A stretch of DNA of 64,000 bases, from contig NC_135055.1 of the NCBI RefSeq assembly GCF_051014685.1, forward strand, positions 2,976,001-3,040,000, read 5' to 3'. The translations under genes were made by a program, and so were the position numbers. Under the pieces are notes generated by a model. That model saw only the letters and a list, made by a program, of their open reading frames with translations, was not told the DNA's origin and searched no databases. Source of the DNA: Ptiloglossa arizonensis (lineage: Eukaryota > Arthropoda > Insecta > Hymenoptera > Colletidae). Below, in pieces: positions 1-64,000 of the stretch (its first letter is position 1; each line of letters starts with the position of its first letter).

Positions 1-305
1 ATCTTGGGAGTAATTTGTCGAACACGTTGCACGAAAGATTTTTCTCGAACGAACGAGCGACAAAGAACTTTCTTTTGTAAAACAGTGTGAGGTCCACAAT
101 TTGGACTAATAATCTTTGTGAACAGTCTGTGACAACCTGATAGATAGTATTTACCAGGTGTATTATAGAAATGGATACTTCACTCGCGGACAGAATTTAC
201 TCAGCAATCTGATACTACGCACTCTATCGAATGACGAACACAGTGCGGTTGCTAAATGGAAAGAGGCTCGCTCTTCTTCCCGTCACACGCCAACTCGCTG
301 ATCGA

Positions 306-1380
306 TTAACCCTTTCATTACGAAACATGGACATATACGTTTTCTAAAAATAGTCACTGATTTGCGAAAGGCGTGTATATACGTGCTACAAGAGTAGTCG
401 CCCACCTAGGACGTATACTAACGTCATCCAGTTTGCGATAATGTTCGATGGCCCTATATATACTTTCTTTAAGTACACAATTGCACACGCTGAGCGTGTA
501 TATACGTGCTACAAGAGTAGACACCCTCCTAAGACGTATATTAACGTCATCCAGTTCGCGATAATATACGATGGCCGTATGTATACGTACTTCGTGTATA
601 CAATTGCACACACTGAGCGTGTATATACGTGCTACAAGAGCACGTATAGACACCCTCCTAGGACGTATATTTACGTCATCCAGTTAGCGATAATATACGA
701 TGGCCGTATGTATACGTACTTTGAGTATACAATTGCACATACTGAGCGTGTATATACGTGCTACAGGAGTAGATACCCACCTAGGACGTATATTAACGTC
801 ATCCAGTTCGCGATAATATACAATGACCGTATATATTCGTACTTGGAGTACACAATTGCATACACTGAGCGCGTATATACGTGCTACAGAAGTGGACACC
901 CACCTAGGACGTATATTAATGTCATCCAGTTCGCGATAATATACGATGGCCGTATGTATACGTACTTTGAGTACACAAATGCATACACTGAGCGTGTATA
1001 TACGTGCTACAAGAATAGACACCTACCTAGGACGTATATTAACGTCATCCAGTTCGCGATAATATACGATGGCCGTATGTATACGTACTTTGAGTACACA
1101 AATGCATACACTGAGCGTGTATATACGTGCTACAAGAATAGACACCTACCTAGGACGTATATTAACGTCATCCAGTTCGCGATAATATACGATGGCCGTA
1201 TGTATACGTACTTTGAGTACACAAATGCATACACTGAGCGTGTATATACGTGCTACAAGAATAGACACCTACCTAGGACGTATATTAATGTCATCCAGTT
1301 CGCGATAATATACGATGGCCGTATGTATACGTACTTTGAGTACACAGTTGCGTACACAGAGCGTGTATATACGCTCGGGC
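306..1380. repeat. 123 bp minisatellite with palindromic TATA cores, about 8 copies
   Basis: The AGCGTGTATATACGTGC start recurs at 370, 493, 616, 745, 868, 991, 1114, 1237 and 1360. All steps are 123 bp except one of 129 bp, caused by a 6 bp insertion in the third unit. The last complete copies (991-1360) are nearly identical, so homogenisation is recent. Each unit holds three cores: GTGTATATACGTGC, GACGTATATTAACGTC (close to a perfect dyad) and GTATGTATACGTAC. Because 123 is a multiple of three, the plus strand stays open for 396 codons and the minus strand for about 100; neither looks like a protein. A TTAACCCTTT motif at 306-315 marks the left side. Confidence 0.95.
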
Positions 1381-2660
1381 ACAGTATTCGAGGAGCGTGG
1401 CTGTTCGAAACAGAAACTTGTCCATCACCCAGCACTATTACCCGAATTCGCTCCTCGTTCGACGAATTTCGCGGCTCGTGCGTGATCGTAGGCAGCGCAG
1501 AAGTCGGAGAGAGGAGAGAGGCGTCCGGTCAAAAAGCCACTCAGCCGTTCGATGTTTGCGCGAGCGTGAGCGCCCAACGAGCGAACGAGCGAGCGAGCGA
1601 GCGAGCGAGCGAATGCTTTAAGCCCGAGTAATCCGGCTTAAAGCTCGAGTTAACGTGCAGGTCCGTCGCGAAAGCCACGAGGGCCCGCGCTTAAAGAGAT
1701 TTCGAGTCGTTAGTCGAGTTACGAAAGGGGTACGCCGCGGAAACGAAGGAAGAGGAGGCAACGGAAAAAGGAAGCCGGAGGGATGGAGGGAGGTGGAGGG
1801 GTGCGCGCGAGAGGACGGCAGCTACGGGTGAGGAGAAGGGAGGAGGGAGTAGGAGGCAGGAAGAAGAATATCGACCTCACGAGGTACGTCCACCGTCGAA
1901 AACTCCTGTAATTAACGAACTTTTCGCCGGTTTTCCACTTCACGTCGTGCACCACGGGCTCCCCGAGTTCCCCCCACCCCCACCCCCCAACCAACCCCCA
2001 CCCGACGCTACACCCTTCAGAACCGGGTTTTGTTTGGCAAAGTGCAATTTTTCTAAACGATCAAAGTGCTCCAACCCTCTCCTCTCTCTCTCTTCGCTCG
2101 CCCCTCCCCCTCCCTTTCCCGTTCCCTACCCACGGATGAGGGAAGGGGTTGGAGGGAGGGGGAAGCGGGTCGTCTCTTTTCCCGGTTTCGCCCGCGGGCG
2201 ATGCCGGACCGTCTCCTCGTAAAAATTGCATCGCCATTGTTTGAAGAGGTCGGGACGAAGAAGCGGAAGAGAGGTAAGATCGTTTCCTTGGGACGGTGAC
2301 GGCGGTCGAGAAGCCAGCCGGTTGCCGGGGGAACGTCATTAGCGGCGACCGCGCAACCGTTTCGCGGCGAAACTTCGAAGCAATGAACCGCCACCGCCGC
2401 CGCGGCTTAATGAATCGAGCGTAATTGCTCAAGAGCTTGACATTTCGTCGCGAGCGAGTCCCGCTCTCTATGCACGCCTAATAATCCATCCCCCCCTTCC
2501 GAGTCGCACTGGTCCGTCACGATCGGGGACACCACTCGGGGAACGATAGCCACGCATAGTTTGGGGACTTTTAATTCGTTGAACAGAGGGAACAAGCGAG
2601 GTGTCACGGGTAAGAGGGATCACGGGTTTTGGTATGTTTCGAGGTTGACAAAGTTTCGGG
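1381..2660. other. CpG-rich, low-complexity stretch without a recognisable gene
   Basis: The plus strand is purine-rich around 1720-1870 and pyrimidine-rich around 1960-2130, with runs of CCCC and GGAGG. CpG is frequent. Six overlapping frames on both strands are open, but all translate to Pro, Ser or Arg-rich low-complexity sequence. It could be promoter-associated CpG-rich DNA; no transcript evidence is visible. Confidence 0.4.
1577..1613. repeat. (GCGA)n microsatellite
   Basis: An uninterrupted run of GAGC/GCGA tetranucleotides lies in a CpG-rich stretch. Confidence 0.9.
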
Positions 2661-2670
2661 ACACTGTGTG

Positions 2671-3285
2671 AGGAGTAAAGATACAGCTGGTAGAGACTGA
2701 TAGAACTCGTTGAAAGAATACGCAAGGTCAAACTTTTGGTTAAGAAAGATGTATGTGTTTGTTTTGTCAAAGTAGAGAGTAGCTTACAAAGGGCGTGTAT
2801 ATACGGTTTTCAAGTGATTATATACGAGGAACGTAGATACACGTCCGCCAAGTGTACGATTATGTTGAAGAACGTATATACACGTGCGCCAGGTGCATGA
2901 TTATGTTGAAGAACGTATATACACGTGCGCCAAGTGTACGATTATATCCAAGAACATATAGACGCGTGAGGAGTAAAGATACACTTGGGAGAGACTGATC
3001 GAACTCGTTGAAAGAATACGCAAGGTCAAACTTTTGGTTCAGAAAGATGTATGTGTATGTTTTGTCAAAGTAGAATGTAGCTTACAAAGGGCGCGTATAT
3101 ACGGCTTTCAAGTGATTATATACGAGGAACGTAGATACACGTCCGCGAAGTGTACGATTATGTTGAAGAACGTATATACACGTCCGCAAGGTGCACGATT
3201 ATGTTGAAAACCGTATATACACGTGCGCCAAGTGCACGATTATATCGAAGAACGTATATAGACGTCCGTCGAGTGTACGATTAAA
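2671..3285. repeat. 298 bp tandem duplication containing ~41 bp palindromic-core repeats
   Basis: The AGGAGTAAAGATAC start recurs at 2671 and 2969, an offset of 298 bp. Each copy has a non-repetitive first part of about 110 bp, then four to five units of about 41 bp. Those units are built on CGTATATACACGTGCGCCAA and end in GTGTACGATTATGTTGAAGA. The duplication therefore copied an existing minisatellite together with its flank. Confidence 0.9.
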
Positions 3286-3289
3286 GATA

Positions 3290-4555
3290 TTAAATTAGTG
3301 TATAGCTTTTCTCTTAAAGAAAATGCAAAGGATATATCTAAATATGCAATATTCGTTAAATAAAACTTTCTAATTATATTTTAATAAGATACTATACGAT
3401 CTTCTGAAAGTTTTTTTTTTAACTACGCTTTTTGAACGGCAACTATTTTCTATTTTGTACAGACAAAAGACTCGTCTCTGAATTACGTCGTCTGTTGATA
3501 CTGATCGAGTGACATTTTCAATCTGTTTTCGGCATCGCTCAAACTTTTTGATCACGAATGCTCTTTTTTGACTTCGTATTTCAAACGGTACGCGACCAGG
3601 CTTGCTAAATAATTCACGTTGCGAGTAACCGTGACGCAGCGCGCTGTGGACAAGTCAACAACAGACCGTCTACGAAGGATAAGCCGTTTAATAATCCTTT
3701 ACAAATCCAATTAAACGACGCCACGCGTCGTCGAGTCGCAATGGAGGACAGCCCTCGACGCTATTACCCGCTGGCTTACGTCACAAAGAACGCTCGCGGC
3801 GTGTTTGTGAATGATTACGCGTTAAAACGTACTGCGAATTACAGGAGCTCAGGTATTTTCCTACCTCTGACATTTACGAAGCTTCCAACGAAACATTTCA
3901 TTCTATATTTTGTGTTTATCGGCACACGCCACCATTATTCTCGAAATCGTCAATGAGAATTGACAACGTTCAAAGAATTCGATTCTATTTTGCATCCAGT
4001 GTTACTCGTAATTATAATTCACAGAGATTGAATTAACTTAACGTTATCCAACTCTTCCAAAATAGTCGAATAAAATTCATGCTGTTACTTTGAACTTTCA
4101 CAACCCGAGCGTTACTAATTACAACAACCCACGGTTATACGAAGTTATCGATACGACGTATAACCGGGGGCTGGTGTATTAAAAAATATTAAAAATACTG
4201 CATTAAAGTAAATCACAAAGTATTATTTCATATAGAGCTACTGTAACTTTTCTAATTATCTCTTAGGTCTACGTCTAAGGTCTCTTTGCTTCTTTATTAT
4301 TATTTATTATTGATACCTTTCCGTGGTTTATGATTGTTCAACGATCGGTTTGGAAAATACATTTTGGTGTCAATTATCGATTCATCGTTTCGCAAATATA
4401 TCACTAATAGTTCGTTAGACTTCCACGTAGAAAATAACACAAGTGAGGAAAGAATCAGATTGTGGAAAGGTCGAAGATATCACAGTAAACCATTTCGGAA
4501 CACATTCGCCACCTTCGATTCATTTTAATCAAGGAAGAAGAAGAATTGGTTGATC
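3290..4555. other. AT-rich spacer, no gene seen
   Basis: Mostly AT-rich sequence with short homopolymers, such as poly(T) near 3410-3420. The open frames are short, unsupported and lack domain-like features. Confidence 0.5.
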
Positions 4556-4560
4556 GGAAT

Positions 4561-4632
4561 TGCTGGACCAGGTTTCGAACCCAGATCTTTCATTTACCGG
4601 ACGACTGCTCTAATCAATTGAGCTGTCCACGG
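4561..4632 (-). other. tRNA-like sequence (tRNA pseudogene or head of a tRNA-derived SINE)
   Basis: On the minus strand the sequence contains an A-box-like ACAGCTCAATTGATTAGAGC, with a GCTC/GAGC D-stem, and a B-box-like GGGTTCGAAACC with a paired T-arm. Spacing between the two is tRNA-like. The anticodon arm is imperfect: position 33 would be C instead of T, and one stem pair is lost. Only about four of seven acceptor pairs form. A TTCTTCTTC-type tail follows downstream on the same strand. The damaged stems argue against a working tRNA and favour a decayed tRNA or SINE head. Confidence 0.6.
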
Positions 4633-5404
4633 CGCGTCGTCGACAGATTCCTTCCCCCTATGCTTAATACTCGAAGAAACTGTCTACATTAAAGAATCTG
4701 GCTAGCCACAAGACTGGACACCAGAATCGGGCAAAACTTAATAGACTTGTGCAGAAATATCTTGATCTTTTCATTAGTACGATCCGTGCGACGAACGCTT
4801 ATAAGCGTTCAGAGAATATGCTTAATAGACGAGATTGAGGGATTTCCGCACACTACGCGTGCTCAACGATCAAACGACAGTGGAAAGGTTAGGTAACACT
4901 ATGATTCATGTGTAATTTCATTGTAATCCATAATGGACAATAATGGGAATGTGTAGTTGTTTTATTTTTTGTTGTGTGATCAATCTTTGAAGTAATCAAA
5001 CTAACGAAGGTACTTTTTTAAGAGAACAAGACCACAAGAGAAATGTACTTATCATTTCAATTACTTAACAATCCAAACAACACTTCACTCTCTTTATGGC
5101 TGTTGTCAGGATATTATAAATTAGTATCAGTCTTGCTGCGAACGCACAAAACCTAACTTCTACTCCGGACCAGTCTCCAGTCATCCTTTTAGTACGCAAC
5201 TTATGCTAGAGTAATACTCAGTTATCACATCAGAAATTCATCTCCAGCAGAGTTAGTTCAAATTTTCGTATACCTTTCTAGCACAGTACGACTGAAACTT
5301 CCATCGCGTTTCTGTGTATTTGGCACTGTTCTGTGAGTTCAGACGCATTCTCACGAATTAGGCGAACGGTAGATTATGACAGCGTACGTTGCAACTGCTC
5401 AAGG
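4633..5404. other. Spacer, no gene seen
   Basis: Moderately AT-rich unique sequence. No open frame, repeat array or RNA signature was found. Confidence 0.45.
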
Positions 5405-5405
5405 A

Positions 5406-5803
5406 TTACCTGTGTCAATTTAATCCCATCTTCCATACGAAAATCATTCACAAGTTGCACTATCTTTCTAGAATACGAATTAAATGAAAGTAGCCATTCA
5501 GCAGCGATTTTAATTCATAAAGAATGATACTTTTCGTAACACGTAGAGTTACCAGTCTAGGGATGTTGATGGACTCTCGTCTTATCGTTCTTAATCATTT
5601 TTATTTACCTGTGTCAATTTAATCCCATTTTCCATACGAAAATCATTCACAAGTTGCACTATCTTTCTAGAATACGAATTAAATGAAAGTAGCGATTCAG
5701 CAGCGATTTTAATTCATGAAGAATCATACTTTTCGTAACACGTAGAGTTACCAGTCTAGGGATGTTGATAGACTCTCGTTTTATGGTTCTCAATCATTTT
5801 TAC
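5406..5803. repeat. 199 bp tandem duplication
   Basis: The TTACCTGTGTCAATTTAATC start recurs with an offset of 199 bp (about 5406 and 5605). The two copies differ by only a few substitutions, so the duplication is recent. A small open frame in the first copy is probably fortuitous, since the second copy does not preserve it. Confidence 0.9.
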
Positions 5804-6988
5804 GCAACATGTATCGAAACAATGATTACTATTATTAGATATAGATCTAACGAGAGAGGTCAATATTAATTAAAATCGGCAATTAAAATCGATTCCATTA
5901 CTTCGCCTCGGTTAAACCTCATCTTTGTCCCCGATACTGATCCTTGACAGTCAACGTTGAATGTTTCCGATCGAGTAACAACGATCGTTAACCAAGAAAT
6001 AGATAAACGGAGGTCCGTTTCCGAACGACGTGGAAAAAACGAATCAAATATTTCGTTTGGCCTGACGACCATCCCCCCCGAGGCAGTTCCCCTTTGGCGA
6101 GGGGTCAGAAGGGGTCTGTGCTCGTCGGCCATGTTGAAAGTGACTATCTTACGAGGGCGTTAGCGCATGTTTGACTTGTCAAAGAGCTTCTCCCTTCGCC
6201 CGTCCCGCTCTTCGGCCTGCCTTTGCGTCTCTTTAGGGGTTCTTCTTCCCGCCTCTGTCTCGTACTGTCCGACATCGACCATAGTAATTCCCTTCGCTCG
6301 CCCTCACCACCGCCCTCTTCCGCATATGCCATCCACTTCACCCCACCTACCTTCTCCACCTCCTCCTCCTTCTCCTCCCCCGATATACCCCACTGTTCGC
6401 CACGTTGTTCTCTCTTTTCCGCGCGACACCCGGCGTCGGTCGCGGCAACGCGGAGCGCCGAAATGTCGATTCGTGCTTAGCTATTCACCCGCGTCCTCCT
6501 TCCATACTCCTCCTCCTACTCCTGCTACTCCTCTTCCACCTTCTCTCGACAACCCCTTCTGCGTCGTTGCCGTTCGTCCATCACTTGTCGTCAAGACATG
6601 CGAATGTGTCGAGCTGTCGTGTAACGCGCGGAACGCGCTGTCGGCGTGCCGGGAGTCCCTTATCGGTAAAGAGACGTGGGTACTATGATACCAACCCAAA
6701 CAGACTGATATAGAGACTCTCTTACTTAATGAACGAAAGTATATTTCGCTAACAACCGACTAACGAAATTACAGTGAAACAGGATTGGATTTTTAACGAT
6801 GATTAATTGTAACTCGCGGACGCTAGCGTGATCGTAGCTTGCGCGGGTCCGCTTTCAACGTGCAGAATCTGGAATCTTTTTGCAACGGTGACCTTCAACG
6901 AATTTCCGCAGTGATTATCGACGACTAACCTATTCCCAGTAACGCTGCACTCTTAAGACTTCACGAGTACAATGCACACATTGTACGT
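5804..6988. other. Spacer with a pyrimidine-rich tract at about 6180-6560
   Basis: The plus strand between 6180 and 6560 is rich in CTCCTC and CCT repeats. This opens overlapping Ser/Pro/Leu-rich frames on the plus strand and Gly/Glu-rich frames on the minus strand. None shows domain structure. The flanks are unique sequence with no recognisable gene. Confidence 0.45.
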
Positions 6989-7870
6989 GGTAAACCTTTG
7001 ATCACGAGGGACGTAAAATGTACACAGAGTTCTCTAAAATTCACGAGAAACGTATATATTTGCCTTCTAAAAGTGTAGAATTACGGAGAACGTGTATATA
7101 CGGCGTCGAAGAGAACTGAAATCGAATATATACGTCTTGAAAGTGCACAACCATGCACGTAGAGCGTATATGTACGTCTTGAAAGTGCACAACCATGCAC
7201 GTAGAGCGTAGATATACGTCTTGAAAGTGCACAACCATGCACGTAGAGCGTAGATATACGTCTTGAAAGTGCACAACCATGCACGTAGAGCGTATATGTA
7301 CGTCTTGAAAATGCACAACCATGCACGTAGAGCGTATATGTACGTCTTGAAAATGCACAACCATGCACGTGGAGCGTATATATACATCTTGAAAGTGCAC
7401 AACCATGCACATAGGGCGTATACATATGTCTTGAAAGTTCACATCATGCACGTAGAGCGTATATATACTTCCTGAAGTGCATAACCATGTACCTGAAGCG
7501 TATATATACGTCCTAAGGTGCAAAACCATGCACTCGAAGCGTATATATACGTCCTCAAGTGCATAAGCATGCACGTAAAGCGCATATATACGTCCTCAAG
7601 TGCATAAGCATGCACGTAAAGCGCATATATACGTCCTCAAGTGCATCAGCATGCACGTAAAGCGCATATATACGTCCCAAAAGTATATGATTATACGGAA
7701 TAGCGTACATTTACGCCCATGTATGTATATTCTATTTATTAAATTTATTTTTGCACCGTTTTCATTAGATAGTCTCGTCGAAATTCGAGCAACACTTGAA
7801 TATACTTGACCGTTTCGTTTCGCGCACCACTGGCGTTTTCAGCTACGAACGCAATGCAGTTGACGATTAA
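6989..7870. mobile_element. Candidate TTAA-bounded element carrying a 42 bp minisatellite
   Basis: A degenerate left end, TAAACCTTTGATCACG (about 6991), precedes the array. From about 7045 to 7450 a 42 bp unit recurs (starts at 7161, 7203, 7245 and onward) with core CGTATATGTACGTC and the spacer TTGAAAGTGCACAACCATGC. The units then drift to about 7690 with CGCATATATACGTC cores. The right side, 7805-7870, contains GTTTCGCGCACCACTGGCG, which matches the module seen near 40.7 and 54.2 kb, and closes at TTAA (7867-7870). Boundaries are inferred; the array itself is certain. The 42 bp period keeps a 177-codon minus frame open, and I reject that as a protein. Confidence 0.6.
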
Positions 7871-9748
7871 TACAAATTCAAGAAAGGAGCAATCGGTGTT
7901 AATCGGGGTAATTTTTAAAAACGGTCACCACCCTCCAATTCCCGGCGATCATCATCATTTCTTCGGTGTGACGAGCTCCTGTCCGCTCGAAAAGGGGTTG
8001 AAATCGAGAGAATTCTATTTAACGAGCGCCCGAACGACAAGAGTATCGAAGATTAAAGGGAGTGGTACCTCGCGGTCGGTCTGCGCCCGTGGAAAATAAA
8101 AACGCCGCATCGGAGGCCATGCATCACCTTTTATTAAACGATAAATCGACGCAACGAAACCGTCCCCCTGTTGCCCCTTCGATAGAGCGAAATTCAACCC
8201 TACCCCCTCGCGCACCCACGGGTGGCCACGGAGGAGGAGAAACGGAGACAAGCGGCCGCTTTCCAGAACCGAGATATATCGCTGCGCTGTACACTCGCGT
8301 TCTCGTTATACGTGCCCCTCACCTCTGTTCCATGCCCCCTCCCCCTCCCCTCTACCTACCCTCCCGTCGTTCCTCCCCTCCATCGACCGGAGAAAAGGAG
8401 AAATAGGAGAGCCCGCCGTTCTGTTTCTCGACGCGTGTCGAGCGAAGGGTGAACCGTCGGAAATCAGAAAGAGCGCGCCTAGTCGAATATAAATGGGAAA
8501 CGGAAGAATGTCGTTATCGTCGTAATTTGTCGATCGCGTTTGTCACGAGCATCGCGGATCGCGATCGGTCATCTTTTTTTTTTTCTCACCCTCTGTTCGT
8601 TCGTTCGTTCGAGAGGTGGAGGGCGGGGAATTGAAACGAGCGATTCTTCAAGGTATCGTATGCCAGCGCCACGGTGACAAAGATGTATCTGTTTTCTCCT
8701 CTGGCGTTACGTTGATTTCGTAGTCTGGTGGAAGACTGGATTGGCGGTATCCAGGAGGTGTCAGATCGTAGACCGATGTTGGGTGTCTCCTTCACGTGTA
8801 TTTCGTGATTTGTCCACGTTTTCTACTTTTACGAATACCGACGAGTACCGAGTTTGGTAAAGAGATGACTTTCTAAGAGTCACGTGAAAGAAACCAACGT
8901 CGTCATATTGAAGGACATTCTTAAGCATCGTTACCCTTCACGAAGGAATTTTGATCGATCCACTAATGACCAAAATAATTACATGCCTTCCCCAGTGGTA
9001 CGTATACGTATAATACTTATCGTGAATCCACAGGGACACTAATTCGGATAATCGAGGTTCTATCATAATTCCAACGTTCGACCACGGTATTCCGTTGACA
9101 AAGTGTTAAATTGATTCGCGAGAGAAGTTAGAGTATCCCTTTGCACAGCCGCAGGATCCCCGTTTTTCAAACCGCACATCTACCCCCCCCCCCCTACCAT
9201 CCTTTCACTCCACCTGAGTTTAAGAATTAAAGACGCACGGTGGTTCGGTGAAATTAATCCGCATCCAATTCCTGGTCGGCCGGGATATTTGTCGAGCCGG
9301 CCAGATCGATGTAATTAATCCGGGATAATTAACGATAAAGCACGCTACGAGCCGGTAGGGAATATTGCCGTGTATTCCCGAGCACGCAACTGGCTGCGTG
9401 ATCCCGCGTGCTGGAGGTTTTAATCACCGAGGACGGAGCGTCGCTGGCGGGGGTGGAGGGCGGCCAGACTCTGATGGGGTTGGAAAAGACGGCGAAGAGG
9501 ACACACCGTCATTTTCGTAATTACGCGCGAACGACGCACGCTGGATATTAATCGAAAACGTCGCGATGGAAAGCAGGGTGCAGCGCGCGAGATAGATAGC
9601 CTGGTCAACTCGTACACGCGTCCAGACACGAGGACGTCGTTGCGCGGTGATCGTTGCCACTATCGTTGACTTTTTCTAGAAGCGAGTGAGACCACAAGAA
9701 CGTCGAGCAACCGTTATCGACATGTGTTAAATAATTGACGCGGTAAAC
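7871..9748. other. Spacer, GC-mixed, no gene seen
   Basis: Unique sequence with C-rich parts near 8330-8380 and a poly(C) run at about 9183-9194. Several short overlapping frames on both strands are low-complexity. No exon, RNA or array is recognisable. Confidence 0.45.
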
Positions 9749-11095
9749 TTATCCCTTAGGTTGTTGTACGGCGTGTATGTACGGTCTAGGAAAATTGCCT
9801 TGCGTTCGCTTATGCCGGATATATACGGCTTGGAAAAGTAGCTTCTAATTTTCTTTCGTCGCATATATACGGCTTGGAAAAATAGCTTTTAATTTTCTTT
9901 CGTCGCATACATACGGCTTGGGAAAGTAGCTTCTAATTTTCTTTCGTCGGATATATACGGCTTGGAAAAGTAGCTTCTAATTTTCTTTCGTCGGATATAT
10001 AGGGCTTGGAAAAGTAGCTTCTAATTTCCTTTCGTCGCATATACACGGCTTGTAAAGTAGCTTCTAATTTTCTTTCGCCACATATATACGGCTTGTAAAG
10101 TAGCTTATAATTTCCTTTGTGGGATATATACGGCTTGGAAAAGTAGCTTCTAATTTTCTTTCGTCACATATATACGGCTTGGAGAAGTAGCTTCTAATTT
10201 TGTTTCTTCGCATATATACGGCTTGGAAAAGTTGCTTCTAATTTTCTTTCGTCGCATATATACAGCCTGAAAAAGTAACCTCGCTTGGTAACGTCGTATA
10301 TGTACGGAATTGAATTCGCGGTTATCATCTACGTATGCCTTACGTACACAATTATAGTTAAGATGAGAATATTTTTTACCTGGGCAAGTTATAGTGAATA
10401 ATCTAGAATAAACAACGTTGAATAAAGATTGATAGTTTTACTAGTTCTTTTAGTTAAAGTGCAACCGATGGTTTAATTTCGTACGAAGAAAGGAGGGAGT
10501 TAAAACCAAAGTTATTTAAATAATCGTGCTTTATGTAATAATAATAGTAACGTTTTTGTTACACTGTATAAAAGAGGTGCGTGCCAAGAGTGGTGTAAAA
10601 GGCGAGGCTCAGCCTCGCCACCATTAAGCTTAAGCTATACATAGCACTGAATATGCAAAAGGTATAGGGAGAAGAAAATAAGAAAAAAATATACATAATA
10701 TTAGCCCTTTGATTATGGCGCGCTTACTACGTAAGGAATATTCCCATCCCTTGCGACGCAAATAATATTTCTTTGTAAGTTAAATATGTAATATGTTGTA
10801 AAAATTCATTTACACAGAATATAATATGTTATTTGAGCATATATGTATACCGTGCATCTGCATCTTGAAGTACGAATATATGCGCACTATGGATATGATA
10901 GTGCATCCAAAGAACGTATATATATGTTCTGTGTACACGATAATGCACCTGAAAAGCGTATATATCCGTTTTTCGTAAATGAATATCCACTTTTAGCAAT
11001 CGATTGCACATATCGATGTCGTATTATTCTACAATAAATAACTAACTCCTTTTAGAAGGCGTATACATACGCCCGCTGTGATCAAAGGGTTAATA
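9749..11095. mobile_element. Candidate element: 44 bp minisatellite plus core cluster, ending AAAGGGTTAA
   Basis: Between 9757 and about 10310 roughly twelve 44 bp units repeat. They consist of ATATATACGGCTTGGAAAAG followed by a spacer ending TTTTCTTTCGTC; successive cores at 9821 and 9865 show the period. After about 500 bp of AT-rich sequence, a looser set of cores (GCATATATGTATACC, CGTATATATATG, CGTATATATCCG, CGTATACATACG) lies at 10835-11065. The segment closes with CGCTGTGATCAAAGGGTTAA near 11076-11095, which matches the right-terminal motif of other candidate elements. The left limit (TTATCCCTTAGG, about 9750) is degenerate and uncertain. Confidence 0.5.
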
Positions 11096-12148
11096 ATAGC
11101 TGTATAATAAATCTTCCACAAAGAAAAGGCAGAAAGAATGTTACGGGTATTGAAGATTCACGGAACAGATTTATACGAGGGAAATTCGGTTAAAATAAAG
11201 AGCTATGGTCGAGGATAAAAGTTTTGGTCGTTTGTTTAAAGGAAGAACGAATGGGGAGTGAACGCATATAATAAGGAAGAGAGTGAAATACTGAGGTGTA
11301 GCGTATGAGAAAGAACCGGGGTGTTTGGTGAAGTGAAAGACTGAAACGAACAGTGTACGTTTTGAATATTCCAAAACAGAAACAACTTCTAAAATTTTGC
11401 GCTCAGATTTCCCTACAGCGCGGTTAAATCGTCTCGAGATTGATAGAAGCAGTGGGTCAACATTGGTTCGAATCTTTCTTTATTTCGTTCGTGAGAACAC
11501 CACCACTTCGTTCGCCTCTTATATTGTTGCCCAAGTCTCTATTCGCGAACCCTTAGTGAGAGCCACAAAGCAATAGAAGCACCTCTAAAAGCACTAAACA
11601 CCTCTTCTGTGATCTCTCGCGCAATAAGTCCACCATAGACCGTCAAACGAGTAAACGTTGAAACGTCGATCGCTTCGTCGTCGAATTCTTCCTTTGGTGG
11701 TTGGGGGACGATGGCAGCTACGGTGGCGAGACAATTCGCACGAATCTCGTAACCTTCGCGTAGAACTTACGCCCCGGGGGCGACAAAGAGTCACCCGGCA
11801 GTCATTTATTCCGATTGCAATAACCACACAGGGCGGCGAGATGCACTCTCGCGGAAGCAGATGAAAAGGTTACGAAAAAACGAGTAACAAGGGGCACAGG
11901 ATGGAATGGGGGGTGGCGGCGGCTCGAGCCGGCAGGGTCGAGGGATGTATTGAAGAAACCAAGTACGGCACCGAGCGTCGAGGAAGACGAGGAACTTCGC
12001 TCCCCACAAAGGGATATTCGCATCCCACGGCTCGCGAAGAGAGTCTACTTTCTCTTACTCCTACGCACCGTCAATTCTCCTTGAAATCTCGACTCGCGCG
12101 GCCCGAAACAGATTTCTGAACGGCGCTGCAGCTACCCGAGTAGGTAAA
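11096..12148. other. Spacer, no gene seen
   Basis: Unique sequence. Small frames on both strands between 11590 and 12120 overlap and show no domain features. Confidence 0.45.
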
Positions 12149-12149
12149 A

Positions 12150-12165
12150 AGAGAGAGAGAGAGAA

Positions 12166-12231
<66 letters not shown>
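12150..12231. repeat. (GA)n microsatellite
   Basis: About 80 bp of almost uninterrupted GA dinucleotides, with one AATA interruption near 12164. On the minus strand it reads as a Ser-Leu repeat. Confidence 0.97.
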
Positions 12232-12234
<3 letters not shown>

Positions 12235-12551
12235 TGAACGTCGAATGTCGGGGCCATTACTCAGGAACGCGGCTCCGTTGTTTTCGTTGGACCTTACTTG
12301 AGCTGAGTGCAATTAATGGAATACGTCGTGGACTCGCGTTGGAGGGGCAGCAATTTAGAAATTGCTGTTTTTCCCCCGTTATCCGTGGATCTGCCGGAAC
12401 GTTCACTTGCTCGATCGACGATTTTATTTTACTTTAGCCAATGTTTATCCGCGCGGTTGGTCCTCCACGGTTAATTTGTTCCGGAGCTGATTGTATAAAT
12501 ACAATGTTCCTTTGGTGTACAATTCTAGTTTCGAAAGGTAATTACGGTTGT

Positions 12552-13560
12552 ATAGACGCATATACACGCTCTTTGGATGTGATTGATCGGTCGCAGGCTG
12601 CATATATTCGCGCTCTGGATATGATTGGTGGTCAAAAGCCGCATATCTACGCCCTTTGGATATGATTGGCGGTCACAGGCCGTATATATTCGCTCTTTGG
12701 ATATGATCGGTGGTCGAAAGCCGCATTTATACGCCCTTTGGATATGATTGGCGGCCACAGGCCGTATATATTCACTCTCTGGATATGATCGGTGGTCGAA
12801 AGTCGCATTTATACGCCCTTTGGATATGATTGGCGGCCACAGGCCGTATATATTCACTCTCTGGATATGATCGGTGGTCGAAAGTCGCATTTATACGCCC
12901 TTTGGATATGATCGGCGGCCGGAGGTCGCATATATTCGTTCTTTGGATATGATCGGCGGTTTAGGGCCGCATTTATACGCCCACTGGATATGATCGGCGG
13001 TCACAGGCCGCATATATTTGCTCTCTGGATATGATCGGTGGTCAAAAGCCGCATTTATACGCCCTTTGGATATGATCGGCGGTCGAAAGCAGCATATATA
13101 CGCCCTTTGGATATGATCGGCGGTCACAGGCCGCATATATTTGCTCTCTGGATAAGATCGGTGGTCAAAAGCTGCATTTATATGCCCTTTGGATATGATC
13201 GGCGGTCGGAGGTCGCATATATACGTTCTTTGGATATGATCGGCGGTCTAGGGCCGCATTTATACGCCCTTTGAATATGATCGGCGGTCACAGGCCGCAT
13301 ATATTTTCTCTCTGGATATGATGGGTGGTCAAAAACCGCATGTATACGTCCTTTGGATATGATCGGTGGTCGAAGGCCGCATATATTCGTTCTTTGGATA
13401 TGATCGGCGGTCTAGGGCCGCATTTATACGCCCTTTGGATATGATCGGTGGTCGCAGGTTGCATATATTCGCTCTCTGGATATGATCGGTGGTCGAAGAC
13501 CGCACTTCTACGTCCTTTGGATGCGAGCGAGCGGTCGAAGGCCGTATATATATGTTCCAT
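12552..13560. repeat. 41 bp minisatellite with an 82 bp alternating dimer
   Basis: The GGATATGATCGG block recurs every 41 bp (for example 13027, 13068 and 13109). Two monomer types alternate over much of the array. One carries GCATTTATACGCCC with CACAGGCC; the other carries CATATATTCGCTCTCTGG with TCGAAAG. This makes an 82 bp higher-order unit, clearest at about 12660-12900 where it repeats almost unchanged. The TATA core is less symmetric here (GCATATATTCGC, GCATTTATACGC). Small open frames on both strands are repeat translations. Confidence 0.93.
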
Positions 13561-16290
<2,730 letters not shown>

Positions 16291-16435
16291 CGATCCTAAA
16301 AGTAGACCGTCGAAGAACGTATATATTTGCCATGATTTACCTTCACACGTATATATACGGCCGCGAGAAGTACACAATGATTTACGTTAGTCGTATATAT
16401 ACGGCCACTGAGAGTAGAGGGCGTGTATGTACTCT
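16291..16435. repeat. Short cluster of palindromic TATA cores
   Basis: Four cores occur in 140 bp: ACGTATATATTTGCC, ACGTATATATACGGCC, CGTATATATACGGCC and GCGTGTATGTACTC. Two lie in a loose repeat of about 45 bp containing a shared AATGATTTACG or GAGAAGTA spacer. This is a short or decayed member of the array family. Confidence 0.7.
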
Positions 16436-17176
16436 CTTTCGACTAGTTTCTTCGTGGAAGACGTAAAACACGAGAGTCTAGATACTACCGTAGTAAAACA
16501 TACTGGAGTGCTCAAAGCATTCGAACGAAAAACAATGGTAGCCTGTCGGGCAAACAAATCGGAAATTAAGGGCGAACGTGGAAAGACACGAACATCTTCG
16601 TTACCAGAGACAGCTGTGACGACGCGTCCGAGAAGTAACGAGTAATAAGTCTGGTCCAGATTAATAACGATAAATGTCGTTTGGCTTGCAGACGCGATAA
16701 AGGACGACCGTAAAAGTCGCTCGTTCGGCGTGTACCAGCGAAGAAAGCCGAGCGAGAAAGCCGACGGAACGTCGCGTCGTTCTGCGTTCCGCGGAAGACA
16801 GTCGCGGAAACGCGACCGTAATTGCGCGCGCCCATTCTCTAATTCCGCGATTATGCTCGTAAAAGTTCCGCGCCGTTTCGCACACGACGATCGACAAACG
16901 GACGCCTCTCTCCGTAATGGCGATTAAGCTTTTCCCGCCTTTAATGCGCTCGCCAATTGCGTTTTATGCCCGTTTACGATTAGAAAGCGTCTTCGAGCGA
17001 GATCGTGCCGTATCGTTCGTCTTGGTAACGTTCGAGCTTCCTCTGTAACCTCTAAAACCGAACGAGATGGAAAATCTTTATTCATCGGAGATCATTCTTT
17101 CATCTGGAACAATCGTCTGTATTTTTTATTAAATTTCAAGCTTATCGACAAGCATTTTTTTTAATATCGATGATAC
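16436..17176. other. Spacer, no gene seen
   Basis: GC-mixed unique sequence. Overlapping frames on both strands at 16427-16927 show no domain-like composition. Confidence 0.4.
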
Positions 17177-17640
17177 ATTTTTATCTGGATAGGGTTATGC
17201 TTAACGTATTGGAATCTACCAATAAGTGTATACTAAGTGCGGGACATACTTCTTAACGTGAACGGTTATTCACGACAGGCGTGTATATACGTACTCTTAA
17301 AGTAAACGGTTATTTGCGACATACGTGTATATACGTACTCTTAAAGTAAACGGTTATTTACGACAGGCGTGTATATACGTACTCTTACAATAAACGGTTA
17401 TTTATGACAGGCGTGTATATACGTACTCTTAAAATAAACGGTTAGTTAATTAGGTACTGTATCTGCAAGCTATTTTTTAGTTTCGATGATGTATTTTTAT
17501 CTCGATAGGGTCGTGCTTAACGTACAAATGAAGGCTACCAGTAAGTGTATACTAAGTGTAGTACATACTTCTTAACGTAAACGGTTATTTACGACATGCG
17601 TGTATATACGTACTCTTAAAATAAACGGTTAGTTAATTAG
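17177..17640. repeat. 316 bp duplication containing a 44 bp minisatellite
   Basis: ATTTTTATCT plus following sequence recurs at 17177 and 17493, an offset of 316 bp. In the first copy the 44 bp unit is repeated four times, with GTGTATATACGTACTCTTAA starts at 17281, 17325, 17369 and 17413 and the spacer AAACGGTTATTTACGACA. In the second copy only one such unit is present. The array therefore expanded or contracted after the duplication. Confidence 0.9.
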
Positions 17641-17782
17641 GTATTGTCTCTGAAAATAGGGATTGAATATACACGCTTTGCACAGTGTGTTTTCTCGACA
17701 GTATGTGATGCATTGATCTTCAGATGACTTTGAATTGGAAAATCATAATCGGAGAAAAATCATAAAAATCATAATAGTAATA

Positions 17783-17918
17783 TTGGGTTGTTCGAAAAGT
17801 CATTTCGTTTTCCAAAATGAAGAATATATAATTTAATAAAATGTTTATACACTCTAAAAAAATCATGTTTCACCAAAAAAAAAAAAAAAAAAACGAAATG
17901 ACTTTCCGAACAACCCAA
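17783..17918. mobile_element. 136 bp mariner-type MITE with TA target duplications
   Basis: The 29 bp terminal inverted repeats (17783-17811 and 17890-17918) begin TTGGGTTGTTCG and continue AAGTCATTTCGTTTT. They differ at one position (A versus G after TTCG). The element is flanked by TA on both sides (17781-17782 and 17919-17920). The interior is AT-rich with an 18-19 bp poly(A) and no intact transposase, so this is a deletion derivative mobilised in trans. Mariner/Tc1 elements insert at TA, and TTGGGTTG-type ends are typical of mariner. Confidence 0.93.
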
Positions 17919-18351
17919 TAGAATCAAATTTGAAAATGTAACGAATTGAACTGAAATTAATGGAAAGAAAATATATTGGAAAGAATTATTAAATGGTTCT
18001 ATAAATATATACATTCGTATACTACGTATCTATAATGCTCATAAAATTGTTAATATATCGTACACATGTATGTTACCTTCAAACTGCCAAGGGGTGTTGA
18101 GGTGTTTAAGATAAGCATACCCTGTGCATTTATTTCTCGAGAACAATGGAAATGATAATACGAATGGACACTCCACGAACAACTATATTCTCTATTACGA
18201 TTATCATATCGTCAAGCCAAGCACGTTGCTCCGAAAGTCTGTGTCCGTTACTCCAGAAGCGAAGGAGAGAATACACAGGTGGGTCGAACGACGTATTCCT
18301 TGCTGTTTCTAGCAGAGGGAGACAGAGAGAGAATGTGTATGTATGTGTCTG

Positions 18352-18354
<3 letters not shown>

Positions 18355-18394
<40 letters not shown>
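18355..18394. repeat. (GA)n microsatellite
   Basis: About 40 bp of pure GA repeat, preceded by TGTATGTGTCTGTA sequence. Confidence 0.95.
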
Positions 18395-18398
<4 letters not shown>

Positions 18399-20340
18399 GA
18401 GATGGAGACTGAAAGTTGAAGTTGGGAAACTGGTAAGGAGAAACTATTCCAGCATTTTAAAATCCCACGAGGGGCTCTTCCCGTCTTCCTTTTTCCAGGG
18501 TGGTTGTGTAAGGCGATACTAAAAAGGTCGGACAACCGACAGCCGCTGTTTCGAGCAGGGATCCGCCTCAAAATGCACGGAAAAGTATAACATCCGATAC
18601 CGTAAATTTGTATTCCCTTCCGGCTACCGAGGGATATTAGTACCGGGGTTCCAGTTCGCTTTTCCCAATCACAAATATACGTTCTTTCTTTAGCAATCTT
18701 TGTTATACAAAAAATTACGATTGGATTAATTTAATCAAATTGATTACATCCGATAGGTAACACTAACTGCGATATTACTAAAGTATAATTCTTCAGCAAT
18801 ATTCATTATTTGATAAAAAAGCAATTGAATGTAGGATTCGTAATTATCGACAAACACGTTCTATATTTTCACAATTGTTCTCATTTAGCTCGAATGAGTT
18901 TTAACAGTTTCGAGTATATTAACAAAAACGCGAGTTAAAGTTAACAGTGGCGGGGACAACTCTGTGACAACCTGAGAGACAATACTGCAAAACAGAAAAG
19001 TAAAACAGTTAAAAGTGTTGGGAAACAAAGCTTGAACTCAGCGTTATAAATTGCGAAACCGGTACAAAAGTTTATCTAAAACACATCGTCGGGAAATAAA
19101 AATAAACGAAAGATTCGATAAAGCACGAACAAGTATTTCGAAAACAGTGGAAACGTCATCGAGAATTTTACCTCGTAGGGAGGTAGAAGGCTGCATTAGA
19201 AACGTCAATGAGGATCAGAATCGTGACGAGGACTCCTCCCATCACCCCCCCCCCCCCGATCCCACACTTAAAAAGGGACGTTATACATCATACGTGGCGC
19301 AGCACGTTACACGATATCCCGATGCAGAGGAGAAACTTTTCCACTGTATTCTCATCTGCGGAATCGCGATGAAATTCCCGTGGGCAATCAGTAGCACGGT
19401 TCAGCAGACCGACCGACAGATGGAATAGATTCCCTCCGTGAGACGCCTACCTGGAAACCGAAGTACCCCAGCATTCGAACTCTCCACCTAGATGCTATCC
19501 TATTCGCCTGTCACCGCTGCGAACGCGCTAGTACTCGAAACTTCACGTTGAAAAAGATAAGACGGGACAGATGGAAGACAAAAGTGATAGTTTCCTATAC
19601 ACAGAATAGATCGACCTTACGTTGGTTTCAATTACCGCGATTGCTGTTAGAGAAAGATCGAGTTAAATATTAAACGAAATCAAATTAATAGTTCCTTATT
19701 GTACATCATACAGTTCGTTATAGTGTATCGTGATAGTGGATTCGGTACGTTGGAAATGTATTACAATGTGGTCGAAATCAATTGGTTGCTCGAGGTCACT
19801 CCCCTCCACTCTGAGTCACGCTAGACACGCCTCCTTCAACGAGGAGTGGGAGTAGACATATGATTTTGTTTCATTAGTATTTAAGTTAGAAAGTAAGTGC
19901 ATAAAATAGTTATGATAGAAATGAGAGTATTGGAAATGAAAACACGAATGAATCAAGTGCGAATGATTAGATAGATAGACATTATTATGAAACAGTATCA
20001 GTGCGCCGTATATTCGAACGCGAATCGTACAAAAGATAGCAGTGTTAAATACACATCGGTCAACCAATCGAAAACTACACGAAACAAAACACTGTATTGA
20101 TATCAATAGCTGCAGAAATTTCATTTGTTAATTACTCCACTGATTTAATAGCAAACCGAGGAACTAAAGGTTGGCAAAATGAAATTAATGAATTGGTCGA
20201 AACAACTTAAATTCGACTTCATTAACATACACATCGAGATTTTATTCATAAATGTTTCCATGCAATACTAGAATATTATCATTGAATCGAACAAAAAGTC
20301 GTTAAGTTCAATGAATGGGGTTTATTAGCCAGTCGATTAC
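18395..20340. other. Spacer, no gene seen
   Basis: AT-rich unique sequence with a poly(C) run of about 13 near 19245-19258. Small frames at 19051-19428 and 19816-20124 have no recognisable features. Confidence 0.45.
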
Positions 20341-20344
20341 ATCG

Positions 20345-20480
20345 GTCGCATATATACCATCTTTTACAACTAGACGCGAATATATACGTTCTACATGTTG
20401 CGGTGAAATATATCTAAAGAACGCATATATACGTTTGCGCGTATATATGCCTTTAACGATGCACGAGTGTATACATTTGC
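20345..20480. repeat. Short cluster of palindromic TATA cores
   Basis: Successive cores read CGCATATATACC, GCGAATATATACGTTC, ACGCATATATACG, GCGCGTATATATGCC and GTGTATACATTTGCC. Spacing is irregular (30-50 bp), so this is a degenerate array. Confidence 0.6.
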
Positions 20481-22430
20481 CCATACACTGTATTCCACAT
20501 ATTAAGTTTATCGAGTTAATAGGGTAAAACTTACAATGAAATGATATTTGCTTCATAAACATTTCCTACGTCACGAGAGACTTTACTTTCAAGTGCTGTA
20601 AAGGCAAACGGTTAAGTGTACCGTTAAATGTGCTTACTGTTTGTTTTAACTTCACCCAAGTATATATATATTCTACTAGCGAGCATTTAATATACCTCTC
20701 GTAGGAAAATGTAAAATTTCCCTATTCTTTCACGTTTAATATTAATTGGAACTTAAATTAAAAAAGAAACACAAAAATACTTTTCGTTCAACCAAATGTT
20801 ATAATTATATTCAATGTCTTGATCAGAGGAGATGGGAAGTCCAAGAGGAAAGTTAAAACACTGATGCGAAAACCTAACCTACATCATTCCTACTTTGTCA
20901 ATCTCTCTACGTAATACGAGACTAAGCCACAAGATGGCGCGAAGGAAAAACAAACGCCCCAGAAGCCTCGAATTCCATCTCGAAGAACTATCAGCGCATG
21001 AACCATTCGCGACCATGTTACTTCATCGGTCGAAGGATTATGACCGCCATAGACGACAAGAGGCGATCACCATCCCGCGCTCCTCATAAACAGGCACAAA
21101 TCAACACACGGTGAGAGGATAGGTACCTGTTAAAACATCAAATCGAAGAGAATACAGTCGGATCACCGGCAAGAGGATCGTTTCTGGAAATTCGCGGCTG
21201 GACGGGAGAAAAATCCTACACCCACGCCATGGAAAACTCGAATATCCCAGCCAAGGGTATATCTGCTGTCCCCCGCCTCGTCGCACCCCACCACCCCCAC
21301 CCGACCCCATCCCGCTCCCGGTTCTGTCTCCGAAGGGATAAAATACTCCGAGAGCAGCAAATCCCTCGGGCATTTGCGGTGGCCATCCCGGCCGGACCGA
21401 AAACAAGGGTTGAAGCACAGGAAGGCCGATAGAGCAGAGCCATGGAAGAGGAAACCGAGGATGGCGCGGGTGTGAGAGTTGCCCGTTCCCGTGTTTTTAA
21501 TCACTTTGCACGCAGCCAATGGTATGGAACGGGGAACGAGCAGTGCGGGGGAAAGGGCCTGGGTGTAGAGAGAGAGAGAGAGATAGAACGGGGGTTGGAA
21601 AGGCAAAGGGTGGTTTCGCGAAATGTTTCCTACTGTTTTCGGCTCCCATCTTCCTTCACTGGCTCGTCCTCTCCCTCTATCTCTGGCCCTTGGAACTATA
21701 TCCGCTGGCTAGTATTTTTCTTTTCCTTTTTTTTTTTTTTTTTGAGCCGGTGGTAGGGAGTGGGGGCAGGTGGAGACTTTTTAATAAAGCCGTTTCGCTC
21801 TTTCTGTCTACCGCGTCTCTCCATTTCGTTCTGCTTAATAGTGGTTTCGCGAAGCGTTCCCCGATGTTTTCGACCTTCGTCCTCTTTTTGCCGCGGATCT
21901 TTCCCTCGCACGCATCATCCATTCTCAAATGTCCTCTCCTCTATATCTGGTCCCGTTCTTCCTCCGCCACGGTTCACTTTGTTTTGCCGTGTACGGTCGT
22001 TCTGTCTCTCGCTGCCCCGTTTGATCTGATTCTTCTTCGCTTGTCCGCTGTTTACGGCTGTTCCGTTGGTCGTTTCTTTACCCTTATCTCCGTTTTTCAG
22101 TCAGTCTCGGTCTCGATTTCCTTCGTTGTTTGTTTTGGTCGTTGTCTCGTACGTTCCGAGGTTTCGGTCTCGGTCATCATTTTCAGGTGATTTTAATCTT
22201 TCCTTGTATAACCTCATTGTTAACGTCCTACACGTCCCATTTACATTACTTCGTCGGTAAATATCCGTTCGGGTAATCTTTTCCCGCAAATAGTCTTCTC
22301 GGTAGCACTCCCAACCGTTTTATCCATTTCTTGGGAAATACGGACAGTATTATTTTAGTTTTTTTCTTGGTCTACCAGGCTCTACGAGACGGACCTTTTC
22401 TTTGTTGAAAAGGGTTGATACTCGGTCATG
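20481..22430. other. Spacer that becomes pyrimidine-rich after about 21700
   Basis: It contains a short (GA)n at 21573-21586 and a poly(T) at about 21727-21743. From 21600 onward the plus strand is markedly T/C-rich (TCTC, TTTC, CTTC), which opens several long Ser/Phe/Leu-rich frames. No splice-bounded exon or domain was recognised. Confidence 0.45.
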
Positions 22431-23660
22431 TTTCATCTCTCATTCCCTTAGATCAGTACTTCCTCCCTTCTGAGTAACTTTCAATACTTTGTCTTCTCAG
22501 CCCTCGTCTACTTTTCTCGATCCCTTAGGCCCCCGGTCTTTCATCATTCTGTACTTACTTAATCAGTCTCAGTCTTTTATACTCTCATCCTTTTCTTCCT
22601 TGTTCAGTAACTCTCAGTTTCGTTCATTTAATAATTCTCGATCCTTGGTACCCTCAGTATCAGAATTTGATAGCAACTTCGAGTCACTCAGTTTTTCAAA
22701 GTCTCGATCATACTCTCAAATTATCTAGTCTCAGTCCTCAGTCCTTCAACTTCACCATCTCCCATTCTTCCAGACCGAGTGTGTTACCTGCAGTCTCTCA
22801 GCTTTGGCGTCTTGCTCTCAGTCTCAATCTTTTATACTCTCATCCTTTTCTTCCTTGTTCAGTCACTCTCAGTTTCGTTCATTTAATAATTCTCGATCCT
22901 TGGTACCCTCAGTATCAGAATTTGACAGCACCTTCGAGTCACTCAGTTTTTCAAAGTCTCGATCTCACTCTCAAATTATCTAGTCTCAGTCCTCAGTCCT
23001 TCAACTTCACCATCTCCCATTCTTCCAGACCGAGTGTGTTACCTGCAGTCTCTCAGCTTTGGCGTCTTGCTCTCAGTCTCAATCTTTTATACTCTCATCC
23101 TTTTCTTCCTTGTTCAGTCACTCTCAGTTTCGTTCATTTAATAATTCTCGATCCTTGGTACCCTCAGTATCAGAATTTCACAGCACCTTCGAGTCACTCA
23201 GTTTTTCAAAGTCTCGATCACACTCTCAAATTATCTAGTCTCAGTCCTCAGTCCTCCAACTTCACCATCTCCCATTCTTCCAGACCGAGTGTGTTACTTG
23301 CAGTCTCTCAGCTTTTCAGCTTTGGCGTCTTACTCCCAGTCTCAGCGTTTCACTCTCTGTCTATCAGTGCTCCGTCACTCAGACTCTCGGTCTCTCTCAG
23401 TGTGTCATTGCATTGTTCCGCAACATTCAGCCCAATCAATCACTTTGCGTCTCTCTTTTCTCCTATCAACTCTCAGTCGCTTTCCCCGCCTCGTCACCTT
23501 TCTGCTCCATCATTTTTTCCCTTAACCCCCGCTGTGCATCCACCCCTCCGCCTATCTCTAACGCACTATACCCCTCGCCACTTCTTCCTTTTCAATTTTC
23601 TCCTCCGCTCTTCTCCGACCCCCCTCCCAACCTCATCCTCGCGTTCGCTCTTTCCCCGAT
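22431..23660. repeat. Polypyrimidine tract with three 255 bp tandem copies
   Basis: GAGTCACTCAGTTTTTCAAA recurs at 22681, 22936 and 23191, exactly 255 bp apart. The copies cover about 22565-23329 and differ by few substitutions. The whole tract is strongly C/T-biased on the plus strand and peppered with CTCAGT and TCTCAG motifs. Because 255 is divisible by three, a 331-codon plus-strand frame (22667-23662) stays open. Its translation is a Ser/Leu/Phe repeat with no domain, so I call it repeat rather than gene. Confidence 0.85.
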
Positions 23661-23825
23661 AAAGCCGTTTCTCCGGGCCGTTTTGTAACCTTCGTACTGA
23701 AACCCGCCTCGCTGAATGGTACTGACACACGAGAGGAACGGCGACGCGGCGTCGTTTCCCCGTGAAAACGACGCGACGTCGTCAACGCCGACGAGAACTA
23801 CAGCGCGGCATTCTCATCCCGGCGT

Positions 23826-23931
23826 CGTGGTAGTTGCCGCCGATGGTGATGATGGTGGCTGTAGTAGTGACGGTGGTAGTGGTGGTGGTGGTGGTGGTGA
23901 TGGTGGTTGTTGTTGTTGTTGTTGTTGTTGA
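23826..23931. repeat. Imperfect (GGT)n/(GTT)n trinucleotide repeat
   Basis: GGTGAT and GTAGTGACGGTGGT sequence leads into (GGT)n at about 23871-23906 and then (GTT)n to 23930. It reads as poly-Gly/Cys or poly-Thr depending on frame. Confidence 0.9.
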
Positions 23932-24615
23932 TGCTGCAGCGCGTTTCATCGCGCGGAATGTGGTCTCCGTCAAATGCTAGGACCGACGGAACGGCTATAC
24001 ACGTTCAAGGGGTAAACCATTCGACGGGAAGTCATGGATGGGGATGGGGTAGGGGATGAAGGGTGCCACGGGGATGGCGTCAACTGTTAAACGAATACTT
24101 CTCGCTCCCGAGGAATCTCGCGCGCTTTTGGCGATAGGAACGCCGCTGCAATCGATACTCCTCGTGTATTGCACGAAGCGTTTTACGGCACTGTGTGTGG
24201 CTACGACCAATTGGAGAAAAGTGAGAGTTTCTTGTACGAGGGATATGTTCATTGAATTGTCAAGAATCGAACGATTTTGGGATTCTGACGGTGAGATGTA
24301 CGATAGTCAGGATGGATGAACATAGTCGGCGTGAGCTGAGTATATTTATATTTTAAGCGATGCTTCTATCATTATTTGTAGAACTTTATCAGTATACGGT
24401 AGTTGTTGCTGAACTGGTAAGAATATTCTGTCGACAGTAATAAAAGAATTCAAACCCACGTAAAATAGTAGACTTTCAATACTGAGAACAAAATCTTCAC
24501 ATCTTGTGACGTAGAAAGCGTGGCAGTTCCCACAATATTAGTGGATTATATCACAGAAAAGAAATGATATTTTAGTTACAAAATAGATACGAACACATCC
24601 TCTGTAAGTCACGTA
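23932..24615. other. Spacer, no gene seen
   Basis: Unique sequence. Overlapping frames at 23995-24319 on opposite strands show no domain features. Confidence 0.4.
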
Positions 24616-24621
24616 TGAAGA

Positions 24622-25683
24622 TCGTGTATATATGCCCTTTACAGTGTACGATCAAACACGAAGAGCGTGTATATACGTAATGCACGATCATATACGACCA
24701 CAGACGAAGAGCGTATATACACGCGATGCACGAATACGACCAGCGTATATATACGTAATGCACGATCATATACGACCTTACACGAAGAGCGTGTTTATAC
24801 GTAATGCAGGATCATATACGACCACAGACGAAGAGCGTATATACACGCAATGCACGAATACGACCAGCTCAATGCACGAATACGACCAGCATAGTGCTCA
24901 AGTCGAGTCAGTAACACTAAAATCTATCGTAGTATCGTAATTTTAGGATAGATTTAGGAAAACGTAGCTTTAAGAAAACATAGTATTAAGAATCGTGCAT
25001 GGAAGAGGGCGATAAAAGAGGAAGTGAAAGATGGTTAACTCATGTGTACGGTTAGCAAAATTTGACGAGCGTATAGAATTATATCATAGTCACCTTGTTT
25101 ACTGTCGTCCAGCTATTGTCTATTTGGGTATACGAATATATAGATTTTCGAGTATCAAAAAACTTTCAGAACTCGGCCCGAAATGTTGGATACCTGTCCA
25201 CCCTTAGTATTTAGATATATATGTGTAAATACATAATGCACGATCATATACGACCACAGAGGAAGAGCGTATATACACGCAATACACGAATACGAACAGC
25301 GTGTATATACGTAATGCACGATCATATACGACCACAGACGAATAGCGTATATACACGCAATACACGAATACGACCAGCGTGTATATACGTAATACACGGT
25401 CATATACGACCACAGACGAAGAGCGTATATACACGCAATACACGAATACGAACAGCGTGTATATACGTAATGCACGATCATATACGACCACAGACGAAGA
25501 GCGTATATACACGCAATACACGATTAGATACAACCAGCGTATATATACGTAATACACGATTAGATACAACCAGCGTATATATACATACATAAGTCATGGA
25601 CATGTACGAGCAGCGTATATATACGGCCAGGCAGTGTAGAAAAGACACCAGCTTTTAATTTCAAGTCGTGCTCAAGGGGTTAA
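24622..25683. repeat. 78 bp minisatellite in two blocks, right end at GGGGTTAA
   Basis: Block one (24622-24890) and block two (25210-25632) share a 78 bp unit made of two alternating cores, GCGTATATACACGC and GCGTGTATATACGTAATGC, separated by CACGATCATATACGACCACA and ACACGAATACGAACC-type spacers. Starts at 25262 and 25340 fix the period. About 320 bp of non-repeat sequence separates the blocks. Directly after block two comes CTTTTAATTTCAAG and CTCAAGGGGTTAA (25651-25683), matching the right-terminal module near 40.7 and 54.2 kb. The period of 26 codons opens frames of up to 128 codons on both strands. Confidence 0.85.
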
Positions 25684-27567
25684 GTTAAACCGAGGGAGCG
25701 GTCCCAGCACTCTCGGTGGGACGCTGGTAGAAGTAAAAGAAAAAGGAGGAGAACGATTCGAAAAAGGAAAAATATTTTAATCCGGGGGAAGTGCCGCGCG
25801 CAAGAAAATGAAAAAGAAACGTGGGGACGTGTTAATTCTTTTCACGTTCCGGGACAGCGTAACGACAAAGTCGAAAGATCATCCGTGGCCAAGTGGGTGG
25901 GCAGGGACGGAGGGGCGGAGAGGGGGCCGACAGCGCAGCGCCGCTCGTGACATTTATACCTGAGCTAATTATCCTGCGCCACGAGCGGATCCTTTCTTCT
26001 CCGAAACTCGACAATAGGTTCGAGATCGTGAAAGCGGGCTCAACCGCGTAACGATGCTTGCCCGGTCTGAAATGATGAAACTCAACGCTGCCTCGCATTT
26101 ACGTCGACGTTAGTGTTTTACCACGGAACAAAGCCGTGCAGACGACGTCGACAACGGCGACGACGACGACGTCGTCGACAGGACGCGCAAAAAGAACGAG
26201 GGGAATCGGATATGCCGTAATCGATACACGGGAGCCACCGAACGCTCCGCTCGCTCGTTCGCTGGGCTGGTGTATATACGCGGCCGCAAGAAGAGAGATG
26301 CACACTGTCGACGGGGATGAATTAACCGCGGTTTGGGGAAATCGATGGCTCCTCCTTGCAAAGGGAAGACGACCATCGCTTGAATATTAGAAGGATTTGT
26401 TCCGCGCGGAATTTAGCGACTCTCGTGCATTCTGATATCTTCTCTGGGGCTACCTGCGCGCTGGACAGAGCTGTTGAAGATTTCTGGTGGCTGTGACACG
26501 GGGATTGGAGTAGCTATATTTTTGGAGAATACCTAGATTACTCGTGGGTTAATCAACGGATCGATTGAACGAGACTAAAGGTCCTTGAAATTATTTTTGC
26601 CTCACGGGAATAATTCTTGCTAATAGCCAACTCGCGTCATCGTGAGTAACTATTTGGTCTCAGTTATTATCTATCCTTGACGAGTATACGAATCTTATCG
26701 GTTGTTGCAACAAATTCACTATTACCCGGATAAACGAAACAATGTGTACCCGAATCAAGCTACTATTTATGTTTACTCGATGGCTTATATTTTTTCCTTC
26801 CGTGCACCTGCTACACGATTACTTTGAGAGTCAGTACGAGCGAGTAACGATTACCTATCCCCAAGAGCAAGTTGTATTTTAAAAATACAAAACCTATCTC
26901 TTACGGTACCGACTGTACACGTTCTCCAGATTATTGCAAACAACAGCTCGCTATTGAAACGCTCGGAAAACCGAAACGCGATAGGAATAGTTTCATCACG
27001 ACGTACTGTTTTACTCCTAAGCTATTACTCGAGCAATCTAGGATTAATTGCGCAAATCTATGGAACGTAATTCTACGGTCGACAACGTGTTAAAAGGCGG
27101 TCCACTACAGAGTTTCCCTCGGCGTGTTCAGAAGAGGAGAGGTAAACGCGACAGAGAGAATTAATTCCAGCCTATGGCTGTCTCGGTCTACCGCAGACGT
27201 CCAACCGGAGTCATGCTCGGGGCACGGGCCGTGAATTTTTCATGCATCCTCTCGGAGTCACGTAATGAAGGATAAAAGTTGCAGCGTTTCCAAGTATGTC
27301 GGAAGATAAGGGAATGCAATTTTAAAAGGGGCGCCCGGCCGAATCGTGGAATTTAATGGCCGTCTCTGGTGAATTTGTTTCCCGATTAAACGCAACAACT
27401 GGAACATGACTCGTTTCGTTTCAATTTCGCTTCGCGAATCGCGAGAATATACTTCGCGCGCGAATTTCATTAAAGTAAGATTGCACGACGAAGGACCAGT
27501 ACTTGTAACGGACCGCTGACGATTGTTAAATGTCGTAATTTGAAATTCTTCGATTACTTTGTAGCTA
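25684..27567. other. Spacer, no gene seen
   Basis: CpG-rich in parts (25690-26350), with a GACGACGACGTCGTCGACA dyad near 26156-26178 and an isolated GTGTATATACGCGGCC core near 26271. A TATTACCCGGATAA motif at about 26721 resembles the repeat at 37.2 kb. No exon recognised. Confidence 0.4.
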
Positions 27568-28325
27568 CCCTAAATCTTTGATCATAATCAAAAGATACAT
27601 ACTCGTTAAAGTTAATTATTCATTTATGGAGAGTGTTTATATACGGTTTCACAGAGAACGTGGAACGTATGTATACGCCCATCACAGTGTACGTTTAGCG
27701 TATATATACGACTTTCAGGTGTACCATGAGCGCATGTATACGACTTGCAAATGTACATTGACCACATATATACGACTTTCATGTGTACGTTGAGCACATA
27801 TATACGACCCTCTGGTGTACGTTGAGCGCATATATACAACTCTCAGGTTACGGTTAGCGCATATATACGACGTTCAGGTTACGTTCAGCGCATATATACG
27901 ACCTTCAAATGTACGTCGAGCACATATATACGACTTTCAGGTGCACGTTGAGCACATATATACGACCCTCTGGTGTACGTTGAGCGCATATATGAAACTC
28001 TCAGGTTACGATGAGCGCACATATACGACCTTTAGGTGTACATTGAGCGCATATATACGACAATCAGGTGTACGTTGCGCGCATATATACAACTCTCAGG
28101 TTACGTTGAGCGCACATATGAAACTCTCAGGTTACGATGAGCGCACATACACGACCTTTAGGTGTACATTGAGCGCATACATACGACACTCAGGTGTACG
28201 TTGAGCGCATATATACAACTCTCAGGTTACGTTTAACGCATATATACGACGTTCAGGTTCCGTTCAGCGCATATATACGACCTTCGAATCTACATTCGTA
28301 CACGGAAGAACGTATATAGACGAAG
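27568..28325. repeat. ~32 bp minisatellite with GCGCATATATACGAC cores
   Basis: From about 27625 the unit is a TTGAGCGCATATATACGAC core plus a TTCAGGTGTACG spacer. Successive GAGC starts are 32 bp apart at 27792 and 27824. Some units carry CATATGAAAC or CATATATACAAC variants, and groups of variants recur in the same order between 27980 and 28210, showing block duplication. A degenerate left terminus, TAAATCTTTGATCAT, lies at about 27570. Confidence 0.88.
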
Positions 28326-29820
28326 AATATATTCACAAACGTCACAAACCACCTCTTCGTATGTAGGATCCTAAAATAAAAATGAAACATGCACCAAACA
28401 TCGTTCTGGTTAAGAGTGGGTAGCTATTCAAGTGCGTTAACCAGTCGACAGGAACTATTAGTAACGCCTGGGGACAGAAATCTTGTCCAGACGCTCCTTA
28501 TCGTGTTCGGCAATTCGCCTAATCGCTTCGGGTGGTACCTTCGGGGCATTAAGGTCTTCCGAGGAAATCGCGCCGAAACAAGTAGCTCACACGAAGGACC
28601 GGATCGCGCGTTGCGAGGTCTGATTTTCCAGAGGGTTGTCATTATGGACACGCGATTACAACCCGATGGAAATTGAACTCTAATCACGTGTCTGTATCTC
28701 GCGGCGGGACACGAGACCGATACTGTCGCCTGGTTGGCCAGATATCGAAGCGACGGGGGACTTTTGGCAGATGAGAGGATGAAATTTCGTCAACGCGTCG
28801 ACGTGACAACCATTTTTTTCGCGATCGACGAAGCTGTCTATCGTCAGGTGAAATTGTAAATTTGGCGTAGCTCATGTATATGTTTCGAACAGGTAGTCTT
28901 ATTTACGTTTCATCGTATATCACCGTCTTCGATGATTATGATATACAAGCACATTACTTACGATAGGTACTTCCAGATGAATCTACATCTTTTCCAATTA
29001 ACGTCAATTCCGCAATGTTCAGTCGGTGTATCGTTCTATCAATGTCAAATAATCTTCCTTTGATAATATTTTCTGCAAGGAGAGGAGACTCGAATATCGA
29101 AATCTCAGCATGCCATAAAAAATTATTTAATATCCGAATGCAAAGATCGATACTGTTCGACATTTTCCAACAAGGCCGATGGTTAATCGAAGCAGACATT
29201 CGCGTAACGACGATTGAAAACGACCGATGGGGTTCTCGGTGTGTGCAACGGCCATTTTAAAGAGGAAAGGTTAACCCCGAGCGTAGCAAGCGTCGTCTCG
29301 GACTCTTCCGATGATCCGATACGCGAGACCAAAGTGATTATGCATCAAAGCGAGCCTCTTGAGGTCCGGAATATCGAATCGATATACGAGCCTCCTCCTC
29401 GTCCCTCTCCTCCAAGTGCTCCCCCTGTTCCTGTGAAACGCTACGTGCCTGCCTTTGCCCTCCCCCTTTCCCCCTCCCACGCTAATCTCATGATTGCACT
29501 AATTAGCCCCACCTCCCATGCCAGTCTCTGGCCCATCTGATCCCTCAATCGCCAGACTCGATCATGATCCACCGACTGAGAATCGACCTGGCACGGGAAG
29601 GATCCGAGGAGAGACAGCCCAACTGGGAACCAGCGAGGAATCTCGCGTGGGTTCTCTATCCAAGCGCAAGAATGTTCGAAAACTTCGCTGCTACGCGAAT
29701 TCCGAAGACTTGGCAAGTTTGGGATTGATTGAACCCGTAGCACGAGGAATCAGTTCCCTCCGCTGCCTTTCTTCCTTCGTTTCAGAACGAAATTGCGAAT
29801 TTAACATTTCGATTGCGCAG
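28326..29820. other. Spacer; one weak candidate coding stretch
   Basis: The plus frame around 29270-29460 reads SDSSDDPIRETKVIMHQSEP and continues into a Pro-rich segment. It is less repetitive than neighbouring frames but has no recognised domain and no strong splice sites. The rest is unique sequence with nothing identified. Confidence 0.3.
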
Positions 29821-29821
29821 A

Positions 29822-30312
29822 ACGTATATATACGTTCCACGAAAGGTGCCTTTCATTTATCAGCAGGGTGTATCATACGTTCTTGAACAAGTAACGTGGC
29901 ATCTTGCAACAGGCGTATATATACGGTTAGGAAAAGTAGTCTCTCATTTGCGTAGTATAATTGATTCTAAATTTATAAATTCTAGGTCGTTTCAAAGTTA
30001 TAGTATAGCTGGTCGTTGAACTTGTCTTGACATTAGGTACAGTACTATAAAGTCAAAAATGCATTAAAGTATATATACGTCCCATGAAAGGTGCCTTTCA
30101 TTTATCAGCAGGGTATATATCATATGTTCTGAAAAAGTAACAACGCATCTTGCGACTGGCGTATATATACGGTTAGAAAATGTAGCCTCTTATTTGCGTA
30201 GTATAATTGATTCTAAATTTATAAATTCAAGGTCGTTTCAAAGTTATAGTATAGCAGGTCGTTGAACTTGTCTTGACATTAGGTACAGTACTATAAAGTC
30301 AGAAATACGTTA
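29822..30312. repeat. 245 bp tandem duplication with palindromic cores
   Basis: GTATATATACGT at 29824 recurs at 30069, offset 245 bp, and the whole unit follows (AAAGGTGCCTTTCATTTATC, then GGCGTATATATACGGTTAG, then CAAAGTTATAGTATAGC). The first core with flanks, GAACGTATATATACGTTC, is an 18 bp perfect palindrome. In the second copy its flank has diverged (AAAGTATATATACGTCCC). Confidence 0.93.
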
Positions 30313-31790
30313 AAGGATTTAGAAAAATCGAGGTAACTTTGAGTGGATAACGAATCAAACATTTGTAGTAAACTTTTAATATTAAGATTAAAATTGATCA
30401 ACATTAAACACATTTCTTCCACGATTATTGGAAACGCCTGAAAAATCGTGGTAACAGTTACGCGTGCCACACCTTGCACACAGGTATGCAAGGTCGCTGC
30501 AAGAGAGATTTGCTTGAGAATAAAAATAGAAAATTCAAGTTTGAGGAAACAAGTCGTTCCGGTAAAAATGTTTAAATTAAGTAATTAAAAATCGTGTGGA
30601 TATCGAAGTCTAGGATGTTCAGTAATTGGACATTAAAGTATTTGAATTGCTTGGGCTCCGAATATCTCCCAATTATTGGGCTTGTCTTCTGCCTCCCTAA
30701 TTAGCATCCTAGGGTCTTCAACTCTATCTACAGGTCTCCAATAATAACTCGAATGTAGAAAGTTTCAGATCAGCGACAGACTCATTTTAGATATCGAAAG
30801 TAGACGCGAACTTCCGACCTTCAACTGGTGGAAGTACGCACCCGAGACTGAAGTTTTGAAACCAAAACAGACGAACTTCGAAATCTTAACCTCGTCGAAC
30901 GTTCGAGATATTTCAACTGGCGAAATACCGAGTTCAACTCCCGTACTCGTAAATCTTTCCAATTCAATGGACCCGCGTAACTCCGTAGGAAAACGTTTAA
31001 CGCTTGCCGACCCGGCGAAAAATTAGCAAAACTCCTCGAACATTCGTAAACAGCGTTCATATTTTCGTATCGAGGAAATTCCCTCGCTGTGTCAAAGTGA
31101 CACCGCGCGGAGCATGATAAAAAACGGAGCTAAAAACGGAGGGAAAAACAACGGTACGTGACAAATGGGTGATCAATAACAGGCAAAGTACGTGTAGGGA
31201 GCATTGTTGACCGAATGAAGCACCGCGTGACAACGAGAGCAACGTGTACGATAATCGATGAGTGCATTGCATTCACTGTGCAGAATGGAAAATCTTTGAA
31301 ACGGGGACGCGATAAATCACCGTCCAGCCTTAAAAGTTAATTCCGTTCGTATAGTATCGTCCCTCGCCTCCTCCCCAGCCCCCCCCCGCCCCTATTTTAT
31401 CCTCACTGCGCCATTTTCCGTCGTACTCTACTTCTTTCGGGAATGGTGCTTCTTTCTTTATTTTCCAACGACTCGGAAGACGCGTTTGTCGGCGTGATAT
31501 GATTTCATCGCGAACTGCTGTTCGGTTGTTTGCCTTTGTGTGTGCCGTGAAAAGGTGAAAGTGCAGTCGGTTGAATAGTATCGCGGAATAGGTGGAGCAA
31601 AGGGTTAGCTGAATAGCACGCGAATCGGGGAAATGAATAAAAACCGGTAGGAGAAATGTTCGCCGAATGGCACTCGAATCGTGGAAGTGACGAGAAAAAA
31701 CAGGTCGACGGAAAAATAGCTGCGAACCTTTTCCCCCACTTTTTCGTGGAGTATTTTATGCGAAGAAATAAAAGAGAAATTGATTGCGTA
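30313..31790. other. Spacer, no gene seen
   Basis: Unique sequence with a C-rich run near 31376-31392. Overlapping short frames on the minus strand show no domain. Confidence 0.45.
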
Positions 31791-32161
31791 ACAGAACCCG
31801 TATAATCTGCTGAATTTTTTATTTCAGACCGACTAGCTACTATTCGGACACTCGAGACGTATATATACGGTCTGTGAAAGAAGACAGTCATTTATAAATA
31901 CGTACATACGCGTTTCTTAAAAGTAGACAACCATTACGAAAGTAGCTATAGAATAGATGTTTCCTAAAAGTATGGTCATCTACAGAAACGTATATATACG
32001 TCCGTAGTATCCACTCTTATCATGTGTCAATAAATGAAAACAATTAAATATTCACCTCGGTTAAAGTAATATTGCACACATCGTCGATATTCAACAGAAC
32101 CCGCATAATCTGCTGAATTTTTTATTTGGGACCGACTAGCTACTGTTCGGGCATTCGAGAC

Positions 32162-32199
<38 letters not shown>

Positions 32200-32460
32200 G
32201 GTTTATGAAAAGAGACAGTCATTTATAAATACGTATATACGCGTTTCTTAAAAGTAGACAACCATTACGAAAGTAGCTATAGAATAGATGTTTCCTAAAA
32301 GTATAGTCATATACAGAAACGTATATATACGTCCGTAGTATCTCACTCTTATCACGTGTTAATAAATGAAAACCATTAAATATTCACCTCGGTTAAAGTA
32401 ATATTGCACACATCGTCGATATTCAACATCGTCGCTTAGGAGCGAAACGATTACAAAACC
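31791..32460. repeat. 303 bp tandem duplication; one core expanded to (TA)n
   Basis: ACAGAACCCG at 31791 and ACAGAACCCG at 32094 start two copies about 303 bp apart, more than 90% alike by eye. Each contains a core after TCGAGA, a second ACGTATATACGCG-type core and a third AACGTATATATACGTCCG core. In copy one the first core is GACGTATATATACGG (31858). In copy two the same position is a (TA)n run of about 36 bp (32163-32198). The right side ends CGCTTAGGAGCGAAACGATTA (near 32428-32450), whose complement resembles the TTAACCCTCTTCGCTCCTGA motif near 36926. Confidence 0.93.
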
Positions 32461-32556
32461 CCGAGGCCATTATTCCGAACGCAAGGGGTGGAATAATTCA
32501 AGAAAGAAATCCCTTGCTACTTTCGACGTCCATTTTCCCCCGGTCCGTGAACGCAG

Positions 32557-32964
32557 GAGCACAAAACCGGCGTGGACGAGCCGCCGAGTCCTCGACAGAA
32601 TTGCATCGTGATCGAATCGACATTCAATCCGGATCGAGAGCGCCGCGCGGAGTTTACACTGGATCCGATCCAGCCACGGGATTCGGTTGAAGAGTCGCCG
32701 TACAAATGCGATCGGCTCGCTCGAGAAACGCGTTACGGGTACATCGATAACGAGCGTGTTCTCTCAGTCGTCCGTATACTTACACCCCCCACTCCAAACC
32801 CCGTCGCCACCCACCCCACTCCACCGCCACGTCCCTTTTCTTATCCGGCGTTGTTTCTTCGAGAGACTTTCCCCATTGTTCGACCATTCGGATGCAATGA
32901 CGCGTGCGAAAGACGCGAACAACGACGCCTCGATTCTCGAGTCCACCTCCTGTTTGCACGCTGA
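32557..32964 (+). other. Unassigned open frame, possible exon
   Basis: An AG acceptor-like site (ACGCAG, ending 32556) opens a plus-strand frame without stop to 32964. The first ~65 residues are compositionally protein-like (for example NCIVIESTFNPDRERR and DPIQPRDSVEESPYK) before a Pro-rich low-complexity tail. A possible donor lies within the frame at ACGG|GTACAT (about 32738). I do not recognise the family, and overlapping frames on the other strands are also open, so this may be chance. Confidence 0.22.
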
Positions 32965-33185
32965 AAGGGAATCGTTCGCGAGGAAACAATCGAGCGTTCC
33001 ACGAACAATAATTAGACTGCGAGTGCTACACGATCTATCCCGATACGCAACGTTACGTGCGAAAACTTTATTCTCCATGTTTGTCCGTGTTCATATTTTC
33101 GGCTTTACCTACGATATTTAAGCTGGTCGATATTCATCACACGAGGAATAAGTATTTCAGAAAGGAATAATTTTTGGGCCACGAG

Positions 33186-33325
33186 AGACGTATATACACG
33201 GCTTCAGGTGACTATTCACACGAGACGTATATATACGGCCAACGAGAGAAGACGGTTATTTACGAAGACCGTACATATATGGTCTCCAATATTGTACGGT
33301 TATTTACGAAGGGCGTATATATACG
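33186..33325. repeat. Short cluster of palindromic TATA cores
   Basis: Cores GACGTATATACACGGC, GACGTATATATACGGCC, CCGTACATATATGG and GGGCGTATATATACGTTTGG recur at about 45 bp spacing, with GGTTATTTACGAAG spacers in the last two. Confidence 0.8.
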
Positions 33326-33329
33326 TTTG

Positions 33330-34325
33330 GCAATTCAGAATAAGAGTCGGAAAATAACGAAATAACGATTCCTTTAATCTGCGAACATTTGCGGAATTAC
33401 TCGACCGCTGATCAGGCTATCGACGTAGCTTGCGAGGACATCGTTCCCATCGCTGAAGACGTACACGAGGGAAAGAGAACACCGGTGAAGGAGAGGGCAG
33501 GATTGGCAGGGGACCTGCTCACAATCTGGTTTGAATGAGATCGAATGGAAGTGCTCGTGGCTCATGATTAAGAGCGAGCCATTGACGTAATGCCGCGCGT
33601 CACGTTGCCCCGTTGTTGCTAGCTACTTGCAATTAGCTGCGCGAACAGCCAATTTGCTGGCGGCGTAATAATCTTCGTTTCAGGGGGAAAGGGCTGTTGA
33701 ATTTTCGTGGCGGCAACATTGTTCACCGAACGAACGGATCGATCGTCGAAACGAAACGAGACGGAACGGAACGGAACGGAACGGAACGAAACGGAGCAGC
33801 CATGTGGCCTCGCGATTTTCCCTTGCGAATCGTCTTCCTCGCGCATTACTTTCCTTTTCCGGTTGCGCATCCCAGAAACCGTCATCCCCCGCCGTATCCC
33901 GCGGGAATCGCTACGTAATCGAGCCGATATCCTATCCGGATCGAATGTGCTCACCCCTCGTGCACGGTTTAATCGACTGCCATCAATTGTTTCCGCTCGC
34001 AGCTGACAGTTTTTCTCGTCGTGAAGTCAACGGGTGTTGCGAAGACGAAGAGTGCACTTCCATCCGAGGTTGCGAGGTTCGATGAGTTTGGGTTTTGGGA
34101 CGTACGGTTATCGATCCGATTTCGAACGGCTTGCGGTTGCTTCGTTAGACATTATAAGAATTATCGGGAGCGGTGGAGCTGAAATATTCTCCAGAGGTAG
34201 TTAGCCGACATTTTTCAACCGTACCCGCGTTCTTGAGAAACGGATACGGGGGATACACCGATGTCTATTCCCAAAAGAATTCCGTTTGTAGCACAAACTT
34301 AGCTGTGTAATTAATTCTCCGACTA
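33330..34325. other. Spacer with a (GGAAC)n microsatellite at 33762-33790
   Basis: The pentanucleotide ACGGA repeats five to six times. Surrounding frames on both strands are open but carry no recognisable domain. Confidence 0.5.
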
Positions 34326-34329
34326 ATGA

Positions 34330-35056
34330 AAGCGTATATTTACGACCTCCAGTGGTGATCGATCTTGCAAGGCGTATATATACGTTCGTTAATAGTAGTG
34401 AGTTTTTAGAGACGTATATATACATGTCCAATAATAGCAGTTAGTTACTAAAATACACAAACTTAGCTGTGTATACACGTATAAACTTAGGCGTATATAT
34501 ACGTTCGTTAGTAGTAGTCAGTTTCTAGAGACGTATATATACATGTCCAATAGTAGCAGTTAGTTACTAAAATACACAAACTCAGCTGTGTATACACGTA
34601 TAAACTTAGGCGTATATATACGTTCGTTAGTAGTAGTCAGTTTCTAGAGACGTATATATACATGTCCAATAGTAGCAGTTAGTTACTAAAATACACAAAC
34701 TCAGCTGTGTATACACGTATCAACTTAGGCGTATATATACGTTCGTTAGTAGTAGTCAGTTTCTAGAGACGTACATATACATGTCCAATAATAGCAGTTA
34801 GTTACTAAAATATGCAAACTTAGCTGTGTATACACGTATCAACTTAGGCGTATATATACGTTCGTTATTAGTAGTCAGTTTCTAGAGACGTACATATACA
34901 TGTCCAATAATAGCAGTTAGTTACTAAAATATGCAAACTTAGCTGTGTATACACGTATCAACTTAGACGTATATATACGTTCGTTATTAGTAGTCAGTTT
35001 CTAGAGACGTACATATACATGTCCAATAATAGCAGTTAGTTACTAAAATAAAGTGT
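34330..35056. repeat. 119 bp minisatellite, six copies
   Basis: GGCGTATATATACGTTCGTT recurs at 34371, 34490, 34609, 34728, 34847 and 34966 (last as GACG), always 119 bp apart. Each unit has three cores: GGCGTATATATACGTTCG, GAGACGTATATATACATGTCC and GTGTATACACGTAT. The third and fourth units are nearly identical; the GTATATATACATG core changes to GTACATATACATG in the last three units, so mutations spread by neighbour. An isolated GCGTATATTTACGACC precedes it at 34332. Confidence 0.95.
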
Positions 35057-37195
35057 ACATGTACGTTTCATCCTTAAGTAGACTAGACACATGTATATGG
35101 ATATTTTGAAGCAAGTCTATCGCGTTTGATAAAAATTTATTCTAAGTGCAGCAACGTCTTCCAGTCTCGCCTCCAGAGGACTATCGTACCAAATTGCTCG
35201 CCGTAAGTTCTCGCTTCACCACCGAATCTACAAAATTCCTGACCAATCATCAAATGCACCTCTATCTAACAAACGACCTGGATTCTATTCAGAGCTCATG
35301 AGAATGGACACGAAAAATATGACGGAGGTACGGAGAATGCTTTTCAAACTCTTGTGGATTGCGTTTCCACGAGAGTGTAAACAGACCCAAGACACTGGCT
35401 CGCCCCAGTGACGTCATTGTGTAGCTTGCCTTGGTAAGATGTGTGTCAGGAAGGAACCAAAGTAGATGCTATAACATAAAACGATACAGCAAACGGATGA
35501 CACCACTGGACCTCACCTAATCCCAAACGTACCGAAAATTGACTAATAGAACCAACAATTCTTTTCAATTCCATTTTCGTGAGTTCCAAAGAGTAACCTT
35601 ACCGACGAACACACCCAAAATGAATCTTCCACTCTTTCTTCCATCTTTTATCTAACTTCGTCCAGGCTTGCACAAAGTCGTGACTAAAAAATTATTCCAA
35701 TCGACTTAACGGAATCGGTCACAGGTGACCGATTCTAGCGCCTCCACGAGGATGTCTTTAACGAATCGATCGTAGTCACGGAACAGTTTTGCCCTTAATT
35801 GCGAGAAACAGTTTGGAGCTAAGGCTTATGACGCTTCTGCTGGTAAGCGGCGTGGACTGGAAAAACTTCCGCGGCGGATGATGATGGCGTTTCCCCGGCG
35901 CACGTTCGCTCATTTTTGCCGGGCTTCATTCCTTTCAGAGGCTTCGTCGCCGCCGAAAACAAGCGACGATATATCACCCTAACGCGATTAACCCTCAAAT
36001 TTTGTCCTAAAGGGATTACGCAGACACGATGGAGGAGGCTTCGGCTGCACGTGCCGCGTTTCGGGGCTGATGACACCGGACCGTCGCGAGACTCTTGCAT
36101 ATTGCTAAACGAAACGACGCCATTAAAGGCCCGTTTGCACGAGAGCTTCGGTCGTGCCCCGCGCGGTCTACTATGGGAACTACGGGGCACGATAGGCGAA
36201 AACTTCCCGAGACGCGTTTGCCGACGTTTGCCCATAAATTCAGTTTCTTCGAGGTCGTTCGATTTTCGTCGCTTTTGTCACTGTCACGACACGCGGTAGC
36301 CTTTTTATTCGATCTTCCTCGACCCCCACGAAGAAATTTCAGCTCGTGGACGTGCACACGTGTCGTACACGGGAATCACTTCGGGGCACGTTCCGTTACA
36401 CGGAACGATTGCGTCAGAAAATTCTCAGTTGTTAAAATTCCTGTAACGTGCACCGTCGTCATTAGGTAACCCCTTGTGTATTTACGCGTCGGAAAATGAA
36501 TGCACGCACGGTTCGCAGATACCGAACGCTTCAATGGGTAATACAGTGACGATGAATAGAAATTTTATGCACGGGAATACGATTGCTGGGACTTTTCAAC
36601 GACCGGCTTGCCACACGATCACAAATTTGTATTATAATCGAGGAAAACAAGAGGAATACACTCGGTCGTTACGACACGATGCTACCAAACGGACTCCAGC
36701 TACCGTCAAACGATGAATTCTCACCGCGGCAAGAGCACAGAATACATCCCGCGCTTTCCACTGAAAACAATTGCACGGTCAAAGGGTTAATGCACCGCGG
36801 CCACGTTGCGTGCCAGCTGCCTGGTCGAGAAGATAACGCTAATAAGGTGTGGAATAGCGGGAAGTAAATTATCACCGGGAATAATGGAAACGCCTTTCGC
36901 GGAAGCGCGTCGGCCGTGCCAGGTTTAACCCTCTTCGCTCCTGAGAAATCGTACGCGAGACGCGAGGCATCGAGCGTTGGTATGTGACGAAGCTCTTAGA
37001 CTTCGTAGATACGATCTAGAGGCACGTTACCTGCGCCCGTAAATTAATGCGTCGGAGCCGCGCCGAGATGACGAATGATGATGAGATGATGAAAATGATG
37101 TTCCATCTACAGACGGAATAATTCGTGAACAACTGCGGTGGAAGATTACTTCTCGCGGCGAGTGATTACCAGATCAGGATTATTTATGCCGTATA
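35057..37195. other. Spacer with TTAACCCT-type motifs, no gene seen
   Basis: Unique sequence, CpG-rich between 35800 and 36900. TTAACCCTCAAATTTTG (about 35989), CAAAGGGTTAATG (about 36780) and TTTAACCCTCTTCGCTCC (about 36924) resemble the termini seen near other arrays, but no array lies between them. Frames at 35819-36469 overlap on both strands and look fortuitous. Confidence 0.4.
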
Positions 37196-37199
37196 CGCA

Positions 37200-37800
37200 G
37201 GTTTAACGGAAATACTGTATTACCCGGATAACTGAAGACGAATCGTGTCCACTACTCTTCAGTTATCCGGAGAGTGGACAAGAGGAATGGACACAATTCG
37301 ACTACAGTTATCCAGATAGTACTATATTTTGGTAAATATGTGTACGAGGAAAAGTTATCTTCAGTTATCCGGATAGTGGACAAGAGGAATGGACACAATT
37401 CGACTACAGTTATCCAGATAGTACTATATTTTGGTAAATATGTGTACGAGGAAAAATTATCTTCAGTTATCCGGATAGTGGACAAGAGGAGTGGACACAA
37501 TTAGTTTTCAGTTATCCGGATAGTACTATATTTTGGTAAATATGTGTACGAGGAAGAGAGTCTTGTTCAGTTATCCGGATAGTGGACAAGAGGAGTGGAC
37601 ACGATTCGTCTTCAGTTATCCGGATAGTACTATATTTTGGTAAATATGTGTACGAGGAAGAGAGTCTTGTTCAGTTATCCGGATAATGGACAAGAGGAGT
37701 AAACACGATTCGTCTTCAGTTATCTGGATAGTACTATAAAACATTGTGTTTTGGTAAAGATGTGTACAAGGAAAAGGGTCTTGTTCAGTTATCCGGGTAG
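37200..37800. repeat. ~102 bp tandem repeat built on the palindrome TATCCGGATA
   Basis: CAGTTATCCGGA starts at 37260, 37362, 37464, 37568, 37672 and 37785, so steps are 102, 102, 104, 104 and 113 bp. Each unit has two TATCCGGATA sites, one followed by GTGGACAAGAGGA and the other by GTACTATATTTTGGTAAATA; in early units the second site is TATCCAGATA. The CGTATATATACG core is absent, so this is a separate family. Open frames of 75-82 codons are repeat translations. Confidence 0.93.
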
Positions 37801-39314
37801 CGATATTTTCTTTAATAATTAAATTTTGTTTGTCTCGTGACAAGCTTCATACGTAGATAGTGGTTTGTACAATGAAAATGAATCCAGAATTTCGCTTGGA
37901 CTCCTTTTAATTTTAATCTCAAAAATATTGAAGTTTATCAAAAGTGGCTGGAGTGTCGTTAAATATATTCAGAATGGGGTCGAGTTTGGGCTCATTTTTA
38001 ACGAGGAAACCTCGCCGATCAAGCGATGATAGTCTTACCAAGGTACAATGAAATATATCAAAATTGTTATTTTCATTATTGAATGACGTATCGCTCTCTT
38101 GCGCCGAATAAACGAAAACAATGGTTGAGAGGTGCTTAAGTTATTGCACCGAAGGAAAGTATACTTTCGAAACGATTAAGAAACAGTGACAGAAAATAAA
38201 ATAATCAAAGTGGATAACTACGCTACGACTGGGAGGACGGTATGACAGTAGTTTGAAACAGTTACTTCTGGGAAAGTCTCTATCTCGGGACAAAACAAAA
38301 TAAACTCAACGTTTCATTTATGTTATCATTGCATAATGATCGTGGATCGAGAACAACAGCGTCCAAGAGTCTTCGACGCAGAAATTCTGAATGAAGAAGA
38401 GGGCTGCTGACCCAAATACTGCAAAGAAAAGAAGAAAAGGACCTGGAGAACTGAACCAAGGGATGAGTAGGGGTGGTGAAGTAGAAGCGAACCGCGGAAA
38501 GTTCGCCGGGAGTTATAAAATAATTTCTTGCCGGAAACTCACGTAGCTAAGTGTATCTACCACGAGGCTTGAAGGTAATTCGAGGTTTATACCCGCGGGT
38601 ACGGCTCGTCTCGAGTAAGTTTCGTTCGTTCCTTCCTTCGTTTCTGTTCCGACGCGTCCCATTTCCGCTGTGGTCCGAATGTCCTATTAATTGTGTCGTT
38701 AATGACTTTCGATTAAACTCCCGAGAAGGCTCTTGCCTGCGCAGGGGCATTACCATAATTATTTTCGGTTCCCAATCGGTGATACTCTCTGCCAAATAAT
38801 CAGTTTTGATAAATTCTTAGCAACTATAGATGTTTCATCACAGGCATTGGTGTAGGATATTTGACATGAATTTGTATTTTGAGTATTTTTTACGTTCTGT
38901 CGACTTCTCTTTTCTTGTCTTTATTTCACTGTGTAATTGAGATCGATTGGTGTTCTATTAGAATTTTTGTTCAGTCGATTGAATAAAAATCTTCGAAAGT
39001 AACTGACAAGAGTACTGACAAAGTACTGACATTGTACATTTTCTCCAATATCCAAGGTTCGTCTAACTTATGGTCAATATCGTAAGCGTATGTATTCATA
39101 CACGTATGTATTCATAAGATTACCCCTATATACATACTTCTCGCTGGATGATACTTGGGATTCCTGACAAGAAATTGTTGCCTCCGTAATACCTGTATTT
39201 TCCCAAGGTTCATCTTCACGAGCTGATCTGCGTGTAAGCTCTTGCAGTGTATAAAAAGTAATGTATATTACATACAGTATGTAAACTCTGAAAATATCTA
39301 TACAGTAATATTAC
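37801..39314. other. Spacer, no gene seen
   Basis: AT-rich unique sequence. Frames at 38547-38799 mirror each other on the two strands without domain features. GTATGTATTCATA occurs twice near 39090-39115. Confidence 0.45.
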
Positions 39315-39370
39315 CGAGGTAATGTTATAGTATTCGTATTTGTGTATATTGTTAACATTATGTATAGCAT

Positions 39371-39424
<54 letters not shown>

Positions 39425-39518
39425 TAATAATTATAAATATATATACATATATACTGTGTGCTATACATAATGTTTACATAGTAATGTACACGAATACAAA
39501 TACTATAACATTACCTCG
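39315..39518. repeat. Long inverted repeat around an (AT)n tract (hairpin or MITE-like)
   Basis: The left arm (39315 to about 39377) starts CGAGGTAATGTTATAGTATT and the right arm (about 39453-39518) is its near-complement, ending AATACTATAACATTACCTCG. Both arms also share the CATTATGTATAGC block. The loop is an (AT)n run at about 39373-39421 plus AT-rich sequence. Arms of roughly 60 bp with few mismatches would fold into a stable hairpin. No convincing target duplication is visible. Confidence 0.85.
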
Positions 39519-40261
39519 CTAACAGACATTCAGTTATCGAGGAAAGGAAGCAATTTTTTTTCAACAATCACAAGTATGGTCCAATGAGAAAGATAAAAGA
39601 CATGTAAATGAAATGAGATGTAGCAACAGTGGTATAGACAACTAAAGTTCAATTATCGAGGGAAAAATTCGATCAATTAGCGAGGTAATATTCCATTTCA
39701 CGGAGAAATGGTTTCCAGTAACCGTGGAATTCAAATCAGTGCGTCGATCAGCGTTTGAATCCCGTCAAAATGCATCAATGCGTTGCACATGCAACGGAAA
39801 CCCGGTCAGAAGACGCTTGTTTCGCGATTCCACGCTCCAATTCCGACTTTACCCCATCGGCTAGATTCGGGGGACAAGAAATCCAAGCGACCCGGACAGG
39901 ATAATACGAGCTGCGTCGTTAGTTTCCTCGTTAAATTCTCCGAGATGCTACTCGACTTCTCGATAACTTACCCTGTAGATTATTAACTCTACGAAACGAG
40001 TGGCCTGAGGTTGGTGATACCCTCTCCGACTCAGCTCTGCTAACTGACACTTCAGGGATGTTTCAGAGACGTAACTGACGATACGATGTGTATCTTTACG
40101 TATCGTACGTACATATATATCTCAAAATAAGTATGATTAATTTACGTTCTACGATAATTCTGCCTCTGTAAATGTTTGAAAATCTCTAATAGTAATATCC
40201 AAAAATGATCCTCCATGTTAAAGGATAATTGTGACTCATTGATTGTAAATGAAAAGAAGAA
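39519..40261. other. Spacer with scattered TTATCGAGG-like motifs
   Basis: CAGTTATCGAGGAAAGG (about 39531), CAATTATCGAGGGAAAA (about 39651) and CAATTAGCGAGGTAATA (about 39674) are diverged copies of one motif, related to the end of the neighbouring inverted repeat. No gene recognised. Confidence 0.4.
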
Positions 40262-40262
40262 A

Positions 40263-40293
<31 letters not shown>

Positions 40294-40721
40294 GCCCTGA
40301 GAAAGTAACTGCTCATATATGATAGACGTATATACACTTCTTCTAAAAGTGATGTAATTTGACAAGAATGTATATACGTCTTTCGTGCTACACTATATGA
40401 TATCGAAGAGCGTATATATACGTTCTTCACACTGTATGATCATATCGTAAGTGCTATTACGTAAATATGTAAAATAATTTCCACTTATTCGGGGTTACTG
40501 TGTATTATATTCCTTTACTATATTTATTTTTGTGATGTACTAGATGTACAAGCTTTTGCGAACGGAAATGTATAAAAAAAAAAAACAGGTACTTGTGTCG
40601 TAAACGTTTCTTTCATCACAAATAGTAAAAATATTCCGTAACCGGGAGTGGAATAGTAATTGTCTCGTTCCGTACACCATTAGCGTTTTTAGTTTCAAGC
40701 ACGCTGTAGACAAAGGGCTAA
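40262..40721. mobile_element. Core cluster followed by the shared right-terminal module
   Basis: An (AT)n tract (40262-40287) precedes cores GACGTATATACACTTC, ATGTATATACGTC and GAGCGTATATATACGTTC (to about 40430). The module at about 40635-40721 reads TTCCGTAACCGGGAGTGGAA, then TGTCTCGTTCCGTACACC, then AGTTTCAAGCACGCTGTAG, and ends CAAAGGGCTAA. The same order of blocks occurs at 54.2 and 58.1 kb. The left boundary is not identified. Confidence 0.6.
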
Positions 40722-41328
40722 TGTTCCCCCTCTCTTTTCCTCGAAAGTAAACGAGGAGCAGAAAAAACCGAGTAAATGCTCTTCTAGGAATAATAATGAA
40801 CAGAGGACAAAAATCGGAAACAAAACACAAAACGATCGGTCTGAAACTCAACGAAGCAGTGCACCACGGAGTGTAGAATATCGTAAGTCGAGGATTCAGA
40901 GCATCTATGACGTGACTATTACAAGAATTCTCCAATGTTCAGCGATCACGAAATAAGCGAGACGCTCAGTGTCCGATTTGGAGATCGCGACAAGGAAGCG
41001 AACGGACGTGGAATCCGCGCGAAATTTCCGACGGAATTCGAAAAATCAGCGGCGCGGCACACGTGACTTATGATAAGTGCTTCGTCGGGGATATTCCCGT
41101 GGGATCATCAATTTTAACGTTCACCCTCGCCTCCTCCGCGTCGCACCCCTTAACCCCGACCAGGCCGACCTCCTTTTTCTTTAACCCTGCCTCTGTCCTC
41201 CCCCGTAATATATCATGCCCCGGCGAATGCGTTTTCACGACGTCCACCGAGGTACAAGGGAACGAGTCGATCATCGGATGTCCGCGTTTAAATAATGATG
41301 CCTCGGAAAATGTCGCCGATCTGGCTTG
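40722..41328. other. Spacer, no gene seen
   Basis: GC-mixed unique sequence. A 131-codon minus frame reaches in from 40540-40935, and opposing frames at 41063-41332 are open; none has features of a known protein. Confidence 0.4.
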
Positions 41329-42300
41329 TTAACCCTTTGGATACGTACCGCGTATATATGCGGCATAAAAACTCACCGTATATCTGCGTCATGAAAAAGT
41401 AACCGTATATCCACGTTATGACAAAGTAACCGTATATCTGCGCCATGAAGAAGTAATCGTACACCCACGTTATGACAAAGTAATCGTATATCTGCGTCAT
41501 GAAGAAGTAATCGTACATCCACGTTATGACAAAGTAATCGTATATCTGCGTCATGAAGAAGTAATCGTATATCCACGTTATGACAAAGTAACCGTATATC
41601 TGCGTCATGAAGAAGTAATCGTATATTCACGTTATGACAAAGTAACCGTATATCTGCGTCATAAAAAAGTAACCGTATATCTGCATCATGAAAAAGTAAC
41701 GGTATATCTACGTTATGACAAAGTAACCGTATATCTGCGTCATGAAGAAGTAATCGTATATCCACGTTATGACAAAGTAATCGTATATCTGCGTCATAAA
41801 AAAGTAACCGTATATCTGCATCATGAAAAAGGAACGGTATATCTACGTTATGACAAAGTAACCGTATATCTGCGTCATGAAGAAGTAATCGTATATCTAC
41901 GTTATGACAAAGTAACCGTATATCTGCGTCATGAAGAAGTAACCGTATATCCACGTTATAAAAAAGTAACCGTATATCTGCGTCATAGAAAAGTAACCGT
42001 ATATCTGCATCATGAAAAAGTAACGGTATATCTACGTTATGACAAAGTAACCGTATATCTGCCCCATGAAGAAGTAACCGTATATCCACGTTATGACAAA
42101 GTAACCGTTTATCAGCGTCATGAAGAAGTAACCGTATATCCACGTTATGACAAAGTAACCGTATATCTGCGTCATGAAGAAGTAACCGTATATCCACGTT
42201 ATGACAAAGTAACCGTATATCTGCGTCATGAAAAAGTAACCGTATATATACGATAGGAGAAAGTAGACAATTATTCCTTGACACCGTTTATATACGGTCT
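41329..42300. repeat. 27/54 bp minisatellite starting at TTAACCCTTT
   Basis: TTAACCCTTTGGATACG (41329) leads directly into GCGTATATATGCGG and then about 34 subunits of 27 bp. Two types alternate: GTAACCGTATATCTGCGTCA plus TGAAGAA, and GTAATCGTATATCCACGTTA plus TGACAAA, giving a 54 bp dimer. A longer block containing CTGCATCATGAAAAAG and GGTATATCTACG variants recurs near 41690, 41820 and 42000, so there is a third level of order. The array closes with ACCGTATATATACGATAGG and CCGTTTATATACGGTC. A 303-codon minus frame is simply this repeat. Confidence 0.95.
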
Positions 42301-43680
42301 GGAATGTCGACTACTGCTTGTGATTCAATTATACAAGGTGAGTTTAATGAACAAGCTAGAGGTCGTATCGTTCTTCCTACTAAAGATAGAAAAAAAATTG
42401 TAGAGATAATTTTGTATAATTGGTCAAGCTCTACCATCATTTGGTGCGATTATTTTGAGATGCGGATCGATGCAGTTGCATACCTCTGAAAAGTAGTTGT
42501 ACTACACGATAATAAAGCTTGTCCGACAATACAAAATTTTCCTCTATAATTTTGTTCTATCTTTAATAGTAATAGAGATAAAGCTCAACCCATTTGCTAG
42601 ACTCGCCTTGTACAGATGGTCTCGAAGTATGAATTTGTTATGCCGTTAGCAAGTTACAGCCAGTAATTGTAAAAAAAAGAGAACGTCGAGTATAAATAAG
42701 CGATAGTATCACTTCTTGGTTATATCCATCCCGTCTTAACGCATACGCGCCATGGTAGGACGCTCATAGGGGTGTTTAATTATTACCAATATTCCCCTTC
42801 ATGTTCTAGAAAATTATCCAGCCAGCGCTTTGGTTTCATCGCAAAGTACCTCCCATCCCGTGGCTTCGAATCTCTCATAAAAATCTCAATTACATCATGC
42901 TATTCGTGCAATCTACAGCGATCAAGATTTAGAGTCCCTCTTGGTAACCTATCGCGCGCTGCCGATAGAACGTTAAAATATACTGTATGAAAAAGCAGGA
43001 AAAAAGAAAGAAACGGACATCCTTCTACGCGTTTGTGTCGCGGGATGAGTTTCGGATAACGCGTACCGTAGGGAGGAATAAAATGCATCTTATCGGGTCG
43101 CGGAGTTTACGAGGCGCTTTCGAGAGAGAAAGATACCTAACCTCCTATCGAATTTTGCGCTGATTTCAATCTGAGCGCCGCGAATGTAACGGAGCACGGC
43201 AAAAACCAATGAAGATCGAACCGGGACGATAAGTCGCCCGAACGCTTCGAGGAGCGTTTAAAGTTTCCGCGCTCCTTTTCTTTCACGAGGAGCCGAGCCG
43301 GTCACTGTTCCTCTCTCAAACCTCCGTGCAGCCGTGTCGCATCGAATCCACATTTGAAATATGCTATCGTAAATTAGGTTCGACCTTTGGAGTCAATTTT
43401 CTCGCCAGCTACGTCCGACGTGCGGAATCGCGCGCATTTCTTGGAAAGAGGAGACGGGGCAGGATCGGGTGTCCGCATGATCTTTGAATCTAGATCCTTA
43501 AAATTTCCTCGCCTTAATATTAATTCGAACATTCTGGTACATTGAACGAGATAGCTGTTCGTCCATTACGAAGTATGCTGCCCATATTTTCGTAAAAAGT
43601 AGAAAAATAACTGTAAATAATCTAACGTAGTACACCGCAGTCGTATTCTCATAGTTTTCGTACATTAACGCCTATTCTGA
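42301..43680. other. Spacer, no gene seen
   Basis: Unique AT-rich then CpG-rich sequence. Short frames at 42304-43088 show no domain features. Confidence 0.45.
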
Positions 43681-43683
43681 AGG

Positions 43684-43935
43684 TCCGATATATACGGCCG
43701 TCGTGTATTAACGTTTACCTTCAAAACCGAATATATACGGCTGGCGTACATTAATGTTTACTTTGGAAACCGAATATATACGGCCGCCGTACATTATCGT
43801 TTACCTTCAAAACCGAATATATACGGCCGGCGTACATTAAAGTCATCCTTGATAGTCGAATACATACGGCTGTCGCACATGAACAACTATTTCCAAGCGC
43901 ATATATACGGCCTTAACACATAAACGTCCATTCCA
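43684..43935. repeat. ~43 bp minisatellite with ATATATACGGCCG cores
   Basis: About six units of 42-43 bp have core CGAATATATACGGCCG and spacer CGTACATTAACGTTTACCTT. The last units degrade (CGAATACATACGGC, GCGCATATATACGGCC). Confidence 0.9.
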
Positions 43936-44726
43936 AAGGGGGATACATACATTCCACTATTACAGAGGGATTACTATTGCGATTCATAGACTCATCCGTG
44001 TATTTTTATACAATAACGAGTGTCCTTCGACTCACCTTTATTCCCAGTGTATAAATCATGACAATCTAATTAAATATCCTGACAAAATTATTGCTTTCCG
44101 GCGCGAAGAGAGCCTCTCGCGGGTAAAATACTTTTCAGTTCTTTGCCTACTTACAAAGTTTCATTAAAATGGGTACCCAACACGTTTCGCGTGCTTGCCC
44201 GCCACCTTTGTTAACCGTGACGCGTTTTCTCGCGGAAAACTTGGCCAGATTCGTCGTCGCCCGGTCGAGCTCTTACCACGGAAAAATCTTGCGAGATACG
44301 CGTCCGCGGCTCGCGAACTTCATGTTAGCGAATCACCGGTCGGATCAACACGATAGGGAGGAAAGGTCCCGGGGAGTTCGTCGTCGTCGATCGTTGCTGG
44401 AACACGTCGTCGCGGAGACAAGTTTTTATCGGTTGGCCTCGCGTAGCTCGAACTTTGTGCCCCCTCCGCCCCCCTTCGTCGTCTTACGTAGCAGAACTTC
44501 ATAAGCGACAGAGAACAAGCCGGAAGTTTGCTAACGGGCTGACTCAGACGGTTCCCCCGACAAGAGGAAATTCGTGGTAATACGCAACGATTCTGCTGAG
44601 GAGTCGTAAAAATGTCCGCTTGAGATTTCGTCAAACACCGGTACCCGGGAAACGAGCTTCTGCGAACACGACCACCTCAAAGACAAATTAGAAAAATACT
44701 TTTACAAATTTCTCGTACCCCTAAAC
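43936..44726. other. Spacer, no gene seen
   Basis: Unique sequence. Opposing frames at 44169-44634 are Arg/Ser-rich and overlap on both strands, which is typical of CpG-rich noncoding DNA. Confidence 0.4.
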
Positions 44727-45656
44727 ATGGCTTGTTCTTCTCTCGATTCTGGGTAAGTATTTATTAATGACTTTGCACTTTCTTTGGGCAAAGAAAAATC
44801 AGAATGTATCTGTATGTCTAGAAGTGAAGACATATTTCTTTAGTGCGACATATTAAAGTTAAAAAGATAAAAAAGAATTCTATCTCAAATATACGATCTA
44901 CGTAAATCTTAATCGACAATTCACAACCGTGTACGTACGGCGTTAGTAAGTAAAATACTACTTTCAAAGCCGTATATATACGACTCTAGGAAATGAGAAG
45001 ATACTTCTCCATGTTGGGTATATACGATATAGACAGTCATGGCTTGTTCTTCTCTCGATCCTGGGTAAGTATTTATTAATGACTTTGCACTTTCTTTGGG
45101 CAAAGAAAAATCAGAATGTATCTGTATGTCTAGAAGTGAAGACATGTTTCTTTAATGCGACATATTAAAGTTAAAAAGATAAAATAGAATTCTATCTCAA
45201 GTATATGATCTACGTAAATCATAGAAGACAATTCACGACCGTGTACGTACGGCGTTAGTAAGTGAAAGACTACTTTCAAAGCCGTATATATACGACTCTA
45301 GCAAATGAGAAGATACTTCTCCATCTTGGGTATATACGATATTGACAGTCATGGCGTGTTCTTCTCTCGATCCTGGGTAAGTATTTATTAATGACTTTGC
45401 ACTTTCTTTGGGCAAAGAAAAATCAGAATGTATCTGTATGTCTAGAAGTGAAGACGTGTTTCTTTAATGCGACATATTAAAGTTAAAAAGATAAAAAAGA
45501 ATTCTATCTCAAGTATACGATCTACGTAAATCATAGAAGACAATTCACGACCGTGTACGTACGGCGTTAGTAAGTAAAGGACTACTTCCAAAGACGTATA
45601 TATACGACTCTAGAAAATGAGAAGATACTTGTTGGGTATATACGATATAGACAGTC
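44727..45656. repeat. 312 bp tandem triplication
   Basis: ATGGCTTGTTCTTCTCTCGA-type starts lie at 44727, 45039 and 45351; the third copy ends near 45656 and is 306 bp after a 6 bp loss. Each copy contains GTGTACGTACGGCG, GCCGTATATATACGACTC and GGGTATATACGATAT cores. Small minus frames of 60-74 codons recur in each copy and are not supported as genes. Confidence 0.95.
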
Positions 45657-46490
45657 ATGGATTAATTTCTTAATAGTCGGTAATGTGATATCGTTTCAGT
45701 AATATCGAAACAAAAGAAAGACGTTCGTGTCGGTCTGTAAGCCACCGAACAAAAAAATGCGATTTAATAAAAGAGAAACGTTCAAGGAATACTGTTACGC
45801 CGACCGTCAAGTTTATTCCTTTGTTTCGCCATGACGATAAACTTCAATTCGACGGGAATCTCACGACCCTGCTTGCCGGGGAACCATCGATTGAGGTGTT
45901 CTTAAACGAACACAGAGTCTGGTTAATTATAAAGTTAAATTAAATATTGATATGCAAGGATTCAACTTCCTCCGCGAAATAGGTTGTGTCCCGTGGAATT
46001 TTGCACGAGCTTCTCAGATATGCGATCACTGATTACCGCCGCATTTGTAAACAGAGAATATTTAAATGAAGCGGGGAACTTCTCGAGTAATTAGAAAGAA
46101 AGTTACAGTATAATAACTACTGGAATTCCGTCGCTTCTGTAAACATTATTCAACACCGAATTAGGACGTAACTTCGGCGGTCAATTTAAATTTTAATACG
46201 CTTCGATCACTTGAACACCGATGGATTCTATTGGAAATCACACGTAAAAGACGAATGTGCGAGTTCTCACTCAGCGTCACCATGATTTATAGGTAGTCGA
46301 TTAATTTTAATTCGTTTCTATGTTAACGATTTTATGCACCGAGTAAATAATTTCAGAGGCCTGTTATCTCTCGAAATAATTTTGCAAAATTATGTACTCT
46401 TCAAATCTAAATCAGTACTAAAGTAGAAACACACAGAAATTGGAAGCCATGCTTTAAATCAATCTCTTAATACTTGCAATAGTTAAACGT
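45657..46490. other. AT-rich spacer, no gene seen
   Basis: Unique AT-rich sequence with no open frame of note. Confidence 0.5.
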
Positions 46491-46502
46491 TTAGCTGCAA
46501 AT

Positions 46503-46640
46503 ACCGTATATGTACGGTAAGGTACAGTAGTCTTACTTACTAATGTCAAACCGTATATATACGGTTTCCAATTGCCGACTATCATTTATGCCGCCTGTGC
46601 GGATATATACGGTTTCCAATTGTCGACTATCATTTATGCA
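46503..46640. repeat. Short repeat with a 20 bp perfect palindrome
   Basis: ACCGTATATGTACGGT, then AAACCGTATATATACGGTTT (46548-46567, a perfect 20 bp palindrome), then GGATATATACGG. The last two are each followed by the same TTCCAATTGCCGACTATCAT spacer. It is a two- to three-unit member of the family. Confidence 0.85.
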
Positions 46641-47820
46641 GATCGACCATCATGCATGCGATCATAGGCTCGAAGTGAGAATTTATACTCGGAGCATGTT
46701 ACAGTCAATAACTTGAAATAGTCAAGCTGTTTTATTCTTCACTCACGTTCCTTATTAAGAATTTCTTAAAGCATCAACAAACGTATATTAAACGAACAAA
46801 AATTTCGGATAAAAATACCAAATAATGTTGCAGACTTTGTAATCGAATGATACAATTATTAAAAATTATTCAAGGTGCTACGATGATCATGTATTTCATC
46901 TTTGTTGATAAAAAAAAACACACACAGACACACTAAGAAAGAAAATACAAAACAATATTTCGTTATACTCGATTGATGTATATCAAATGAAAATTATACT
47001 TAGCCTGGTGCGTAAGGTCACTTAACCTCGAATGTAGCAAGTTTCAAAGACCTTTCCGTCAACGAACGAGCAAGACATTGGGAGAAACTCGAAAGCCACG
47101 ACGCGTCGCAACAGTTGACTCATAATTCGCGGATCCGCTCCAATTTTACTCTCGAACGTATTTCTGTAGGAGGTCCTGTTCTAACGAGTTGACTCAGCCA
47201 ACCTTGCTGTTTCATCGCCTGAGAAATCTCGGATTAGAACACCGCGCCTAAAATCGTTCCGCGGTGCAACGACCAAAGTGCACGTCGTGTCACGGAGAAG
47301 TTTACGCCGCGTTCACATGACCGCGCCGCAGCCGCCGCCATCGCACATCGCCATCGCAGCGATCGATAAATATGATCGTAGGAGAATGCCGTGGCGCAAT
47401 GGCCGCTTTCCCGTGATCGCGACGGGTCCCCAGATGCGAGATTAACGCTTCTAAATCGTTCCTTTCCACGCGATCCTCAGAGCAGGCGAGCGTTGCGCGA
47501 CCGCTTAACGTTACCGGCTACCTGTTTACCTTGCTCGTCACATCGATTAATGGAACCACTTTTCGTCTCCTTTGGTTACGTTTTCTTTCCATCCCTTCGA
47601 TTTAATTTTGTACCCCTCGCATTCTCGTCGAAACTTTCGGGGCATCTCTTTTAAGCAAAGCCCGCGGAACTTTTTCACCGCGGTCGGAATAAAATATTAA
47701 CTTTGAAAAGTATTAATTCAAGAAAGTGGAAACTATGCGCATATTTTAGGTATTACTTGGCTTCGAACTGCTCCTCTTCACACGATATAGGTCACGACGT
47801 TTACGGACGAAACGTTTATT
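46641..47820. other. Spacer, no gene seen
   Basis: AT-rich first half, CpG-rich second half (47100-47660). The plus frame at 47391-47654 has no recognisable features. Confidence 0.4.
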
Positions 47821-47905
47821 TCACCCTTTGTCTACAAGGGCGTATATATACGTCCTCTTAAAGAATAGTCTTGAATGAAAGACGTATGTATACGCCCAAT
47901 TCTAC
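47821..47905. repeat. Two palindromic cores next to a CACCCTTTGTCTAC end
   Basis: CACCCTTTGTCTACAAGGGC (47823-47842) runs straight into GGGCGTATATATACGTCC, and GACGTATGTATACGCCC follows. The first 14 bases match the complement of the right-terminal motif at 40.71 kb (GTAGACAAAGGG), so this may be an inverted or short element. Confidence 0.6.
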
Positions 47906-48849
47906 TTGTTAGATTTATTTTTGTAGTAATCTACTACGGTTAAGATGATTCGAAAAAAAATTTAATATTCGTTTTTAAATTCAAGATCAAATTTAAAAGG
48001 GTGTATACGTATTTTATAATAATATCCAAGCGAAATTATCCCAAAATCCTTGGACATCTATGATGATTAGAGAATGAAGACATTCTTGATCGGGCCAAGA
48101 TAGACACGGTTGTCCAATAGAGTCTCAATTCACAACGCTGGCCTGTTATAGACCGATTGAGGCCTTTGAAACTTTTACATCTAATTTCCGCCATAGGAAT
48201 TACTGGTCACAAGGCAGAAGACTTTGGTCGCTCAAGGCCACTGAATAGCTATTTTCTCATTAAACAATTGGGCTGTTACCGCGACGAGTAGTGATAAAAA
48301 GAATCTCAAAGATAGCGTTACGATACAGATATGGAAGTCCAAAGGTGTTTCCTCAGAAAATCTTCGTATACAATTTCTAAATGTGCTATTTTATTCCCCC
48401 TTTCTGTAGTCTGCTACTGTTTGCCGAATCCAATATATTCGTTCACACTTCGATAACTAGAACGAAGCTCTACAGTCATCAACAACCTATATCTCCGCCC
48501 CCATTTGGTCAACAACCCCTACCGCTTGTTCCCCTTCCCCTTATAATGATTGAAATCCACCCTCCCTTCAATTATCCTTCTCCCACTCTAAGATGTTATC
48601 TTCCCCTCCACTGACATATCTCTGTATCCAAAACCCAGTTCATTTTTCGACACTGCGCTGTACATTTACAATCTTACACGTTATGATTATCCCGAAATAG
48701 ATTTAAACGACCTACAATTTCTTCCAACACCCTCCATGCTAGATCCTACGGATTTTCGTCGCTGATCCCCTCGAATAAAATTTCGCGTCGTCGTTTGCAA
48801 GTAACGCCCCATTAACGTAACTCGATCACGTGACGGTGAAGTGGTACGA
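47906..48849. other. Spacer, intronic or downstream of the Mxd exon
   Basis: Unique AT-rich sequence with a C-rich pyrimidine tract at 48490-48600. No terminal Mxd exon was recognised here. Confidence 0.4.
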
Positions 48850-49803
48850 TCAGTAAAGTGGGGGTAGGTGGCCTCGAGCGGCCAAAACCTTACACCGTGA
48901 CCGGGGAGTGGGAGTAGGCGGTCTCGAGTGGCCCTAACCTTTCACCGTGACCGCGGAGTGGGGGTAGGCGCCCTCTAGCGGTCGAAACCTTTGATTCTGA
49001 CCGCGGAGTGGGTGTTAGCGGCCTCTAGCGGCCGATACCTTGTGCCGTGACCACGGAGTGGGGGTGAGCGGCCTCTAACAGCCGATATCTTGCGCCGTGA
49101 CCTTGAAGTGGGTGTTAGCGGCCTCTAGCGGCCGAAAAATTTCACCTTGACCGCGGAGTGGGTGTTAGCGGCCTCTAGCGGCCGATACCTTGTGCCGTGA
49201 CCACGGAGTGGGGGTGAGCGGCCTCTAACAGCCGATACCTTGCGCCGTGACCGCGGAGTGGGGGTTAAGCGGCCTCTAGCGGCCGAAACCTTTCACCTTG
49301 ACCGCGGAGTGGGTGTTAGCGGCCTCTAGCGGCCGATACCTTGCGCCGTGACCACGGAGTGGGGGTGAGCGGCCTCTAACGGCCGATATCTTGCGCCGTG
49401 ACCTTGGAGTGGGGGTTAAGCGGCCTCTAGCGGCCGAAACCTTTCACCTTGACCGCGGAGTGGGTGTTAGCGGCCTCTAGCGGCCGATACCTTGCGCCGT
49501 GACCACGGAGTGGGGGTGAGCGGCCTCTAACGGCCGATATCTTGCGCCGTGACCTTGGAGTGGGGGTTAAGCGGCCTCTAGCGGCCGAAACCTTTCACCT
49601 TGACCGCGGAGTGGGTGTTAGCGGCCTCTAGCGGCCGATACCTTGCGCCGTGACCACGGGGTGGGGGTGAGCGGCCTCTAACGGCCGATACCTTGCGCCG
49701 TGACCTTGGAGTGGGGGTTAAGCGGCCTCTAGCGGCCGAAACCTTTCACCTTGACCGCGGAGTGGGGGTAAGCGGCCTCCAGCGGCCGATACCTTGCGCC
49801 GTG
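48850..49803. repeat. GC-rich 50 bp satellite organised in 151 bp trimers
   Basis: About 19 monomers of 50 bp follow one another. Each has a GACCNNGGAGTGGG start, a GCGGCCTCTAGCGGCCG-type inverted motif and a CCTTGCGCCGT or CCTTTCACC end. From about 49297 the monomers repeat as a three-member higher-order unit of 151 bp: the CTTGACCGCGGAG start recurs at 49297, 49448, 49599 and 49750. Earlier monomers (48850-49290) are less regular. The array has no CGTATATATACG and is far richer in GC than any other array here. On the minus strand it lies inside the intron just downstream of the Mxd exon donor. Open frames running through it are translation of repeat. Confidence 0.95.
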
Positions 49804-49861
49804 ACTGCAATCGCGAACAAGCAGCGACACACAAGTAGACGACAATCATTGGTGTACTCAC

Positions 49862-50189
49862 CGGACTCCGAGACGGATGGACTGCCCGCAGACCTGTCGG
49901 AGTTCCTGGAGCTGGCCGTGGAGCTGGTGCAAGAGGCCGTACCGAGCGAGCACTCGGAGACGCTGCGCCGTTTGGAAAGGAGCGCCGCGGCGGCGGCTGC
50001 GGCTGCCGCGACCGCTCCGGGGCCGCAAGAAGAACCGGTCGGCGCGCTCGAGCTCAACCCGTACAGCCCATGGAGCCCGTTCAAGCCCGTCTGGCTCGTC
50101 AGCTGCTCCAGCCGTCGCCTGAGGAACCTGTGCTCACGAGACAGCTGTTCCTTGTGCCCGGCGTGCTTGCGTTCACGCTCCTCCAGGTT
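49862..50189 (-). CDS. Mxd: Internal exon of a MAX dimerization protein (Mxd/Mxi1-like bHLH-zipper repressor)
   Basis: Read on the minus strand, this open exon starts after a CAG acceptor (plus 50190-50192) and ends at a consensus donor, CCG|GTGAGT (GT at plus 50860 minus 1000, that is 49861-49860). It is 328 bp, entering in phase 0 and leaving after the first base of a codon. The start encodes NLEERERKHAGHKEQLSREH followed by RFLRRRLEQL. Positions 2, 16, 23 and 30 are leucines with heptad spacing (position 9 is His), which is the leucine zipper that follows helix 2 in Mxd/Mxi1 proteins. The RFLRRRLEQL stretch resembles Mxi1 more than Mnt. Next come a Gly/Leu-rich linker, nine consecutive alanines and a Ser-rich tail (RRSVSECS, then SPSVSES), as in the C-terminal half of this family. 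Family members pair with MAX at E-boxes and recruit SIN3 through an N-terminal motif, in the nucleus. The N-terminal, basic-HLH and final exons were not found in the window. A GC-rich satellite begins 58 bp into the downstream intron. Family assignment is good; Mnt is the less likely alternative. Confidence 0.8.
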
Positions 50190-50192
50190 CTG

Positions 50193-51665
50193 AAACCGAG
50201 GGACGCGGCGATTATGCGGTGCACCGGACTGCGTGCGTGACTCTCCGGCGATGTTGCATCGTCCTCTCACGGCGGATCGATAGCACGGGAAAAGGGTATC
50301 CTGCAACGGCCAGGCGAACGCCTGGATTGCGGTATACACGAAGATTTCTGCCGGTGGTCTGACAGAGACGACCGAGTCTGACGAGATCTCTTAGAGGTTG
50401 GGTCTTTGTCTCTGGGATTATTGGCTAAGTGCAGTACTAACGAATCGTGATCTTTCGCTTTTGGGGAAGCTGGTTTATCGTTGGTGTTGGCTAGTTCGAT
50501 GTTTTCAGGTGAATATTTGGCGAGTTTGTTGCCTAGAAACGCTTAGAATTCTCGTAGATAGGGTTTACCTATCTTTGAAACATCTACGTATCTTTTTAAA
50601 GAATTCATCGTTCAGGGAGTAAACCCACGTTAAATCAAATTCGATCAACTTGACGATGTTCGCACTTCATCCAATGGATGATTTCAGGCATATTATTGGT
50701 ATCAAAAATTGGGTGGGCGATTATAATTAAGAACCTGCAACAGAGACCTGTTCAGACACTATGAAACATAATTACATCCGCTGAGGTTTCTATGGACGAA
50801 TATAGTGTGTCTCACTTTAAACGAAGGCTCCGGTGCGATAGTTTTTATTTATTTCGATGTTCTGCAAACTGATACCTCGGTATTACATTACGCGATAAAC
50901 ATTACTCGCATCGATCATTTTAATCGAGACACACGACGCGCACGATTCACCTGTCGTTTTAATTAAATTTAAAAGTTTATCGGATACAAATTTTTATCAA
51001 GTAACGACGCATAAACTCGTCGTTGTCGACTGACAAGATTAACTACGTCCGCAGACATTCAATCCGCAATATTTAATCCCTCAATTTTCGACCCCTTTAT
51101 TCATTACGTTCGCTCCGAAGCACAGATACAGGTAATCCATTCGCTGCAAAGCCTCGGACGAAGTATTTCTTAATGCGTTTATGGCAAATTATACAGGAGA
51201 AGATCCGTATTACGGCCGAATTCGACGTTAACCGCGTTGCGGTCGTTTCGAAGTCGCGCAATTGGCTTACTTTTCTTCCGTCTTCGTTTATCGCGCGCTC
51301 GGCGAATTAATTCGACGAACAGATTCTGCGGGACCACCATTTTATAGATACAAAATTGATGAAAAATTGCGGGATTACTGGTAAACCGTGGTTTGCCAAG
51401 CTCGTGGATTACAACGAAGCTTCAAGTTATTTGCAAAGTCTGACATGAAATTTGAATAATTTGAACTCCTCACTGAAACACTCGTCGGTGTATAACGAGC
51501 ACGGAAATATGAAATTCACAACTTCCTCTATTCGATCGCTTAACAAGCTTTCTCGAAAGGTTTCTTTCTTCTATTCGTGAACAAACCCAGGTATTAATTC
51601 TATCCGAGATTGGATCCTTCTTAAAAGTGGTCGACTCTGGCCATACTTTGTATCAGCAACGCACA
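50193..51665. other. Probable intron upstream of the Mxd exon
   Basis: On the minus strand this precedes the exon acceptor. I looked for the basic-HLH exon that must lie upstream in the gene and did not see it. AT-rich, no arrays. Confidence 0.45.
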
Positions 51666-51669
51666 GTGA

Positions 51670-51722
51670 AGGCACGTATATATACGGCCTTCTTAAAGAA
51701 CGTAGATATACGCTTTCCATAA
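51670..51722. repeat. Pair of palindromic TATA cores
   Basis: GCACGTATATATACGGCC and ACGTAGATATACGC are separated by TTCTTAAAGA. Confidence 0.65.
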
Positions 51723-52955
51723 ATGGTATTCTATTTTTAGAAGACCTGTATTCATACTTGTTGCGTATCGTCGCCAATTTTTAGAGGACATGTACATAAA
51801 TTTTGAACGATTGTCTACTTTAGAAGTGTGTATACCTACATATTTTGTAGTAAAAGGACTAAAATATTTAGCATAAATTAACCCCGATCTAAATTTCTGA
51901 ATAACGTTATTGTTATTCGGTATTTTGTAAAATGTAGTGCACTATTGAAGTATTTCTATTTCGTACACTGTAATTTGATCAGACGATTGCGACAAATGTG
52001 ACTGCACTGGCAATTTCACGTCTTCGTTAGCTTGAAAATAATCGCATCAGATGCATCTGGATGCGCGCGCAAAGTCTGTCTAATTATGAGGTGAAATTAA
52101 ATATTGATATAATGAATTCTCGGGCTCTCTTCGCGGAATGAACTGTCTGGTGGAACATCCGTGAGCATTTCAAACGGAAAATTTTTCTTCAGCATCGACA
52201 ATATCAGACGAATCCCTTCCTTATTCTACTTATCGCCAGTAAATATTTCGTTAGAGGAAACTTCTATACAGAGTGAGCCACGAAGAAGGAATTTTACCGA
52301 CTCGAGAACATTTTACATTTATAGGTTCTTCAGTTTGTTAACCTTGTTACCTGTGAACTATTAAATTAGTTTTCAATTCTGACAATAAAATCGTGTGAAT
52401 GTGATTCACAATTTTCTTCGAGTATATTTACCGAAATTAAACGAAAATTTAGATTCGTTTCGAAGAATTCCCTAAAAAATATCAGAGGACTGTATCTTTT
52501 TCAATATTTCGATCGAATGAAGTTTAAACGTTTGCAAAATTTCTGAAAACATTGTTTCTCACGTCGAAAGGAGAACGACGAGAGTTTCCTCGGATCTATG
52601 GATCGATTCGATAGATCTGATCCCTGCTAGAGCAAGAAAAATTACATAAGAGCGAGTGTAGAACATTGGCCAGCGACAAGGTTGGAGATCCGTACGAAGT
52701 GTAGCCAGCGTCATCGGAGACCTAGGTCCAACTAGATTCAATTAAAGAAGACACGACGTACCGTGCATCCGGAGCGACCTAGAAGCTGCACAGTAATTAA
52801 GGCGGCGGATCACGCGATCGAGGATTAAGAGAGCCGATCACGATCGTCGTTATTGATTCGAATTCCGATCGCGGACGAGCGTTCTTTTTGCCAGCGACCT
52901 CTAAAAGAAATCATTGACGAAAGACTCACACACATACGCACACCCGCATGCATAC

Positions 52956-52958
<3 letters not shown>
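51723..52958. other. AT-rich spacer, no gene seen
   Basis: Unique sequence with no convincing open frame. Confidence 0.45.
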
Positions 52959-52991
<33 letters not shown>

Positions 52992-53438
52992 CTGTTGGAG
53001 AGCGTATATAGACGTCATTCGTGAATACTTGCTTTCGGAGGTCGTATATATACGTCTTTTGTACATGATCTTGTTTTAGGGGGACGTATGTATACGAAAG
53101 ACTTCTAGAGTTCTCCTTTTAGAGGGTATATAAATATACTAAAGACGTATATATACGACCTCCAAATATAATTACTCAAGAACGACGTTTATACACGCCC
53201 TCCGACAGTAATATATATATATTACTGTTGGAGAGCGTATATAGACGTCCTTCGTGAATAATTGCTTTCAGAGGTCGTATATGTACGTCTTTTGTACATG
53301 ACCTTGTTTTCAGGGCGACGTATATATACGAAAAGGAGAGTTCTCCTTTTAGAGGGTATATAAATATATTAAAGACGTATATGTACGACCTCCAAATGCA
53401 ATTACTCACGAACGACGTTTATACACGCCCTCCGACAG

Positions 53439-53490
<52 letters not shown>

Positions 53491-53708
53491 CTGTTGGAGA
53501 GCGTATATAGACGTCCTTCGTGAATAATTGCTTTCAGAGATCGTATATGTACATCTTTTGTACATGACCTTGTTTTCAGGGGGACGTATATATACGAAAG
53601 ACTTCTAGAGTTCTCCGTTTAGAGAGTATATAAATATACTAAAGACGTATATATACGACCTCCAAATATAATTACTCGCGAACGACGTTTATACACGCCC
53701 TCCGACAG

Positions 53709-53760
<52 letters not shown>

Positions 53761-53979
53761 CTGTTGGAGAGCGTATATAGACGTCCTTTGTGAATAATTG
53801 CTTTCAGAGATCGTATATGTACATCTTTTGTACATGACCTTGTTTTTAGGGGGACGTATATACACGAAAGACTTCTAGAGTTCTCCTTTTAGAGGGTATA
53901 TAAATATACTAAAGACGTATATATACGACCTCCAAATGCAATTACTCACGAACGACGTTTATACACGCCCTCCGACAGT
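52959..53979. repeat. Four tandem ~220 bp inverted-repeat units joined by (AT)n
   Basis: Units lie at 52991-53209, 53224-53439, 53490-53709 and 53760-53979. Each starts ACTGTTGGAGAGCG and ends CGCCCTCCGACAGT. The first and last ~70 bp of each unit are near-perfect complements: GTATATAGACGTCCTTCGTG against CACGAACGACGTTTATACAC, and AGAGGTCGTATATGTACGTC against GACGTATATATACGACCTCC. The middle carries GACGTATATATACGAAAG and AGAGTTCTCC. Joints are AT runs of about 14, 50 and 50 bp, with (TA)n of about 30 bp before the first unit. Confidence 0.95.
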
Positions 53980-54199
53980 AATCATTCGCGAAAGAACATT
54001 GATCATCGTCGGGTTGTGGAATAGCTGTACTCATCGAACCACGCTCTTTCAACTCCAATAAAATGCAACGTGCGTACGTTTTTCTTCTTTTCTTAAACAC
54101 GGTGAATGCAGTCGTTAAATAAGAAAGAAAGAAAAAAAAAAAAAAAATGTTGAAACGAAATAAATTATTAAATTATCCTTCGTAGAAGGCTAGGCGTTT

Positions 54200-54298
54200 C
54201 GCAAACGGTGGAACGTTTCGTAACCCCGGTCGTGGAATACCGAGTGTCTCGTCCCGTGGACGCTTTTAATTTCAAGCGCACTATAATCGAGAGGATAA
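54200..54298. mobile_element. Shared right-terminal module after the 53 kb array
   Basis: TTTCGTAACCCCGGTCGTGG, GTGTCTCGTCCCGTGGACGC, then TTTTAATTTCAAGCGCACTA and GAGAGGATAA. It matches the modules at 40.6 and 58.1 kb block for block over about 100 bp. The terminal TTAA is degenerate (ATAA). A poly(A) of about 15 lies upstream near 54132-54146. Confidence 0.65.
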
Positions 54299-57286
54299 AG
54301 AAATTACCCCATTGTATCAGCATACATAAATCCGTCGATGCGAAGTCCCTCGTTTCGTAATTCAACGACAACGGTCATTCGCGAAGAAAAGGCAGGCCAG
54401 TTCCGGCGGTGAAGGCCAAACGCGAAATAACGAAGCGTCACCGATTACACAGTTGCAATTGGAGAGCTTCCTATTGCGTCACCAGCGCGCCAAGAAGTGG
54501 AGAACGCTGTTTCTTTCTTTGCCACGTAATCGACGCGTACTTCACTCGCCTAGCGAGGTTGAATTTACTTTAAACAGAATTAACGTCGACGACCGGCGTC
54601 TGCCGCGTGCACGGAATACGTATGACCGTGGCGAGGATCCGATTAAACGTTTCAAGATGGAATCTTTCGTTTGGGAGCCTGAAATCGATTTAATGGAAAT
54701 CCCGTGAATCTGAAAGTCTCTGTTAGATTGTATTTGTTCAGCATTATCTCACGCTCGGGGTTTTCCTTCCTTCTTTTTTTCTTCTCTATATTTCACTAGA
54801 TATTCACATTTATTCAAAGAATACGGTTCTGCTCGTATTTTTATTCCAGAGTAACTGTATGTCATTTTTCGGCTTATTCTTTTCCTTTTACCATGGTAAA
54901 ATGTTTAAACAGTCGGTACTAGAATAAGGAATAAAGGGTCTGATTATATCGATCGAGATGAAGTAGATTTAGCAATAAGCGACGAACTTTAATCGTTTCG
55001 AACGATTGAATATCTCAGGTTGTATAAATGTACAGTTTATTCGAAAGAATGTATTCTCTGGAAGCTCACGTGAGATTAATCGATGCTTTTCAAATTTTAC
55101 TTGTCGATTCAACGTTGTTGTGATAATTCAAACTCGGGACTTACGGGGTGAAGTATTCTGTCCGTTTTTAAAATGACGAAAGAAATTGCTTTTCAGATTG
55201 AAGTCGTTTTAATCTTTTCCAGGTGGCGTTGAATTTTTTACATCGATGTCTGGTATTAAGATATAAATGGAAACGACAACGGAATTTCCTCGCTCTCGCA
55301 AAATTTCCGACGATGCGTGAAACGTCGTCAATCCAATTTATAGTTTCCAAGCAGAGCTGCGACATGTTCTTCGCTGCAGTTTGACGCCTCCCGTCCCTGC
55401 GATGCATTTTTCGTTCCATTTTGCTGCGTTTATTCCTACCTTGCGCGCCGCTTCGTAAACTAGTTTCATTGTAGAGTCGAGCTCCTCGATTGAAAGTTAT
55501 ACAAATTTTATGAAAAAAGTTCCCTGACAGAAGAAAGTTACTCTAAGGAATACGTAAACACGAAGACTATAATTCCAGTTCGGAAATTATTCCAGGCAAG
55601 TGGAACATTGTATTTCGTCAGCAATATGTTTCCGCATTCATGAACAACGATAAAGTTTCGTCACGGTGAATTGATTTGAACAAATGCAAGAGTAAAGGCA
55701 AAATCTTGATGGATTGTTGCAGCTACAACGTACCACAATCCGAACAAAGATTTGAAAGAAAATCGAATTTTTTGTTTTTGAATTTCGAACATTACTTCGG
55801 TATCCAATTGTCCCTTTCTAGATTTATGATAGAAACGAACGATACAATAGGTATTGATTCACGAAAAAGAGTCGAGCATTACGTGATTGTTTTATTCCAA
55901 TTTCACACAGGTGTGCATAATTCAGTAGCTCGGTTCAGTCTTCTTGCCAATTGGTACCGATTTCAATGTCTTATGAACAAACGAATGGACATTTTCTCCA
56001 ACTCGATACATTAGTTCCAATATTAAATATTTCAAATATCGTTGTCGAAAATTTTACTCAGATAGTAGATACGTTGCGTACACTTGTCTCGATAGAAATC
56101 GTGCACCTCTTTGATCCAGATCGCGTGTCTATGGAAATAAAAAAAAAATGAAAAAACGAAAGGAAGAAACGAAAGAAGCTGGCATGTAAATAAGTGCAGT
56201 AAGAAGAACGACGGGGATGCGAGAGAGGAAGTGGTTAAAAGAGGGGTAGGTGGAAGCTGTCTGCGATTTATGACACCCTTCCAGAACACTACACAGTAGT
56301 CCCCTGTAATCACTTCTTCTATGCGAAAGAGGAGAACGTCTTGGAATAAGAGGGACGGATAAAAACTGCGATGCGAGAACAGGGAGATGTAAAGATAAGC
56401 AATTGCCGGTGGTGGAGGTGAATGGAGGGGAATAATGCTGGATAGGGGAAACGATTAGAAAGGACAGAATTGCCTGCGACGTGAAAGAACCACGGGGTAA
56501 AAGAAACTCCCAACTGGTGGTGTTGCTAATGAAAAAGGAATGAAAAAACTGCTGTATATTTTTATTGTATTTTAAGTATCATTTTTATAAGATAATTTCG
56601 TGGGGAATTTAACGTTTACAGCATTGTAATATTACGATGTTCGTATTTAAGATAGAGCGCGAAATGTGTGGGGTTAATTTTTACTCGCCAAGATTTACAG
56701 AATGATATTGGTTCAAAAATAAAACCGAATATTTTAAGATTTGAAAAATCTTAGAAATTTCTTAAAAAAGATTTTCAGAAAGCTTTATTCATAATATCCA
56801 CCGGTTGCCACAAAATGAAGTTGATGTAAATAATCGGAACTAGATTTCAATTACCAAGAAATAAGCAGGTGCTCCCTCGAGGAAACCTCATAATTCACGG
56901 TTCTGTTATCTTTTAAGAGGATCACGCGTTCTTCAAAACAGGCCACTTTGGAGGGGCAGATTAGAACGAAATGGGATTAAACGCATGAATATTAGTGAGG
57001 ATACGTATGAACATTGATTAACACTCTTAACTTTTTTTTTATTCACGCGTCGGCTCAAGTGATGCGGAAGACCGTTTCAAGCCACTGCAACGTGGAATTT
57101 AAAGTTCTCCATAATTCTCACAAACACCGAATTCACCGAACAATCATGCGTGAAGCTTGCTGTAACGTAAGTTTAAAAAATTCAGATAAAAAATTTACCG
57201 TAGAAATTATCGCCTTACTCTATACCGCTCGGCTACACCATTGATTTATCTTTTCTTAGTTCCCTTTTACGATATTTTTGTGCTAC
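54299..57286. other. AT-rich spacer, no gene seen
   Basis: Unique sequence. Short frames such as 54453-54707 and 55676-56014 have no recognised features and no consistent splice signals. Confidence 0.45.
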
Positions 57287-57870
57287 TTAATCCTTTTACT
57301 ATGAAAAGCGTATTTATACGGCCTCAAAGAGAATATACTTTCAAAAGGTGTATATACACGCTCAATAATGGTAAGGTCAGTTCCGAAAGGCGTATATATG
57401 CGCTCAATAGTAGTAATCGGTTACGAAAGGCGTATATATACGCCCAATAGTAGTAATCGGTTACGAAAGGCGCATATATGCGTCCAACAGTAGTAATCGG
57501 TTATGAAAGGCGTATATATACGCCCAATAGTAGTAATCAGTTACGAGAGGCGTATATATACGCCCAATAGTAGTAATCGGTTACGAAAGGCGCATATATG
57601 CGCCCAATAGTAGTAATCGGTTACGAAAGGCGTATATATGCGTCCAATAGTAGTAATCGGTTACGAAAGGCGTATATATGCGCCCAATAGAAGTAATCAG
57701 TTACGAGAGGCGTATATATACGCCCAATAGTAGTAATCGGTTACGAAAGGCGCATATATGCGCCCAATAGTAGTAATCGGTTACGAAAGCGCATATATGC
57801 GCCCAATAGTAGTAATCGGTTACAAAAGGCGTACATATGCAGCCAATAATAGTAATTGGTTACGAAATAG

Positions 57871-57922
<52 letters not shown>

Positions 57923-58179
57923 GTCCTTCACAGCGCGTTGTTTGTAAAAAAACATGGTAAGAAACGAGAGTCAAAATATTACGGTACCAGTGTATCGTTC
58001 CTTCACGTGCTGCATTTCGAAGCATATCCTACAAATATTGATTATTAGATTATCATTTACATAAAACCGTGGGTTGCGTAAGCGGTAGAAGGTTCCGTAA
58101 CCTCGAAATTGAATAGTAACTGTCTCGTTACGTTACCGTAAGCGATCTCGGTTCCAAGTACCCATAGTCAAATCGTTAA
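57287..58179. mobile_element. Candidate 893 bp TTAA-bounded element with a 40 bp palindrome minisatellite
   Basis: Left end TTAATCCTTTTACTATG (57287) resembles TTAACCCTTTCATTACG at 306. From 57300 to about 57860 runs a 40 bp unit: GGCGTATATATACGCC, a 16 bp perfect palindrome, plus the spacer CAATAGTAGTAATCGGTTAC. Several units instead carry GGCGCATATATGCGCC, also perfect. The array ends in a (TA)n run (57877-57921) leading into ACGTCC. The right module (58095-58179) contains TTCCGTAACCTCG, AACTGTCTCGTTACG and AGTCAAATCGTTAA, closing at TTAA 58176-58179. The array is certain; the element reading is inference. Confidence 0.65.
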
Positions 58180-59420
58180 GGCGACGCCGATAAGATGTTT
58201 CTTTCTAAGTCTATCGCTGGAAGATGGCTACTACCCAGTACTATCGGAAAATGGCTACTATCTACCACATATTCGTAAATTTAAGGCACGCAGGCGTTGC
58301 CACTCGAATTGCCTCAGGCTCGGAACCAATCGTCGATCGCCGGTCTTAAATAACACGGGAAGTCGACACCGTGCGCGCAGTTCCACTGTGCGGTGGGGAT
58401 AACGAGACAGTTAGAGAGACAACCCGCTGCATAATGTTACAACAGTCCAGTTTTCTTTTTTTCTTCGTTTTTATCTCCGTGGCGTAGGTTCCTTATTGAA
58501 ATTAGGATGTCTCCTTAAGTACCCTCATAGCGCTATACATCCCACTTTCCGTTATCTACCCTCTATCTCGGTCTTCTCACTACCGCGTGAACATATACAT
58601 TCGCTCGGTTAACGCTACCAGAATCGGACGAGTCTAGTCCATTTACAACCTCGCTAAAGCGAACGTATTATTTCTGTCCCGGAGCTTTTAATCTGAGCCG
58701 GTGATCTAGATGAAGATTAACGAAGCTGCGAATAGGACACTTTGACTCGTCGTGGTCCCCGCCAGAGCCGAAGCTGCTCCCCGTTATCGAATGGACTATC
58801 CGCCTGGTACCTACCAGTGCTGAAGCTGCTCCCAGTTATCGAATGGACTATCCCGTGGTACGTCAGGGCGCCGATACTCGTGCGCGACGAAGCGAGCCGT
58901 GACGCTGTAACGCGCGTGTATCCCGTATTCCGTCGGACGGTGACACAATAAACACTGAAATTTAATGTCGCAGCTGCACGACCGATTCGTATTCCGCGAG
59001 CCACGCCGCGGCCCGTACATCGTATCGGGCTTTATTGGCCAGTGGGACATATACGTACGTTCCACCTTGCGCGGCGAGCAGGATGCGACGGGTACGTGGA
59101 ATATAAACTCGCATTATTCGATCCGGGAATATACACGGCCGTATAATGCATTTTATTTACATTATTCAGGCCCGCCGCCGCCTATACGTTGCACCGTAAA
59201 CGCGAGTAACATAATTGCAGGAAGCACTCTCGCGTCGTTCGCATTATCATTCCGCTTCCACGTAAGTCATCGGCCACCGGTTGGCGACTACTTTCCGCGA
59301 CCTTCCATAGTTGCCTGCGGTCTCCAGTCTCCGAGAGCGAAGCTTTCCAATCGCGAACGATATTCTTACTCCTAGGAAATCATTCCCTGTTTATTTTATG
59401 TCGGTCGAATCGATTGAGAA
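58180..59420. other. CpG-rich spacer with a 52 bp-spaced direct repeat
   Basis: GAAGCTGCTCCCCGTTATCG (58770) recurs as GAAGCTGCTCCCAGTTATCG (58822), each followed by AATGGACTATCC. A plus frame at 58965-59375 is open, but overlapping minus frames are open too and no domain is visible. Confidence 0.4.
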
Positions 59421-59422
59421 TT

Positions 59423-60435
59423 TTAACCCTCTAGGCGCTTAGGACGTATGTAGTATATATGCACTCGCTACGAAACGTTCCTCTTATACCACGGATGTAT
59501 GTATATACTCGTCGCGAAACGTTTTCTTTTTATACCGCGGGCGTATATACACGCTCGACGCTTTGCGTGTGCCCTGTGGACGTATATATACGCTCGGCGC
59601 GAAACACTTTGTGTGTGCGCTGAGAACGTATATAGACGTTCGACGGAAAACACTTTCTGCGTGTTAAGGACGTATATATACGCTCGACGCGAAACACTTT
59701 GTGCGTGTTAAGGACGTTTATATACGCTTGCTCTGTGTGCCTAGGTGCGTGTATAGACGTTCGTTACGAAACGCTCTGTTTATATGAATTGGTATGTATA
59801 TACGACGTGTTAAGGACATATATATACGCTCGACGCGAAACACTTTGTGCCTGTTAAGGACGTATCTATACGCTCGACGCGAAACACTTTGCGCGTGTTA
59901 AGGACGTTTATATACGCTTGCTCGGTGTGCCTAGGTGCGTGTATAGACGTTCGTTACGAAACGCTCTGTTTATATGGATTGGTATGTATATACGACGTGT
60001 TAAGAACATATATATACGCTCGACGCGAAACACTTTGTGCCTGTTAAGGACGTATCTATACGCTCGACGCGAAACACTCTGCGCGTGTTAAGGACGTTTA
60101 TATACGCCTGCTCTGTGTATCTAGATGCGTGTATAGACGCTCGTTACGAAACGCTCTGTTTATATGGATTGGTATGTATATACGACGTGTTAAGGACATA
60201 TATATATACGCTCAACGCGAAACACTTTGCGCGTGTTAAGGACGTTTATATACGCTTGCTCTGTGTGCCTAGGTGCGTGTATAGACGTTCGTTACGAAAC
60301 GCTCTGTTTATATGGATTGGTATGTATATACGACGTGTTAAGGACGTTTATATACGCCTGCACTGTGTGTGTAGATGCGTGTATAGACGCTCGTTACAAA
60401 ACGCTCTGTTTATATGGATTGGTATGTATATACCT
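59423..60435. repeat. ~44 bp minisatellite in 190 bp higher-order units, left end TTAACCCT
   Basis: TTAACCCTCTAGGCGCTTAG (59423) precedes cores such as GGACGTATATATACGCTCG with spacer GCGAAACACTTTGTGCGTG. Four-monomer units recur from 59811, 60001 and 60191, 190 bp apart; the next start, 60339, is only 148 bp on, so one monomer was lost. Within each unit one monomer carries GTATAGACG, one GTATATACGACGTG and one GTTTATATACGC, each kept in order. Plus frames of up to 142 codons are repeat translations. Confidence 0.93.
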
Positions 60436-60624
60436 ACGACACGAAGCACTTACATATTTAGATAAACAGCATTCATTCGAAAATGTCTCAATGACAGTAA
60501 ACACACGAGCGTGTTTCCTTGAGAGCTTGCCAGTTGGAAGCCAGTTTCGCTGTAGCGAAATAATCAACACCCTGAGTAAATGTTTCAAAATGATCCTCGA
60601 GACTTTACGAAATTCTAACAATTC

Positions 60625-60892
60625 TTGACCCTTTCGCCAAAGGAAGGTACCGATCGCCGAGTTACCACGCTCGTGTATTTAACGATCATTGATACATTTT
60701 GAAACGAATAGTTCGTATCTCCATACACGAACGCTATACACCAGACGTATATAAACGTCCGTAGAGTAAGAAGAGCGTTTCACGACGAACGTACATATAC
60801 GACCGAAGTATAAAAAGATTTCATGGCGCGTATATACGGCCGCGACGCGCGTAGAGCGTTTCGTGGCGGCAAATGTATACGACAAGGGTCAA
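60625..60892. mobile_element. Compact 268 bp candidate element with TTGACCCTT ends and three cores
   Basis: The left end TTGACCCTTTCGCC (60625) and right end GACAAGGGTCAA (to 60892) are inverted over the outer nine bases. Between them lie GACGTATATAAACGTCC, AACGTACATATACGACC and GCGCGTATATACGGCCGC, plus repeated AAGAGCGTTTC and TAGAGCGTTTC spacers. TTGA and TCAA at the edges would be variants of a TTAA target. It is the smallest member that shows both ends and the cores. Confidence 0.55.
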
Positions 60893-63770
60893 CCACGTGC
60901 CACAATCGCGAGTTAAACAAAATTCCACGATTCGGGTTGGAAAAGTGCCCATCCACCGTGTAATTCTGACTTCTCCGTTATTTGTTCACGTTACGACATC
61001 GTAAACAGAGAATGAGGAAAACATTCCGATACAACCAGTGAAAGACAACCAGAGAGAACAGTCGCCACGGGTAACAAAGAGCGAACGTTACAGGGATAGG
61101 GACACGTGTCGTGAAATAGTTCAGGGTCGCAAACCGTGCCCCGAAATATTAAGAACGGATCGGGAACCTCGTGCAACGAAGCCTCTTCGGGTTAACGTCT
61201 TTCCGACACATTTGCAAATAATCTGGATGATGTGAGTTGGACAATATACTGGCTAGATCGAGCACCAAGCGAAGAGACTCGTCGGTACTGGATAAACGCT
61301 GCCGCGGGTCAGACGTAACCCCACGCAGAAACGGAATATTCATTACGCGATGCATCGCTCGCGGGTGCTCGCGAGCGCGCACGAACCTACCGTTCTCGTG
61401 GGCGTTCGTTTCTGGGTTATGCAGCCTGGTGCAATATGCATGTGCGTGTCCTCGTCGATACAGCGTGGAAAGCAAGGGGCTATGGGGCGCACATGACGCA
61501 CACGTGTGGCGTGGCGAAGAGACCCTTTTAAACAATGCCACGGCCGCGCGAAGATGGTGGACGATTGTCGTTGGTCGATGGTTCGATGTTCCTTGGTACG
61601 TCGATACGAAAAACGAGCGAACAAGGTCTGTTTTGGATTACTATTCGAAGACATCCACGGTGTCTCTAGGTTACCAAGGTGTGCACTGCTTCCACGAGGA
61701 ATCGTATATATTTCTTCGCGTAGATAAGGATTCATTAGTTGAGACAACTAGGATCTAATTATCTTATCTTGGATCTAATTAGGATCTGAAACGTGTCTTT
61801 GTTAATTGATACATCGTTGGGTTTAAACGATGCAGCTACACGATCCGATCAGAGTCAGTTGTCGAGGTGCAAGACAGATGATAGTTGCAGAGAGTTTGAT
61901 ACATTGGGGATTGATTTGTGATACGTAACATCGCAAATTGGGATTCTTGAGACACCTGTGCAGCAGCTTATCCATCTGTGTTCCGTCACGCGTTATTCGA
62001 ACTGTTAGGTGTCCTGCAATTCTCAGAGTTTCGGGACAACACACCCGGACTCTTCCACGGAAGAGGATTGGTTGGCACGGAACGACCAATACAAAGATAC
62101 AAATGTTAACGCAAGATTTCATTAAACCACTTGGTCTTTCTGTATCGTTCAGACCTGTACTAGACCTTGGTACAGTGATATCACCGATTTCGGATTCACA
62201 ACGAACAATTCGGAATCGGATTTGTTGAACGTAAGGATTTCTCGTTACGAGAATCCTCCACTGTTACACAATATGATATTCTCTTTTCGAGTAATCTACC
62301 CAGTCACTCCAAATTGAACGTTTCTGCTGAAACTCACCGCCGGACTGAATCCTCAGACATTTCCACGATCGGTGAATCCCCTGTTCAGCCATTGAACTCA
62401 CCGCCAAGGTGTACTAAAATCGAGCACTCGATAAAAATGCCTTAAACCGCGTCACCGAGAATCAGGGAAATTCGACTCGCCCGTCCCATTTGCTCAATCG
62501 ATCCTCCTCCGCTCGGTGCCTCCGAAGTCGATGGATTGATTGAAACGACCGCGTCGGTCGGAATGAAATTAACAACGCAGACGTGGGCCAACAATCCGTG
62601 AAACGGAACACGAGCGTTGAAAGGAGACTCTCTCTCTTCCACGGCGGAAATGGATTGCGGAGGAAGCGTACGTCTGCTCGATTTAAAGAAGTAATTTGCT
62701 ACGGTGAAATCAGGCTGGCCGGATCTACGGGGAGACTTTTTCAACGAGCGGGCATAAATTCTTCCGGCCTCTGTCCCCGGGGATTCGTTTTGGTGGTCCG
62801 TGGTCCGTTCCCTGGGGATATTTAATGTTCGGGAACGGGCGCTGCCGCTTAGCGACAATTGTGTTTAATTGCCAGGAAAATGCACCTCCCCCCCCCCCCT
62901 TCTCTCTTTCCCCGTTTTCCTTCGCTTCTCCGCGACGCGTTTATCGAGGCTAGGTCTGTGTCAAAGGTTGGATAATTCAGACGGTTGAGAAGGAGATGTC
63001 AGATCTAAGGTAGGAGAGCTTCCTTAATTTTCTGCGGCAGATTGGAGGATCCTGAGACGGATGGTCTTCCGAGACCTGGACGTTGGATTCGTTTCTTAGT
63101 ACGTCGAAAGTTTCTTGATGAGATTACGCTACGAGGTGTGGCAATTCGGATGAAACATTTGACGGGTACGACGGGGGTGTTGCTTCCAGAAAATTGATGC
63201 ATTGACGGAATCTAGGATTTCTAGCGCACTTGGAAAATTCGTGCATTGTCATCCGGTCTGATCTAATCCCTTGTAGGGATATCATTAACGACGTTGGGTG
63301 GTTCTGATTCTTGGAACGTATCTTAGAATATTTGTTCCTTTCTTTTTTCCTTGCGGTGTTGTGAGATTAATTTCTTCACAAAGAGTAACGATTTTTCCGC
63401 TTCTAACACTACGTCTGATGGTACCATCCACGCTACTTGAACTCTGTCAGTGACTGCATAATATAAAACCTCCGAGATACAGTAAGAAAACAAACGAAAC
63501 GCTATGGTTGAACTTCGAGACGAAATTACAATCCACGGAGAGAACACTTACCCCAAGACATTCCATACATATACATACATACGTATATATTCATACATAT
63601 TCAACCTGTCAAACCACTTGTATTATTCCAGTCTGTTACGTACAGTTATGTGTTACATTATATCTATTGTTAGACCAACATGACATCGGTCACTTCCATT
63701 GAACCAGTCTTACGTCTACCCTTCCGCTGTAATATACATATACACAACCACTGAAAATGGACAGTAAACA
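60893..63770. other. Spacer, no gene seen
   Basis: CpG-rich 61000-61560, then mixed. Overlapping frames at 61149-61758 and 62442-62858 run on both strands without domain features. A poly(C) of about 11 lies near 62888-62898, and CATACATATACATACATACG sequence near 63565-63600. Confidence 0.45.
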
Positions 63771-63774
63771 CAGG

Positions 63775-64000
63775 AGACGTATATATACGCACGTGGAACG
63801 TGTATGTACGCCCTCTCGGTACTCTCGTATATATACGAACAGTGGATCGTATATATACGCTCTCGCAAACAATGCGTGCATCGCACAGGAGTGTACTATA
63901 TACAGCCGTAACCCAGTACAGAATAATAACACGCCCAATGTGTATCGCGAGAATTTAGTTTTAAACATCCTGCGTGGCGAAAGGGTCACATCGACCAAGG
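63775..64000. repeat. Core cluster ending with GCGAAAGGGTCAC
   Basis: GACGTATATATACGCACG, ACGTGTATGTACGCCC, TCGTATATATACGA and TCGTATATATACGC lie within 80 bp. At about 63976 GGCGAAAGGGTCAC appears, whose complement matches the TTGACCCTTTCGCC left end at 60625. It is probably another small element, reaching near the window edge. Confidence 0.65.

Follow-up and report, generated by a model that had tools for sequence, protein, structure and literature searches.

The intronic DNA of Mxd in the solitary bee Ptiloglossa arizonensis raises the question of how tandem arrays of quite different unit length come to carry the same short palindrome, CGTATATATACG (henceforth the core). The stretch analysed here, 64 kb in all and referred to throughout as the window, contains one coding exon of this gene and therefore sits in its introns:

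49857..50192, minus strand: Mxd coding exon (MAX dimerization protein, residues 98-209)

The first-pass annotation had claimed that the core lies in tandem arrays and recurs, often two or three times per unit, in units of 27 to 312 bp, and had proposed a test for enrichment over dinucleotide-shuffled sequence; the arrays with several cores per unit were borne out, and the core is enriched. The window holds 265 matches to CGTATATATACG at up to 2 mismatches, as against a mean of 5.6 (maximum 16) in 100 dinucleotide shuffles, and these resolve to 264 non-overlapping sites falling into 28 clusters when sites up to 400 bp apart are joined (the cluster at 26269 is a single site). TRF, an array finder blind to the core, returned 27 merged arrays with a period of at least 15, of which 17 contain at least two cores, and its units together with the site positions give the above range of lengths and multiplicity.

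The same annotation regarded the arrays as otherwise unrelated, with the 12-bp dyad alone in common. Judged by their sequences, however, the arrays share ancestry beyond the core. A single ancestral unit, 42-44 bp long, underlies their spacers: in a leave-one-out homology test, 22 of the 23 spacer groups pass and the group at 42241 fails, while in a stricter form 17 pass and six fail. The flanks of the core, mainly positions -7 to -2 and +2 and +3, also carry ~0.15-0.5 bits across clusters, all read on the plus strand. The arrays look unrelated by eye because the divergence of spacers between them is at alignment saturation (a difference of 0.379 versus 0.384 for shuffled spacers, over 117 pairs from 16 hand-delimited arrays). 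Further, the orientation derived from the spacers matches the side of the tip described below in 10 of 11 clusters, the array at 9772 being the one at odds. No common flank was found among the window arrays, or between them and the array families of contig 1.

Inspection of the cluster edges reveals a fixed geometry. At 7 of the 56 edges in the window, the outermost core has a TTAA at a distance of exactly 18 bp on its outer side, with 0.37 expected (Poisson P 1.4e-7), and no other offset occurs at more than three edges. A genome-wide search for the pattern TTAACCYTTY-N{4,30}-core yielded 35 matches, with the gap being exactly 12 in 33 of them, and the reversed-pattern control gave 0 matches genome-wide. 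The core occupies bp 19-30 of this left end, and the commonest core spacings are 40-44. No tip was recognised at p 0.01 in 16 of the 28 window clusters, so that the assignment of these to the family depends on homologous spacers or on the core by itself; on contig 1, two of ten array stretches (L029 and L037) are without a tip. Only left ends were recognised in the window, where no right end could be paired with any array. A coreless TTAACCCTTT also occurs at 36790. The arrays and clusters, with the evidence for each in brackets, are:

306..1373, plus strand: left-end array with a 123-bp higher-order unit (3 x ~41), 21 cores and the tip TTAACCCTTT at 306; 12 bp separate this tip from a core decayed to 3 mismatches, and 56 bp from the first well-preserved one (TRF, core sites, tip)
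2794..3264, plus strand: two 41-bp sub-arrays with 9 cores, both contained in a 298-bp duplication; the left side may have a decayed tip, p 0.001, TTAA not intact (TRF, core sites, spacer test)
7051..7715, plus strand: 41/42-bp array, 17 cores; possible decayed tip at left, p 0.0025, TTAA not intact (TRF, core sites, spacer test)
9772..10306, orientation uncertain: 44-bp array, 13 cores; possible left tip, the final iteration of the spacer test giving the opposite orientation (TRF, core sites)
10873..11093, minus strand: short cluster of 4 cores with an intact tip TTAACCCTTT, outer end 11093, gap 12 (core sites, tip)
12557..13554, minus strand: 41/82-bp array, 18 cores (up to 2 mismatches); no tip found on search; one analysis preferred the opposite orientation (TRF, core sites, spacer test)
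16318..16403, plus strand: old cluster of 3 cores with unique spacers, without a tip (core sites, spacer test)
17280..17610, plus strand: 44-bp array, 5 cores; 17267-17380 matches 33213-33326 at 71% by BLAST (TRF, core sites, spacer test)
20347..20451, no strand assigned: 4 cores, weak family match (spacer test p 0.02; stricter p 0.49) (core sites)
24623..25625, plus strand: two clusters with 46- and 32-bp units, 6 and 10 cores (TRF, core sites, spacer test)
27634..28322, plus strand: 31/32-bp array of a shortened unit with 19 cores; a TTAA lies exactly 18 bp beyond the left core (TRF, core sites)
29823..30171, plus strand: 246-bp duplication, 4 cores, TTAACATTTCG tip at left (TRF, core sites, tip scan)
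31858..32331, orientation uncertain: 6 cores, one expanded to a (TA)n run at 32161-32200 (TRF, core sites, spacer test)
33189..33325, plus strand: 4 cores at 37- and 44-bp spacing (core sites, BLAST, spacer test)
34333..35050, plus strand: 119-bp (3 x ~40) array with 13 cores and a TTAA 18 bp beyond the left one; 66-71% identical to the array at 57387, best E 1e-24 (TRF, core sites)
40327..40422, no strand assigned: 2 cores, 84 bp apart (core sites)
41329..42296, plus strand: 27/54-bp array of a shortened unit with 28 cores; the tip, TTAACCCTTT at 41329, is intact and has a gap of 12 (TRF, core sites, tip)
43685..43909, minus strand: 43-bp array, 6 cores; weak decayed tip at right, p 0.007 (TRF, core sites, spacer test)
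44971..45606, no strand assigned: 312-bp x3 array, one good core per unit (TRF, core sites)
46483..46611, plus strand: 3 cores spaced by 47-48 bp, with a TTAA at gap 12 and a decayed CCCTTT (tip scan p 0.02) (core sites)
47841..47894, plus strand: 2 cores, tip-like stretch at left with TTCA replacing TTAA (core sites, tip scan)
51675..51712, no strand assigned: 2 cores (core sites)
53003..53967, minus strand: 230/270-bp higher-order array, 5 cores per unit, (AT)n runs (TRF, core sites, spacer test)
57287..57923, plus strand: 40-bp array with 14 cores; its tip is TTAATCCTTT at 57287, with a gap of 12 (TRF, core sites, tip)
59542..60838, minus strand: 190-bp higher-order array together with three outlying cores, 22 cores in all; the outlying three, at 60746, read in plus orientation (TRF, core sites, spacer test)
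63582..63859, no strand assigned: 5 cores, of which the last four are spaced by 21-27 bp (core sites)

Remnants of the C-terminal zinc domain of the piggyBac transposase lie less than 1 kb (38-692 bp) from 21 of the 35 tips genome-wide, with 0.008 expected, and all 21 are on the same strand as the tip and on its inner side. On contig 1, a remnant is present within 1 kb at 8 of 18 array loci, among the loci listed, with 0.03 expected. Additionally, two complete elements have TTAA at both ends. The first, C8:3051133-3052379 (in L020), belongs to the same array domain as the window and has TTAACCCTTT as its right end and TTAATCCTTT as its left end, with the array adjoining the left tip only; its 75-aa frame contains PF13842 zf-Tnp_2 above the cut-off (four other families fall below theirs) and matches the piggyBat transposase chain 9c0f (E 6.5e-5). 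The second, C1:15135351-15135944, is 594 bp long and has both tips and an array at one end only. Neither has a core (up to 3 mismatches) between the array and the right tip. No transposase fragment was found in the window, and a tblastn search with 12 transposase frames (E 0.01) found the catalytic DDD domain PF13843 neither there nor in the surrounding 200 kb, except for C-terminal matches in L020. This absence is expected for a deletion derivative, and hence rules out autonomy, not piggyBac membership. Of the 116 transposase hits, 12 were retrieved together with their 1.5-kb flanks, and none of these showed an intact transposase gene with the core beside a tip. These 12 loci contain a few two-mismatch core matches away from the tips, and tips were not recognised in L041-L043.

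The arrays are thus very likely the left ends of old, mostly non-autonomous DNA transposons of the piggyBac superfamily, the modules of which have been tandemly expanded; the first-pass annotation knew of no named family that matched, whereas piggyBac-superfamily left ends do. Such an end begins at a TTAA insertion site and continues with a CCCTTT tip and a ~44-bp module in several copies; the module in turn consists of a TACGAARRG-like motif, the palindrome directly after it and a spacer of loose conservation. The core is very probably a protein-binding site. Judging from piggyBac and piggyBat, the palindrome would dock a transposase dimer via its two C-terminal zinc domains (as described in the available passages of PMC11707139), with the preceding motif being contacted by the catalytic core. 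We infer that the modules, few in number in the ancestor, multiplied by slippage or unequal exchange into arrays of up to ~thirty copies, and the same process could have given rise to the shortened (27, 32 bp) and higher-order (78, 119, 123, 190, 270 bp) units. In places, the expected transposase site is copied more than 20 times in tandem. The core would have stayed constant across subfamilies because binding was selected, through transposition, while the elements were still mobile, with the spacers drifting to saturation. Decay of the tips after insertion would then leave apparently unrelated minisatellites with one common dyad. A more elaborate reading, which we consider unlikely, is that the arrays are not a mere product of passive slippage but a two-part brake on piggyBac, combining a sponge of sites with a possible DNA-binding-only product. 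The concentration of cores in the Mxd introns (this 166-kb domain holds 60 of the genome's 716 exact cores) would in that case reflect a sink that was retained, or a zone preferred for landing, and not an accumulation by chance. On this brake reading, the elements kept the zinc domain of the transposase, lost the catalytic domain and multiplied its putative sites.

A dispersed family of ordinary minisatellites, descended from one 42-44 bp ancestor and spread by unequal exchange or extrachromosomal circles without any transposon, would account for the common spacer ancestry, for window loci without common non-array flanks and for the 16 of 28 clusters with no recognisable tip. However, the fixed TTAA/CCCTTT geometry, the piggyBac remnants inside the tips on the same strand in every case and the two elements carrying both tips render this very improbable. 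An ordinary satellite or minisatellite devoid of transposon termini was likewise set aside, given the tip geometry and the transposase remnants.

The core is both the constrained part of the arrays, as the first-pass annotation had proposed, and the feature that unites them. The 49.9 kb beyond all TRF arrays contain 37 cores at up to 1 mismatch, with ~0.5 expected; part of these are array edge units. Among 180 palindromes of the same composition, including the core, no other has more than three matches outside TRF arrays. The excess over chance outside arrays amounts to 15, 21.5, 9.7 and 15.9 sites at 0, 1, 2 and 3 mismatches, with none beyond. Further, the core/spacer variability ratio drops from 0.60 within arrays to 0.31 between them, with values inside single arrays ranging from 0.16 to 3.0, so that in some arrays the core varies more than the spacer does. 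This excess and the declining ratio would also suit independent arrays seeded at the site of a host protein (an insulator, a recombination hotspot or a PRDM9-like motif) and sharing the core alone, but homologous, oriented spacers, transposon tips and transposase remnants make such an origin barely credible. Host use of the core sites may have come later. Retention of the palindrome as a hairpin or cruciform driving amplification has as little to commend it. The core is indeed a perfect dyad, some cores have grown into (TA)n runs, and the flanking -2/+2 pair is complementary above the shuffled level (0.449 versus 0.337, sd 0.047); however, the core halves show no co-variation, with the observed pairing at each of the six pairs deviating from the shuffled expectation by less than one sd, which speaks against such a structure as the selected feature, and of 107 sites with two mismatches only 4 are palindromic. 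An origin from the ends of another TTAA-inserting superfamily such as Kolobok would fit the target site and has next to no probability, as the remnants, which lie next to 21 of 35 tips, match the zinc domain of piggyBac and the TTAACCCTTT tip is present at 6 of the 12 fetched PF13843 loci (L044, L048, L049-L052).

The transposase-bearing piggyBacs of the same genome show a comparable organization. A strong palindrome (7-8 of 9 pairs), with its centre 24.0-24.5 bp from the tip, is present at 5 of 9 inspected ends and missing from the other four (L044b, L045a, L047a, L049b), of which L044b and L049b are the ends opposite L044a and L049a. It repeats at bp 17, 61 and 105 in L044 and L048, and at bp 17, 59, 102 and 144 in L047; the L044 transposase is also, among the 12 fetched, the nearest to the remnant of the array element (54% over 41 aa). 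Like the arrays, L044/L048, L047, L046 and L049 have CCC- or CTC-starting tips after TTAA and a left-end palindrome, which in L044/L048 and L047 recurs every 42-44 bp. Unlike the arrays, they have other palindrome sequences, three or four copies and long open transposase frames.

Puzzling minisatellites that seemed unrelated can hence be read as fossils of transposon ends, and they show how minisatellites can arise from the left end of a cut-and-paste element, an end that is itself a short tandem series of transposase sites to begin with. The main text of a 2025 review on satellites derived from transposons does not mention piggyBac (term count 0; PMC12628747). Whether the extra sites aid movement of the element, soak up transposase or are neutral has become testable. 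Further, dyad-sharing arrays in general could be checked for a target-site duplication at a fixed distance from the outermost copy.

Among known systems, the human hypervariable minisatellites with a common core, reportedly described by Jeffreys, are similar in that one short core unites many arrays; that core is GC-rich, unlike the one here, and we know of no transposon ends associated with it. In the available passages, the oyster Helentrons (Cg_HINE, PMC7492417) likewise present dispersed short satellite-like arrays on non-autonomous transposons, but as central repeats of Helentrons rather than transposase-site repeats at the end of a TTAA transposon. The nematode CENP-B-box-like satellites combine a short conserved box with highly divergent repeats and a suggested transposase link, yet they are heterogeneous, have a proposed role in rearrangement and show no transposon-end geometry in the passages available (PMC3694981). 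The coral CMITEs, as those passages of PMC2872659 present them, are piggyBac-related MITEs in tandem arrays with an internal region more conserved than the TIRs; there, whole CMITEs are in tandem, not an end module within one element. Finally, the left end of piggyBat from Myotis lucifugus, in the parts of PMC11707139 available, has a motif and an imperfect palindrome in three copies with a 44-bp period, the palindrome being the site of two transposase C-terminal zinc domains; the third copy is at 107-120, from which the first was worked out to lie at ~bp 19, and the right end is without the palindrome. As against this element, the bee arrays have up to ~thirty copies rather than three and a different palindrome, and their elements keep only the transposase C-terminus, with no intact partner among the 12 of 116 hits fetched. 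They resemble it in the position of the palindrome, in the ~44-bp period and in confining the palindrome to the left end.

The 12-bp perfect palindrome CGTATATATACG (the core) is present in the 64-kb window in 265 near-copies with at most two mismatches, as against 5.6 expected; when cores up to 400 bp apart are joined, these fall into 28 clusters, named here by their start positions, one of which is a single site. TRF, which is blind to the core, recovers 27 merged arrays with a period of at least 15, and 17 of these contain at least two cores. Outside all TRF arrays an order-2 model predicts 0.00 exact cores and 0.53 with one mismatch, where 15 and 22 are present; the excess is 9.7 at two mismatches and 15.9 at three, with none left at four; among 180 palindromes of the same composition, including the core, no other exceeds 3 in this part of the sequence. 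On the strength of this enrichment, both across the window and outside the TRF arrays, the count made in the first-pass annotation is correct. (TA)n microsatellites lie beside or inside cores at window positions 32161-32200, 53441-53488, 53711-53758 and 57867-57921, and look like expansions of the TATATATA centre. Core-less arrays are also found in the window, at 22563-23315 (255 bp x3, pyrimidine-rich) and 37256-37738 (102 bp x4.7).

The window (C8:2976001-3040000) falls among the exons of Mxd, and the arrays are therefore intronic in this gene. The recognised exons span 294 kb:

Window 49857-50192, minus strand: sole Mxd coding exon recognised in the window, residues 98-209
C8:2928368-2928505: other Mxd exon
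C8:3055182-3055301: other Mxd exon
C8:3222298-3222402: other Mxd exon

Of the 113 residues of the window exon's translation that align with the Ptiloglossa arizonensis protein, 110 are identical. Array clusters in the 264 kb read on this contig are concentrated at about C8:2.93-3.10 Mb, with nearly none to either side; this concentration (C8:2931634-3097226, about 166 kb) lies inside Mxd, and the window is its middle part. Exact cores number 61 in these 264 kb (about 231 per Mb): the 166-kb domain accounts for 60, with 45 of them in the window. The matches listed for contig 1 (C1) include 50 in its first 15.8 Mb, and the whole 998.7-Mb assembly has 716, compared with 23 for the reversed control. 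A GC-rich 50/151-bp minisatellite without the core, whose units contain TTAACCCCCACTCC, occupies window 48857-49805 and ends 51 bp before the Mxd exon.

By eye the arrays look unrelated because the pairwise identity of their spacers averages no better than that of shuffled sequences (mean difference 0.379 vs 0.384), and the first-pass annotation had accordingly described some 25 otherwise unrelated tandem arrays with only the 12-bp dyad in common. While the repetition of the core across arrays is real, this main premise is wrong: in a leave-one-out test that scores each locus with a profile of the remaining ones, 22 of the 23 spacer groups outperform 200 shuffles (p<=0.05), and 17 of the 23 pass a stricter test in which the spacer middle alone is shuffled (Fisher P 5e-21; random 30-mers, 2 of 60). 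The groups were hand-drawn from sites and represent 22 clusters out of 28, with 59542 and 60746 counted as one; clusters 26269, 29823, 40327, 44971, 51675 and 63582, which have no clean 25-36 nt inter-core spacer, were left out. The common ancestral unit approximates CGTATATATACG + TCCTnnAAAGTAnACAATCATTTACGAAGAG. By BLAST, array 34369 matches array 57387 at 66-71%, and array 17267 matches array 33213 at 71%. A set of unrelated arrays that merely share a site for a host protein is rejected on this spacer homology.

Genome-wide, 224 pairs of exact cores lie 36-46 bp apart (control 0). Among the matches listed for contig 1, a scope that applies to all statements on its cores and arrays, 44 bp is the most frequent unit length, the spacers resembling CTCTGGAAAAGTGGTCGCTGAGGTACGAAGAG, and inspection of these sequences by eye suggests that they belong to the same family as the window arrays. 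No common transposon flanks were detected by blastn among the window loci, and none of the window arrays' flanks is in common with the contig 1 families; therefore, the window elements probably represent several older subfamilies. A single orientation for all arrays was rejected, with 18 of 28 positive, inside the random-flip range (maximum 22); the last round of spacer profiling reversed six clusters, and the assignment was not fully settled after four rounds.

The edges of the arrays carry transposon tips, i.e., TTAA followed by a CCCTTT-like terminus. In contig 1, 12 bases separate the outermost core from AAAGGGTTAA, a tip being present in 8 of 10 fetched array stretches and absent from L029 and L037. 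All 18 contig 1 tip-to-core distances below 60, which derive from 12 tips, five of them within the one tandem stretch L035, are either 12 or 55-56, the latter equal to 12 with one unit added. This stretch (C1:15449401-15450500) consists of tandem units of about 160-185 bp, five with a TTAAC(C/T)CTTT tip, which are perhaps whole short elements in tandem. The 264-kb stretch of C8 yields 13 such distances; 4 of them equal 12 exactly, where 0.098 would be expected, and another two equal 56. Of the 56 cluster edges in the window, 7 have a TTAA precisely 18 bp beyond their outermost core (0.37 expected), and no other offset is seen more than 3 times. A tip profile, whose scores are inflated by bases common to every unit's left flank, in distinction to the 18-bp test, which uses TTAA alone, identifies 12 of 28 window clusters at p<=0.01 (about 0.6 expected) and leaves 16 without a clear tip. 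Both tip side and spacer orientation could be assigned in 11 clusters, and they are concordant in 10, the exception being 9772. Further, the pattern TTAACCYTTY-N{4,30}-core has 35 matches genome-wide, with a gap of exactly 12 in 33 (control 0). The tip-to-core distances, the TTAA offset and this genome-wide pattern replace a permuted-tip null, dropped because its permutations fell within the allowed mismatches; an array-edge phase analysis was not used on account of artefacts (edges at 0).

Complete elements connect these tips to piggyBac:

C8:3051133-3052379: two-tip element within the 166-kb domain that contains the window, with TTAACCCTTT as right end (position 1133, plus strand, of the fetched stretch L020) and TTAATCCTTT as left end (L020:2379, minus strand); array beside the left end only
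C1:15135351-15135944: 594-bp element with both tips; array at one end only

Between the tips of the C8 element, a 75-aa open frame matches the C-terminal zinc domain of piggyBac transposases (PF13842; 32.9 bits, cut-off 24) and, in the PDB, the piggyBat transposase 9c0f (E 6.5e-5); among 12 local transposases its best match is that of locus L044 (54% over 41 aa). This remnant has 111 scored matches genome-wide. For 21 of the 35 tips a copy is found no more than 1 kb away, invariably on the inner side and the same strand (0.008 expected, computed with 109 remnant matches); 8 of the 18 contig 1 array loci among the matches listed also have one at this distance (0.03 expected). The arrays are thus piggyBac left-end modules expanded into minisatellite arrays. 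No intact transposase with the CGTATATATACG palindrome was found among the 12 of 116 piggyBac matches fetched. The window has no right end pairable with an array and no transposase fragment, and this, together with the 16 tipless clusters, indicates that its elements are old or truncated. Elsewhere, open frames of 17,729 aa and 2,786 aa enclose piggyBac fragments at C3:2334630-2334995 and C4:3567539-3568117, respectively, and roughly ten fragments of equal score occur in C4:3.29-4.67 Mb; these may reflect a piggyBac piece inside a satellite.

On the simplest account, drawn by analogy, the core is a probable docking site of the transposase zinc domain: selection acting as elements transposed would have preserved it against the drift seen in the spacers, with the modules multiplied by tandem exchange. 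The ratio of core to spacer diversity is 0.60 within and 0.31 (0.24 corrected) between arrays, which were delimited by hand; this is consistent with long-term constraint on the core and falls short of proof, because the within-array values range from 0.16 to 3.0. Mutations in one half of the core are independent of those in the other, as expected of a protein dimer site and not of a hairpin; the hairpin or cruciform reading is rejected on this absence of co-variation. Helical phasing of core spacing at 10.5 bp (R 0.25, p ~0.02, uncorrected for common ancestry) is not counted as evidence.

Two cores 26-48 bp apart occur at no place in the viral collection and at 4 in the prokaryote collection; three of the latter (L004 left out) were inspected and judged convergent because their spacers look unrelated. 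Intergenic tandem copies of the core in a Treponema MAG (L003, 4612-4790), where the symmetric variant CGTATGCATACG is included, and in a Prevotellaceae MAG (L002, 5329-5425) follow steps of about 21 and 42 bp with unrelated spacers and are apparently convergent. Judging from titles, the two papers that print the core string are unrelated, and no description of piggyBac end repeats becoming minisatellites, or of bee or colletid repeats, was recognised in the portions of the literature available, from which absence from print is not claimed.

The published piggyBat account (PMC11707139) describes three copies of a GCGGGA motif in the left end, at bp 11-16, 55-60 and 99-104, contacted largely by the transposase core domain. 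Three bp downstream of each is an imperfect palindrome that two C-terminal domains from the transposase dimer bind; the right end is described there as being without such a palindrome. In the bee arrays the palindrome begins at bp 19, the commonest core spacings are 40-44 bp, the bases directly 5' of the core tend to ACGAARRR, and the two complete elements have no core between array and right tip. Hence, as far as that account goes, the two systems are alike in a tip-proximal palindrome (from bp 19 in the bee), a repeat of about 44 bp, a motif 5' of the palindrome and its absence on the right. Of nine ends of transposase-bearing piggyBacs in the same genome, four are without such a palindrome and five have a different one centred 24.0-24.5 bp from the tip. 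The piggyBac loci L044 and L048 have it at bp 17, 61 and 105, in every case directly preceded by TACGAG, and L047 has it at bp 17, 59, 102 and 144; in these local piggyBacs the left-end palindrome is repeated as in the arrays, but its sequence is different.
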